Part shown: positions 1 through 64,000 of the stretch, piece after piece
Numbering within the stretch: the stretch's first letter is position 1
Layout: the number at the start of each line of letters is the position of its first letter
Assembly (NCBI GenBank): GCA_002900995.3
Contig: CM035307.1
Location: 806,001-870,000 of the forward strand
Source: Ganoderma boninense
Lineage: Eukaryota > Basidiomycota > Agaricomycetes > Polyporales > Polyporaceae
Reading direction: 5' to 3'
DNA: 64,000 bases
The notes under the pieces: model-generated
Told to the model about the DNA's origin: nothing
The model's database searches: none
Seen by the model: the letters and a program-made list of their open reading frames with translations, nothing else
Position numbers and translations under genes: made by a program

Positions 1-805
1 CGGCGCGCGCAGTCCGACGTCCCCATCCATTACCCAGTCATGTCCCCGACGCACGTCATCTTCGACACATCTGCCCCCTCGTCTCCCGGCGGGCAGTCCA
101 TCCGTACGAGCGTACTCCCCTCTCTGGACAACAGCCCCGCCTACCCCAGCATGAGTCTCTCCGAACCCTCTGAGCCCCGACCAGCCGCGTCCAAGTCGCT
201 CACACCGTCGCCGCAGGTAATGTCCCCTAACGTCAGACTGCCGACCCCCCTGTCGGACGACTACCCGTCGCCTCGTGCCACCCCACCCCACCACGGTGCT
301 GCTCGAGCGCTCCCCTCTGTCCATGAGGCAGCTGCCCGCTGACCTCAGCGCGTCGTTCCCGGCCTCGACGTCGTACAGCACCCCCCTGGGCGGGTCCCTG
401 CTGTCTGAAGCGGGCGCCGCGCGTGCGTACACCGATCCCCTCCTGAACACGAACACAAACACGAACACGGGAGGCTCGCGCGTGCAGTCCCCGTTCTCGG
501 ACATCTACGCTGCCGACGCGTGGGCCTCCGAGTCCAGCCCCGAACGCGTCTCGCTTCCCCGCGTCGCCGGGGCTTCGCAGAGTGCGTCTTCCCCGGACGA
601 CGTGCGGTCGCCGAGCATGGCGTCGGACCTCACGCTCGACTCGGACGAGGACTTCGACGTCATGTCGCCGCGCTCGGGGATGTTCAGCCCGACGGGCCCG
701 CACGCGCACGTCGACGAGGACGACCCGTTCGAGGTTGGCTCGCAGCATGAGAGCGAGGCGTCGTGGACGAGCGTCGGCCCCCACTCGCCCGTGAACCACT
801 TCTGA
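1..805 (+). CDS. C-terminal part of a Ser/Pro-rich protein, 5' end outside window
   Basis: Open reading runs in from the left edge and stops with TGA at 803-805. The readable protein is rich in Ser, Pro, Asp and Glu, with a repeated Asn-Thr tract (near 447-471) and an acidic stretch reading DSDEDFDVMSPRSG; it ends SPVNHF. I see no folded domain or membrane segment, so this looks like a disordered tail of a larger protein. The first half (to about 290) reads in one frame and the rest in the next. No convincing intron explains the shift, so either a small intron is missed or a base is miscalled near the C-rich runs at 244-300. Family unknown; only the coding character and the stop are well supported. 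Confidence 0.55.
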
Positions 806-1536
806 GCTCGTTTGGGTCGTCGGATATCGGTTGTCGGTCCCACGGCGAGACTCTCTGCACAGTATACATGCGTCGCACGTACTCTCGCTAGTGCACTTCG
901 GTTTTAGTTTTACTTGTATCATACGTCTCTCACGGTCTCAACTCGGGTTTTCTGTCCTGCATCTCAACTCTCTGTCTGTCTCGGTCTCTGCTGCTCTGTG
1001 TACTATCGCCCCATACAGCCCACCCGGTCCAGTTACTCGTGCTCTGTGTCAGTGTAATCAATCGTCTTCCTCGCACAAAGTTTGTACTCCTGCTGTACTT
1101 AGATGCTCCATTGTACATCGTCGTCGTCGCACGCGACCTGTAAATGCCATGTAACACCACCCGTGCAACCACTCTCTGACTGAATGGAGGCTGCAGTGCA
1201 TTGTCGTCATCGATGCTGACGTCGATCAGCGACGCAGAAATCCGAGAACAGCGGCCATTTCATATGATTTAGCAGGGCGCTTCGAGGCGCTTCGCCGGCG
1301 AGGTCTACCCCGCACTCGCGACGGATGTCACCGTGCCATGCGGAGTGCAGGCGTTTGGTATTGTGGGTCCAGCTCGCACCATCAACTCGCTGTCACTGTC
1401 ATTGGAAGGCATCACCCCGATCCGCTTCATTCTAGCGTCCCCACTGCCCTCAGGAGGCTCACATATAGACTCCAGGAATCGCAATTTACAGGCTAAATAG
1501 GGAAGCTTTGAAGAGCTCGTGCTGATCGGGTCAAGG
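806..1536. other. intergenic region, no gene seen
   Basis: A pyrimidine-rich spacer follows the stop at 805, with TCTCTGTCTGTCTCGG-like stretches near 965-990. It should hold the 3' end of the upstream gene and the promoter of the Nudix gene. I see no coding signal, RNA gene or repeat family in it. Confidence 0.5.
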
Positions 1537-3311
1537 ATGCCATCGAGCTCGAGCGCAGGAGCAATGCCCAAGGGCCGCGTCAAGACTTCGGAGCACCACC
1601 GGCCCCCCTTCGACCTCAACAAGGCCTCCATCCCCCAGCTCACGCCGGAGTCACGCAGGTGCGCAACGGGCCTTCCTCGGGAGGGACGGCGTATACCAGT
1701 GGCATGCGTCTCGTGGCTTAGTACTTACACGATTCGCACTGGCACACGGTTTCGCAGATGCATACAGAGGCTCGCCGCGTACCGGCCTCCGAAGTCGCCC
1801 TTCCGGTTCCCCAAGTCGAGGATCGCGGCCGTGCTGGTCGCGCTCTTCGTCGGGCGCATGGGCGACATATACGTCCTTCTCAGCAGGTGCGTGGGCGTGT
1901 GTGTCAGTGTGTTCCTGCAGCTCCGGTCCGGGGGTCTCACGCAACGGGCTTTGGCAGGCGAGCGTCGCATTTGCGGACGTACGCGGGGGACACGGTCCTC
2001 CCTGGGGGCAAATGGGAGCCTCGGGACAAGAGCTATGAAGCCACTGCGGTGGGTGTCGTTACTTTCCGCTTCGATGCGGGGGCGTCCCGCCGGGCCGACT
2101 CAGAGACGCAGATACTGACTGACGTCCTTGCAGAGACGAGAGGCCTATGAGGAGGTAATTTGCTGCTACTTCTCCCTTCGCGGGCCGGGATGTTTGTTTA
2201 ATATTATTGACGGCCGCAGATTGGGTCTGCCTCTAGACTACGCGAAGGTGCCGTTGCTGTGCGTGCTCGAGCCGGTCCTCACCATGAGCAGCCTCATAGT
2301 CGTACCGTACGCCCCTCATCGCTCTTCTTTCGATCGACCTCCGGCTCACGGTTCACGGCTCACGGCTCGCGGCCGGCTCGCGGTTCCCCGCTGGCGACAT
2401 TCCAGAGTGGTCGTGTTAATCCTGGACAACACGCTGCAGGTCCGTGCCGGCCGTCCGGAATTGCGCCTCGCCCCACCGCTAATTTTCATCTTCACACCGC
2501 TCCCCACGCACATGCACTACACATGCATATCCATACACGCACACACACACAGCCGGTACTGAACCAGGCGGAGGTCGCAGCGCTCTTCTCGCACCCGCTC
2601 GCCGGCTTCCTGCGGGACGCGGACCCCCCGCAGCCGCTCGCGGCCGAGCCGGAGATGCTCGAGATGAAGTACCACACCTTCGTCGACTACAGCTCGAACA
2701 CGATCCCGGGCAAGCTCCGCACGCACTACTTCCTCACCGGCAGAGAGGCCGGCGGCACGAAGCCGATATTCGGCCTCACCGCGTGCGTCCCCCTCCCCTC
2801 CCTCCTCCTTCTTCCTTCCCTCTTCCCCACCTCTCTCTCCCACTCTCGCTGCCCTTCGCCTTCATTTTCATGTTTCTCGTCTCCCGCTTCTTGCACAGCA
2901 AACACTAACTCGCCTCTCCTCGCCCTGCCGCTCCCGCTCCCACGCTCGCAATCTCCGGTCTCCCCCTCCTCGTCCTGCTCGTCCTTGGACCTTTTTTGGA
3001 CCTTCTGCAGCGGGATGCTCATCCAGGTTGCGGCGATCGGGTACGGGCGCGAGCCCGACTTCGAGGCGGGCGCGCCCGACGAGCCGCCCATGGCGCAGCG
3101 CATCGCGTACGCGCTCCGCACCGACCCCGTCTTCCGCGCCGCCGCCGCCGCCGAGGGCATCGACCTGGACAGGACGCCCGACCCGGCTGGGTTTGCGCGG
3201 CGGGAGGGGAGGGATGATGAGAGTGTGAGGGAGAGGGAGAGTGCGAGGAAGGGGAAGGGCGGGCAGTCCGGGAGTGGGGGGAGGCGGGGGTGGTCTCGCG
3301 CGAAGCTGTAA
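1537..3311 (+). CDS. Nudix hydrolase, CoA-pyrophosphatase (Pcd1/NUDT7-like) type
   Basis: Exons read as 1537-1658, 1758-1886, 1958-2048, 2134-2154, 2220-2306, 2406-2439, 2553-2782 and 3011-3311. Together they encode a Nudix fold: an N-terminal region, then LPGGKWEP, the Nudix helix REAYEE followed by IGLP, then VLEPVLT, VVVLILDN and LFSHPLAGF, which fit peroxisomal coenzyme A diphosphatases. Family members cleave CoA or oxidised CoA to 3',5'-ADP and phosphopantetheine; the REAYEE glutamates bind the metal. Exon 4 is only 21 nt and holds the catalytic core. After it, the splice at 2219/2220 gives the conserved I-G-L-P only if one G of the GGG at 2223-2225 is ignored, so a one-base insertion or assembly error is likely. 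The last exon adds a Lys/Arg/Gly-rich tail after FARREG. The intron 2783-3010 is unusually long for this window. No clear PTS1 ends the protein. Confidence 0.85.
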
Positions 3312-4254
3312 GCTGTTCGAGTCCGAAGTTGTCAGTGAAGCTGGAACATGGAATCTGGAACTCATCGGCGTCACGGTGCTGGAGAGCGGTACCGGGGGCA
3401 CCTGGGGTTCGGCGTCGTGGGACGGATTCATATTCATTCATGTACTGTATTGCATAGCGGGTGCTCCACATACTTTATGTTGTGCTTGGTTGCCTTTCAT
3501 GCTGCTCTTTGGTTAGTCCCGACCAGACCGGGGTTTGGCCGAACCTACAGAGCTCTTTGGGGCGTCCGGTGGGGCCGTCGACTCGCGATTCGGATCGGAT
3601 CTCAATTGTGACAATTGTCGTGCCATTGGACTTGGAGTATGCAGATCCGCCCGTGCGGTGGTGCCTCAGGGCCATATACCAGCTGTGCGCTACACCTGCA
3701 TCGGGATCTCTCACGCCCGGAACAGCCAGTGGACCCTTGAGGGTTCCCATATGACGGTATGAAAGCCGGGTGCTTCTCTGGATAAGTAAGTATGACCTCA
3801 GCGCTGCATGGTGCTGGGCCGCGGCCTCGCGTCCACTGCGCCAAGGAACATTCAAAATCGCTTGCCGGCGTCGTGCCACGGAACGAGATCTTCGGCGATG
3901 TGGCAGAGCGCATCCGAAGCGAAGTTTTCATGAAGTGAGAAGCGGCAATATGAGGATGTGGAGGGGCGAACCTTGTGCGACGTCGGAAGGAAGGCGAGGA
4001 TGCGCAACGGGCGGCAGGCCCAGAAAGGGAGCCGCGGGAATTACATAAGCCGGCCTTGCGCTCTCCACGCCACATTTGTTGCGGCGGTGGCCCTCCCCGC
4101 GCCCTCGACTGCCCCTCCCCTCACCTCCCACCGTCCTCGTTCCGCTCGCCAGGACAGCCCCCTCATATCCCTTTATTTCCCTCGCCCTGTCTGCACCCGT
4201 CTCCTTCCCGACGACCCACGACTGAACCCAAAGAACCCCAGCCCACCACGACAC
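3312..4254. other. intergenic region, no gene seen
   Basis: Spacer between the Nudix gene and the next coding stretch. Open frames here are short and on both strands without splice logic. Pyrimidine-rich sequence from about 4080 to 4210 may be the promoter of the downstream gene. Confidence 0.4.
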
Positions 4255-5853
4255 ATGCCACAGGTCTACCGACGCCATTCGGACCACAATCCACGCCCGT
4301 CCCTCGTCCCCGCCGCCGGTCCAGCATGGTCCCCGCAGGCCCCAGCCCACCGACGTAGACGACTCCATCGTCCTCGCCGACCTCGTGCGCACGGCGAGGC
4401 CTCGCGGCTGCGCAGGCGCGGGGCGATGCGCCTCGACCATAACCCTGGCGGCCCCGCCCGTGCCCCTCCCCCGCCCCTCCCCCAATCACCAGCGACAATA
4501 GCAACGGGTCCGCAGGTCCCAGCTCGTACGCGCCGCCCTCACGCCCATCATCATCGAGCCGTCCCGCACGCCAAGCCCCGAGCCCGAACCCGAGCAAGAG
4601 CCGGGCGCAGACGAGTACACGTACACCGTGGGGCCCGTATGGCGGGACTGGGAGGGCCGGGCGCCGCTGCTCCAGGCCCAGGGCGTGGGGCGTGGGGCAG
4701 AGGGCGTGCAGGCGGTGGAGATTCTCAGCGAGACGACGCAGGCGGGGCAGGCGTATGTCCTGTATTGCGGGGGGGAGGACATGGCGTGCTGCGAGGATGA
4801 TGACGAGGAAGCACGACCGCGACGCTTCGAGCCTTCGCTCTTCCCTGCCTCGCCCGCCCCTTCTTACTCGGCTGGCCGGTCGCTGCCGTCCTCGTCGTCG
4901 AGAGTGCGGAAGACAAACGGGTGCGGGGCACTCGTGCATGTGCGCACGTATCCACAGCGGCCGCGCGGGGTTTGGATGGCGAAGGAGGACGCGCCGAGAC
5001 TGTCGTGGGACTCGACCCCGCATACTGCGACCATCCCGCGATGGACAAGATGCTCAAGAGCGCATGCGGGTGCATACGAGAAGGCATCGGCTGCTCCGTC
5101 TGGTACGTCTCTTGCCCCTTTGTCTTGTCCTTGTCCTTGTCCGTGTCTCGCACGCCCTGACCGTGACGCCGTAGCGGGAACATGCTCGGGACCCGGTACG
5201 TGCCCTGCCAGGCTGCGTCCGAGAGCATCTTCTCCCCCACCCTAAGCAATCCCCTCCGCCCCCCTCGTCAAGACCCATCCGCCCGTTCGGCCCGGGCTAT
5301 TGGGACGCGCGCCCCCCGCCAGGACACCACCGCCGCTCGACGTCATCGACGGACCCTTCGCATGCGCATCTCCCTTCATATTACACCTTCTTTGCGGACC
5401 GGGTCACCGCGTGCCCGCCGTACGATGCCCCTTCACACACTGCGGCCGCGGCGATACCGCCGCAACTAGAAATGCGCCGTGAATTCCCTCGTCCGGCGTC
5501 ACCAGAGATCGACTACGGGTACCGGTGGACAGCGTCCCCACAGCCAGCCCCGACGCCACTCCCGCCGCCTCCCCGTGAGCGAGTTCAGCTCGTCGAGCGA
5601 CCGCGAACCGTCCTCGCCGGTGTTTGCGCTGCCGCCGTTGCCGACGCTGAGCCGGAATCCGAGCCAGCTGCGCCCGCTGTCGACGTCGCTCCCGCTGTCG
5701 ATATCCGTGGCGACACGCGAGCCGCCGCCGCTCGTCGTGAGCACGCCGAGCGGCGAGCCGGGGCTGGGCTTGGACCCAGACGGCGTGCCCCTGGGCGAGT
5801 TGGACGAACCGAGTTCGCCGGACAAGGAGAGCATGTCGTGGCCGGGCCGTTGA
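4255..5853 (+). CDS. uncharacterised protein with a clustered-Cys motif; reading frame broken
   Basis: Protein-like sequence can be followed on the + strand but hops between frames. Segments are ALTPIIIEPSRTPSPEPEPE to CEDDDEE (about 4530-4810), then DPAYCDHPAMDKMLKSACGC to GCSV across an intron at 5103-5174 into CGNMLGTRYVPC, then PGYWDARPP and SYYTFFADRVTACPP (about 5290-5440), and a Ser/Pro/Asp-rich tail ending DKESMSWPGR at 5853. The cysteines (CGC, GC-x2-CG, VPC) suggest a small zinc-binding knob; I cannot name the family. At least three frame changes (near 4800-4890, 5235-5265 and 5570) have no intron signal and lie close to C runs. Because each segment stays open and acidic/Pro-rich like real protein, base-call errors are more likely than an old pseudogene. 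The start ATG at 4255 is a guess. Confidence 0.4.
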
Positions 5854-7033
5854 CCCTTTCTCAATATTCAAATCATCGTGCGACGTCTGCGACTCCTCCG
5901 ATCTTCAAATACACCTTACACCTTACGCCTTCGCATCTGCTTCTGACGACTTTCGGATTTCCATTCGGCGAAGCGAGCTGCTAACTTGTTCTTGCCTAAT
6001 CATTATCTTTGATTGATGTACCTTAGGGCCGCAGGTGGCTAGTGGCGAGTACAGCGGACATTCCCGTGCCGCTTCCGCTGATTCGACGGAGCCCCTGCGG
6101 TCCCGGGGTGATGTTTGTGTACGTACTGGTTGGTTAACGGCGTGACTCGGAATTGGGCTTGTTTGTTTGTTTATTTGTTTGTTTGTTTGCGTTCGTTGCT
6201 TATCCCGCTATGTCTGTCCTATCTGTTAGATTATGTACCGCTTCCCTTTTTTCTTCCGACCACTCCATCCCTCATCCATGTCTTCATCGCCACTACACCT
6301 ACCCATCACTGTAGGCTTTCGTTGCCTCTCAGATTTACTTCCCCCATCTCACCACCACATCCGTATTTCTACATCCTCCCCCCTCCACCCCTTCTTTCGA
6401 ATTGACTATCTCACATCTGCATTGTTTATACCATAGTCATGGTCGCATAGTTTCGCTTACGCTTACGCATCTGTCATTTGTACTATATCTATGCGCAATC
6501 GCATTCATGTGGATGGTTGGACTGGGATAGTCTCGGCAATTTGTGATCTTCAAAGTGCATGCTGGACCTAGGTTCACTCACACACTGCACGTCAGTTGTC
6601 TCTTGGATACTCTGACGCCATCTTCTGAGCACCATACGGCATCCCAGCGGCATCTTAAGTGCCCGATGTTGCCTCCGTACAAATGATCTAACCGGATCAT
6701 GGATCAAAGTACGCGAGTGACGGTAGCCGGACGTTGCCGAAGAGTAAGCTTATGGCGGTGTGTTCTGGCATTGAGGAGGCCTCCTGATCGAGGATGCGAT
6801 TATCTGCAGCCCAGCTCGGACCTTTGCGCGTGCGTGCCCACAGGGCCATTCAAAATACCCCATGCGCCCCCTCGCTCTCTTCTCCATCTCGCTCTCTCTC
6901 TCTCCTTTCTGCGGCAGCACGACCCCCACGACGACTCGGGGCTAGCGCTGCGTCAGCGACACTACCAAGACAAACACACGCATATACACCGTCATTCACG
7001 TTATTAGGGCAGACGAGAGGCTTCTCGAGCACC
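5854..7033. other. intergenic region with pyrimidine-rich promoter
   Basis: No gene recognised. It contains a TTTG microsatellite (6158-6190), a long T/C-rich stretch (6230-6420), and a CT-rich stretch at about 6870-6910 just before the DPP III start, typical of fungal core promoters. Confidence 0.5.
6158..6190. repeat. TTTG microsatellite
   Basis: About eight near-perfect GTTT units with one TTTA variant, in noncoding sequence. Confidence 0.85.
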
Positions 7034-10000
7034 ATGGCCAAGTTCTCTGCAGCTGAACGCTTCCTCGCGGACAAGGCCGCGCCCTACTGCAGCCTCAACG
7101 TCGCCAGCTCCTTCGGCCTCCTCAGGTGCGTCTCTGTCTCCAAACATGCTCTCATTCTGGTTCTGGGATGAGAGGAAGTGGCACTGACGCATCTGCGATC
7201 GATCCGTCCGCCCGCTCGTCCGTCCGTTCGTCCGAATCAATGGCGCAGCCCGAAGGAGAAAAAGTACGCGCACTACGTCGGCCAGGCGTCCTGGGCCGGG
7301 GCGCGCGTCATACAGGGCCAGTGGACGCCGCAGGCGGAGAAGCTCTACGACCTCCTCATCCTGACGTTCAGCGCGAACGGGAAGCTCGCGGACCTCGACG
7401 CGCTCCGCGCCAGCAGCGGCGTCTCGGCGGAGGAGTGGGACGACTTGCTGCAGTACACCAGCCAGGTACGTCCTCCCTCCCACCCACCCATCATCAGCGT
7501 TTCCTCGCTATATGCGGCGTGCGCGGGGTAAGTGCGGCTAGGGCGCTGAAAGGTGGCTGGGGGGATTCCAACGCGTAGGTCTGAGCAACCTGGTGAACTA
7601 CAAGTCGTTCGGGTTCACGAAGATCGCGCCGCGCATCCCCGAGGACAAGTTCGCGGCGGTCGTCGCCAAGTCGGCGAACGCGGCGAATGCGGTCCCGCTC
7701 TTCGATGAGCTCAAGGGCCACCTGTACGAGCTCGAGCCCGAGTCCAGCAACTTCATCGGCAAGCGCTCCCTCGGCCACGTCTCGAACTACTACCTTGGGA
7801 GCCCCCCACCGACGAGGAGGTCGCGGCGATCCAGGCGGCCGCGGAGAAGCTCCACCTTTCTGCTCTGAACACCCGGTAAGTTCCTGTGATGATAGTGATA
7901 GGTGGGCGGTGGTTGATAAGACTGAGTATGCGGTGCAGTGTACGGAAGGAGAGCCCGGACAACTTCGCGCTCTTGATCGCGTCCGCAGACACCAAGCCCA
8001 AGGAGACTCACGAGTTCAAGATCGGCGAGAGGACCGCGCGCCTCACCGTTGAGTACGGCGACTTCTCTGGGCCATGAAAAAGGCTGCCGATGCGCTCACC
8101 AAGGTGAGCCGTGGCTACACACAAGCAAATGCGATCCCGATCCCGTGCAGCGGAAGTCTGACTTGCCGTCGCCGGAAATGGATAGGCCGTCAAGTACGCC
8201 GCCAACGACCACCAGGTCGCCATGCTCGAGAAGTACACCGAGTCGTGAGTTCCCTGTGGCCGACAATCCAGATGCGTCTTCTGAATACGTGAAACGTGTA
8301 GCTTCAAAACTGGTTCCATCGATGCTCACATCAAGGGCTCTGAGCACTGGGTGAGGGACGTTGGCCCTGTCGTCGAGAGCTACATCGGCTTCATCGAGAC
8401 CTACGTCGATCCGTACGGCGGCCGTGCCGAGTGGGAAGGTTAGCCCTAAAATTCTGTAGGAAGACTCGCCACTAGTCTAACTTACTTTCAAACAGGTTTC
8501 ACAGCGATCGTCGACAAGGCACTGAGCGCGAAGTACGAGAAGCTCGTGCACGACGCGCCAGAGCTTATCAAGGTCCTGCCGTGGGGCCAGGACTTCGAGG
8601 TCGACGTCTTCCGCAAGCCCGACTTCACCGCGCTCGAGGTCTTGACGTTCGCTACTGGGGGCATCCCGGCTGGTATCAACGTGAGTGCGAGAATAAGCTT
8701 CGTAGGGGGTGAATGGATTAAGCAGCCGTTCCTAGATCCCGAACTACTACGAGATCCGCGAGGCTCACGGGTTCAAGAACGTCTCGCTGGCTGTAAGTAT
8801 ATGCTCAAGATAATCATAAATTGCCATATCTCACCGCGGTGTTGCAGAACATTCTTGCAGCCAAGGCACCGAGTCAGCTACCTTCTTCGTCGATCTCGGC
8901 GCTTCGTGATGCTGATTAACCACTGCAGATGAGGAGCTAACCTTCATCCACCCCGACGATGTCGAGCTCTATAACAGGTGGGATTCTCGTGCGTTTGAGC
9001 TGCTCGTCGCGAATCACGAGCTCCTCGGCCACGGTACCGGCAAGCTCTTCAAGGAGAATGAGGACGGCACGAAGAACTTCGACCCGGCGAAGATCATCAA
9101 CCCCCTCACTGGCAAGCCTATGTATGTTTACGTCTAGTTGTATGCGCGAGTATGATGCTGACAATCGTTGGCAGTACCTCGTGGTACAAGCCTGGACAGA
9201 GCTGGGATACCGTGCTCGGCGAGGTCTCCTCTTCCATGGAGGAGTGCCGCGCGGACACCGTCGGCCTGTACCGTAAGTCGCTCCCTCCTACTTGTCAATC
9301 GTTACAGGACTCACCATCGCGTCAATACGGCCGCTAGTCTGCAGCAACCTCGACATCCTCAAGATCTTCAAGTACACCGACCAGCAGGACATCGACGACA
9401 TCCAGTACATCACCTTCCTGCTCACCGCGCGCGCGGGAATCCGCGCGCTCGAGTTCTACGACCCCGCGAACAAGAAGCACGGCCAGGCGCACATGCAGGC
9501 ACGGTGCGTCCCCCCTGCCCCTAGACATGCGCGCTGATGTGCCGACACGCCAGGCCAGCCTCGGCATCACGCAGCACCTCATCGCGTCGGGCATCGCGCG
9601 CCTCGAGGAGGTGCGCGGCGCGGACGGCGCGCTCGAGAACGCGTACGTGCGCGTCGACCGCGCGAAGGTCCTCGCGGAGGGCAGGGACGCGTCGGCAAGC
9701 TGCTCGTGAACATCCAGGTGCGGAAGAGCACCGCGGACGGCCCGGGCGCGAGGGCGTACTACACTGAGCTCACGACGCCCATCGCGGGGTGGGAGGGCGA
9801 GTTGAGGGACTTGGTGCTCAGGAAGAAGCTGGTGAGTCGTCGTTTTCGGAAAGTTGGGTTTGGCCCGCCGCTTCTCCCCACTCCTCCCGCCTCTCCCCCT
9901 TCTCCCTCTCTCTCCCCCTTCCGCCTCTCAAACTCCGACATTCGAACCCTGGACCCTCGGCAGGGGATGGACGCGGGGGCAGCCGGTAATCCATGCATGG

Positions 10001-10166
10001 TTGTATGCTGACGGGGTCCCGTTTCCGTTGCATGTCTCGCTGCACGCAGCCGCGGAAGATCTTCGTGCAGCCGAACACGTTCGTCGAGAACGACGAGGTC
10101 GTGCTCAAGGAGTACCCCCTCACCGCCGCCGGCGCAATCGAGAGCTTCATCGAACGCAACCTCTGA
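7034..10166 (+). CDS. dipeptidyl peptidase III (M49 zinc peptidase)
   Basis: About fourteen exons can be chained from ATG 7034 to TGA 10164-10166; clear ones include 7034-7125, 7249-7465, 8302-8438, 8496-8680, 8736-8792, 9175-9272, 9338-9503 and 10050-10166. The M49 signature HELLGH is at 9015-9032 (two His bind zinc, Glu is the catalytic base) and the second motif EECRAD at 9237-9257 supplies the third zinc ligand. NYKSFG (from about 7595) and the C-terminal [19 protein letters not shown] region also fit the family. The enzyme removes dipeptides from the N-termini of short peptides in the cytosol. The frame is interrupted by single missing bases: one C near 7581, C6 instead of C7 at 7802-7807, GGG instead of GGGG at 8069-8071, GG instead of GGG at 8865, and G instead of GG at 9691. 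The 8888-8930 junction is unresolved. Everything else is conserved, so I read the gene as functional with assembly errors. Confidence 0.92.
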
Positions 10167-10294
10167 TGCACGCATGCAACTGCATGTGTTCCTGTCGGGG
10201 TCGCGGGGTCGCGGGAGGTTCGCGGGCGTCGGAAGCTGGCTGGGAAATCGGTCGGGATCTTGGCGGGGGCGGCGTGGCGTCATACCAAGAGAAA

Positions 10295-12345
10295 GAAGGA
10301 TGTACGATTCAGATAAGTGGACACCTGGGTTGTCCTCGGAGGACTCTTCGAGGCTCGAAGGCGCAGCCGCGTGTTGCGGGCGTTGGATATCGCGTATCGC
10401 GTATCGTATCGGGGTGCCGAATCGCAGACTGATCACTGCATCTTGTACTTGGTATACCGATGTCACATTCTCCGGTCTCCCGGTCGCACGCCAAGGCGGA
10501 ACGTTGCATCCTCGGTCCCCTTTCGAGAACCGCGCGCCGAACGCCAGCGAAGAAGGCATACTCCACTGTATGTCTTGGTCATCGCTCGTCGCACACACGG
10601 ATGTTGGAGCCAGATATTAAGGGACCAAAGGGGGTTTGTGCGTGATCCAGGCTCAGAGATTGGATCATAGCGAAGGCGATAAGTACGGGTAGGATGCGTG
10701 TATTGGAATGCGCGCCGAGGCGTTATTCATTCCATGTAGGTGCATGACGAGACTACTCACTCGAGGGTGTCTGCAGTGAAGCAGCGGGGGATCGCTCGAG
10801 TCGTCTATGTACACAGGTGTACTAGGCGTCGTAGTAACGAGAATGGCGTGAAGCCCACTGGCACGCAGGCGTCGCCGACGACTCGAGGGTACCTGCAGGG
10901 CAAGGAACTACAGCGTGCATGTGGAGAGGGAGGCTTGGCAAGCCTGCGGCCGCCGTTTGCACGCCGGGGCGTGTGGCAAGGGCCCGTCGTTTAACCCTTC
11001 GCATTCGTCTGGATCATCAGAAAGCAGACGATAACAAACGTGCGATTGGGAGGCAGTCGCGGAGGGCCAGTGCTGCGTCCTCCTGGCTATGACGTGGATG
11101 GAAGGAGGGATTTACCCAAAGATGAGTTGTTTTTGATGCTTGACAGGTGCAAGGATGTAGGGGGCGTGTGGCGGGGCTGTCCGGTTACGGTACATCCCGA
11201 GGAGGAGAAGCGCGACAGCGGTGGGGGCCCTGTTTTGCGAAATTCCAGCTGGTAAGCAGTGGAAATGAATGGGTGGGCAAGGAAGCACGGACGAAGACGA
11301 GATGAACACGAAGGTGTCTGGCGGAGATGTCAGAAGTCAGAACTAGACTCCGAGTCCGCAGCCGCTGCGGCGGGCAGAAGTCGCAGTAGCAGCACTCACA
11401 TTGGACGAGGAGGAAGGCATGCGGAGCGACGATTAGCGGCTGGAAAGAGGGCACGGTTGGCGATCAAGCTCACTGAGAGGTTGTCGACATTTCCGTCGGG
11501 AGAGCAGGGCGATGCGACGATAAGTTGGTTGTTGCCCGTTCGTCAAAGCCTCCACTAGCAATGGTGAGTCGGGGACTTCTGGAACAAGGAAGAGAGTAAC
11601 AAGACTAAAATAAAATAGCGAAAGCTAACTTCACCGAGGTGGGCGTTGCGCTTTCAAAGATCACGACGAACCGAAGGGCTAAGTAAGTATGTCGTCGCTT
11701 CGGATGAGCCCACGAGGAAGGCCACGATGACAGGGAGCACCGCCACCTCGAGCATGGGGAGCAGCCGGGAGAAGGCGCTTGGCGTCTTGAGACTGGCTCC
11801 AAGGATGACGAGCGCAAACGGGATGGTGATCCACTGGTAGTCCAAGAAGTTAGCCGAGATATTAAGTCAGCGGGGTAGATTGGCATAGATTGACAGCCCG
11901 CAAGCCTGCACAGAAAAGGGAGTGGACAGTATAGTATACCAGTACCAAAATGATTAGAGTGCGAGCGTGCTAGCCTTGGGCCGTCCGTCGGGATTCATGG
12001 AGTGCGGACTCGCTTTGGACGTCGACGACAAGCGCCTTCAGCGACTGAATGAGGGCTCTCGGGAGCGACACGATGGGGGCGCACATGGCCTGCGTCGCGA
12101 TGGCACGGAGAGGTGGACAGTGGGCTCATACGCCATACCTTCTGAGGAGTGTCGGTGGGTTGATGATCGCACTGCGTCGTGCAATGCTCTGCGTGGCGAC
12201 ATTGAGCATAGGATACCTGGGGTCTGAGGTCTTTTGGAACAGAGAGAGATCCGTAGTCGCACTGCTTTTGGCCACCACACTTTTCTTCCTCCCGGACACG
12301 AAATTTCCGACATCGTCCTTCTCCTTGAGCGAGTTTAGAGAGTGC
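10295..12345. repeat. segmental duplication, left copy (AEC locus)
   Basis: Recognisably similar in the same orientation to about 15885-17990. Shared landmarks: the GAGAAAGAAG-A-GT-CGATT start, GGCGCAGCCGCGTGTT, TATCGTATCGGGGTGC, CGCACGCCAAGGCGGAACGTTGC, TACCTGCAGGGCA, and the 3' half of the AEC gene on the minus strand. Divergence is substantial, with many substitutions and indels, so the duplication is not recent. Similarity fades near 12345, inside the large central exon of the AEC gene. Confidence 0.75.
11198..12345 (-). pseudogene. decayed 5'-truncated copy of the AEC-family transporter
   Basis: On the minus strand the pieces match the intact gene at 16767-18807: KEKDDVGNF and NVATQSIARRSAIINPPTLL from the central loop (12126-12340), IPFALVILGAS and LRFVVIFESATPTSVK (11650-11880), and RAPTAVALLLLG at the C-terminus (about 11198-11235). 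The first exons encoding the N-terminal membrane helices are absent. The terminal stop codon of the intact copy is replaced by Gly and reading continues. Segments lie in different frames with stops between them. I see no way to a full transporter, so this is a relic of the segmental duplication. Confidence 0.75.
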
Positions 12346-13920
12346 TGTATTGCCATTAGTAAATTCAGAAAAGAACGAGGAGACAAGGCCATTCACTGCC
12401 TCATCCAGGGTGGAGTAAATCAGTGTGCCCGACGTAGGTCGTTGGCAGTGCCACGTCACTGACAGTGCGGCGGATGCATCCGCTAGCTAGGATTACACAA
12501 CCTATGCAGATGGATCCGCTATCTGACTGCCAAAGTGAGAGCTGGAATACGCCTCATTCATTCCCAAGTTTGAATTTGACGGGCCCTGCGATGGGTGAGC
12601 TGGAAAAGTTGACGGGCGCTTCATTTACCAAATCTGGACTACCGCACTCTCCGATTGGTCAAGGCCGATCGATTTTAAAACGTGATTATGACCGCCAGTT
12701 TCACGCCGCAGGTCCTTCAAGAATCAAAACCCACCTGGACTCAGACTATCCTGCCATCATTCCGAGCTTACCTCAGAACTGTGGTTGCGATCTATACCCT
12801 CGACCTAGTACACACCGGCACACATCAGCGGAACGACGAAAATCCCTTCAACCGTCCAGAACGCTCGATCTCCGACGCTTATGACTAGGTAAGTAGATCA
12901 CTCCTATTCCCATCTCACCGACGGGCCTGCCCCCATCCAGCTCTATTCACAATGAGCACACAGAATCGGGTCCTGGTTGGTGCTTGAAAGGTACGTCTTT
13001 ACACTGGTTTCTCCGGGGCCATCGCGATGAAGACAGGCGAACTGGATGAAATAGGCCTCGGAGCTGGATGGAAACTCGGTCATCTGGACGGATCCGTCTC
13101 CTCTCGGTAAGTGGACAGAAGGATACCCACCCGTAGCGTCGGGCCCTCTCACTAGGGCTGCGATGCCCGGTTTCTATCCGTCCGTTCTAGACACCTGCTG
13201 AACGCCGAAAAATTAGCTCCTGCCTGGATTTTCCCCGAGTTACTGATGTTCCTGAGGATCCCGTGGGTGAGTCTTCAGATAGCACGAACGGCGTGGTGCG
13301 CTTTGCTAGTACAGACCTGCCTCCCACCGGAGCAGCAGCCACCTTCAAGTTTACCGCGCTCAGGCAAGTAGATTCAGAGTTCCAAACCTCGGGTATGTGC
13401 CTTTGGTGAGTTGCTTTCTTGGGCCCCTTTACGATGGCCCTGACGGAGGGACCTACTCCTTGCAGGTTCAGAACACCTTTCCCGCCACTGGCTACCGCAT
13501 GCGTCGCTCACATGAAGTAGTCGACAGTATGAGTGCTGTCGTGAGCTGGCTGTCGTATGTTCTCTCCAAAGTAAGTATGTCCCCCCTATGCGTTCTGCTG
13601 CACAGACGTTAATGCAGTGTCTGTGTAGCGTCTCGCTGTGCACAAGCAGTGGTAAAATATAAGACTTACATACTGCAAGACCCGCCCTCCCGCCCCCGCC
13701 GTTCAGTCCAAATCAAGACGAAGACCACCATCGGCACCTTCCGTCGATCGGATGTGGATTTGTGGCAGGCAGATGTCGCTGTCAATTGAACGTCGGGCGC
13801 CGATGAGCTCACTGATCTCAATGTCTGAAGTTCGCCCGATGCCCCCAATCTACTCCCGACGATGGGTTGGGATATGCGGCTAGAGTTCGAAGCATTGCGC
13901 TCGCCATCTGAGCCGCGCCC

Positions 13921-13943
13921 TCAGGCCTGCGCCGCAGGCCTGA
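13921..13943. repeat. perfect 11-bp-arm palindrome
   Basis: TCAGGCCTGCG, a single C, then CGCAGGCCTGA. Flanking GAGCC and GGCTC can extend the stem after a small internal loop. Confidence 0.8.
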
Positions 13944-14155
13944 TGGCTCGGCGAGCGGGAAGTGACTAGTGATGGAACGAGCAGGTCACAGCGGGCACTT
14001 CCGTAGTGGGAGTCGGAGAGCTGTGGCGCTCGGAAGGTGCCCAATGCGCGCCCCATGACAGGCCGAAGGTGTCTCTGAAACCTGCAAGGCCTAGACTCGA
14101 ACCAGTCGAACGGAACACGTCAGCGGAGTGTGAAAGGGACAGTGTTCCGTACCGA

Positions 14156-14222
14156 CTGGTACAACTGGGCGCCCTTTTGGCAGGGTGCCCCGATTTGGTA
14201 CCCCGTGAGAGAACGTACTTAG
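14156..14222 (-). repeat. 67-bp inverted repeat, copy 1
   Basis: Identical over 67 bases to the reverse complement of 15107-15173. On the minus strand it starts CTAAGTACGTTCTCTCACGG and ends TTGTACCAG. About 50 bp beyond that end, in the same orientation, lies GGTTCGAGTCTA (near 14092-14104), which resembles an RNA polymerase III B box. A tRNA-derived SINE is possible. Confidence 0.8.
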
Positions 14223-15106
14223 CAAAATCGCGACGTGCCCACTGAGAGACTCCAAAGTGTGATGGTCGAACGTTCCACATGAACTTCTCAATAAACACTG
14301 CGTAATATGTATTCATCTGCACCATTCTTATTGTACGCCGTGAGCCAAGGGACAGATCGTTTGCTGTTCGACGATTTGAGGCTTGGAGAGAACCTTCAGA
14401 CGCTGGTTCAGCGCTTCCAGTGCCATGCCCGGCGCTTACGCAGCTCTTCTCCACTCCACGACGGCGGTGGGTGTCGGTACGTCGCTCCGCTACGTTCTGT
14501 CCATGGAGTATGGTCTTAAACGACGCAATTCAATATAGATAACAGGTTATTAGCCGATTACTCTCGGTTTGCTTCCACAATCCTAATTAATGGCCTGTTC
14601 TTTGAGAGCGGACATCAGTTACCGGAGCGATGGTGCGCAACGTATGTTCACATTTGTATGGCATGAATACTGATGCGTTGGATTCTTTGTGTAGCTAGCA
14701 CTGTCCTTTATTCATTCTGGCCATTCTGACCGGCGGGCTGCTTGCTGAGGGCCCACACTTCCCTGCACATGAGCCCACTTTCGTGCTGAACAGCGGATCT
14801 ATACCCAATGGGCCGCCGGCCGCCAAAAAGCCCAATTTCGGACCTTTGAGGTGGGTACCAGTGGTCTTGGTGAGTGTTACGGTTGTGCTCGACGTTACCG
14901 ACATTCAGTCGCACGTTTTGGGTGCATTTCAGATGATATGCACCCAAAATGTCGATTGTTGACCCGGTTATTGATCCTACAGGCTTATTTTCAAGTCAAC
15001 CCACTTCCTGTATGTATGATGCAATATATTTTCGAATATACCCTGCGGATAGAAGGGAGAATGAGCCGCCATCGTCGATTCTCCGTGAGGGCGAAGTGCG
15101 ATTTTT

Positions 15107-15173
15107 CTAAGTACGTTCTCTCACGGGGTACCAAATCGGGGCACCCTGCCAAAAGGGCGCCCAGTTGTACCAG
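15107..15173 (+). repeat. 67-bp inverted repeat, copy 2
   Basis: Exact reverse complement of 14156-14222, 884 bp away. GGTTCGAGCCTA at 15219-15230, about 46 bp beyond the repeat end, is again B-box-like and in the same relative orientation as in copy 1. Confidence 0.8.
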
Positions 15174-15884
15174 CCGTTCCGGTGGTCAGATAGAATCGCC
15201 ATCACCGGATCTCGGCTGGGTTCGAGCCTATGCAAGGCCTATTAGGCCTGCAGTTTATAAACTCCGTTGTAGTATCTACCCTGACGACGATCTGGGCCGC
15301 GGACCCCGTACACGTACAGCTGTCGACTGGCACAGCGTTGGTGCGACGCGGACAACGACCTCACGGGGGTGATTCCTGCAACGAGGTCGGACGAAAAACG
15401 AGACCTCAACACGGCATCGACACAGCTTCCTATCGCTGCGGTGCGGGATGCGCCGACCGCTTCCCAGTCCTAAGGACTGTTAGCATGCCCTCGGACCTCG
15501 ACCCTCAGGAAGCTCTCAGGCCTGTCGATCTTACAGACCGACTCGAACTCGTGACAATGCGCGCCGTGCGAGCGACCAGCGCTCGAATCTAAATCTGCAA
15601 ACCGGAACTTCAAATGCCCGGCGCGCAGCAGTGTTCCGCTTTTTCAGGCAGAGCTCTCGGAGTCGCAGCTTCTGGGGCGAGGGCTCGGAACGTCGACGCC
15701 CACGATCTCGACCCTGAGTACCTGCTTCTCCGGCGCGTCTGATGCTCGGACTGCGCATTATTGCCCCTCGGTTGCCCCGAGTTCAGCGCGGACATGATTC
15801 TGCCAGAGTCGGAAGCCCGCGAGGAGATCGGACAGTGACCGTCGCGGCGGGGGAAGCGTGGCGGCTCGAACATCCTTGTACCCA

Positions 15885-17990
15885 GGAGAAAGAAGAATGT
15901 TCGATTGAGGTAAGTAGAGACCTGGGCTGCCCTCGACGGGCTTCGAGGCTCGTACTATAGTAGGCGCAGCCGCGTGTTCAAGTTGTGGGCATTGAATACT
16001 ACTACTATCACGTATCGTATCGGGGTGCTGTATCGCACACTGCGCATCTTAGACGTACTATGGAGAGCTCGCTCGGACTCGGAGTCTCGTCCCCGAGATG
16101 TCGTAATCTGCTGCGAGAGACCTCGTTGCCACCGCTAGTAAGTATCTGTGTTGCGTTCTAAACTTCTACTTATCCTCCGAGGTCGCACGCCAAGGCGGAA
16201 CGTTGCGTCCTCGCTCTTTCGGGAACTACCGAAGCCAGCAAATAAGACCTACTTACGCACACTGATGTGGAGCCAGATGATATAATGTGGAAGAAACCCC
16301 ACAGGGGGGCTGATGCGCGATTCGGGCTCACAGATCGGTTCACGAAAGCAGTGCGGGTGCACCGTGCGATGCGTCCATTCGATACAGGAAATGGCCATGG
16401 CGTATAGTGTCGGAGATGAAATATCGTGATGAGCATCGCGCGCCAAGGCGCGGATCTTTCTATGTAGATACATGACTAGAGAAAGCGAGCGTGTCCGAAG
16501 CGGCAGGGGATCGTCCCAGTCGTCTAGGTGTCGTAGTGACGAGAATGAATCGAAGTCTACGCCGGCGTCGCCGAGGGTAGTACCTGCAGGGCAGGGCAAG
16601 GAACTTCTGAAGCACAGCATGGGGCAATCTGCGGCGGCGTTCGCATGCCCGTATGGGAAGGGCTGTCGTTTAACCATTCGTATTCATCCGACGGCGGGCG
16701 ACAGCAAGCGTGCGACTGGGAGACGTTCAGCGGTCGGTTGGAGGTCCATGTAGCGGGGCTGCGCGGCTACAGCAGAAGAAGCGCGACGGCGGTGAGGGCT
16801 CTGTGAAATTCCAGCTGGTAAGGTCCACGTCCGAGAGATGGAAATGAATGGATTGGCAGAGAAGCACGTACGAGGACGAGATGAACATGAAGATGTCTGT
16901 CGGGGGAGGTTAGAAGTCATCATTATACTCCGCAGCCGCTGCGGGCAGAGGGTAATGGAACTCACATTGGACCAGAAGGAAAGCCTGTGGGAGCGACGAT
17001 TAGCGGTTGGAAGGAGGACACGGTTAGCGATCAAGCTCACCGAGAGGTTGTCGACATTTCCGTCGGGCGAGTAGAGCGACGCGACGATAAGTTGGCTGTC
17101 CCGCACTTGTTAGCGTCCGTCCTTGAATTAGAGAGAGAGGGGGGGGGGAAGACAAAAGAACGGAAACCAAATACCGGACTTACTTCACGGCGGTCGGCGT
17201 GCCGCTCAAGAACATCATGACAAACCTCAGGGCTATCTCGTCCTTGTGGACGAGCCCGGCCTTGGTCATGGCCTGGATGAAGAAGACGCCGATGACGGGA
17301 AGCATCACCATCTTGGCCATCGTCGAGAGGAACATGGCCATGAGGGGCAGCCGCGAGAGGGGGCTGGGCAGCTTAATACGGGCAAAGCTTGCCCCGAGGA
17401 GGATGAGCGCGAGCGGGACTGTGATCCCGCCCATGAAGTTCGCTGAGATCAGATATAGCGGGTAGATCAGTCTGTCGCTCCGTGGCCAAACGCGGGGGGA
17501 AGGTACGTACCAGTGTCGATCAGGAATGCGAGCGGGGGGCGGCCGTCGGGACCCGTAAAGTGCGGACCGCCCGTCGCAGAGACGTCGACGAAGAGCGCCT
17601 TCAACGGCTGGATGAGGGCGATGGGGAGCGACACGGCGAGGGTGCACGTAACCGGCGTCACGATGGCGCGGAGAGGGCGGACGATGCGCCAGACCTTCTG
17701 GAGGAGCGTGGGGGGATTGAGGGTCGTGCTGCGCTGCGTGATGCTCTGGGTGTCGACATTGCGCATAGAGATGGCGGGAGTCACCGGGGGAGCAGGGGGA
17801 ACAGCGGAGGGCGCCGCGGACGCGGACACATGCTGGATGGAGTCAGCGGGGCTGGCACCGTGCTCGGACTGAGAAGGGAGCTCGGAGACCATGATCGACT
17901 GGGCGGCGCTTCCGGCGACCACCTCCTTCTCCTTCTCAGACGTCGACTTCTCGATATCATCCTTCTCCTTGATCGTGTTCGTGTGAGACC
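15885..17990. repeat. segmental duplication, right copy (AEC locus)
   Basis: Direct counterpart of 10295-12345. This copy contains the 3' half of the intact AEC gene and about 880 bp of sequence downstream of it, so the duplication includes noncoding flank. Confidence 0.75.
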
Positions 17991-18807
17991 GGGAGAAGGA
18001 GTTGGGGACCTCCTCGTGGAGGACGTAGCGTGCGATGAGGGACCCGACGGGCTTCTCCTTCCAGGAGACGCGGACCTCTGCGGCCTCACCCTGCGGGACG
18101 CCAGGCTTGTAGTCCCAAGATATGGAGTGCGCAGCACCACCCATCCAGAAGACGATGTGATAAGTGACGATGAAGATAGACACGTAAGAAATGCCGACTG
18201 GAAACGAAGGCGAAGGCCTCGTCAGAAAAGCGCAGTTGGAATTCTACAATGTACAAAGGACTCACGGTTGGGGTCCGTCTCAGGGTTGAATGGAGGCTGC
18301 TGCGTGATGGAAAGGACGACCGCATTGGCTGGTGAGGATGAAAAAAGGTTTAGCCAACGTCGGACAGTGGTCGAAGCGTGTGGATACTTACGCAGGTTGC
18401 CCCAGTTGCTCATACCTGTCATGACGATGATACCTTGCCAGAAGTTGCGGGGGACGTAACAGACTTCACGGATGACCAAGCCGCAGAAGAAACCGATGGC
18501 CTGGTATGTGAACGCGACCAAGAACAAGGGCCCAAGCGACGATATGTTGGACGGGGTGAAGGCGGGGATGACGTTGGCGAAGATGAGTGCAGGGAGCGCG
18601 ACGTTCATCGTCACCTCGGAAGCCCCGCGGGAGGCCGCCTTGGGGAAGTAGTCGATCTTGGCGAGGACATAGCCGGCAAGAATCGTAAAGAAACTGGAGA
18701 CAAAAATCAGCACAAGATCGACAGCCAAGGAGAGCGTCAGATACGGGGACGTACGTCTTGAGGAGGGGCATGACACCCGAGTAAATCAGGAACGCGGCGG
18801 AAGACAT
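16767..18807 (-). CDS. auxin-efflux-carrier (AEC/PIN-like) family membrane transporter
   Basis: Exons on the minus strand read 18755-18807, 18392-18693, 18266-18328, about 17511-18197, 17184-17471, 17041-17095, 16976-16994, 16872-16896 and 16767-16800. The protein starts MSSAAFLIYSGVMPLLK, has paired N-terminal helices with NVALPALIFANVIPAF, a long polar central loop rich in Ser, Glu and Lys, and C-terminal helices including ITVPLALILLGASF, GTPTAVNQLIVASLYSPDGN and the end SSALTAVALLLL. This ten-helix bipartite layout and the GTPTAVNQ/LYSPDGN signature are typical of fungal AEC proteins, which export small organic anions across internal or plasma membranes; the substrate is unknown. One exon is just 19 nt. 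The junction near 17472-17510 needs an intron of 35-39 nt or a base correction. A decayed copy lies upstream at 11198-12345. Confidence 0.85.
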
Positions 18808-20225
18808 GGCGAAACCGGACTCGAGATCCTGACGCCTCTACTCGAACTAGGGGAGGGCACGGAACGGCGCGACGTGTCTGGCGAGACTCGGGCTCGATTA
18901 CCCATGGCTTTATACCTCTGGCGACAGGGAACTGGCGTGGAGGAAAACCGAGCTCGCGGAGGCGGTAAACGAAACCCGTGCTGGGGACGAAAAACATAAC
19001 CCTTCTCTGATTCATGTCCGCCGGGTGCGACGCCTATTCGCTCTTCCTGTATCCCATATCCAACAGAGAACGTGCTTCGCCGATCCGCAGGAGCGCTCTC
19101 CCCGATTCCAAGGGGGCGCTTAGCACCGGCTAGGCTTGATAGCGCGTTCCAGCGACGCTGCCCGGTTCGGATTGCGGCGCTCGCGAAGGCTGGTTGTCGG
19201 ATAGAGGTCGGTTTCGATGCGTTCGTTCCAGCTTGTCGCTCTTGGGATTACGGACGCGAGCTCTTGGCTTTCGCTGGGCCCGTTCCCGATGAATGCGCAG
19301 CGCGCAACGCATGGGCGATGATGCACCGGCAACACTCCTCGCCTGCTTCGATATCATGCTTGGCTAGAACCTTAGAGACCGGCGGGACTGCCCCCTCGGG
19401 CCTTATCTGGCGCACTCTCGACCTGTCCGTTAGCGCCACGGCGTTCTCGCGCGAATATGAAGTAGAGTGCGCCACAATGGAAACTGAGGATAATCCGGTC
19501 CTCTTGGCGTGGGCGATGGGTTTCGAACTGTGGAGGGTTAGGGTGGGCTTCATGGTGGAGCAAATGTCTACGCAGTCGGTAGTGTGTGTCAGCTCGACTC
19601 ACACGGTGACGGACATGGCACTGGATGCATCGTTGAATCAGGAATAGTACTTGGAATGCGCCACTCACTGCCCGTGGGAGGCAATACGATTCCAATGCAC
19701 GTTGGAAGCTCTCGTCCGTTCCCCCCGATTGAAGTGTGTACGTATACGCGGGTCGCCCCAACGTGATCCTGTGCTATTATCAACCGTTATCGTTGGCAAT
19801 TTGGAACAATGCAGCGTCGGACGCATTGAGTTGATTGACAAGGCCAGTTCCGCGTAACACAAGTCTTCGCCGGTGGATTACAATCTGGGCGACAACGCGT
19901 GTTGCGAGCCGAGATTGCTAGCCGCGTCTTGGCTGGGGCCGTCGGAGGTCGTGCGGATCGCCGATCTATGAGGCTGCGGCAAAAGTCGGACGGAGAGAAT
20001 GCAGGGATCCTGAGCGAGGCAGACAACGTTTTGGCTTGGGACCTTCGAAGATGCTTGCTTTCGTGCTTCGGCTTCCCTTCACCGTCAATAGCACGGGCGT
20101 CCCGGGGTTACCTTTGGAGACGCGCATGCGGGTGGAAACGCGAGACCTTCGTCCCTTCGTCTTGAACGGAAAAAATCGTGAGTACCTTCCAGTTCGCCGA
20201 TAAGCCAACTTCCATCATCGAGTCG
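18808..20225. other. no gene recognised
   Basis: A frame of about 190 codons spans 19072-19647 on the + strand but lacks an ATG and resembles no family I know. Minus-strand frames here are equally long. The region 19966-20230 (minus) has a weak coding look (SKGNPGTPVLLTVKGSRS) and may belong to the uncertain gene to its right. Confidence 0.35.
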
Positions 20226-20635
20226 CAAAAAGAGCTCGCCTTTGCTGCAGTCTACCATTAACTCTTCGCAGAATCAGGACCTCTCTGAATGTGGGTACTG
20301 TTGCGCCTTGCCCTTCGTCATCGTCGGGTCTGCGAACGTCTCGGAGGAGGCGGTCGCGAAGGTCCAGTCGGACTCGAAGGACAGCCGGCTCGAAGCGCGG
20401 TTGCGGTGTACCGATGGGTGCAGGTTTAGGAGCCGCCGGGAGGATGATGACGAGCAGTAGGTGTCGAGCGAGGGCCGGGAAGCCGCCGTGCCTGTGCTCT
20501 CAAAAGAGGGGCGAGTCTCGAGCGAAGGCTTGTATATGCTTGCGGTGGGGGTGACAGACCTAGGGCGGAGGCGGGAGACGAGCGATGTGGGTATATGCGT
20601 ATAGCTCACGGTAATGACCTTTCCGAGACATATAA
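20226..20635 (-). CDS. possible Ser-rich hypothetical protein, partial model
   Basis: The minus strand carries a Ser/Thr/Arg-rich stretch (SVTPTASIYKPSLETRPSFE, then SRPSLDTYCSSSSSRRLL and RASSRLSFESDWTFATASS) ending SETFADPTMTKG near 20320. A probable intron leads to GELFLRLDDGSWLIGELE at about 20185-20240, and further coding may follow down to about 19966. MSRKGHY at 20629-20609 could be the start, with a donor GTGAGC right behind it, but the frames do not join cleanly. I do not recognise the family. The composition suggests a disordered region followed by a small beta-rich unit. Confidence 0.3.
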
Positions 20636-22052
20636 CAAGGGGCTAGACGCCACATCGTTGGATTGGTGTACTAGATAGCCCTAGCTATGCCTGCATGGAC
20701 GTTTGCTGCCTATGCAAATAACCTGAGATGACGATGAAAGGGCTCACCTCTTCAAATGTATACGATTTTAAGGGCGGCAGGCGCCCGTAGCACAAACCCG
20801 GATGGGCACATATACCCGCAAATGGCTGAGAAGGTAGCTTCCCAGTTACTCTGCCTTGTGGCGTGGACGAGCCAGCTTGCAACGGTACCATCCGCCAGTC
20901 CATATCAGTCCCAATCCTCGTTTTGCCACTGTCAACTTCTCTCTCACTCTCTCTTGGAAAAGTGAGGATGCCACAAGGACGCCGTTACATTGGAGTCGCT
21001 GAACTAGAAGGACGTTCTTGGGGTGTAACTACTTGACACAGTACATGAGAGTCCCGTCCTCGTCTTTCCCCGATCCACAGATTTGAAACTTCGGGAACAG
21101 GGCATAACAGCATACGCACTCACCGTCTATGAAGCTGAAGTTGCCTTGGAAGTGCGTCGCGCCGTCGCCAGTCATGAATGCATGAACTGAGAACTATTTC
21201 TTCCCAAGTCAGACGCTACACAACCGAGATGGCTTACTCATCTTAGTTTGCGGTCTTCACATACTTGTGACAGTGGCGTTGGATAGGCTGATATTGTTAT
21301 GGACACTGTCAAGTAAGTCGAGTCAGGTCCGGAGTCGAGTCACTCACTCAAAACGGTACTTTCGGTACCTGGCGATATGTTGGGTATTCACTAGTGAAAA
21401 GAACTGGAATGATTGGTCTGAGTGTGCATGAGGGGGTGTGATATCGGACCCCGGGAGGCTGAAATGACTCACTCAAGCACCCCTTGTTGAGAGAAATCAT
21501 TACATCATGACATGCGGCTCAGGGCGAGTGCCAGATCAAGGGCAACCAAATTACATACTTATCTCGACCCCGGAGGTTGTTGAAAAGCTGTGCCAGACCT
21601 TGTGAGAACGCTTGCGCAAGTTCTCGCGGGATTTAAATTGAACTCTCCGAGACTCCTCTCGTCCAGCGAATTTGGGGCCGACGATGATGTTCGAAAAGGT
21701 GATTGATCGGGTATCCAGACATGCAGCGACAAGCAAGCCAAGGGGGAATTGCAGAGCGCTGCAGCAGGACCATGTCGGGAGTAAAAGGACGAAACGGGAT
21801 AGAACTATCGTCGGACGCGTGCTCTGTGTCCGGCATGACACAGGCGAGTGATGCGATCTGCCTCCCACCCCAAGCGCGCACCTGATATGGAAGGCACGCG
21901 CCCGCGACGCGGCAACGAGCGATGAAATCTTGGCTTCCCTAACAATTGGTCTCTCAGGTGCGGGGCCGAGGGGTGACTTGGTCGGCCCGCCATATCTCTC
22001 CGTTCTCATCTCTTCGACCGCGTTCACCACCTCCTTTCCCCACTCTCCATCC
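20636..22052. other. intergenic region, no gene seen
   Basis: No convincing coding sequence on either strand. Several CTCACTCA-like repeats and possible splice-site shadows occur from 21100 to 21500. The last 100 bp before 22053 is C/T-rich and is the likely promoter of the ABC transporter. Confidence 0.4.
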
Positions 22053-25000
22053 ATGGCTGCCACCTGGCTCGCGCCAACCTGGCTCCGAGGGTCCCAGACC
22101 GTCTTCGACAGGACTACCCTGTGGGCTCATGCGTCCCCGGTCTACAGCGTGTATCAAGCAGACTCCGTCGACTTGGAGTACGTGCCACTGTTCTCCCGTG
22201 TGCACATAGCCGCATACAAGGAGGCGTATTGACTGACCTTTTGGTTCCCACAAGAACGAGGTTGTGGAAGAATACCCTTGCGTACCCGGCCGGAGTTACG
22301 GTGGTATCCGCAGTTGCGCTATGTCTCCAGCTCGTCGCTCGTGCTAGACCCGTCAAGAGGCTGCTTGCCAGGTTTTCCAAGGCGAATGCTGGGACGGACG
22401 ACTTAGACGATATAGAAGCTACGGGAAGCGGCAGCCAGCCCTCGACCCACGTCGCGAGGCTTGGCGGCCCAGTTATCTACCTCTTCAAGGTCCTCCGTCT
22501 CCTGTCCACTCTCACACTCCTCGGGTTGGCGATCACGAGCCTCATACTGAATGGCCGCGAAGAAAACTTTGAGTATTCGTTTGACTCGCGTTGGATTGCC
22601 TTCGGGTTCATTGGGACATACGTGCGTACGCCTCCGTGTCTCTCGGACCTGTGGCTGACGAGTCCGTGACAGGCTTACGCGTCCGTGCTGGCGTTCGTGT
22701 CATTGGTATCAAATTCTGCGCCTAAGCAGGCTGGTTACGAAACATGTCGTGGCCGTTCTCCTCGTGACATGGGCTGTGTATGTTTACCGCGACCTTTACC
22801 CGCTTGCCACCTTCACTCTCCAGCCTGCCGATGCTGCGGAGGGCGCGTTCCTCTGGGCTAAGGTCGGTGTGCTGACCTTCGGAGCGGTCCTTATTCCTTT
22901 GGTCATTCCGCGCCAGTACATTCCTGTTGATTCTAAGGTTGGTGGTTACTTGCCAATGTCACTGGAACTCCGCTTTAACGCCATTTGCAGGAACCGTCCG
23001 AGAAAGTGAACGAAGAGCAGACGGCGTCGATTCTGTCCATGTCCATCTACACTTTCCTTGATGGCATCATCTGGAAGGCCTATGAGGTCCCCCATCTGCC
23101 ATATGAAGAGCTTCCCCCTCTTGCGGATTATGACCGTACCAAGCACTTGGTCAAGCGATCATTCCCAGTTGGTGCCTCGTTGACTTTGAGCTATGCATCA
23201 TTTCACCAGTATCCTACAGTCCCTTGACCCGTTCCAAGTCTCGAAGAAACGGCACCTTTTCTGGGGTCTCATGACTGTGTTCAGCTGGGACTACATGGTT
23301 CTGTCTATTTCCATCTGCCTCCGAGTAAGTGCCTTGTCTATTGCCAGAATGACCATCACTAACACTGGACAGGTCATTGCCACTTTCACGAGTCCTATCG
23401 GTATCTACCAGTTGCTCCAGTAAGAGTCGTCGTTGTAACTTCACTGTACCAGATGGGTCACTCACACTTCCTGTCAGGTACCTCGAGCGCGACGGCGAGG
23501 GCGCTGTTGTCCGCCCATGGGTCTGGATCTCCTGGCTTTTCTTCGGACCCGTCATCGGCTCCATCGCCCTCCAGTTCTACATCTTCAACGCGGTCGGTCT
23601 TTCCCCCACCCCCTCTGACCTTACAATACAGAAGCTCACGGATCTTGCTTTCTAGACGCGCATGCTCGTCCGGTGTGAGGCGATCATCACGCAGCTCGTC
23701 TTCGACCACTCGCTCCGCATCCGCATGAAGGCGGAGACGTCCGAGTCCCCGTCCCCCAGCCGCGCGACGACCGCCGCGCAGACCCCGGACAACGCGTCCA
23801 TCGCGGAGCCCGAGGAGGGCGCGGGTGAGAGCGCGGGCGGCTCGCAGGGCACGGCGAGCGAGGACGAGACGACGGTGCGTGCGAGCACGATTAGCGCGGC
23901 GAGCACCGCGGCGACGGCGAAGGGCAAGGAGCCCGCGAAGAAGGGCGAGGAGGACACGGACAAGGCGAAAGAGAAGGAGAAAGAGAAGGACAAGTCGGCG
24001 GGGAGCGGGAACTTGGTCGGGAAGATCAACAACCTGGTCACGACGGATCTGGCGAACATCATTGACGGGCGCGACTTCTTGTTCCTCGGTGCGTATTCCC
24101 CTTGTTGGGGTGTTTCGGGATTTGGGGTATACTGACTGATGTCGCGTCGGGCAGTATTGTATGCGCCTTTGCAGGCTGGGTTGTCCGTGTACTTCTTGTG
24201 GGCGATCCTCGGATGGAGGTGCGTTGCTGCCTCTCCTAAGTCGGGGTTGCGGGGGTTGAGATGTGTTTGAAGTGCGTTCATGGGCATGATTGCTATGGTC
24301 CTCTTATTCCCCGTTCCGGGTTATGTCGCGTCCATGATCCAGGGTGTCCAGACCGACAAGATGAAGAAAGTGAGCCATGCACTGCGATGCTGATCTCTGT
24401 GGCGCGATCACTGATGACATGACTCTTAGACCGATGCTCGCGTACAAAACGTGACCGAAAGTGCGTCGGAGGTTCGCTATATGCTGCTTTCATATATGCT
24501 TACGAGGCTGGGCAGCGATGAGCGTCATCCGCATGGTCAAGCTTTTCGGCTGGGAGCCTCGTGTTGCCGACCAACTCGCTGAGAAGCGAGAGAACGAGCT
24601 TACGTTCATCAGGAAGTACAAGATTCTCGAACTCATCAACAACAACATCAAGTACGCCTCATGTGTGGTTATCACGATCCCATTCGGCTAACACAAAGTG
24701 CAGCTTCGTCATCCCTATTGTGACGATGATTGTCACGTTCACTACCTACGTAAGTCTTCGACCTTCGTTTCTTTTTGCAGTTGCTGATAGTGTCGTTCTA
24801 GACTGTCGTTATGGGCGAAGTACTTACTGCTTCGCGAGTGTTCTCGTCCATGGCTGGTGAGTGCGCATATATCCAGCTGGCGTGGGTTTTGTACTGATGA
24901 TGTCCGTCTTAGTCTTCGACATCTTGCGCGACCAGCTCCACATGATCTTCGGCTTCGCACCGGCCATCATCCAGGCCAAGGTCTCCTCGACCGTGTCTCC

Positions 25001-28000
25001 GAGTTCCTTAACGAGACTGAGCTTCTCGACGAGTTCACCGACAAGGATGCGACCGCGTCGTCTCGCCCTCAAGCCGCTGAGCGCGACGTGCTCGGCATCC
25101 GCGGCGCATCCTTCACCTGGTCGAACGAAAACGACGGCTCGCTCACCCCGGGCCCGAACCGCCGCAACTTCACGCTCAGGATCGAGGACGAGGTCACGTT
25201 CAAGCGCGGCGCGTTCAACCTCATCGTGGGGCCCACGGGCTCCGGCAAGACGTCGCTGCTCATGGCGCTGCTCGGCGAGCTGCACTACCTGCCGAACGGG
25301 CCCGAGTCGTACGTGAGCCTGCCGCGCGCGGGCGGCGTCGCGTACGCGGCGCAAGAGTCGTGGGTGCAGAACGAGACGATCCGCGACAACATCCTGTTCG
25401 GGGCGCCGTTCGACGAGGAGCGGTACAGCAAGGTCATCGACCAGTGCGCGCTCAAGCGCGACCTGACGCTGTTCGACGCGGGCGACCTCACCGAGGTCGG
25501 CGAGAAGGGACTGACGCTGAGCGGGGGGCAGAAGGCGCGCATTACGCTCGCGCGGGCGGTGTACTCGCGTGCGCAGATCTTGCTCCTGGACGACGTGCTC
25601 GCGGCGCTGGACGTGCATACTTCGCGGTGGATCGTGGACAAGTGCTTCAAGGGCGATTTGCTCCGTGGGCGCACGGTCGTGCTCGTGGTATGTTGTGGCT
25701 GGGCTGCTTTGCTTTGCTTTGCTTTGCTTTTGCGTGTCAGGGTGTTGATTGGCGGATTGCAGACTCACAACGTGGCGATGGCGAGCCCGATTGCGGACTT
25801 CGTCGTGTCTCTCGGATCGGACGGTCGCGTCGCGAGCCAGGGCACACTCTCGAAGGTCCTCGCGAAGGACCACAAGCTGTCTGAGGAGGTCGCTGAGGAG
25901 CGCGATGAGCTGAAGAAGGCCGAGGAGGAAGTCGACGCCGTCGAGCCCGACAGCGAGGACGCGCCCAAGAAAGGCGACGGCAAGCTGGTCGTCGCTGAGG
26001 AGATCTCCGAGGGACACGTTAGCTGGCCTGCTCGTAAGTCCATCTTTCATGCCGTCGTGTGGTCGGACATCGGGAGACTGATGCTGACTTGTGCGCAGTT
26101 CGCCTGTACTTCACGAGCATGAGCGGTGGCCACTCGTTCCTGTTCTGGCTGGGTGTCCTCGGTTTCTTGGGCTTGTGCGAGCTGCTTAACGTCATGGAGA
26201 CTTACTGGCTTGGCTACTGGGCCCAGCAGTACGAGGACACTGACCCTAGCGAGGTCAAGATCTCATAGTGAGTCGCCCGCCTGTCTTAGTTTCTCGTTTC
26301 TGCAGATGTTCATGCCGCGTCACAGCTACCTCTCGGTTTACAACATCATGATGGTTGTGGGCATCACGTGTTACTGCGCGAGCTATGTCGTGTACCTGTT
26401 CGGTGTCCTGCGCGCCTCCCGCAGCATGCACGCGACGCTGGTCCGCTCTGTGCTCAGTGCGACGCTCCGCTGGCTCGACAAGACCCCGACGTCCCGCATC
26501 ATCACTCGTTGCACCCAGGACATCCAGTGCAGTACGTCCATGATCACGCTTTGTGGCGACTTCCTGACTTCCGACTGATGGTGCTCGATGCAGTTGATGG
26601 ACAGCTCGCGAACACCCTTGGTTGGGTCATCGAGCTGACCGTCTCGATGCTTGCGAAGTTCCTCGCGGTGGTCGCGTTCTCGCCCATCTTCGCTATCCCC
26701 GGTTTCCTCGTCTCGATCCTCGGGGCGTGGTGCGGACAGATCTACATGAAGGCGCAGCTTTGCGTCAAGCGCGAGATGTCGAACGCGAAGGCGCCCGTTC
26801 TGGGCCACTTCGGTGCCGCCATCGCTGGCCTGAGTAAGTCTCCCAGTGATCTGTATCAGGCTGTTGGTTAGTGTTATAACTGACTGGCATCCAAGCGTCC
26901 ATTCGTGCGTACGGTGCGCAGAAGCAGTTCAGGGCAGAGTCGTACCGCCGTATCGAGAAGTACGTCCGCGCGGCGCGTACGTTCTACAACCTGAACCGTT
27001 GGGTCTCCGTTCGTATCGAGGCGCTTGGATCTCTGTTCGCTGCTGGCCTTGCGGCCTACCTCGTGTACGGAAGCAAAGCTAGGGCGGCCAACACCGGTTT
27101 CTCGCTGAACATGGCTGGTATGTATCCTTCCACATTTTTTCCAAGTTCTGGAGAGGTGTAGCTAATTTCGAGTAAAGTCGGTTTCAGCAGCATGATCTTG
27201 TGGTGGATCCGTATCCTGAACGAGTTCGAGGTTGCTGGAAACAGGTATGTCGTCGTTACGTGGCGATGTCCTATGGAGACTATCTGATCCTCCAATCTTT
27301 TTCTAGTTTGGAGCGTGTTCAGCAGTACGTCACGAATGAGCAGGAGGTGCCGCCTACCAACACTGGGGTTCCTCCGGCATACTGGCCTGCGAGCGGTAGC
27401 CTCCGCGTGGAGAAGCTTTCTGCGCGTTACTCCGCTGACGGTCCTCGCGTCCTGCACGAGATCTCGTTCGAGGTCAAGGCTGGCGAGCGAGTTGGCATTG
27501 GTGAGCCTTCACGTTCGATTAGAGCGTTTCTTTGTCTCACTCCAGGTTCCAGTCGGTCGCACCGGCAGTGGCAAGAGTTCTCTGACGCTCTCGCTCCTCC
27601 GCCTGATCCTCACCGAGGGCAAGGTGTACTACGACGGCATCGCCACCGACTCGGTCAACCTAGACGCGCTCCGCTCGCACATCACCATCATCCCGCAGGT
27701 CCCGGAGCTGCTCAGCGGCACGCTCCGCCAGAACCTCGACCCCTTCTCGCAGTACGACGATGCTGTCCTGAACGACTCCTTGCGCGCCGCAGGCTTGTTC
27801 TCGCTGCAGAGTGAGATGGACGAGGGCCGGATCACGCTCGACTCGCAGATCGCGAGCGGAGGCAGCAACTTGTCCGTCGGGCAGCGCCAGATCCTCGCGT
27901 TGGCCCGTGCGATCGTGCGCCAGAGCAAGCTCCTCATCCTCGACGAGGCGACCTCTGCCATCGGTACGTCTCTCTGTCGATCACTGCCTTGTTCAATGTG

Positions 28001-28395
28001 TTTATCAACGGCGTTGGTGCGCAGACTACGAGACTGATGAAGTCATTCAAAAATCGCTTCGTGAGGAGTTGGGCAACGACGTCACTCTCCTCACGATCGC
28101 GCATCGTCTGCAGACCATCATGGATGCAGATAAGATCGTGAGTGCTTCCTCGCGTCTTGCTTCTCTCCGGTGGCTGACGTCTGGCCGTTTTAGCTCGTGC
28201 TCGATGCCGGTCGCATTGTGAGTTCATGTTTGCATCTGTCTTCGGCGTTCAAAGACTGATATTCTGTTTTAATAGGCCGAGTTCGGCTCGCCCGCCGAGC
28301 TTCTCAAGAACGAGAAGGGCATGCTCCGTGCGCTTGTCGACGAGAGCGGCGACAAGGAGAAGCTCTACGAGATGGCGCGCAGCAAGTCCAGCTGA
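22053..28395 (+). CDS. full-length ABCC (MRP-type) transporter
   Basis: About 20 exons run from ATG 22053 to TGA 28393-28395. Order: N-terminal membrane domain (VLRLLSTLTLLGLAITSLIL, VVAVLLVTWAVYVYRDLYP), first transmembrane domain, NBD1 with Walker A GPTGSGKTS (about 25228-25255), signature LSGGQ and Walker B LLLDDVLAALD (about 25520-25615), second transmembrane domain, NBD2 with Walker A GRTGSGKSS (27553-27580), LSVGQRQ, Walker B LLILDEATSAID and the H-loop IAHRLQTI. NBD1 has Asp instead of the catalytic Glu after Walker B, the degenerate site usual for ABCC. Such pumps move organic anions, conjugates or drugs into vacuoles or out of the cell. A Lys/Glu-rich insertion (about 23920-24000) sits in the first membrane domain. 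Two frame breaks occur: an extra base near 22731 and CC instead of CCC at 24985. It ends only 640 bp before the RiPP-like cassettes, so a role in export is possible but unproven. Confidence 0.9.
25706..25731. repeat. GCTTT pentanucleotide repeat in an ABCC intron
   Basis: Five GCTTT units inside the intron that separates the end of the NBD1 Walker B/D-loop exon from the H-loop exon. Confidence 0.8.
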
Positions 28396-29038
28396 CGTGC
28401 TCGCCGGTGTCTGATTAGTGTTCATCTATGATCTACGCGGTCAAGCTTGGTTTAGAGATATACTTATCACCCAGGGAGCACACACTACACACTAGAGCAT
28501 TGCATGGGAGTCTTGTGCGATAGCCACCACGTTATATTTATATTTGTACTAGTACGTCAGTACTGGAATGGACTTCGCGTATCCGTGCTTTGAAGTACTT
28601 TCCATTCCGTGGGCGCCTCCACGATCCTCGGGCGCTGAACTTGAACTTATTCAAAGTCACAGCGCCAGAAGAAGCGTCCGAGTCCCCTCTGAGCTCTGCC
28701 AGTAACCACAGCGCCATCGCCTATTATTGCTATCTAGCCACCCAAACCACAAGGTTTTCTGTTTTTAGGATCTAATCTTTTGCCATCTTGATTGCATCGG
28801 ACCGGCCCGCCCATCGACTGCGGCAGACCGCTCAGACTCACCGGCGTAGGGGAAGCAGGACTCAGTTTCGAGCCCGAAGGTCCTGGTGATGGGGCCTTTA
28901 TGGTTTGGTTACCTTGATACGGTTTCGGTCACACGTCTCTCTGTGCCCCGCAGTGGCGATGGGATAGCCTCTTGGACGATTCTACCGGGCAACGGCGACG
29001 CAGCTTGAACTAGGTGGTGTTCAGGGCCCATAGAAGGC
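28396..29038. other. ABCC 3' flank and cassette-1 promoter
   Basis: From about 28660 the sequence resembles 39535-39930 (shared CAGTAACCACAG, TCTAGCC-CC-AAACACAA and GGATC/GGTCCAATC motifs), so the duplicated unit begins here. No gene is seen. Confidence 0.5.
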
Positions 29039-29805
29039 ATGAGAGTGGTTTCACCAGCCTTCTCGACGACCCTCATGTACCCACACAAAGTACTGCTCGT
29101 TGCCGCGAGTGCGCTGGCATGCTTGACGGGGGTCAACCTCCTCACGTCGTACTTTGTGGTGGGGGTTGGAATCGCCCGGAAACCTGCAGATCGCGAGCAT
29201 AAACACAGTGCGTTCAGCTCCCAGTCCCACTCGCAATATCGTATGATATACAGTGTAACACGCTACTGACTCGCACCCTTGTCGCAGCATACACATACGT
29301 CGGCGACGACTACCCCGAGCACTGGCCGCTGCCGCCCACACCTCCCGTCGCCCTCGTCGTCGAGGACTCCTCGCACTACCCCCTCCGCGGGCCCGACGCC
29401 CGCGAGGAGTGGGCGAGCAGCACCCCGCGGGGGTTCGGGTACTTCCGCCTGGGCCCAGAGCACCGCGCGTTCACCATCTCGATGTTCCACCAGAACCACT
29501 GTCTGCGCGTGATTCGCGGCGCGCTCGGCGCGGGGGACTACCGCCCCGAGAAGGCGGCGCACGTCGGCCACTGCCTCGTGTACCTCCGCGAGATGGTGCT
29601 TTGCGCGCCGGACCTCACGCTCGAGCCGTACGATCCGCTAGACTTCGTCGCGACCGAGCGGCGGGCGGGCGCGGCCCATGTCTGCGCGGACTGGCGGCAG
29701 GTGTACGACTCGGCGTCGGACAACTGGGACGAGTGGGTGAAGGTGCGCCCTGCGGCCAAACCTAACAACGCCACCGACGCCGTCCGGCGGGCCATCTCGA
29801 CGTAG
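29039..29805 (+). CDS. UstYa-like (DUF3328) protein A1
   Basis: Two exons, 29039-29207 and 29288-29805, give 228 residues. An N-terminal membrane helix (VLLVAASALACLTGVNLLTSYF, about residues 19-40) precedes a lumenal domain with FGYFRLGPEHRAFTISMFHQNHC and later HVGHCLVYLREM. The two HxxHC motifs (HQNHC and HVGHC) are the hallmark of the UstYa family, copper-dependent oxidases that cyclise or otherwise oxidise RiPP core peptides in ascomycetes (ustiloxin, asperipin, phomopsin). The DW--VYD--S-NWD-WV segment is shared by A1-A3. Its neighbours are a second UstYa-like gene transcribed toward it and the precursor-like P1. Start chosen because it gives the membrane anchor and matches A2. Function as a peptide oxidase is inferred from family and context. 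Confidence 0.88.
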
Positions 29806-30249
29806 CCGTGCGTCGCCGTCTTTTTTCGTGCGCTAGGGGTCTGACCGAACAGAGTTCTATAGCTCCGTCATGTGGTCCTGCTGTACATTGAGGGGAGATT
29901 TCATGAGAAGGATCATGCCGCTAGAAGTAGAATTCCTTGCCTCTGTCTTCTGTCCGCAGATGACGGAATGTCATAAGACCTTCGCGCCGCAGCGTGCTTC
30001 CGCTTTAGCCGTGGTTCATCCCTAATTATATTTGGCTCTAGCTCGCGTCAATGTGTTCGTCTTGACAGCCTACAGGCTACAGAAGCCGAAGCCGGAGACA
30101 CCCGCGAAGCAACGAGATTCCAGCTCTAGTAAGCGACCAAGCATCTTACATACAGCGCACGGTAGGATCAACTTCAAGCTCCATCTAAGGCCGCAAGTCA
30201 ATGCGACCGGGTAAGATGAGATGATGAGGCTGCTCAGGCTGCTCACCGC

Positions 30250-30878
30250 TCATTCACCTCGCGCGTTGCGGGCCTGCGCGTCGTAGACCGCTGTCCAGTC
30301 CTTGCACGTCATCGTGCCCCACGGCTGGACCGCATGCGGGCCCGTTGGGTCGACCACAGGCTCGAGGCGCGTGTCCCTCCGGCACAGGACCATCTGGCGC
30401 AGGTACTGCAGGCAATGCAGGGAGACCGCGCTCGGGCCTTGTGGGGTCAGCGCCTCGCGCGCGATGTAGGCCCGCCGGACGACGTTGAGGCAGCGCAGCT
30501 GGTGGAACATCGAGATCGTGTAGGGCTCGCGGTCTTCGCCGATGCGGACGACGCCGTCGTGGGGGAAGAGCGCGGCCCACTCGGCGGCGGCGGCGGTCGT
30601 GTTGAGCTCGTAGTGGACGGTGGGCTCGAAGTACATGAGCTTGGGCGGGAGGGAGCCGATGTCCCATTGGGGCGAGGTGTTCTCGTAGATGCTACCTGTG
30701 CTCGGCGTTCACGCAGTCATTGTTTTTGTGGGGGAGAAATGGACGTACGAGCACTGTAAACGTTGTTTGAGGCCCGCCCTCTGGATCGGGAGATCATGAA
30801 TGCGAGGTATAGGACGCAAGCTATGCATGCCAGTCCGACATATGCAGTGAGCCGTCGTGTAGCTTTGGGGGAGTCCAT
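30250..30878 (-). CDS. UstYa-like (DUF3328) protein B1 with altered His motifs
   Basis: Exons 30749-30878 and 30250-30695 (minus) encode 191 residues, starting MDSPKATRRLTAYVGLACIA with a single membrane helix and ending NARGE. The lumenal domain has SIYENTSPQWDIG, YFEPTVHYELNTT, EPYTISMFHQLRCL and SAVSLHCLQYLRQMVLC. Compared with the UstYa hallmark, the first motif is HxxRC instead of HxxHC, and the second keeps only HC. This change is the same in B2 and B3, so it is fixed, not decay. Ustiloxin biosynthesis uses two UstY proteins (UstYa and UstYb) together; B may be the non-equivalent partner of A. That pairing is an inference from gene order. Confidence 0.85.
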
Positions 30879-31585
30879 GGATGAGAAGAGCAGGCTAGGG
30901 AGATCCGGTGTGCACACGTCCTAGTACTGGAGGGTCAAGGCCATGGGACCTGACCTGGTAACGATTGCTCGAGGAGAACGTTGAACGTTGAAGCTTACTT
31001 TGGCTATTCAAGTGTCTGCGCGTTTTCTTCCGTGGAGTCCTTCTGACGCTGTTGAGAAGTATCAATGCATCTACAAACATTTGTCAAGTTGTCATGACTC
31101 TGCGACTCGGAAGAAGACGGCATGAACATTAATGGGACAGTGGGGGCGGCGAACCTTAGAGTGGTTGCCAAGTGAGGCCATTTCAACCATAGAACATCTC
31201 TCATGTCCTTCTTGCCGTGTCGGTAACTCTCAGCCAGAGCGACGCGCCCAGGCGCCTAGATACACTCTGAAGTCAGTCGGGCGCTCGTGGAAACTTCGTC
31301 GGCATCTCGGCATTTGCATCGTTGCCAGTCCTTCGGACTGTTCTCGTCCTCGAATCTCGTTATTCCTTCCAGTGGCAAAGCATACGCTCTCATCTAATGA
31401 TAGGGCACGCCTCAAGAGCCAACATTCCAGTCGCCGAAGAAGGTGCCATTCATCTCCACTGAGTAGGAAGAGGTGCCGCAAAGTTTGACAGAGGAGTCGA
31501 ACTGGTTCGAGACATGTGTCATTAAGTTTAATGACCATCTGGGAGCTCTCCTTGAGACACTTACATGGCTATGTTTCTGTAGAGC

Positions 31586-31844
31586 TTAGAAGTTCTCCGG
31601 ATACCTGTCATCGCACTCAAGCTGTCGTTTCTCCATCGCATCAACTGCCGAGCCTGGGACTTCGCCATCGGTTGCACCGGCAGGGATGTCAAGCTCGTCC
31701 AAATCGCAGTTGCTTTGCGCTGAAAATGTGGGTAAACACGACAGAATTTGTGTAATGTAATGCAGATAGCCAAGTACCTGTAGCAGGCACGATGGCGACA
31801 AGGGCCAGGAGGAAGACGGCGAGGAGGTTGAATGAAAGTTTCAT
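31586..31844 (-). CDS. candidate secreted RiPP precursor peptide P1 (core QLECDDRYPENF)
   Basis: Exons 31778-31844 and 31586-31719 (minus), 58-nt intron, 66 residues. Residues 1-20 form a clear signal peptide (MKLSFNLLAVFLLALVAIVP). Then comes a leader conserved in P2 and P3, with C-x3-DELDIPAGA and VPGSAVDAM, then EKR and the C-terminus QLECDDRYPENF. KR is a standard Kex2-type cleavage site, so the last 12 residues would be released. The peptide has Cys, Tyr and Phe that UstYa-type or flavin enzymes could modify. The intron falls just after the signal peptide in all three P genes. It is not a mating pheromone: there is no C-terminal CaaX box. Its role as substrate of A/B/F is inferred from context. 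Confidence 0.85.
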
Positions 31845-31903
31845 GGTCCGCATGGGGAAGCGCATCTGTGTAGGCGATGTAGGTACAGGTCAGTTCAAGT
31901 GCA

Positions 31904-31911
31904 TTTTTATA
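31904..31911 (-). promoter_or_regulatory. TATA box of P1
   Basis: TATAAAAA on the minus strand, 60-67 bp upstream of the P1 ATG. P2 has TATAAGAA at exactly the same spacing, embedded in a conserved CCTGTCTCTAG-TATA context. Confidence 0.6.
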
Positions 31912-32262
31912 CTAGAGACAGGGGTCTACCGCAGTCAAGCAACATTTTTTGATCTCAGGAATCTTACTCCCAAGATGTCTTCTAAGTTGTTCTCACTACA
32001 TCGTCAGCGAGACAGGGCGGAATCCATGCGCCGTACAAACTTAACCACGCGAGTTACGTCAAGGGAGGACATTCAGCGCTAGGACACCCGGGCGATTGAC
32101 TAGACGGGAGGTCATGGGGGCGATATGTATGTACATTTTTCTGCGCAATTTGTGACATTCACATTTTTCGGTCCCTTCAATAACAGAGTACTCCCACGCA
32201 GATTGTCCCGGTTGGAGCTTTTATCATCCATGGCTCAGCACTCTCTGCCCCCATCCGCCTCG

Positions 32263-33287
32263 ATGACTCTGCTCCGGACCCCATCCTCAGTGGAGTCTGC
32301 CTATGCCCTCTGCTACAGAGCGAAGCCGATAGCCAGGACGATGTAACCCTAGCGAGCAATGACACCCAGTCAAAAGGTGTGTTCGAATAATGAGCTTGAG
32401 ATGCAGTCGAACTGAAATAGGTCACCGTGACGAGCAGCAGACCATTGCGAAGAACGGGGTGGGCTCCTGAGGTGGCGGCTCTCCTCTTTGGTGTATTGTG
32501 CATGCGCGCTCTCACTGCTCTGCTCGGCTTTCAACATTGTCGCTCCTTGCGCTCAATCTTTTCTCTCCTCACATCCGTCCATCTCCTCCCCTCGAATACG
32601 CAAGTTCGTATGTAGGCCTGGAGGCCACTGTCCGAGACTCGTCTGCGCCCCCCCTCGGCCCAATCACCAATTTCCCGACAGGTATCGGCCAGGTCAACGA
32701 ATCCGAGCCTCACGCCGTATACTTCGACGTCCACCGTTGGTCGTCTACATTCGGCATGGTGTACCCCGAGGATCGCCGCATCCTCTCGATCTTCAACGGT
32801 ACGTCGTTTTGCATCCTGGAGCAATATATGCGCTAATCCTCGACTGCAGGAGTCGACATACATTCAGTTTTGGGCAGGGGACTTTGGGATGGAGCGATGC
32901 TCCTTGAAGTTTATGTCCCCTGCTGAGGGAGGTGTCCTCTTTCTGCTCCGGAGACTACGATGCGAGTCTGGCGCGTCGATGTACCCCGGCACGGCCTCGA
33001 CTTCCACCGCCTGTCATGGCAAACTCGTCCTCCGCGAGCTGATTCACTGGTTCGTCTCCTTGATACTGCGACACAACTCGACCGTCGAATCCGAGGAGTT
33101 CCATTGTCCGTCTGGATCTTTCCAGACGTTCGAGTTGTCATGCGCGGGCGCTGACTGCCGGGTCGACTTCCGGCAGTCGCCAAAGAAGAAGGACCTTGGT
33201 GAGTAGTATTCGAGTCACGATTATTTCGAGTTTTGGCTAATATAATTGTTGTTAGGCTTCTGGCTCGTGCAGCGGCCATCGATATGA
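32263..33287 (+). pseudogene. U1, damaged copy of the orphan type II membrane protein U
   Basis: The layout of U2/U3 is recognisable: exon 1 from ATG 32263, a membrane exon (ACALSLLCSAFN, about 32500), EPHAVYFDVHRWSSTFGMVYPEDRR, an exon beginning ESTYIQFWAGDFGMERCSL (from about 32851), and the last exon FWLVQRPSI ending 33287. Against U2 and U3 there are several one-base changes: a missing C in the CCC at 32306-32308, an extra T after AACAT near 32540, an extra base near 32790, a missing C near 32938, and a small insertion near 33040. Some could be assembly errors, but this is more than in any neighbour, so I call it a likely pseudogene. Unlike U2, the final donor GTGAGT at 33199 is intact. 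Confidence 0.65.
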
Positions 33288-34490
33288 TCATTCGCGTCTA
33301 TTCGGCGACAATCATCCTTCTCTTTTTCTAGTTCCGTATAGAAGTTGACTTGCACCCCCCATAGATGTTAGTCCTCCTTGCAGCACATTTGCACTTCCAT
33401 GGATTTGACACGATATCTACCGCAGCCTCGACTACAGTTGTCGCGGTGGACCCATGTCTTTTACTGTACGACCCTTTGAAATGTTTCTCCGCCTCCGCAA
33501 GTTGAAAAACGCGTCTTACATTGCTCCCGCATCTGTCAGACTATTTCTGGTTGCATGAACTTTGACCTCCGAATCAGAGCCCCTTTTATGCTCGGCAGCG
33601 ATACTTCCGCTGTAACTCAGTTCGCGCTCGGGTCTCTTACGGACGCTTCGCCCACTGCGACTCCCATTATAGATCATCGCAGAGCTTCGGCGGCGCCAGC
33701 ATCGAGAACCAGGACGTAATGTGGCACAAATTTTACAACCATCTGCCTACAAGCCTCAAGTTCGTCCGCACTCAACGAGTGCCGTGCATTCCGCTGCAAG
33801 GGTTTCGCGTCTGCTTTGCAACTTGCCGGTTTCTACTGGGCGCCACATGATGCATCCTGAACGCACTCTCCCCGCCACTATTCACGTTCGCTGTCTTCCA
33901 TCTAGACAAACTCTCTACGTACACTGCGCATTATTACCCTTATCCAGATGATATCCTGATTCCACGATTCTATCGCATCAGGCTCAATCAGAGCGCCTTC
34001 TGCGCCACAAGCAAAGATACAGTCGCAGTTGCGACACTCAGAGGTGAGTGCTATCAGTGCTAGACTCGGAGCGCGACGGTCACTGACAATCTGAGCTTCC
34101 TGACACGAGGCTTCCAGAGTTTCAGTTTTATTTTTTTTGCCGTATAGGCGCAATGTCTCGCTTCCTCCGTCGCCCCCGGGCTCGGCCGTGGTACTGCGAT
34201 CCCAAGCTCATCTTCAGTGGCTCATCACCGCCCGACTCGCAGCGGGCTGCGTCGGTACTAGAACCCATGGACGCATCTGTATTCCTGCAGATCAAGGATC
34301 ATGGCGGTCTGTAGGTAGGCTGTGGGGGAAAGGGACGTCCAAGACTGTTTTATAGGCCTCTGCATCGACAGTCAGTCGGTGACAGTATTCAAGTTTCCTC
34401 TCAGAGGCAGTTCTCACTCGCAACGCTTGTTACACATCCTATTCGACATTCACTTGCCGTCAAGTTGGACCGACGCGATACACTGCTACA
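33288..34490. other. spacer with traces of minus-strand segment X1
   Basis: On the minus strand, fragments resemble unit 2: YSGSIAAEHKRGSDSE (about 33570-33620) against YSGFSIAAENTRGFE, and CGAEGALIEPDAI (about 33965-34005) against CCAEGAVPVIDSDAM. They do not form an open gene here. The remainder looks noncoding. Confidence 0.35.
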
Positions 34491-36551
34491 ATGGACTCAG
34501 ATGACAGCTCGTTCATTCCTGGAACTCGCGTCGAGTTCGTAGCTGTTATGGCCACGATGGGCCTGTATGGCATTACCTGCATGCAGACGTACGTGCTTGT
34601 TTCCATCATGACAGAATTCATTCGTGTCTCCTAACCATATTGACCCTTCACAGATTTTTGTACTTTGTGCAGTGAGGACAGACCGCTCTCCCTCATCTGC
34701 GCATAACTCACGCATCTTGACAGAAACCAAAGAGGAGATCATTGGTCGCTTCCTCTCCTCGTGAGTCCAACTTCAAGATGATTCTATGACGCTGCGCATA
34801 TATAGACTGGACATTACATGTCATCCTCGAATCTCTAAGGTAGCATACCTCTGGTACGTTATGTGCTTCCTAACGGCTTCTTGATATGCGGCTCAATTGA
34901 TTGTCAGGGTTATGGACACAGTCCACCAAGTCATTACTGTCAGAGGCTGTAAGGACTTAGCAGCAGCGTTCGTGTCATGGAGAGCATGCCTGACACAAGC
35001 TCCACGATTTGCAGTCTGGGTGCTCATTTCCAGCGTCCATAACCCATTCGTACTTTCTCGGTGAGTCCGTTCCCAGCCCAACGGTGAAATGACATGCTGA
35101 CCCTTTCGTTTAATCAGGGAGTACCTCGTACGTATGTAGGACCATTCCCAAGGCTTGGCTAACATTTAGGTTGCGTACTGCAGTGGGCAGGACTTTTTAC
35201 GGGAGGTATATAGTTGGGCGCATCGGAATGTATTCAAAGATCCAAGGCTGACGCACTCGTATCTAAATCCAGAGCTTGGTCACACTGCCAACGCAGCTCT
35301 TCTTCGTCGTGCGCATCTGGCAATGTGAGTCCTGACTTTTGTCGACATCACATTGAGCTGACATTGGTTGTCGCGATTTCGTTTCAGTCGCCAACAGGCA
35401 CTGGTTCATCCCTCTGTTTTTTGTGAATTCGTTTGAGTTGCATTGTGGTTGTCCCAAGCTAACTGTGGGTGTAGGTTCCCTGTTCTATCTTCCAGCTAGG
35501 TATGCGGTGACCGCTCGTATCAATGATAATCATGATGCTGACATCTTCCATTCCCTTCAAAGGCGGGTACATTGGTGGGTACTTTCTCATATAACCCACT
35601 ATGCAAGCATTTTGACAGCATGCAGCGTTCCTCATTATATGGTAGGCCCGTGCTTAGTACGACTCGGCGATCTGATCTATTGAAGAAGTACGCGCATCCC
35701 CCAGCCTCAACGGTGGCCCAACGGCGCATATAATAGTTGTTATCGATGTACGTCGCTATTCTCCTGTCATGCTTTTGTTCCAAGCTTGCAGAGCTCATGT
35801 CATCGTCTATGCAGAAACTACCAATGGCATTTTGGGGCGTCCAGGCTGCTGAAGACATCCTGATATCCCTCACTCTCATATTCCTCCTCTGGCAACGACG
35901 TATATCGAACAGTTTCCGAAGGTACGCATGCCGGTGGAACATGATCTCATCTCCTCGTGAATAATCGACGGTCCACTCCTCTTTCCATGGACCGAGCAGC
36001 ACCGACCGGATCCTCTACCGCCTCACGACGTTCGTCATCAATACTGGGGTTTGGACCGCGCTCTGCGCCTTGCTCACCATCATTACCGTACGCCTAGCAC
36101 AATCCTCTCTAGTCATGGCAGGCGATCTCTGTGACGGTCTGAGCGTATAGATGGCCATAAATCCCAATTTCGAACTTTACGTGTCGCTCAACCTAGTGGT
36201 GTGTCCCCTATACTGCAACACGCTCCTCGCAAACTTGAATGCAAGGGCATTCATCCGGGGAGAGAGGTTCACCGAGCCATCCGCGAACACGTTGACTCGC
36301 TCCGGGCCCTCAGCGGCTTTTGGCCGCCTCACACAGTCAGGTTCAGAGGTTCGTCTTGGGCCTCGAGCTCTTCATTCGCCATCTTCTAGAAAGGGTCTGT
36401 ACTGATGGCTCGTTCACGGTGTAGCACTCGCGGAGGGCTGGGGAGGGAAGCTCCCGTACCGATGTTATCGAGCTGTCCGGGGCCGACCTTCGCGAATAAC
36501 TCGAACTTCAAGTTGGGCGAAACGACGATCGAGGACGGTTATTCTGTATGA
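34491..36551 (+). CDS. DUF6534-type multi-pass membrane protein T1
   Basis: Starts MDSDDSSFIPGTRVEFVAVM and runs through about 12 short exons to TGA 36549-36551. Membrane helices can be read in order: TMGLYGITCMQTFLYFV, LLVAYLWVMDTVHQVITV, LWVLISSVHNPFVLS, SLVTLPTQLFFVVRIWQF, HWFIPLFFV, AFLIIW, then GVQAAEDILISLTLIFLLWQ, and the hallmark block LYRLTTFVINTGVWTALCAL followed by YVSLNLVVCPLYCNTLLANL. That last block is the DUF6534 domain, very abundant in Agaricomycetes and of unknown function; the seven-helix layout is receptor- or sensor-like. The C-terminal tail has ELSGADLREXL-like and KLGETT segments shared with T2 and T3. It is convergent with F1. Confidence 0.8.
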
Positions 36552-36842
36552 ACAGGACGCGGCCTTTGTCCCTCTCGAAGTGTGTCTGGACGCAAGCAAT
36601 GCCATGTGTTACGCTGAAGTTACCTGCTGGTCATAACACGAATATGAAACGCGATGCTTTCCAGTCCGCTTCCACTCGATCCTTGCTCGTCGCCTATGCA
36701 CCTCTCCATGCACTGTTCAGCACGCACAAGTAAAAAGACTCGCCTCGCCAATGTGCGGCCACAGGCCATGATACGAAGAAGCCGCGACAATATAGTTCAA
36801 AGAAACTACAAACTAGACCTAGACATAAATGAGTACACGGCG

Positions 36843-36866
36843 GACACACACACACACACACGCACA
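36843..36866. repeat. CA microsatellite
   Basis: About ten CA units just downstream of the F1 stop. The matching site in unit 2 (47938-47955) is nearly lost. Confidence 0.8.
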
Positions 36867-36874
36867 CATCGCAA

Positions 36875-39091
36875 TCACGTCTGCTTCGCCCGCTTCGCAT
36901 CGCGCTCCTCCTTCAAATGACCGATCTCCTTCAGGTCGACGACCTTGAACGGCCACGTGAGCGCGTTCCCCCCGCTCCGCATGATCGGGAGCCCTAGGTC
37001 CTCGAGCAGGTCGTCCGCGTGCTGCGGCCACCTAAGCAACGACAGGATGAAAGAACGGGCAACGCAAGGTCCGTCAGAGGAAGGTAACAGCAGAATCAAA
37101 GCAGAGTCGGAGACGTACGACCAGAACGCGAGGTAGCTCGTATGGCTGTTGTTCAGCGCGGTCGGGATCTGCGGGTAGCGCGCGCGCAGCCACGCCGCGT
37201 CGCGCTCCGTCGCCGCGAGCGCGTCCTCGGGCGTCGCGGGCAGCCGCAGCGCAGCGTCCCCGAGGAAATAGGACGAGATCCAGTGCGATGCGACCTCGGT
37301 GGTGTAGCCGAAGTTCGGCGAGATCTATGCGGCGGGCGTGAGGGGATGAGGCACATGCACGACTAATGCTACTGCATGCCATGGGACGTACGACTGCGCC
37401 GTTGACTGCGAAATCGCGACGGCCGATGTGTTTCGCGGGGACCATTCCGCGGTATAGGCCCGACGACCAGGCCTCCGCGTCCGGGTGCAGAGGAGGGGCA
37501 TCAGCGAGGGTTGTATACTTCCACTGATGCCCAATCGACTCGTTCGTTGCAGGCTGAGGGCCCAACCCCAAGTCGTCAATGGTCTGAGCTGAAAGTCACT
37601 TTAGTTCCAAACGCGCTACTTGAGCATTTATTCATACCATCGAACATTGCAGGCCATGACGACGCGTATCCAGTGGCGATAATGACAGCGCTGGCGGGGA
37701 GAGTCCTCCCGTCATCCAAGATGACCGAATGCCCATCTTGACCATAGCCCGTGGAGCGGGCGGGGCAGACAACGTCAATTTTTCCCGCAACTGCGAGTGA
37801 GTGAAAACCATTTGCGCGAGGCACTCCCTCGTCGTTCACACGAGTATGCCAGTAGGGCAGCACTGTGCGACGCAGTGGCGAGTCAGCAGGAATACCTGTG
37901 GCCTGATACTGCAAGGACGTGCTTTGTAAGAATCGGACGGCGGGGATGGTGCAACAATGGAACAACTTGAATGGACGCACAGCATTTTGGGCGAGACCAT
38001 ACCACCAGAAGTCCACTATCTTCTTGCCGAACCAGGTGGTGTGTAAGAAGCGCCTAACTCTGTTGTAAGTCGAATGGCAACCGTAATGCGACGCATATAC
38101 GTACTCAAGACTGGTGCGAAGATGTATGTGCGGCGAGAACAGCGAGAGCAACCTAGGTTATCGTAAGTACAAGGATAAACTGTCTTATGAACTTCGATGG
38201 AGCTTACCTGCTCCTCCGGATGAAGTCCGGCAGGGGCTTTGGACCAGAGGTAAACGCATTCAAGTCAGGGCACACCATGGTGACTTTCCGGCCTTCATTC
38301 GCAAGATACGCGCATATATCCTGCGCGGACTTCCCTCCGCCGATGATGACGATAGGCGCAATCTCGGTGTGGGGGTTGGACGCGACGGCGGGGACGGACG
38401 CCAGAAGCTCTTGCATCTTCGCGCCGAAGTCGACACTGTGGAACACCATGCCGCGGAACCCGGCCGAGGCTGCAGCAGCCGAGCTGAGGTACTCGGGAAC
38501 AAAGCCGGTATTGCAGCCCTGCGAAAGGAGATGAGCTGAAATGTAGAGGAGCGAAAGGTGAATCGGAGACGAACCCCAGTGCAGAGCACAAGACGGTCGT
38601 AGATTCTCGTCTCCTGGACGGAGGTGTCGCGGTGCACCACGTCGAGCTGCCAGCCTGCCCCGGCCGGGTTGCGCTGGATGTGGCGCACGTCCAGGCCGTA
38701 CTGGATCTTGCCCTGGAGGAACTTGGACGCGAATGCCGTCATGTAGGCGTGCATGTCCTCGCCGCCGATGCGCGCGTCTGAGCCCTCGACGAGAGGCGGC
38801 ATCTCCATGGGGGACAGGCGGTATTCGCCATGCACACTGTGCGACGTGCTCAGCGAGTGCAGGGAGTGTGTGGGGGGGAAGATTGGGACTGCAGTGACAT
38901 ACTTACTTGTTGAGAAACAGCCCGGGGTATATGCGGTCCTTGCTCCATACTCCTCCCGCCTCCAAATCTCGAGTCAGGAGCTGGACGTGGAACCCATCTC
39001 TAAGGAGGGTGTAGGCGGTGATCAAGCCCGCCACGCCAGAGCCAACGACCGCAACCGTGCCGGCGCGTGGGTCGCTCCGCTGAGAGGTCAT
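36875..39091 (-). CDS. FAD/NADPH-dependent monooxygenase F1 (FMO-like)
   Basis: Read from ATG 39091 to TGA 36875-36877 through about eight exons, all frames joining cleanly. The N-terminus has the FAD-binding VAVVGSGVAGLITAYTLL (GxGxxG) followed by TRDLEAGGVWSKDRIYPGL. The middle has IIGGGKSAQDICAYLANEG, the second Rossmann motif expected to bind NADPH, then VIIATGYASSWPAMFDG, the ATGY motif of flavin monooxygenases. The C-terminal part includes KYTTLADAPPLHPD and ends DAKRAKQT. FMO-type enzymes oxygenate soft nucleophiles such as S and N; in the ustiloxin pathway two such enzymes (UstF1, UstF2) oxidise the peptide side chain. All three P cores contain one Cys, a plausible target. The gene converges on T1 and is divergent from A2. 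Confidence 0.88.
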
Positions 39092-39932
39092 AGAGGATGA
39101 GACTGCGATAGGGAGGAGGATAGGCTTTGCGTCATGTGCGGGCTGCCTGAACGCAATTGAAATCTAAATAGAAACACATCCAATGAGAGACCTTGAAAGC
39201 ATGAAAGGGAACCTAGGCGGCCCGTCGATGGAGCGAGAAGACGTTCTGGCTTTGCGGCAAGGTACTGGAATGTCGCCTGGATATCTTGCCGAACTTTCGG
39301 AACATGTCATGAAACATGAAATGTGACTGATAGATGAAGCAGCATGTGGACGATGTCTGCCCAAGACGAAAGAAGGAAGGATAGCAGCAAAAGGGGACAC
39401 GGAGGGCAGAGTGAATGCACGGCCGAACGTCACTCTGCCAAACCGCGGGCGCTAGATCTCCAGCCTCAGCGCTCCTCTGGCGTCAGGATGAACTTATGTT
39501 ACGTAAGTGACGCTAGAGTAGGAATCCGAGTAAGTAAGTAGGTTCCGCGAACTTCGCCTCTCCCAGTAACCACAGAAACACCATCCCCTAATCTTGCTGT
39601 CTAGCCGCCAAAACACAACGTTCTCTTAGGGTCCAATCATTCGGCCTCTTGATCATCTCAGAGCTGTCACTGCCCACTCTTTGACTCGGAGACTAAGTAC
39701 CCATCACATGCGTTTGCACCGTGACGCGCCCTCGGAGGCGGTGGCGGGGGAGTAGTACTCGGCTGTGAGCCCAACTTGAAGGTTCCATATGATAGGGACT
39801 TGACAATTCGGGACCCTCGATACGAGACTGTATTAGTCTCGCATGCTACTACGGTGGCCACGGAGTCTAGAAACTGGGCAACAAGGCGGCTCGAACTAGA
39901 TCATCAATGTAAGTACGGGCCCGTGAAAAGGC
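39092..39932. other. divergent spacer between F1 and A2
   Basis: Contains the start of repeat unit 2 at about 39530, similar to 28640-29030. Multiple AAGTAAGTA-like motifs occur at 39525-39540. No gene seen. Confidence 0.5.
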
Positions 39933-40675
39933 ATGAGAGTGGTTTTGTCCGCCGTCTCGAAGACACTCATGCACTCTCACACAGCACTCCTCGTTGCAAC
40001 CAGTGTGCTTGCATGCTTGACGGGGGTCAACCTCCTCACGTCATACTTTGCCGTGCGGATAGGTACCGCTCACAAGCCTGCTCAGCACAATCACAGTGCG
40101 TTCAGCTCTCAATATCTATATTGTACAATACAAGACTGCTGACTTGCATCCTTACCGCTACTGTAGCATACGTCAGCGACGACTACCCCGAGCACTGGCC
40201 TTTGCCGCATACAGATCCCGTCGCCCTCGTCGTCGAGGATTCCTCGCACTACCCCATCCTCGGCCCAGATGCCCGCGAGGAATGGGCCAGTAGCACATCA
40301 AGGGGATTTGGGTACTTCCGCCTGGGCCCGGAGCACCGCGCGTTCACCATCTCGATGTTCCACCAGAACCACTGTCTCCGCGTCATTCGCAGCGCCCTCG
40401 CGGGGGACTACCGCCCAGAGAAGGCGGCGCACGTCGGCCACTGCCTCGTGTACCTCCGCGAGATGATCCTCTGCACTCCGGACCTCACGCTGGAGCCACA
40501 CGACCCGCTAGAGCGCGACTTCGCCGCAGAGCGGGTCGGCGCGGTTCATGTTTGCGATGACTGGCGACAGGTGTACGACGTGTCGTCCAGAAATTGGGAC
40601 GATTGGGTGAAGGTACGCCCGGTTGCCAAACCGAAGAATGCCATGAAGACCGGTACGCAGGCCACCCCGACGTAG
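39933..40675 (+). CDS. UstYa-like (DUF3328) protein A2
   Basis: Exons 39933-40095 and 40167-40675 encode 223 residues. The same N-terminal anchor as A1 (LLVATSVLACLTGVNLLTSYF), then TYVSDDYPEHWPLPH, FTISMFHQNHCLRVI and HVGHCLVYLREMILC. Both HxxHC motifs are intact. Compared with A1 it differs mainly in the region after the membrane helix and in the C-terminal tail (KTGTQATPT). Intron position and phase are the same as in A1. Its product is expected to be a membrane-anchored oxidase facing the secretory lumen, acting on the P2 core by analogy with UstYa. Confidence 0.88.
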
Positions 40676-41242
40676 GCGTGCGTCATCATTCCTGTCCACG
40701 GTGTCTCATCTAACACAGTCCTATAGTTCCATCGTGTGGTGCTGTTGGAAATAGATGGGAGGCACGGGAAGGATCACGTCGCCATAGAATTCTCTTCCCC
40801 CAGTTCGATCTTTTCGTCCGCAGAACGTAACAAGACCTTCACTTAGTAGTGTGCTCCATATGTTTGACTCCAATTCACAATTTTTTCTTCTTGAGAACTG
40901 ACAGAACTCGGCGACATCCGCGAAACATCACATCACTACTCCCGTGCGCGACTAAGGATCTTCAAGCGCATGGTAGACTATTGAAGGCCGGCGAGTCAAT
41001 GACATGAAGTAAGAGAGGATGTGTAAGAGTCTCAACTGCAGGCGATAAAGACGGGGTGCAGCAAAAGGTGGTACGGGCATATGCATATCTGCGCAAATAC
41101 AACAGCTGGGAAGCGATCGCTGGGTTCGTACTCGACCGACTCCAGCGTACCCGCTCTAGCATGGATGGCAAACCGATCTTTCTGAGGTGACCAACTTCTT
41201 AGCATGACCGAGACGGTGAAAATCGTGAGACTCCTCACCAGG

Positions 41243-41864
41243 TCATTCCCCCCGCGCGTTGCGAGCCTGCACGTCGTAAATCGCAGTCCAATCTTTACAA
41301 GTCATCGTGCCCCACGGCTGCACTGCATGCGCGCCCGTCGGGTCGACCACGGGCTCTAGCCGCGTGTCCCTCCGGCAGAGGATCATCTGGCGCAGGTATT
41401 GCAGGCAATGGAGGGAGACCGCGCTCGGGCCCTGTGGGGTCAGTGCCTCTCGTGCGACGTAGGCACGCCGGATGACGTCGAGGCAGCGCAGCTGGTGGAA
41501 CATCGAGATTGTGTAGGGCTCGCGGTCTTCGCCTATGCGGACGACGCCGTCGTAGGGGAACAGTGTAGCCCATTCGGCGTCGGAAGCGGTCGTGTTGAGC
41601 TCGTAGTGGACGGTGGGCTCGAAGTACATGAGCTTGGGGGGGAGCTCGCCGAGGTCCCACTGGGGCGAGATGTTCTCGTAGATGATACCTGTGGTCACCA
41701 TTAACGTGGCTGCTGATTTTTTGTGGGGGAGAAAAGGACGTACGAGCATCGTAAAGCGTGGTTGAGGCTCGCCCTGATCCGGTGAAGGCGAGGAATAGTA
41801 CACAGGCCATGAATGCCAGTCTCACATACGCAGCGAGTCTCCGTGTAGCTTTGAGGGAGTCCAT
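41243..41864 (-). CDS. UstYa-like (DUF3328) protein B2 with altered His motifs
   Basis: Exons 41744-41864 and 41243-41688 (minus), 188 residues. Starts MDSLKATRRLAAYVRLAFMA with one membrane helix. The lumenal part has IIYENISPQWDLGELPPKL, YFEPTVHYELNTTASDAEW, HQLRCLDVIRRAYVAREALT and SLHCLQYLRQMILC. As in B1 and B3, the first HxxHC is HxxRC and the second lacks its leading His. The membrane segment is three residues shorter than in B1. The gene is convergent with A2 and lies about 630 bp from P2. Confidence 0.85.
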
Positions 41865-42491
41865 GGATGAAGATAGGTTGGTGGAATGAGAACGCTGTGC
41901 ACGCAATCGTGGTACTGAGTAATTACTAGGGAAGAGTGCACGTGTAAGCTTATCTAGGTCATTGCCGGTCTACTTGCTGCTTCCTAGGAGGTATTTGAGT
42001 TTGAATAGTTGGCGGTGAATCGGACAGTGGTTCGGTGGCCAGTTCAACCATGGAAGTTCTGTCATGGAGGCTAGCGCCGTCCAGCCACGCCGCCGCCGTG
42101 TGCTCGCGACTCCACGATGCTGGGCGCTTACATATTAATGTCCCACCACCTCCGCGAGTCTTGTCCGAGTCCGACATTCCTGATCCTTGACCATATGCAC
42201 ACGCTCAAGTCCTTTGGCAGGACAGTCAATACAGTCGCTAGAAATACTCCGTATTTCTGAACCCGTGTAACAAGTCTTTTCACCGCTCATTAGTGATTCA
42301 AACTTATTCTTGAAACTTGAAGGTAGTACATAGTAGTTCTCGTCCAAAAACTGTCGTACAGAATCGCTGACATTTCCATTGCATCAAGTACACCCCTTAA
42401 CAGAATATCTCAATCTTCAACTTGAACTGGTTCAGAACATCCGTCAATAAGGCTATCAATACGCGAGGGCCTTCTCTGAGACACTTACAGG

Positions 42492-42739
42492 CTAGAAGTT
42501 CGCCATGTCGCACTCAAGCTGACGTTTCATCGCGTCGACCGCTGTGCCTGGCACATCGCCATTGCCAGTTGCACCGGTAGGGATGTCAAACTCGTCCAAG
42601 TCGCAGCTTTGTTGTGCTGTGAGTGTCTGTGAACACAACGAAAATTTGCAGATCATAAAAATAATTAAATACCTGTAGCAGGAGCGATGGCGACAAGGCC
42701 CATGAAGAACACGGTAAAGAGGGAGAATGATAGCTTCAT
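42492..42739 (-). CDS. candidate secreted RiPP precursor peptide P2 (core QLECDMANF)
   Basis: Exons 42673-42739 and 42492-42616 (minus), 56-nt intron, 63 residues. Signal peptide MKLSFSLFTVFFMGLVAIAP; leader with C-D-L-DEFDIPTGATG and GDVPGTAVDAM; then KR and the nine-residue C-terminus QLECDMANF. The leader is nearly the same as in P1, but the sequence after the shared QLEC differs and is shorter: MANF replaces the DRYPENF end of P1. There is no Tyr in this core, so if UstYa-like chemistry occurs the cross-link must use other residues. No stop or frame problem is seen, and splice signals are canonical. Confidence 0.85.
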
Positions 42740-42798
42740 GGTCCACACGGGGAAGAGCATCTGTTTAGGCGATGGAAATCCAGGTCCGTCCGAAGGGA

Positions 42799-42806
42799 TT
42801 CTTATA
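42799..42806 (-). promoter_or_regulatory. TATA box of P2
   Basis: TATAAGAA on the minus strand, 60-67 bp upstream of the P2 ATG, the same spacing as in P1. Confidence 0.6.
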
Positions 42807-43309
42807 CTAGAGACAGGGGCCCATCGTGCAATTTCTCGTCCCAGGAAATTACTCCCAAGACGTCTCCTAGGTTTCTTTTAGCGCATGACAACGTCAGTAG
42901 GACTTCTATTGCTGGTCCATCGGGGCCACATCAGACGGCAGCACGAAGGACACCGTGACATACTTCCAGTGCAACGGGCTTCAATCTGACATGTCCAACG
43001 GCATACCCGAAGAACATTACTGGTACTGACATCCGTTACTTGACAGCTCATGCTCCACACTTTTCCGCATGGATGGCGGAAAGGAAGGGCACCCAGCGCT
43101 AGCTGATGGCGCCAGCGCGACTGCCAGGACGGGACTCGGAGTGATGACATGGTATGTAGCTCCTTATGAACAAAATTGTGACCTTGCCCATCTTTCAGAT
43201 TGCGCTCTTTCAACGGGGTGTCCCCACACAGGTCGTCCCTTAAGTTGGAGCCCTCAGTGCGACTCGTCCACGGCTCAGCCCTCGGCCCCGCCTCCATCCG
43301 CTTTTGATT

Positions 43310-44330
43310 ATGTTCCAGACACTGTCCTCAACCGACTTGGGGTCTGCATACGCTCCCCTACTACGGAGCGAAGCTGGTAGCCAGGACGATGTTACCCTAA
43401 CTGACCATGGCTCTCGGTCAAAAGGTGTGTACGAATGATGCAGCGAAGCTTGAGGAGCAGCTGAACTGAAAAACGGGGCATTAGCACTAGAGAATGGTGA
43501 AGAACGAGGTGTACTCATGAAGCGACGCCTCTCGTCTTTGGTGTATTGGGCATGCGCGGTGTCGCTGCTGTGCTCGGCTTTCAACATGTCGCTCCTTTCG
43601 CTCAACATCTCTCCTCGTATCCGTCCATCTCCTCCCCTCGAATACGCAAGCTCATATGTGGGCCTGGGGGCCGCTGTCCGAGACCCATCTGCGCCCCCAC
43701 TCCGCCCCATCACCAATTTCCCGACAGGTGTTGGCCAGGTCAACGAATCCGAGCCTCACGCAGTATACTTCGACGTCCACCGTTGGTCGTCCACATTCGG
43801 CATGGTGTACCCCGAGGATCGCCGCATCCTCTTGTCTTCAACGGTATGTCGTTTTGCATCCTTGAGCGATATATGCGCTAATTTTCGACTGCAGGAGTCA
43901 ACATACATTCAGTTCTGGGCAGGCGACTTTGGGATGGAGCGCTGCTCCTTGAAGTTCATGTCCCCTGCTGAGGGAGGTGTCCTCCTTTCTGCTCCGGAGA
44001 CCACGATACGAGTCTGGCGCGTCGACACACCCCGGCATGGCCTCGACTTCCGCCGCCTGTCATGGAAAAACCGTCCTCCGCGGGGTTCGCTGTTGGCCTC
44101 CTTGATCCTGCGACACAACTCGACCGTCGAGACCGAGGAGTTCCATTGTCTGTCTGGATCGTTCCAGACGTTCGAGCTGTCATGCGCGGACGCTGACTGT
44201 CGGGTCGACTTCCGGCAGTCGCCAAAGAAGAAGGACCTTGGGGAGTGGTATTCAAGCCATGATTTCTTTCGATTTTTAGCTAATATAATTGTTGTTAGGC
44301 TTCTGGCTCGTGCAGCGGCCATCGATATGA
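43310..44330 (+). CDS. U2, orphan type II membrane protein
   Basis: Exons 43310-43424, 43491-43843 and 43895-44240, with a last exon 44299-44330 by analogy to U3; about 281 residues. A short cytosolic N-terminus (MFQTLSSTDLGSAYAPLLRS) leads to a membrane helix (VYWACAVSLLCSAFNMSLL), then a lumenal domain with RPITNFPTGVGQVNESEP, HRWSSTFGMVYPEDRR, YIQFWAGDFGMERCSL and CPSGSF/CLSGSFQTFELSCADADCRVDF, containing four to five conserved Cys. I know no family name. The last donor, GTGAGT in U1 and GTGCGC in U3, is GGGAGT here at 44241, so normal splicing is lost; reading through ends at 44428 with an altered tail in place of FWLVQRPSI. Confidence 0.75.
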
Positions 44331-45592
44331 TCATTCGCATCTATTTGGCGACAACCATCCCCCCTCTGCAATTCTCAAGTTTCCGGTTCCATACAGGAGT
44401 CCGGTCTTACCCTCGCATATGCCTGTAATTCTTCCGAGTCTACTTTTCATGACTCATTCGCGCTTCACCGTAGATTTATCGTGCTACGGGTCATATTTAC
44501 GTTTGCAGTTGTGTACCTATCCATGTCACTCTTGCAATGCTGCACCATTTTTGCATGCAAACCCCTTCGAATATATCTCCGCCTCTGGTTAGTACTGGGT
44601 CTGCGGGTTGAAAGCCAGCTTGACTGCTCTCACGTCTGTGGCATGACCCTTATCTCCAAACTCAGACCTGTCATTACGTTTCTTGTGCCATCTTCGTATG
44701 ACTGGAATGTATACCACTTCTGTTCGAAACCTCTCGTATTTTCAGCAGCGATACTGAATCCACTGTAGCCGGTAATTGTAGCCCCGGCGCCGGCGGTCAG
44801 TCTAGACTCGGATGCCGTAGAGCGATACGATTCCACGCCCATCTGTCTGTCAGCTTCATCCGCATCCGAATAGCGTGCATTCCGCTTCAAGGGCTTCTGC
44901 GGTTGAATACAACTTGCGGCGGTCTCTGCGAGCTTACAGTAGAGTCCTGATTACTACGCCCGGCGCCCTCACTAGCGGCTATGACACTAGGCGCCGCATG
45001 ATCGATTTCCCTTCCTTCTGAACGCAGTTCTCCCAGTGCCTCCACTGCACATTGCGCGAACAATGTCCTGGGGTCCACGACTACATCGCATCAGAATCAA
45101 TCACTGGCACAGCGCCTTCTGCACAACAAACCGCAGTTTCTCCCGATTGCAGCGGCGGCCAATGCCACCGGTGCCAGAGTGTGGCGGTCAGTCCGGAATT
45201 CCTGGCATTCGGCTTCTGGTACATGCCATTTCACGGTTGTTCATGCTTATTATAGGTGCAGTGCAGCCACATAGTCCGTGACCCCCCGTAATATTGCAAT
45301 CCCAGGCTCGTCTTCAGTGGCGCATCATTGGGAATCTCGCTGCCCAACTAACTGCTATCTGTGAGTAACCGTCGACGCATCTACATCCCTGCCAACTAAC
45401 AATCATGGCCATTTGTAAGTATGCTGTGGTAGAAAGACTTGCAGACCGCTTATAGACCACTGCATGCAGCCACTGGTCTGCGGCAGTATTCAAGTCCCCT
45501 CTCGGACAAGCACACAACTTGGCATTCAGAAGTCGCAACGCTTGTGATACATCCTATCCGACCTTCGTTAACCTTGCACTGGACACTCGAGC
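44331..45592. other. spacer with minus-strand coding-like segment X2
   Basis: On the minus strand 44630-44890 is open and reads SYRSTASESRLTAGAGATIT then YSGFSIAAENTRGFEQKWYT. Similar pieces occur in unit 1, and a vaguely similar SAGAAATHF piece in unit 3. A full gene could not be assembled. The rest resembles 33300-34480 at low level. Confidence 0.35.
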
Positions 45593-47639
45593 ATGGATAC
45601 GGACTCATACATTCCAGGAACTCGTGTTGAGTTCATCGGCGTCATGGCCACAATGGGCCTATATTGCATTACCTGCATGCAGACGTAGGACCTCACGTTC
45701 TTCACTGACAATCTTGTTTATGCTGACCAAATTTTCCTATTATAGATTCTTGTACTTCGTCCGGCAGTGAGGACAGACCCCTATCCTCATCTATACATAA
45801 CTCATTCACGTTTCAGAAGCCAAAGAAAAGATCATTGGTCACTTCCTCTCCTCGTAAGTCCTTTCAAGTTGATTCTAGTACACTGCGCGTGAACAGGACA
45901 CAAAATGCCGCCTTGTATCTTAAAGGTCTCATACCTCTGGTACGTTATGAGTCTCATGAATCATGATGGCTTTCGATATGAGACTTAATTAATTTGCAGG
46001 GTTATGGACACAGTTCACCAAGTCATCACCGTCCGAGGCTGTGAGGGCTCAGCCATTCATCAGGTTATTGATGCATGTCTGACACGGTACACCACCCCCG
46101 CAATTTGCAGTCTGGGTACTCATTTCAAGTGTGCATAACCCATTCATACTCTCTCGGTGAGTCGGTTCTGGGCCCAATCGTAAAGCATCATGCTGATACT
46201 TTCAATTCATCAGTGAATACCTTGTATGTACGGCTGCTAACAATTCCAATGCTTCACTAATATTTATGTTTCGTACCACAGTGGGCAGGGCTTTTTACGG
46301 TAAGTCTATTCGAGCGAATAAAGCTGGTTCAAGTTCTAAGGCTGATGCACCATCGGACATCAGAGTTTAGTCACACTGCCAACGCAGCTCTTCTTCGTTA
46401 TGCGCATTTGGCAATGTGAGTGCTAATTTTCATTGCCGTCCGAGTCACACTGAACGGAGATTCGGTATTGCGGTGTATTCTCAGTTGCCAACAAACACTG
46501 GTCCATCCCTCTGCTCTTTGTGAATTTTGTTCGAGTTGCTTTGTACCTTTCACTCAAGCTAACTTTGATGTAGATTCCCTGCTCTGTCTTCCAGTTAGGT
46601 ATGCGGCAGATAGCTGATGATGGTTATGATTATAATGCTAACAGCCTCCTTTCTCCTAAAAGGCGGGTACATTGGTAGGTGATTTATCGTAACACGTATC
46701 ATACAGGCATGTTGACAAGTTGCAGCATTCCTCATTATATGGTAGGCACACGCGTACGCCATACGATTCCGAAATGATCTGATCCATTGGAAACTACACA
46801 CCTAGCCTCAATGGTGGCCCAACAGCGCGTATAATAGTCGTCATCGATGTACGTTATTCTCATTTCATGCTGGTTTTAAGGTTAAAATATCATGTCGTCG
46901 TCCTTCAGAAACTCCCCATGGCGTTTTGGGGCGTCCAAGCTGTAGAAGATATCTTGATATCTTTCACCCTCATATTTCTCCTTTGGAAGAGACGCATATC
47001 AGACGGTTTCCGAAGGTATGCCTATCATTGAACATCTCATGCCTAGTTCGAGGCTCATTCTTCCTTTCACATCAGCACCGACCGGATCCTCTATCGCCTT
47101 ACCATGTTCATTGTTAATACTGGGGTTTGGACGGCCCTCTGCGCCTTGCTTACCCTCATTGCCGTAAGCCTCGCACACTCTCGATTTTTTTGCGATCTCT
47201 TCGACTAACACTGAGCATAAACTCTAATCACACAGATGGCCATCAACCCCAACTTCCAACTTTATGTGTCGCTCAATTTGGTGGTGTGTCCCCTATACTG
47301 CAACGCGCTCCTCGCAAACTTGAACGCGAGGGGTTTCATTCGAGGAGAGAGGTTCACCGAGCCATCGGAGAACATCTCGAACTGTCCTTCGAATGCGTTT
47401 GGCAGGATCACACAGTCAGGTTCAGATGTGAGTGTTCATCGGAACTTGTCCCAGACCCCCAGCCTCAGACTTCAGAGAAGGGTGCATGCTGATGGTGATT
47501 TACGATGCAGCGCTCTCAGAGGACTGGGAACTGGAGCTCCCGTACTGATGTTCTCGAGCTGTCGGGGCCGACCTTCGCGAACAACTCGAACCTTAAGTTA
47601 GGCGAGACGACGAGCGAGGGTGGTTTTTCTGTAGTATAG
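45593..47639 (+). CDS. DUF6534-type multi-pass membrane protein T2
   Basis: Starts MDTDSYIPGTRVEFIGVMAT at 45593 and stops with TAG at 47637-47639. Exons and helices match T1: FLYFV, VSYLWVMDTVHQVITVRGC, SLVTLPTQLFFVMRIWQ, HWSIPLLF, GVQAVEDILISFTLIFLLWK and the DUF6534 block (LYRLTMFIVNTGVWTALCAL, YVSLNLVVCPLYCNALLANL). The tail after FTEPSENIS is divergent from T1. It converges on F2. Function unknown; its constant presence next to the P/A/B genes suggests a locus-specific role such as sensing or trafficking, which is a guess. Confidence 0.78.
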
Positions 47640-47958
47640 AACGAACAGGGCCTCTGTGTCTCTCGAAGGGTGTCTGGACGCAAGCAATGTCATGCGTTAC
47701 GTTGAAATTGAAGTTACCTACTGGTCATGATACGAATATGAAACGCGATGCTTTCCAGTCCGCTCCCACTCGATTCCTGCTCGTCGCCTATGCGCCTCTC
47801 CATGCACTGTTCAGCACAAGACCAAAGGACTCACCTCCCCAATGTGCAGCCACAGGCCATGATACGAGGAAGCGGCCACACGACAGGTTGAAAGCAGCTA
47901 CACACTAGACCTAGACATAAATAAGTGCACAGCGAGGACACGCACATACACATCGTGA

Positions 47959-50139
47959 TCACGTCTGCTCCGCCCGCTTCGCATCGCGCTCCTCCTTCAA
48001 ATGCCCAATCTCCTTCAGGTCGACGACCTTGAACGGCCACGTGAGCGCGTTCCCCCCGCTCCGCATGATGGGGAGCCCCAGGTCCTCGAGCAGGTCGTCC
48101 GCGTGCTGCGGCCACCTGTGTGTGTGTGTGTCGCGCACACCCGTCAGATCACCCTGGGAGCAGCAAGCAGGAAGGAAAACGTAGACGTAGACGTACGACC
48201 AGAACGCGAGGTAGCTCGTGTGGCTGTTGTTCAGCGCGGTCGGGATCTGCGGGTAGCGCGCACGCAGCCACGCCGCGTCGCGCTCCGTCGCCGCGAGCGC
48301 GTCCTCGGGCGTCGCGGGCAGGTGCAGCGTCGCGTCCCGGAGGAAGTACGCCGAGATCCAGTGCGACGTGACCTCGGTCGTGTACCCGAAGTTCGGCGAC
48401 ACCTGTCGCGGCGCAGGTGAGTCAGGCGTGCGCGAGGGCTCAGGATGGAAGGACGGGAGGACGTACGACGGCGCCGTTGACCGCGAAATCACGACGGCTA
48501 ATGTGCTTCGCGGGGACGATTCCGCGATAGAGACCTGACGACCAGGTCTTCGCGTCCGGGTGGAGGGGAGGGGCGTCAGCGAGCGTCGTGTACTTCCACT
48601 CGTGCGCAGCCGGCTCCTGGGCGGGACGGGGGGCCAAGCCCAACTCCTCCAAAGTCTGAGCTGAAACACGCGTAAGAACCAGACGCGCAGCACGAACGCG
48701 CCCTCTTACCGTCGAACATCGCCGGCCACGAGGACGTGTATCCCGTGCACAGGATGACGGCGCTTGCAGGACGTGTGGTCTCGCCATCTAGGAGGACCGA
48801 ATGCCCGTCTGGGCCGTAACCCGTGACGCGGGCGGGGCAGACGACTTCAATCTTGCCTCCAGTCACCAACGAGTGGAAACCGTTTGCGCGAGGCACGCCC
48901 TCGTCGTTCACGCGGGTATGCCAGTAGGGCAGGACGGCGTGGCGCAGCGGCGAGTCTGCAGGGACGCCTGCAGCATTATACTATGCAGCCATAGTCAGTC
49001 GGACGGCGGCGGACGGCGGCGAAGGGGACAAGTGGACGCACAGAGCTGTCGGCGAGACCATGCCACCAAAAGTCGACGATCTTCTTGCCGAGCCAGGTGG
49101 TGTGTAGGAAGCGTCTGCATTAACTGTGAGCGGAACGTCGGCTGTAATGAAACGCATATACCTACTCGAGGCCTGTGCGGAGGTGGATATGCGGCGAGAA
49201 CAGTGCAAGTAACCTACGCTCGCGTGAGGACATACTTTCACATATATGCCAGTGCAACTTACCTGCTCTTCCGGATGAAGTCCGGGAGGGGCTTCGGACC
49301 AGCGGTAAACGCATCCACGTCCGGGCACACCATGGTGACCTTGCGGCCCTCGTTCGCAAGATACGCGCATATATCCTGCGCAGACTTCCCTCCACCAATG
49401 ACGATGATGGGCGCAATCTCTGTGTCGGGGTTCGACGCGACTGCGGGGACGGACGCCAGAAGCTCTTGCATCTTCGCGCCGAAGTCGACGCTGTGGAACA
49501 CCATGCCCCGGAAACCGGCGGAGGCAGCAGCACTCGAGCTGAGGTACTCGGGAACAAAGCCAGTATTGCAGCCCTGCGAAGAAGATGAGCTTACGGGGAG
49601 AAGCGAAAGGCGAGTCCGAGACGAACCCCAGTGCAGAGCACAAGACGGTCGTAGATTCTAGTCTCCTCGACGGAGGTGTCGCGGTGCACCACATCGAGCT
49701 GCCAGCCTGCTCCGGCCGGGTTGCGCTGGATGCGGCGCACGTCCAGGCCGTACTGGATCTTGCCCTGGAGGAACTTAGACGCGAATGCAGTCATGTAGGC
49801 GTGCATGTCCTCGCCGCCGATGCGCGCGTCTGAGCCCTCGACTAGAGGCGGCATCTCCATGGGGGACAGGCGGTATTCGCCATGCACACTGTGCGACGTG
49901 CTCAGCGAGTGTGCACGACGTGTGCCGGGGGGAGATTAGAACCGACGTACTTACTTGTTGAGGAACAGCCCAGGATATATGCGGTCCTTGCTCCATACTC
50001 CTCCCGCCTCCAAATCTCGAGTCAGGACCTGGACGTGGAACCCATCTCTGAGGAGGGTGTATGCCGTGATCAAGCCCGCTACGCCAGAGCCTACAACCGC
50101 AATAGTGCCGGCGCGTGGGTCGCTCCGCTGAGAGGTCAT
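47959..50139 (-). CDS. FAD/NADPH-dependent monooxygenase F2 (FMO-like)
   Basis: Starts MTSQRSDPRAGTIAVVGSGV at 50139 and stops at 47959-47961, with the same exon plan as F1. FAD motif GSGVAG, NADPH motif IGGGKSAQDICAYLANEG, and the ATGY-like motif here reading LCTGYTSSWPAMFDG. Very close to F1 in the N-terminal half, with more change around LGPPSRPGA and in the intron lengths. Expected to oxygenate S or N atoms of a peptide substrate by analogy to UstF1/UstF2. Convergent with T2, and separated from A3 by about 1.1 kb. Confidence 0.87.
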
Positions 50140-51248
50140 AGAGGATGGGACGGGAATGCAGGAGAGGGAGGTAGGCTGGCGCGTCGGTACGGCGGCGTGT
50201 GCGAGGAGTCACGGGAAAGAAGTTAATCTGAAGGTGTACAGTTGGTGTACAGTACCTGAACGCCGTCGAAATGCAAATGGAGAAATGTCGATTTGCTGGG
50301 CTTTAAGTTTAACTGCAAGAAAAGAAGTCCCTAAAAATCCCAGGAGAACTGAGGTCGGGCGACAAGAGGAAGTCGTCTCGCCCACGGCCAGATTGGTGTT
50401 CCTCGGGGGATCTTGTCGGCCTTCTCGCCCGCGGGCATAGGCTTCTTGATACGAAGCATGATTGATAGATGCAAGACTTGCCCCAGGAGGAAAGGTGAGA
50501 GCATAATAGCGGGAAGGGAGAGAGCGGGCGGAACGGTGGCACTGCTCACCGGTCACTCACACGAGCTGAACGCTGTTGAACCTGTTGAACGTGATCGTCA
50601 CAAGTTGCCAGCGCGCTGCCACCATCCTCCGACCCCTTGCTTTGCTTCCTGCCTAGAGGGCTCGAGCTATCTTTACCCTCGTGCAACTCACGGTCACTGC
50701 GGGTTTTGATATCTGTTCGTAAGTCTGAAAATACCTCTCCCAACGTAATGGCTGCCCAGATTCTCCAGTCATGCGGGGTCAGGTGCGTCGGCACGCCCAC
50801 TCTTATCTATGGACTCCCAGCATGAGTCTCTCTGCATACTTCTGTGGGGCGGTAAACAGAAAAGAAGGCCTGCCAAAGTTTTTTCTGGTTCAGCATGACA
50901 GCCAGCGCGCGCGGTACATCCACCTCGCTATCTATGATACTCCATACTACCGGCCACCCTAACCGCTACTCACGAGACCCGCTGTTCTAGGTCAGAATTC
51001 TCTTCTTGATTCTAAAACGAATCGCTTCCAGAAAATAAAGGCTTTTTTCTCCGGCGGAGCAGGACTCTGATCGTGACCCGTGACGGAGGCATAATAGCAA
51101 TTCTTATTGCCTCGAGGAAGGTGGATACTGCAGGATTTCGAGCAACGAGGCTTGAACTCTTCGTCGCCGGCGCCGGGGACCCAGTGGTGATTGTAAAAGG
51201 GTGCAACAGCGGTCTCGTCAGTCTTCCTGCGCGAAACTTGGACGACTC
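50140..51248. other. spacer between cassette units 2 and 3
   Basis: No gene recognised. It contains short A/G-rich stretches and a region before 51249 that ends AAACTTGGACGACTC. Similarity to the A1/A2 upstream regions is not obvious, consistent with the greater age of unit 3. Confidence 0.45.
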
Positions 51249-51993
51249 ATGCACGCACAATCAGCACTCCTCGTCGCCGCCAGCGCGCTGGCCTGCCTGA
51301 CGGGGGTCAACCTCCTCACCTCGTACTTCGTCGTGCGGACCGGGACCGCCCACTCAAGCCCGCCGAGCATCACTACAGTGCGTCCTCTCTCCCCATTCCA
51401 TCAACCTCCGCCCCCCCTCACGCACACCCCTCTCCGCGCTGGAACTGACCGCAATCCACAGCCTACGTCGGCGACGACTACCCCCCGCACTGGCCTCTCC
51501 GCCCTCGCCCCCGCGCGCGCTCGTGGCCGAGTCCTCCGCGCACTACCCGCTCTCGGGGCCCGACGCGCGCGAGGAGTGGGCGACGGGCACGCCCAAGGGG
51601 TTCGGGTACGTGCGGCTGGGGCCCGAGCACCGCGCGTTCAGCGTGTCCATGTTCCACGAGGGGCACTGCATGCGCGTCCTGCGCGACGGGCTCGCGGGCA
51701 ACTACCGGCCCCAGACCGTCACGCACATCGGCCACTGCCTCGTCTACCTCCGCGAGATGATCCTCTGCGCGCCCGACCTCACCCTCGAGCCGCACGACCC
51801 GCTCGACCCCGCGCGCGACTTCACGGGCACCGGCCGCGTGGGCGCGGCGCATGTGTGCCAGGACTGGGAGCAGGCGTACGAGGGCTCCGCGCGCAACTGG
51901 GAGGAGTGGGTCCGGGTGCGGCCCAGCGCGGCGGCGAAGCCGGGCAACAATAACGCGACGTCGCATGTCGCTCCGAAGAGTCCGTTGATGTGA
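51249..51993 (+). CDS. UstYa-like (DUF3328) protein A3, two one-base frame breaks
   Basis: Exons 51249-51377 and 51462-51993. N-terminal anchor LLVAASALACLTGVNLLTSYF as in A1, then YVGDDYPPHWPL, YVRLGPEHRAFSVSMFHEGHCM and HIGHCLVYLREMILC. The two HxxHC motifs (HEGHC, HIGHC) are kept. The frame needs one extra A in AA at 51356-51357 (before the intron) and one extra C in CC at 51499-51500; with these the protein matches A1 and A2 throughout. Since the catalytic part is fully conserved, base-call errors are a better explanation than gene death. The N-terminus lacks the MRVV-type extension of A1 and A2. The tail reads KPGNNNATSHVAPKSPLM. Confidence 0.8.
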
Positions 51994-52207
51994 ATTGTAC
52001 TGGTGCGTTCGGGTCGCAGGTCGGATCCTTTCCCATGTCCCACACGTCTGGCTGAACTCTAAACCCGCGCTGGACAGTTACAGCTACGCGTGGTCGTGCG
52101 GTTGGAAATGGGGGAGCGGGTTTACGATAAAGACAGCGTTGGCACGGAACTCCCTGAATCGGTGGAAACGTCATCGTCATTTTACGAATGTCTCGCGGGC
52201 AGGACGT

Positions 52208-55042
52208 CTAGCGTGTGTAACTGCGCTGAGTTTTGGACACACGGTGGATTCCCCGCCGCCCCCGACGTCTTTCCGCGGCGCCTGTCGAGCTTGCACATGA
52301 ATCACAATCGCGAGTTGAGAGTTGATTGAGAGTGCGTGTTGGACGGTGTAAAGTGATGGCACTAGTACTAGCTATCAATCTCTTCTTCTCCCCATCAGAG
52401 GACTTCGTCTCCGGTACGGCAGCTGGCTCCGGACGAGAGAGCGGATGGCTAGCCACGAGCAAGGAAAGCAGGAACCCAACACCCAGCAGACTAGTGACCA
52501 GAATCCTGGAAGAGAAAGACAGCGTGAGCTTCGACGTCCGTACAGTAGGATGGAAGCGCTCACCATATATCCGATACACTGAGAGCATACGCATGCATGA
52601 CTGCACGACGCAGGCTCTCAGGCTTTGGAAACAAAACCAGGTATCAGATTGGGCATGTCATAGGAGATTCGTCGAAAGGGAGTGTGGAGCGCTGACACTG
52701 ACCTGTATGCTATCCAGACCCCGGAGATCGTCGACGCTGAGCTGCCCGCTAGTGTCATATCCGGGGAGCGAGGCCGTCCTCGCTTTGACCTCGTTCGTGA
52801 GGATGGTGTCGCCGACAGTGACGCCGATGGCGGAGCCGACGAGCCTTTGCCGCGAGTGAGCTCCAGGGTGCATCTTACGACTAGGAGAGATAGAGAGAGA
52901 GAAATGGACATACCGGAGGAGCATGAACGCCGCCGAGGATGCCGCCATCTCCGCAGGGGGCATCGTAGCATGGAGAGCTGAATGGAGCCCAACCCAATTC
53001 GAAGGTAGTTCAGAGTTAGTCGCGAGCCAGTGCCCGGGCGAAGCTGTCCCCGGGAGAGCTGAGAGACACGAACCAATCAAGGGCACCTGGAACAGACCGC
53101 CAATCCCCGCTCCAGCGATGATGATGTAGAGCTCTTGAAGGCCACTGGATGACGAGTTCCACAACCACTATGTAGTCAGCCGGAAAAATCAGCCACAGGC
53201 GGGCGAAACGGGCACGTACACGGGAGTGCGCTCGTCCGCCATGATGAGTAGGCCCTGTCGAGGACGCAAGCATGAGCGCCGGGGCACGATATCTATCAAT
53301 ACAAGCATGGAGCTCACATAACCGACAGCAGCGACCGCCCACGACACCCAAATCACAGGCCTGTACCCGACGCGCGTCGTGGTGACGAGGCCCGCGACGG
53401 AGCCCGTGACGGACGAGACGAGGCTGTAGCCCATCGTGCGCACGCCCGCGCCCGTCGCGTCGACGCCCTGGAGCTGGAAGTACACGGGGATGTAGTAGCT
53501 GCCCGCGAAGAGCGCGAGGCCGTGGAGCGCCGCCCCCAGCAGCACGGCGCTGGCGGTGCGCGTGCGGAAGAGGCGCGGGGGCACGATTGGGATGCGGCTC
53601 GTGAGGCACTCGTAGAGGGCGAAGGCGAGCGAGAGGACGCCCCCGAGGACGAGCAGGGTGATCGTCGCCGGGGCGGACCAGGCGGTCTTGCCGAGCTGGA
53701 GGCCGACGAGGAGGCAGGCGACGCCGGCGACGATGAGGAAGAGGCCGACGAAGTCGAAGTTGTGCAGCGCTTCGGCGAGGGTTTTCTTCGGGGCGGGTTT
53801 GAGGCGGAGGAAGACGAGGACGGCGCTGGCTAGTACGCCGCCTACTGGGAGGTTCTGTTGCGCGGTGCTCAGAGCTTAGAGTCTTTACGCGAAGTCAGCC
53901 AGGACGTTCGGCACTTACGATGTAAAAGCACCATCTCCAAGACACCTTATCCGCGAACACTCCACCAATCTGAATAACAAACATGAGAAATAGGACTTGT
54001 ATGCGCTCGAGAGCACGCACCGTTGGCCCAATCACGCTTGCAGCGCCCCATACGGTTCCGACCAAGCCGATGTATATTCCTCGACGTGCCAGAGGGGCTG
54101 GAGTACACTGAGCGTCGAACAATCGCTCGAGAACCACCAAAACACTCACTGACGTCCGAAATGGCGATCATGCTCAAGGTGATGATACCGGCTCCGCCTG
54201 CGCCCTGGACGCCACGGCCTGAAGCTGAGGTCAGTATCCGAGGTTCCTTGTCTTCTCACCGAGAATACTCACAGATTGCAAGCCAAGTTATGTTCGTCGC
54301 CGCACCACACAGCGCAGAACCGAGCAGAAAAAGCAGCCAGGTTGCCATGAACACTGGCTTGCGTCCGAGGACATCCTGTTGCACCCCACAGGATTAGCTC
54401 AAGTTTCAACATGCGCAGGAGGAAGCTTGATATATTACCGAAAGTCTGCCGTAGAATGGGGAGCAAGCTGGTTACGAACACCACTGAATTGAGCGCGTCT
54501 TTTCTCCAAAGCGTCGATGAACACTAACCCGCACTCCCTAATATATGCATGCCTGAATGAACTTACTGTTGAATAGCAGAAAGGATGTAAGACGCACCAA
54601 GTAGATATGCTGCTCCAATCCAGCTGTAGCCTCCCGCACCACCGATGTCCTCAACAATGGTGGGCAGCGCAACAGCGGTGATAGTCTGGTCCAGCGCTGG
54701 CATGAAAACTGTGCAAGCGTCGTTCGGTGCTGCACACAACCGCCACATTCCATACGCATAACTCACTGCCCAACAAGATCCTGAGATTTAGTCCCTGCAG
54801 TAAGGAAAGAGCTAGTATATGCTATATGCTACACCGAATGGACTCACGTAGGGACGACTATTCGTAAGTTGCTGAAAGGCCCATCAACTGCAAAGCCGGA
54901 AGAGCAGGCCACTATGGACTGACTTGTGCGGCGCTGCGGCCGGTGCGGGATGCGTTGTCGTCATACTAGGCTGTGACTTTTCTGGGTCGTCCAGATTGTC
55001 AGCTTGAAGCGTCCGGTCAAGTGTCCCAGCATCGCTTCTCAT
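52208..55042 (-). CDS. MFS transporter, DHA2-like (14-helix drug:H+ antiporter type)
   Basis: Minus-strand gene with many introns from ATG 55042 ([20 protein letters not shown]) to a stop near 52208; the 3' end is uncertain. Recognisable order: [20 protein letters not shown] with [66 protein letters not shown], a paired-helix central part ([16 protein letters not shown]), [20 protein letters not shown] then [26 protein letters not shown], then [20 protein letters not shown] and [16 protein letters not shown]. These are standard landmarks of the DHA2 family that exports toxins and secondary metabolites. It occurs only in unit 3, between A3 and B3, which suggests it exports a product of this locus or arrived by insertion. 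Confidence 0.83.
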
Positions 55043-55760
55043 GGCGGCCAAGTTGTGTTGTTCAAGGGTAGCTAGGCAGCAACAGCACACAGCCTCAGAT
55101 AGGGAAGGAGCTGAGGTAGCACAGAGTAGGAGGGAGTGCTGCTAGATAGCCTGACGATTGGGCTCGGCGTCGTCTTGCACTGGAGCTCCCCAGTGGAGCC
55201 TGGGCGGACTGGAGAGAGGTAGGCTATCATCGTAGAACGCGCTGACCGGGACCGGCCGCCCGAGAAGCCTTCGGTGACCTGAATGATGGATGCAGTCTAA
55301 GTTCCGATTTGCGGGAGGAAACTGCTCTTGAGAACACTCGATTCCACATTTCTCTGCAGCATGCCGGCATCCCGTGATTATCTAAACTAATAGACGCCGG
55401 AAGCACACGGCCGCTGCGCAGCGCCACATGTGGATTGTGTGAAGTTTGAACCATGACAGAACTTCCATAGCAGCGCTCCGCCTAACCAGTTCGCACGAAA
55501 CGTCGCGCATCCGGAAGCTTCGTGGCGGTCAGATCATCGGTGATCATCGTAAGATTGGTCTATCCTTGCTCACAGGAACATAGCAAAACGTTTTGCGTGT
55601 AATAGAGTTTTTCGCCCTGTCACAAGGATTATTCCAAAGAAGCAAGCCCATCGGCAATGTGCACCTGAAGAATTGCCCCGTGGTACTCACGAGGAGGACC
55701 CTAGTAGCAGTAGCAGAACGTACGCAGATCACCCACTCTATCAGCCTGTCCTCCTCATCC
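55043..55760. other. divergent promoter region between MFS gene and B3
   Basis: No gene. Both flanking genes are transcribed away from it, so it is a bidirectional promoter; co-regulation of exporter and B3 is possible. Confidence 0.5.
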
Positions 55761-56395
55761 ATGGACTCCCCCAAGGCTACACGACGACTCACTGCGTATG
55801 TCGGATTGGCATGCATAGCCTGCGTTCTATCCCTCGCATTCATGATCTCTGGATCCAGAGGGCGGGCATCAAACAACGTTTACAGTGCTCGTACGTCCTT
55901 TCCTCCCCCGCAAAAACAGTGACCGCGTTAACGCCGACCACAGGTAGCATCTACGAGAACACAACGCCCCAATGGGACCTCGGCGAGCTCCCTCCTAAGC
56001 TCATGTACTTCGAGCCCACCGTCCACTACGAGCTCAACACGACAGCCGCCGACGCCGAGTGGGCCGCGCTCTTCCCGTATGACGGCGTCGTCCGCATCGG
56101 CGACCCGGAGCACCGCGAGCCGTACACGATCTCGATGTTCCACCAGCTGCGCTGCCTCGACGTCATCCGGCGGGCCTACGTCGCGCGCGAGGGCCTCACC
56201 CCACAGGGCCCGAGCGCGGTTTCGCTGCACTGCCTGCAGTATCTGCGCCAGATGGTCCTGTGCCGGAGGGACTTGCGCCTCGAGCCCGTCATCGACACGG
56301 AAGGGCCGCATGCAGTCCAGCCGTGGGGCACGATGGTGTGCAAGGACTGGACGGCGGTTTACGACGCGCAGGCTCGCAATGCGCGGGGTGAATGA
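55761..56395 (+). CDS. UstYa-like (DUF3328) protein B3 with altered His motifs
   Basis: Exons 55761-55890 and 55944-56395, 193 residues, no frame problem. N-terminus MDSPKATRRLTAYVGLACIA is almost identical to B1, then NTTPQWDLGELPPKL, YFEPTVHYELNTTAADAEW, EPYTISMFHQLRCLDVIRRA, SLHCLQYLRQMVLC and NARGE at the end. The HxxRC and xHC motif forms are as in B1 and B2. It carries two extra residues in IGDPEHREPY. The gene is on the opposite strand to B1 and B2, so the block A3-B3 has been rearranged, with the MFS gene between them. Confidence 0.86.
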
Positions 56396-56974
56396 TCTGG
56401 TAAGGAGGTTGGTCGCCCGCTTGTACTCTTCAACTCGTGCATCATGCTAACTCGCAGACGGTAACTTAGATAGGTTCGCCACAAGCCGAAGATACTTGAT
56501 TTGAGTACGACGCTAGAGGTTACTTCACAGTTGTTGTATTTGTGTCGATATGGACATGCCTACGTAACGTCAGGGCCCGCTGCGTGTATGCGGCCGCGAC
56601 GGACGTGCCGTATTGTGGGGCATAATATTTTAAGACGTAGGCTGAACTGAAAGCACTTCACGTTTCAAAGGTGATCAATGCAGCTAACGTTTCCGCCGTA
56701 GGCCACACTCTAGATTCGATTACACCTCCAAATCCCATTCCTGACCAGGCTTGCCCCATGGGCCTACAGGATCTATTTCTGAATCGCGTGTTGTACAAAG
56801 TTTACAATCACAGGGGACATCCGCCGTTACAATCCCAAAACTTCCGACGATTTGTCCTCCGACTCGGATCTACCAGCGATCCGTCACTCAGCCTGCTCGC
56901 ACCCGGAAAGGACAGCCAACCCGACGGGGTGCTCACCTGACCAGGGGGCCAGACGAAGACGAAGACGGAGATAA
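56396..56974. other. spacer between B3 and P3
   Basis: No gene seen. B3 and P3 converge here, so it should contain both 3' ends. Confidence 0.5.
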
Positions 56975-57228
56975 TCAGAAGTCGGTCCCGGTACACCGCT
57001 TCCTCATCGCGTCGACCGCCGAGCCCGGGACGTCGCCGTCGATGCCGGACGCGCCCGTCGGGATGTCGAGCTCGTCGGGGGAGCACTCGGGGCCGTCTGG
57101 CGTGGGCACGTAGTGAGTATATGCTACAGAAGAGGGGACACAGGCAAGTGCTTACTCGTGGCGGGTGCGGGTGCGGCGGCGACGACGCCGAGGAGGATGG
57201 CGGCAAGGAGGGCAAACGAGAGCTTCAT
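56975..57228 (-). CDS. candidate secreted RiPP precursor peptide P3 (core CTGTDF)
   Basis: Exons 57156-57228 and 56975-57096 (minus), 59-nt intron, 64 residues. The nearer acceptor at 57124 would give a 32-nt intron; the 57097 acceptor is preferred because its length and phase match P1 and P2. Signal peptide MKLSFALLAAILLGVVAAAP; leader with C-S-P-DELDIPTGASG and GDVPGSAVDAM; then RKR and the six-residue C-terminus CTGTDF. The leader is the best-conserved part between units, while the core shares only the Cys and the final Phe with P1 and P2. This is the usual pattern for RiPP precursors: recognition sequence kept, product sequence free to change. Confidence 0.83.
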
Positions 57229-58251
57229 GGTCGCAAGGGGAAAGGAAAGGGGGAGGTGCGAATGGGGGTTGCGAGGTTTGCTTTGCCTAGGGGGCGATAC
57301 AACTCGTCCGCGACTGGTTCGCCTGCATTCTTATGCTGGTGACGGGGCTCGTAGTCGTGACTCGGTCCGGAAATATTTCTCGCTAGACCGTCCGAAGTGA
57401 CTGACCCACTGGCAGGACGCCTGTTTCCAGGATGCATATCCCCACCCACCGCTAGTGGAGCTTCTACAGCACCACGCGCTGCCGGCGGGCGGAGGAAGAG
57501 CCCTGCGAAGCGATTTGGAGGGTGCTCCTCACTGCTCACTGCCTCTTGGGTTCGTCGTTGTTCTAAGTAACTTCTGATGCACGTTGGGGACTCGTGGGGC
57601 ACACAATCTTCAGGAGCCATGAGCAGCTGCCGACGACTCGGAACGTTCGTGTTTGACAGCGACGATTTTAGATATTCCGATGGACGTCTACAAGGCGGCA
57701 CAAGGCTCCTCAGAGGCTGAGCCGTGGTCATGAGTACCGGAGAGGTTACGTATCCCGTACGATGTATCTCTGACACGTGGGGGTACCGGACAAGTATTGG
57801 GTGAGTTGGATGCAGTGACCGCGGCGGCGCCGCAGTACGTATCATTAGACGCCCATCCTGGATAGTATTTTGAGGCGCCAAAAATCCGTCACAGTCTTCC
57901 CTCGATGTCGTCGGAGGAAGGCATCCGCGTACGTACCCACAGAACACATGGTACACAAAAGTACGCCGATACCTCGTCCTTCACGCTTTAGGAAACAAAA
58001 ACATATTCGGCGCTGGAGCGTCCGAAGTCCGAGTAAGTGTGTGCCAGATATGGTGCTGGATATCCGTTCTCACTCGGAGTATGCACTAGTCGAATTTGTT
58101 TGCAGACCCCAACATCCCAGGCCCTCGGTTTCCGGAAGAATCAGCCTCGTTCCTCCAATCTCGAGGCTCTTCCGCCTGAGCAGCCCCGGTTGGGGCTCTT
58201 ATCACAATTAGCGTGCAGTCCCCAGCACGCCGCCTGTCCCCGTCCCCTCCG
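57229..58251. other. divergent promoter region between P3 and U3
   Basis: No gene recognised. P and U are divergent in all three units, so a shared bidirectional promoter is likely; here it is about 1 kb, longer than in units 1 and 2. Confidence 0.45.
57328..57335 (-). promoter_or_regulatory. possible TATA-like element of P3
   Basis: CATAAGAA on the minus strand, about 100 bp upstream of the P3 ATG, in the same kind of context (GACGGGGCTC upstream versus GACAGGGGCCC/GACAGGGGTC in P2/P1). Confidence 0.35.
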
Positions 58252-59439
58252 ATGCTTTTCCCAACGTCGACGTCGTCTCCGGCTTCAAGCTTAAGTTCTG
58301 CGTACGTGCCGCTCCTGCGCGGCGACCCCGACAGCCAGGACGACGTCACCCTACTTGAGCACGATGACCAGTCAAAGGGTACGTGCCAGCGACGCAACCA
58401 CAGTCGAACGCTGAAACGAGGTATGCTGAAACCAATCTCTTGCCACCCCCAGAGCGCAGCAAAGAGCACACTAGTGCTGGCAGCGTGAAGCACCGCCTCT
58501 CCCCAATGGTGTACTGGGCCTGCGCCCTCTCGCTGCTCTGCTCGGCCTGCAACATCTCCCTCCTCGGGCTCAACGTCCTCTCTCCCACCGCGCGCCCCGC
58601 GCCGCCGCTCGCGTACGGCAACTCGTACGTCGGCCTCGAGGCGACCGTGCGCGACCCGTCCGCGCCGCCGCTCCGCCCGATCACCACGTTCCCGACGGGC
58701 ATCGCGCAGGTCAACGCGTCCGACCCCCGCGCGGTGTACTACGACGCCCACCGGTGGGCGTCGACGTTCGGGACCGTGTACCCCGAGGACCGCCGCGTCC
58801 TCGCGTCCTCCACGGTGCGTAGCCCCTCATCCCATCCCGTCCCGTCCCGTCCCATGCTGCCCGCGTGATGTAGATGTCCTGTGTTCGCTGACGCGCGCCC
58901 ACACCGGCTGCTGCTCGCAGGAGGCGACGTACATCCAGTTCTGGGCGGGGGACTTCGGGATGGAGCGCTGCGCCCTGAAGCTGCTGCTCCCGTCCCTGTC
59001 CCTGTCCCCCTCCGACTCCTCCGAGTCTATCCACGACGACATCGTCCTCCCGGACTCCCCAGACACCGCGCTGCAAGTCTGGCACGTCGAGACCGACACA
59101 CCCGGGCTCGACTTCCACTCCCTCTCGTGGCGCAGCCGGCCCGCGCGGGGGGCGCTCCTCGCGTCGTGGGTCCTGCCCAGCAACGGCAACGGCAACGCGA
59201 CGCTGGAGTCGGAGGTGTTCCGCTGCCCGTCGGGCTCGTTCCAGGCGTTCGAGCTCGCGTGTGTGGGGAGGGGGTGCCGGGTCGACTTTAGGCAGACGCC
59301 GAAGAGGAAGGATCTTGGTGCGCATCTCTCTATCTGGCTTCGATGGTTCTGGTTCTTCGGCGGTGGGGAGAGTTTTCTGATGCTTGCTAACTTGCTATCA
59401 CTGTTAGGATTCTGGCTCGTGCAGCGCCCGTCCATATGA
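58252..59439 (+). CDS. U3, orphan type II membrane protein (intact)
   Basis: Exons 58252-58378, 58453-58814, 58921-59317 and 59408-59439 join without frame problems to 305 residues. Cytosolic N-terminus (MLFPTSTSSPASSLSSAYVP, LLRGDPDSQDDVTLLEHD), a membrane helix at about residues 60-80 (MVYWACALSLLCSACNISLL), then a lumenal domain with RPITTFPTGIAQVNASDP, HRWASTFGTVYPEDRR, YIQFWAGDFGMERCAL, LQVWHVETDTPGLDFHSLSW, CPSGSFQAFELACVGRGC and the end FWLVQRPSI. It has a Ser/Asp-rich insertion (LSLSPSDSSESIHDD) that U1 and U2 lack. Best reference for the family. I recognise no known domain; the Cys and Trp conservation indicates a folded extracytosolic domain. Confidence 0.82.
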
Positions 59440-59639
59440 TGGATTCGGGCCTGGAAGTGCACCTTGAAAGCCTGAAGCTTGGACGAGTGATTATGATGGG
59501 ACCTCTCCGGGTGTCTCACGAGGGTGTACGATACTTACTTATGGGCCGCAAGTACACTTGTGATCGGTATGCGATGCCGTCAAAGTCTTGCCTACATATT
59601 CTGTTCCTCTGTTCTTCAAACGGGAGGCTTGCGCCATCG

Positions 59640-60114
59640 GGCCCTGTCCTCGGACCTGGGGGATGCGTAGCATGCGGTCAACAGCCCTGGCCCCTGGCTC
59701 TCCAATCATCGACTCCTGCACTGCCGCACAACCTTTCCAAATTCCCAGCGCCGCATACGTACTTATGCTCAGGACGCCCACACCCGCAGTGCTCGTCCGA
59801 ACCCACCGAGGATCGATCGTCGGAGTCGCTGTCAGTGTCAATGTCTGCATCACGGTGTCCTCCAGGTCAGATTCTGTTCGGCACACCAGTGACGAAATGT
59901 GTCGCCGCGGCGCCTGCGCTCAACGACTCCCGTCGACGGCGGCGTTCCGAGTCTGTGGAAGAAAATGCATCCGTTGCCAATGCCTGCTAGGCTCTAGCAG
60001 AGCCGGCGACTGGGAGTCCGAGTCCGAGCTGAGACCGGAGCTCTCAATAAGTATGACCAAGGTGCATGCGACCAGGGCTGAACTCCATAATACGAGGCCG
60101 TCTAGGCGGGTCAT
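59640..60114 (-). CDS. possible small membrane-anchored protein X3
   Basis: On the minus strand, ATG 60114 opens MTRLDGLVLWSSALVACTLV, an N-terminal membrane helix followed by SSGLSSDSDSQSPALLEPS. A probable intron ending TAGCAG leads to ATDAFSSTDSERRRRRESLS with SAGAAATHFVTG, and further down an acidic piece ADIDTDSDSDDRSSVGSDEH with GCGRPEH. Frames do not join fully. Units 1 and 2 have faintly similar minus-strand pieces between U and T, so a seventh cassette gene may exist. Low confidence as a gene. Confidence 0.3.
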
Positions 60115-60944
60115 CTGATGCCCCAAGGCCAAAGGGAAACCGGGTTCTGCACCCGTGTCTTAGTATTTACGTACTCTGCGCATGCTCATGGTTCGAAAAA
60201 GTGCTCCATCAAGAAACGCTCAGGACGGTTTGGCTTACACCGCCTGCAGGTTTGCAAATATGCCTGTTTTGGACGTGGGACCACCTAACCAGGCGCCAAT
60301 CCGTCCTGAGCGGACTTGTTCCCCCGGACGAACGCATGCACCCACGGCGAGCATTTCCCATCCCACCGCGTCCTTTCGCACCGCTGATAACCCGACCGCG
60401 TCACCACCGCAGATTCCGAATCAGCGACGCAGATCGACCATCGCATGATCATCCCCTTTGTCGCCCGGGATGCCAATGCTGGCAGCCTCAGTGCGTCCAG
60501 CCTGCGCGGCCTGGCGGCCACTCAGGATGGCCAGAGCTGTGACCGCTCAGGCTTTGTATTTTTGTCCCCATACTTACTTAGGTGTGATCTGCTCGTTTCA
60601 CACCTTCGCATTGTTTGATCCGCCCGGCTGAGTTTCGCTGCGGGGCCATGCTCTTCTTGAGGGGTACATCATCAAGAAGCACCTCGACCGACTGGCATCT
60701 GTTGCACCCGTTGGAGCATCTCTGTCTTGCCCATCAATCATTGCCATGGAGGGTCTTGTCGGTGGGTAATAGGAGACCACGGGGGAGACGTTTATAGTTC
60801 AAGGCCATCTCTGTCAGCAAGCGTCCGAATTCCCTCGTCGACTCGGAAGTGTGTGTCCAGCTTCTCTCGCTTCCACTTCCAACGCCCCGGTCGTAGCCCG
60901 CTCCACACGGCTTCCCTTGGGTCTGCACGAGACTTGTCTCGAAC
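60115..60944. other. spacer before T3, no gene seen
   Basis: Short frames on both strands without splice logic; the CTTCTCTCGCTTCC-type stretch at 60855-60885 is a plausible promoter element of T3. Confidence 0.4.
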
Positions 60945-63035
60945 ATGGACGTCTCCTCGTTCATTCCGGGAACTCGCATCGAGTTCATAGCCGTCATCGC
61001 TACGACCGGCCTGTATGGCATTACTTGTATGCAGACGTACGAGCTTCCCGCTTTCTTAATTGCGATATTTGGATAGTATCCTGACCGAGCTGTTTTCCTA
61101 CAGGTTTTTGTACTTCGTACGGTGAGCACAGAGTGCACGCGTACTGCTCGCCTGCACCCAGCTCATATGTATCGAAGGCAAACAAGGGACCACTGGTCGC
61201 TCCCTCTCCTTGTGAGTTGCTTGTCATTATTTCAAAAAGACTGCGCCTGAGCGGACCATTGATTCCAAATACTGCAGGTTGCATACCTTTGGTATGTAGT
61301 CCTACCGGCGCTCTATCTCCGTTCGCTGTGGTGCTCAGTCTACATGGCAGGATTATGGACACAGTCCACCTAGCTCTCACCGTTCGAGGATGTAGGGTTC
61401 TACACGCTGTTCTCCGGCCGTGTAGACATGCTGACAGTGGCGTCGCCGCGTTGCAGTCTGGGTTCTCATTTCGGCCGTACATGATCCATTCGTGCTTTCT
61501 CGGTGAGTTTCGTCTAGGCCCATCCATCGATGGTTGGACTAGCACGCTGATACTTCTCATCTTTGTCAGGGAATATCTTGTAAGCCCGAGTGCACGAAAC
61601 GTTTCTATGGGGTTGCCCGACTAACGGCTATCTTCCGTGCCGCAGTGGGCAGGACTTTTTACGGGGAGTCAGTTTAAGTATATCTAGCCGATATCAAGCT
61701 AACTCCATACCAAACATTAGAGCTTGGTCACGCTGCCGACGCAACTATTTTTCATCATGCGCATATGGCAATGTGAGTATTGCATTCTCTCTCTCTCTTG
61801 CTCTCAGCGTCGGAACGAACTGAGCTGGGACCTTCAGTCAGTAACAGGCACTGGTTTGTCCCGCTGTTCTTTGTGAGTTTTGAGATTCAAGAGCTTCCAA
61901 GTTACCTGAGGCTAATCGTGGCGTAGATCCCCCTATCGCTCTTCCAGCTAGGTATGTCGGCAGTCTGTCCTCGATGAGCTCACCATTAATCGCGTCACTT
62001 CTTTCGCGAAGCGGGATACATTGGTAGGCAATTTTATCATGCAGCCTACACTGCAGTTATGTTGACGCATCGTAGCCTTCCTTGTTATATGGTAGGTACA
62101 CGCAGTCGAAGTGATACAAGCCTAAGGCATTAAACCGCTGTATACCTCTGCCAGCCTCAACGGTGGCCCCACGGCGCATATCATATTCGTCATTGAGGTA
62201 CGCCATTCACCGTATTTCCTCTCATCGGCGTCCCAGAGCTCATAATGGCGCGCATACAGAAACTCCCCATGGCGTTCTGGGGCGTCCAGGCCGCCGAGGA
62301 CGTCCTCATCTCGCTCACCCTCATCTTCCTCCTCTGGCAACGGCGCATCTCCGACGGCTTCCGCAGGTACGCCTTCCATCATGGAACTGGAACTTGAAGC
62401 TTGAAGCCTCGCAAGACTCACTCAGGCTCCTCCTGCTTGCACAGCACCGACCAGCTCCTCTACCGCCTCACCGTGTTCGTCATCAACACCGGGGTCTGGA
62501 CGGCGCTCTGCGCGCTCTTCACCATCATCACCGTAAGTCCTCGTGCATCTATATATGCGCGAGCTCGGCATAGCATGGGAGCTAACGCTGGCGTATGGCA
62601 CTGGCAGCTGGCGGCGTACCCGAACGTCCAGATCTACGTGTCGCTCAACTTCGTGGTGTGCCCCCTGTACTGCAACACGCTCCTCGCGAACCTGAACGCG
62701 CGCGGGTTCATCCGCGGGGACAACTACACAGAGCCGTCGTCGAACACGCTCACGCGCCCCTCGGTCACGTTCGGGCGCATCGCGCAGTCCGGCTCAGACG
62801 TGAGTGTTGTCCTCCGCTCCCTCACCCCTCCGGGTTTTTTCAGAGACGGATGGACGCGTGCTGACGGCGTGTTGATGGTGGTGATATGCCACTGCAGCGC
62901 ACCCGGAGAGGAGGCATGAACGGGAGCTCGCACACGGACGTGCTCGAGCTGTCTGGGCCGACGTTCGCGAACAACTCCAAGATCAAGCTGGGGGAGACGA
63001 CGATGGGGAGCAGCTATTCCGATGTCGGGATCTGA
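60945..63035 (+). CDS. DUF6534-type multi-pass membrane protein T3
   Basis: Starts MDVSSFIPGTRIEFIAVIAT and ends SSYSDVGI with TGA at 63033-63035. Exons parallel T1 and T2: FLYFVR, TRDHWSLPLL, VAYLWIMDTVHLALTVRGC, FVLSREYLWAGLF, SLVTLPTQLFFIMRIWQ, HWFVPLFF, GVQAAEDVLISLTLIFLLWQ, then the DUF6534 block (LYRLTVFVINTGVWTALCAL, YVSLNFVVCPLYCNTLLANL) and the tail HTDVLELSGPTFANNSKIKL. The tail motif is shared across the three units (ELSG-ADL/PTFANN), so it is under constraint. Role unknown; seven-helix topology suggests a receptor-like protein. Confidence 0.82.
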
Positions 63036-63371
63036 ATAGGAAGAGGAAGAGGAAGGATCGGGATCTCTCTGGATTGTGGTGTGCACTGTGGATATGCATG
63101 TGGGTGTAGCTAGCGCTGTTTCCGGTGTGCAGGATGTATCGTGTATGATGTTGGGCTGGGAGGTATCTATTGATTATGATTATAGTACGCAATACGTTCT
63201 TTTCCAGCGGGACCTCTTGCTTGGCCGATCCCATGATATCCTCGTCCGCGTCCCCAAGCACCCTGAAGCAAAATTTGAGCCGTGTGAGGAGCTGATAAGA
63301 AATGGCGGAACGGGCAGGAGGAGCAAAGCAGCATCCCGCTCTCCACTTTCCACCTCCTTCACGAGCCCATA

Positions 63372-64000
63372 TCACAGACGTGCACTCGAAGCCGACTTCC
63401 ACCCGACCCGCGCCCGCCGCCGCGCGTCCCGCTCCTCCTTCAGCCCAGCGAGCTCCTTGACCTGCACCACGCGGAACGGCCAAGTGAGCCAGCTCCCGCC
63501 ACTGCGCATCACCCCCAGCCCCATGTCCTCCAGGAGGTCGTCCGCGACCTGCGGCCAACTACATACGCCCGAGTCAGGACACTCCGAAGAAGAAAAAAGA
63601 AAAAAGAAAACGAGAAGGGAAACTCACCCCCAGAAGCCGATGTTGCTCGTGTGGCTGCCGTTCGCCGTCGGGGCGACCTGCGGGTAGCGGCGGCGCAGCC
63701 ACGCGGCCTGGCGCTCTGTCTCCTCCAAGGCCGCTTCGGGCGTCGCGGGGAGGCGCATGCGGGCGTCCCCGAGGAAGTAGGACGAGATCCAGTGCGCGGA
63801 GACTTCGAGCATGTAGCCGAAGTGCGTCGAGAACTACATATATGATAGAGGGAGGGAAAGTGATGGGAGAGCGGGCCAGGATAGTCGGTGTCAGGTAAGC
63901 CTAGTGCGCAGATGGGCTGAGGGGGGAGGGGGAGGGACGTACGACGGCGCCGTTGGCTGCGAGGTCGCGGTGCAGGATGTTCTTTGCCGGGACGATCCCC
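63372..64000 (-). CDS. FAD/NADPH-dependent monooxygenase F3, C-terminal part
   Basis: Stop at 63372-63374; the gene continues past the right window edge. Minus-strand exons match the C-terminus of F1 and F2: ILHRDLAANGAV (63945-63990), FGYMLEVSAHWISSYFLGDA then RMRLPATPEAALEETERQAA (63650-63830), and WPQVADDLLEDMGLGVMRSG to KEERDARRRARVGWKSAS. The tail is longer and different from F1/F2 (ending SSARL). Convergent with T3 as in the other units. The FAD and NADPH motifs are expected beyond position 64000. Confidence 0.83.

Follow-up and report, generated by a model that had tools for sequence, protein, structure and literature searches.

A triplicated UstYa gene cassette of Ganoderma boninense is best read as a basidiomycete RiPP system with single-core precursors

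The 64,000-nucleotide stretch of Ganoderma boninense DNA analysed here (the window) carries six genes, A, B, P, U, T and F, each present three times, and the order A-B-P-U-T-F recurs in three tandem units. Our best reading of this cassette is that a basidiomycete here has a RiPP system built on UstYa proteins, with precursors that carry one core each, as a dikaritin-like variant not described before. Gene content, architecture, linkage, conservation and motifs are what the analysis shows. The initial annotation had proposed six families occurring three times in the same order, and DNA alignment bears this out by revealing the tandem units: units 1 and 2 align at 75% over 7.4 kb, and unit 3 aligns to both in blocks at 62-87%. 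The common orientation claimed at the same time fails for B, since B1 and B2 lie on the minus strand and B3 on the plus strand, and the beginning of the first cassette moves from 28640 to base 29075, the ATG of A1. Shared exon plans hold for A, B and P; F2 and F3 were set against F1 exon by exon. Unit 3 has an additional gene, for an MFS/TRI12-type transporter, inserted between A3 and B3. Besides the three units of the window, the genome contains another version of unit 3, the sole further place where P and F were found. The features are as follows.

29075..29805, plus strand: A1, canonical UstYa; exons 29075-29207 and 29288-29805; HQNHC ... HVGHC
30250..30878, minus strand: B1, Arg-type UstYa; exons 30749-30878 and 30250-30695; HQLRC ... 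VSLHC
31586..31844, minus strand: P1, precursor, 66 aa; exons 31778-31844 and 31586-31719; predicted core QLECDDRYPENF at 31586-31624
32464..33288 (approximate), plus strand: U1, But2-like membrane protein copy; several frame-breaking indels
35150..36560 (approximate), plus strand: T1, DUF6534 gene
36875..39091, minus strand: F1, flavin monooxygenase; nine exons, 569 aa
39969..40675, plus strand: A2, canonical UstYa; exons 39969-40095 and 40167-40675
41243..41864, minus strand: B2, Arg-type UstYa; exons 41744-41864 and 41243-41688
42492..42739, minus strand: P2, precursor, 63 aa; exons 42673-42739 and 42492-42616; predicted core QLECDMANF at 42492-42521
43517..44330, plus strand: U2, But2-like membrane protein; junction of last exon uncertain
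46230..47640 (approximate), plus strand: T2, DUF6534 gene
47962..50139, minus strand: F2, flavin monooxygenase; from exon-by-exon comparison with F1
51249..51993, plus strand: A3, canonical UstYa motifs (HEGHC ... HIGHC); first half frame-shifted as assembled
52620..54300 (approximate), minus strand: MFS transporter, TRI12-like, unit 3 only; PF06609 match within ORF 53189-53875
55761..56395, plus strand: B3, Arg-type UstYa, inverted relative to B1 and B2; exons 55761-55890 and 55944-56395
56975..57228, minus strand: P3, precursor, 64 aa; exons 57156-57228 and 56975-57096; predicted core CTGTDF at 56975-56995
58485..59438, plus strand: U3, But2-like membrane protein; start codon uncertain
61590..63050 (approximate), plus strand: T3, DUF6534 gene
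63438..64000, minus strand: F3, flavin monooxygenase, last part; the gene runs on to about C4:871692

The three P genes share one layout: a signal peptide, one phase-1 intron, a conserved leader (consensus CDLDELDIPTGATGDGDVPGSAVDAM), a Kex2-type KR and a single variable core. P1-P3 are alike in signal peptide, intron, leader and KR, and different after the KR. Their hydrophobic N-terminus, judged by hydropathy and by eye, is a predicted ER signal of the sort found in dikaritin precursors, and the dibasic site, another dikaritin trait, is present in all four P sequences when that of Ganoderma sinense is counted. Each P has one core, where dikaritins usually have repeated ones, and likewise lacks the repeats separated by Kex2 sites that characterize KEPs. 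Each of the four sequences contains exactly two Cys, of which the leader carries one and the core the other, and the final Phe of the core is always preceded by Asp or Asn. P matches no Pfam domain, and its pairwise dN/dS over all aligned codons is 0.19-0.31. Two other types of precursor were considered and set aside. Mating pheromone precursors are defined by a CaaX end; P has none and has a signal peptide, which excludes it from this type. Borosin and cycloamanide precursors are described as cytoplasmic, processed by an S9 oligopeptidase and devoid of signal peptide, and the signal-peptide-like start of P does not fit them.

A protein search with P returned GSI_01252 of G. sinense (core CVGVDF) as its sole match. 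In that species U, P and B are GSI_01251, GSI_01252 and GSI_01253, on one contig of 4,262,535 bases; more broadly, six of 13 U matches, G. sinense included, sit on a contig of identical size to that of a B match. The initial annotation had named P occurring commonly without cassette neighbours as its refutation: our leader query of this one genome recovered P at four places, with B adjoining at every one. Thus P adjoins B and lies near U in two species, with none away from B here, and secreted peptide genes are also present at some other UstYa loci. Both observations speak against P being an ordinary Kex2-processed secreted peptide (a signal, a defence peptide or something effector-like), perhaps with leader and core joined by a disulphide, while the UstYa proteins act on something else. 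We consider this explanation unlikely. It would nonetheless agree with the position of the two Cys, one on either side of the KR in four of four sequences, and with the report that the Agaricomycete Kex2-processed peptides detected so far are linear and minimally modified (PMC9769878). The two Cys would fit a simple secreted peptide held by a disulphide as well, which weakens the RiPP reading, as does the lack of the repeated cores usual in dikaritins (PMC7329392, PMC9769878, PMC12048977).

All six A and B genes of the three units match PF11807 (UstYa). A carries two HxxHC motifs at six loci (HQNHC/HVGHC and variants), as dikaritin enzymes do. B is an unusual UstYa type: at six loci of this genome it reads HxxRC ... 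xxxHC and is accompanied by a canonical A, and of 116 scored relatives 115 have HxxRC where HxxHC would be canonical. Dikaritins carry UstYa plus a UstYb, presumably of the same motif type, and here the second protein is of the HxxRC type. Pairwise dN/dS, again over all aligned codons, is 0.16-0.18 for B and 0.28 for A1/A2. PDB sequence searches with B-type UstYa and with U found no relative, giving one chance-level match each. A DUF3328/UstYa protein with two HxxHC motifs is the class-defining dikaritin enzyme under a 2021 definition quoted in PMC12048977, and HxxHC(x)nHxxHC is described as the motif of DUF3328/UstYa proteins, which are copper enzymes of the binuclear type (PMC12435403); A has this motif and is a probable copper oxidase. 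The copper hydroxylase CctR, of the DUF3328 family, resembles A in HxxHC(x)nHxxHC and in a hydrophobic N-terminal stretch, but it forms a homodimer and its substrate is a non-ribosomal peptide, whereas the cassette encodes two unlike UstYa proteins (PMC12435403). CctR tailors non-ribosomal cyclochlorotine (PMC12435403) and F is of a general FMO type, so that A, B and F might tailor a non-peptide or non-ribosomal product of the cluster with P as a bystander. Yet no synthase appeared among the unit ORFs scanned against Pfam, which were some of the ORFs, and P is conserved and linked in two species; we regard this explanation as very improbable indeed.

The remaining genes differ in how closely they are tied to the UstYa pair. 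A UstYa gene lies within 10 kb of U at seven of eight genomic places. DUF6534 is matched by the three T genes; however, 39 DUF6534 stretches (some perhaps from one gene) are dispersed genome-wide, only four of them in the cassettes or on C21 and none at the C6, C11 and C12 UstYa loci. We therefore rejected T as a specific part of the cassette; it belongs to a common family and is probably incidental. The 32 genomic stretches that match F are confined to the three units and C21, so F belongs with these cassettes and not with the other UstYa loci of the genome. The ustiloxin cluster likewise encodes a flavin monooxygenase. F and T were looked for at the C6, C11 and C12 loci and not found. We therefore rejected the idea that all UstYa loci share one invariant set of six genes: the full set is not general. 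The claim of a basidiomycete RiPP system thus gains from the architecture of P, from the U-P-B linkage in G. sinense and from the lack of any P without B, and loses where T proves unlinked to UstYa and F cassette-bound.

Not every copy is intact. U1 differs from U2 and U3 by several frame-breaking indels and is a probable pseudogene, A3 as assembled is out of frame relative to A1 and A2, and F3, which extends about 1.7 kb past base 64000, has one junction that does not resolve. The damage to U1 and A3 weakens the RiPP reading, and all three defects would be expected in a decaying tandem array with one working unit, in which the other copies are relics and the variety of cores is drift. This we find improbable: the P and B models are open in three of three units, F1 is complete, A1/A2, B and P all give dN/dS values far under 1, and the cores retain their final Phe after Asp or Asn. 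With U1 and A3 damaged, enzymes may have to be shared among units if each unit is to make its own peptide, as had been proposed.

As far as sequence allows, each unit is probably a small RiPP-type cluster working by the whole of the following scheme, in which the action of A and B on P, the chemistry, the Kex2 cut and the roles of U and F are what we infer. P would enter the ER and shed its signal peptide, and its conserved leader would offer the short core at the C-terminus to UstYa proteins anchored in the membrane and facing the lumen. A, which has both HxxHC motifs, would use copper to oxidise or cross-link this core, with B as its obligate partner and U as a membrane-anchored luminal partner. 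Kex2 would cleave after the KR, releasing the modified core for secretion, and F would serve as a cluster-private flavin monooxygenase tailoring the product. Tandem duplication would have multiplied the set, with purifying selection acting on the leader and enzymes and the core diverging in both length and sequence.

Compared with known systems, the cassette resembles the dikaritins of Ascomycota (ustiloxin, phomopsin, asperipin-2a, victorin) in its signal-peptide precursor, dibasic cuts and UstYa-family (DUF3328) proteins. It differs in being basidiomycete and known from genes alone, in its single non-repeated core, which lacks the Y-x-I-x pattern described for dikaritins, in having one UstYa with HxxRC and in the But2-like U as a regular neighbour. 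KEPs of Agaricomycetes are, like P, secreted and dibasic-cut mushroom precursors, and 103 of 1680 in Basidiomycota are reported near DUF3328 genes (PMC9769878, PMC7329392). Repeats are, however, the defining feature of KEPs, and P has none, so that surveys relying on repeats would probably pass it over. The lichen RiPP clans R1/R2 share with the cassette UstY genes and possible non-repeat precursors with signal peptide and Kex2 sites, a single core being one possibility mentioned for them, but they belong to ascomycete lichens, have both HxxHC motifs in their signature genes and are presented with an unsettled precursor (PMC12048977).

A broader proposal, which we hold tentatively and at somewhat below an even chance, is that an obligate pair of canonical copper UstYa (A) and Arg-type B, with the But2-like luminal U, defines a distinct mushroom RiPP class with locus-private, single-core, hypervariable precursors. 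B, without two of the four copper-ligand His, would be one half of a heterodimer, either playing no catalytic part or guiding the substrate. Such a class would be widespread in Agaricomycetes and invisible to repeat-based mining. In the open-access literature we found no paper on UstYa genes of Ganoderma, on But2 together with DUF3328 or on DUF3328 together with heterodimer, a weak absence given that subscription papers were mostly outside this scope. Mushrooms are rich in UstYa genes, with 16 in Pleurotus that are tied to dikaritins only 'probably' (PMC8893723), and one survey proposes that the cyclisation motif differs in Basidiomycota or that Kex2-processed peptides there are scarcely cyclised (PMC7329392). 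Here a defined precursor adjoins a defined UstYa pair; with its conserved leader and naturally varying core it is a direct test substrate and makes the job of these enzymes in mushrooms testable. The consistent HxxRC type furthermore poses a mechanistic question for a family whose copper chemistry was described in 2025 (PMC12435403).

Some of the other UstYa loci have small secreted peptide genes of their own, as candidates picked by eye, and one signal-peptide family has all three of its genome matches at a single UstYa locus. No confident precursor model emerged at C11a, C11b or C12b, C11a giving one ambiguous candidate only. The initial scans, which looked for spliced secreted peptides, yielded 9-29 candidates at each locus, mostly noise, from which picks were made by eye; those of one scan lean towards P because its motif filter was derived from P. 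A stricter scan gave 15 matches in 116 kb around UstYa loci, of which three are A membrane anchors and some others look spurious, P2 being missed, against five in 86.5 kb of control. Two of these five are relatives of the C12 UstYa-locus peptide, 4.7-5.8 kb away from that locus. The comparison is suggestive only, the control scan being crude and no measure of significance. Membrane proteins near UstYa loci were also considered as peptide receptors; on C11 that family forms a separate array.

The window occupies C4:806001-870000 of a 55.6-Mb assembly, and the nearest protein relatives of its genes, among the searches made, come from Ganoderma and other Polyporales. Its three-unit repeat starts at the ATG of A1, the first canonical UstYa gene (base 29075, counted from the window start), and ends past base 64000. 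The initial annotation had proposed six families, each present three times, in a single order and orientation. The order A, B (Arg-type UstYa), P (small secreted precursor-like peptide), U (But2-like membrane protein), T (DUF6534) and F (flavin monooxygenase) holds in all units; the common orientation fails for one gene:

55761-56395, B3, inverted relative to the other B copies

Units 1 and 2 agree at 75% over 7.4 kb of aligned DNA, and unit 3 matches both in blocks at 62-87% and has an additional MFS/TRI12-type transporter. U1 carries several frame-breaking indels and the reading frame of A3 is off, as assembled. F1 is a complete gene; F2 and F3 were compared exon by exon only, and F3, which reaches approximately C4:871692, has one junction near its GGGKSAQ motif that is either an extra intron or a shift. 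Immediately upstream of unit 1 lies an ABC transporter, a possible exporter or simply an adjacent gene:

24791-28037, plus strand, ABC transporter, two ORFs with ABC_tran matches

The P gene consists of two exons, and its phase-1 intron falls right behind the signal peptide. P1-P3 (63-66 aa) have in common the start MKLSF, a leader around CDLDELDIPTGATGDGDVPGSAVDAM and a Kex2-type KR, past which the sequences differ (QLECDDRYPENF, QLECDMANF and CTGTDF). Searching 5.77 billion proteins, by a method that requires shared 5-residue words and annotated genes, yielded a sole match, the 61-aa protein GSI_01252 of Ganoderma sinense, whose core is CVGVDF. Across this set leader and enzymes are conserved and the core is variable, a pattern typical of RiPP precursors. 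One Cys occurs in each of the four cores, which all end in a Phe preceded by Asp or Asn; each of the four leaders likewise has one Cys. In victorin, according to the excerpts of PMC9233826 consulted, the C-terminal Phe takes part in a cross-link, and by analogy our guess is that the terminal Phe of the P cores might be cross-linked likewise.

The initial annotation had tied P to its cassette neighbours, and this was borne out when we looked for P apart from them in its own genome: P occurs at four places, the three units and contig C21, and B adjoins it at all four, the units being duplicates and hence not independent events. The G. sinense genes for U, P and B carry consecutive tags (GSI_01251, GSI_01252 and GSI_01253) and one contig size, 4,262,535 bases. 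Here and for other species we took equal contig size to mean the same contig, a size being given for 12 of the 13 U matches and compared with those of the best 120 of 138 B matches. B and U thus pair in Dichomitus squalens (288282), Cerioporus squamosus (30784), Trametes cingulata (644017), Pilatotrama ljubarskyi (548383) and on one further contig (15988); counting G. sinense, 6/13 U matches have a partner among the B matches listed. In the own genome, U2 as query finds eight loci, seven with a UstYa gene within 10 kb; at the eighth (C11:2141547) the nearest is ~31 kb off. F matches 32 stretches at E 1e-4, confined to the three units and C21. Its restriction to these cassettes makes F a likely tailoring enzyme for what they produce rather than a member of a general UstYa toolkit. 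It matches FMO-like (PF00743) besides other FAD-binding families, and resembles FMO structures across approximately its first 180 residues. T, a member of a large family dispersed through the genome, is probably a neighbour carried along. The But2 cut-off (PF09792) is narrowly passed by two of three U proteins (Ganoderma and Trametes), G. sinense U falling below it, and is passed by two C11 copies; a PDB sequence search found no solved structure related to U.

The two UstYa types differ in their motifs. All six A loci read HxxHC ... HxxHC, and so do four of the five additional UstYa genes at loci C12a and C6 (the fifth was not parsed); all six B loci read HxxRC ... xxxHC. Among the best 120 of 138 B relatives, 116 could be scored by pattern: motif 1 reads H..RC in 115 and H..QC in one, and in 115 the His at the fourth place of motif 1 and the His that opens motif 2 are both missing, the latter being retained in the remaining one. 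The constancy of this pattern is partly due to selection by the search, because the B-seeded search needs shared words that may include the motif itself. Many relatives are metagenome proteins; the named ones are from basidiomycetes. In a midpoint-rooted tree of 27 rows (17 of the 19 own PF11807 places, plus 10 of the 120 relatives) A and B fall into two distinct groups. Both groups show one branching order for their C11 copies, C11c lying outside C11a + C11b; this matching branching would suit joint inheritance of A-B pairs. In the portions of PMC12435403 consulted, CctR binds two coppers per monomer and is inactivated by Ala mutations of its conserved His and Cys. For these reasons A should be a normal copper oxidase, while B is not expected to act as one by itself, and we infer that A and B make a heterodimer.

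The anatomy, linkage and selection are observed; the chemistry is a proposal. In the best-supported scheme, the single-core P precursor would be secreted, the A-B pair would work on it in the secretory pathway, and Kex2 would free the modified core. The cluster would in this respect work in the same way as the dikaritin pathway. It departs from the older description of dikaritins, with their repeated cores, since P has none and the second UstYa, B, deviates from the motif. Under the wider 2021 definition, in which the DUF3328 protein is the class-defining enzyme (as quoted in the part of PMC12048977 consulted), the cluster could be included if P proves to be the substrate; we file it as a variant of the dikaritin type. 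Excerpts of earlier work report DUF3328 genes near 103 of 1680 basidiomycete KEPs (PMC7329392), linear KEP peptides in Agaricomycetes (PMC9769878) and 16 UstYa-like genes in Pleurotus, six of them expressed developmentally (PMC8893723). The PMC7329392 survey, as its method is described, requires repeats, so that P would escape it. By search listing, mushroom genome papers use 'fungal-RiPP' as a term. In the portions of the open PMC literature consulted we noticed no description of a basidiomycete precursor that has a single core and is paired with UstYa.

The copies do not have one history. Synonymous distances are 0.30 (B1-B3), 0.43 (B1-B2) and 0.55 (B2-B3) for B, and 0.49 (P1-P2) and 1.49 (P1-P3) for P, so that B1-B3 is nearer than P1-P3; B3 is also the inverted copy. 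In the protein tree B1, B2 and B3 cluster with G. sinense B outside, whereas P3 is more like G. sinense P than like P1 or P2. These observations would suit a later event in which B was copied or homogenised between units. The closest B pair differs between tree, where B1 + B2 are joined at 95/89, and synonymous distances. Unit 3, beginning behind A3, recurs in a second version at C21:1-20000, on a 64-kb contig that may represent the other nucleus of a dikaryon. This version aligns in five pieces at 88-96% identity, encodes a P protein identical to P3, and has an insert of ~7 kb (C21:10915-17897) relative to window base 61925, within the approximate T3 span.

PF11807 has 19 matches in the genome, each at a separate place. 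C11a, C11b and C11c combine A-type and B-type UstYa with a U-like gene; C12a and C6 have a more distant U-like gene nearby, among the matches listed. F and T gave no match at 1e-3 at these C6, C11 and C12 loci. Genes for small secreted peptides, interrupted early by one intron, occur at C11c, C12a and C6; they were chosen by eye, and their models are hand-made and uncertain. Those at C11c form two related pairs flanking the UstYa-A, UstYa-B and U set, and those at C12a include three tandem relatives:

C11:2268127, plus strand, C11c peptide gene
C11:2269561, plus strand, C11c peptide gene
C11:2278945, minus strand, C11c peptide gene
C11:2280315, minus strand, C11c peptide gene
C12:1534653, plus strand, C12a tandem relative
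C12:1535758, plus strand, C12a tandem relative
C12:1542090, plus strand, C12a tandem relative

The inner C11c pair has D.DH.V.DA.WLSV.G.RR, or nearly so, and what looks like a second intron of only 33-37 nt, or else differences in frame; of its three genome matches, two belong to C11c and one is close to the end of contig C23. The outer pair has a signal peptide and GAP..ARDG in common. The C12a trio begins with a common signal peptide (MRGLLAI...AAYGAP), whose three genome matches all lie at this locus, and its later parts diverge. One more candidate is present at C12a, one at C6 and a single ambiguous one at C11a; scans for secreted peptide genes gave none at C11b or C12b. Trp-Leu-Ser or similar recurs in several candidates, in two or three before a dibasic site (for instance DAIWLSVNGRR and DIGWLSRR).

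A spread array of one apparently multi-membrane-span protein family, with no significant Pfam match and one further copy on C9, encloses three UstYa/U sets and the lone U gene (2141547), and two MFS-like transporter copies flank the C6 UstYa pair:

C11:2040893-2420418, array of the membrane-protein family
C6:2555737-2556405, minus strand, MFS-like transporter copy
C6:2567392-2568910, plus strand, MFS-like transporter copy

The two C6 copies have near-identical stretches in opposite orientations and resemble the unit-3 transporter.
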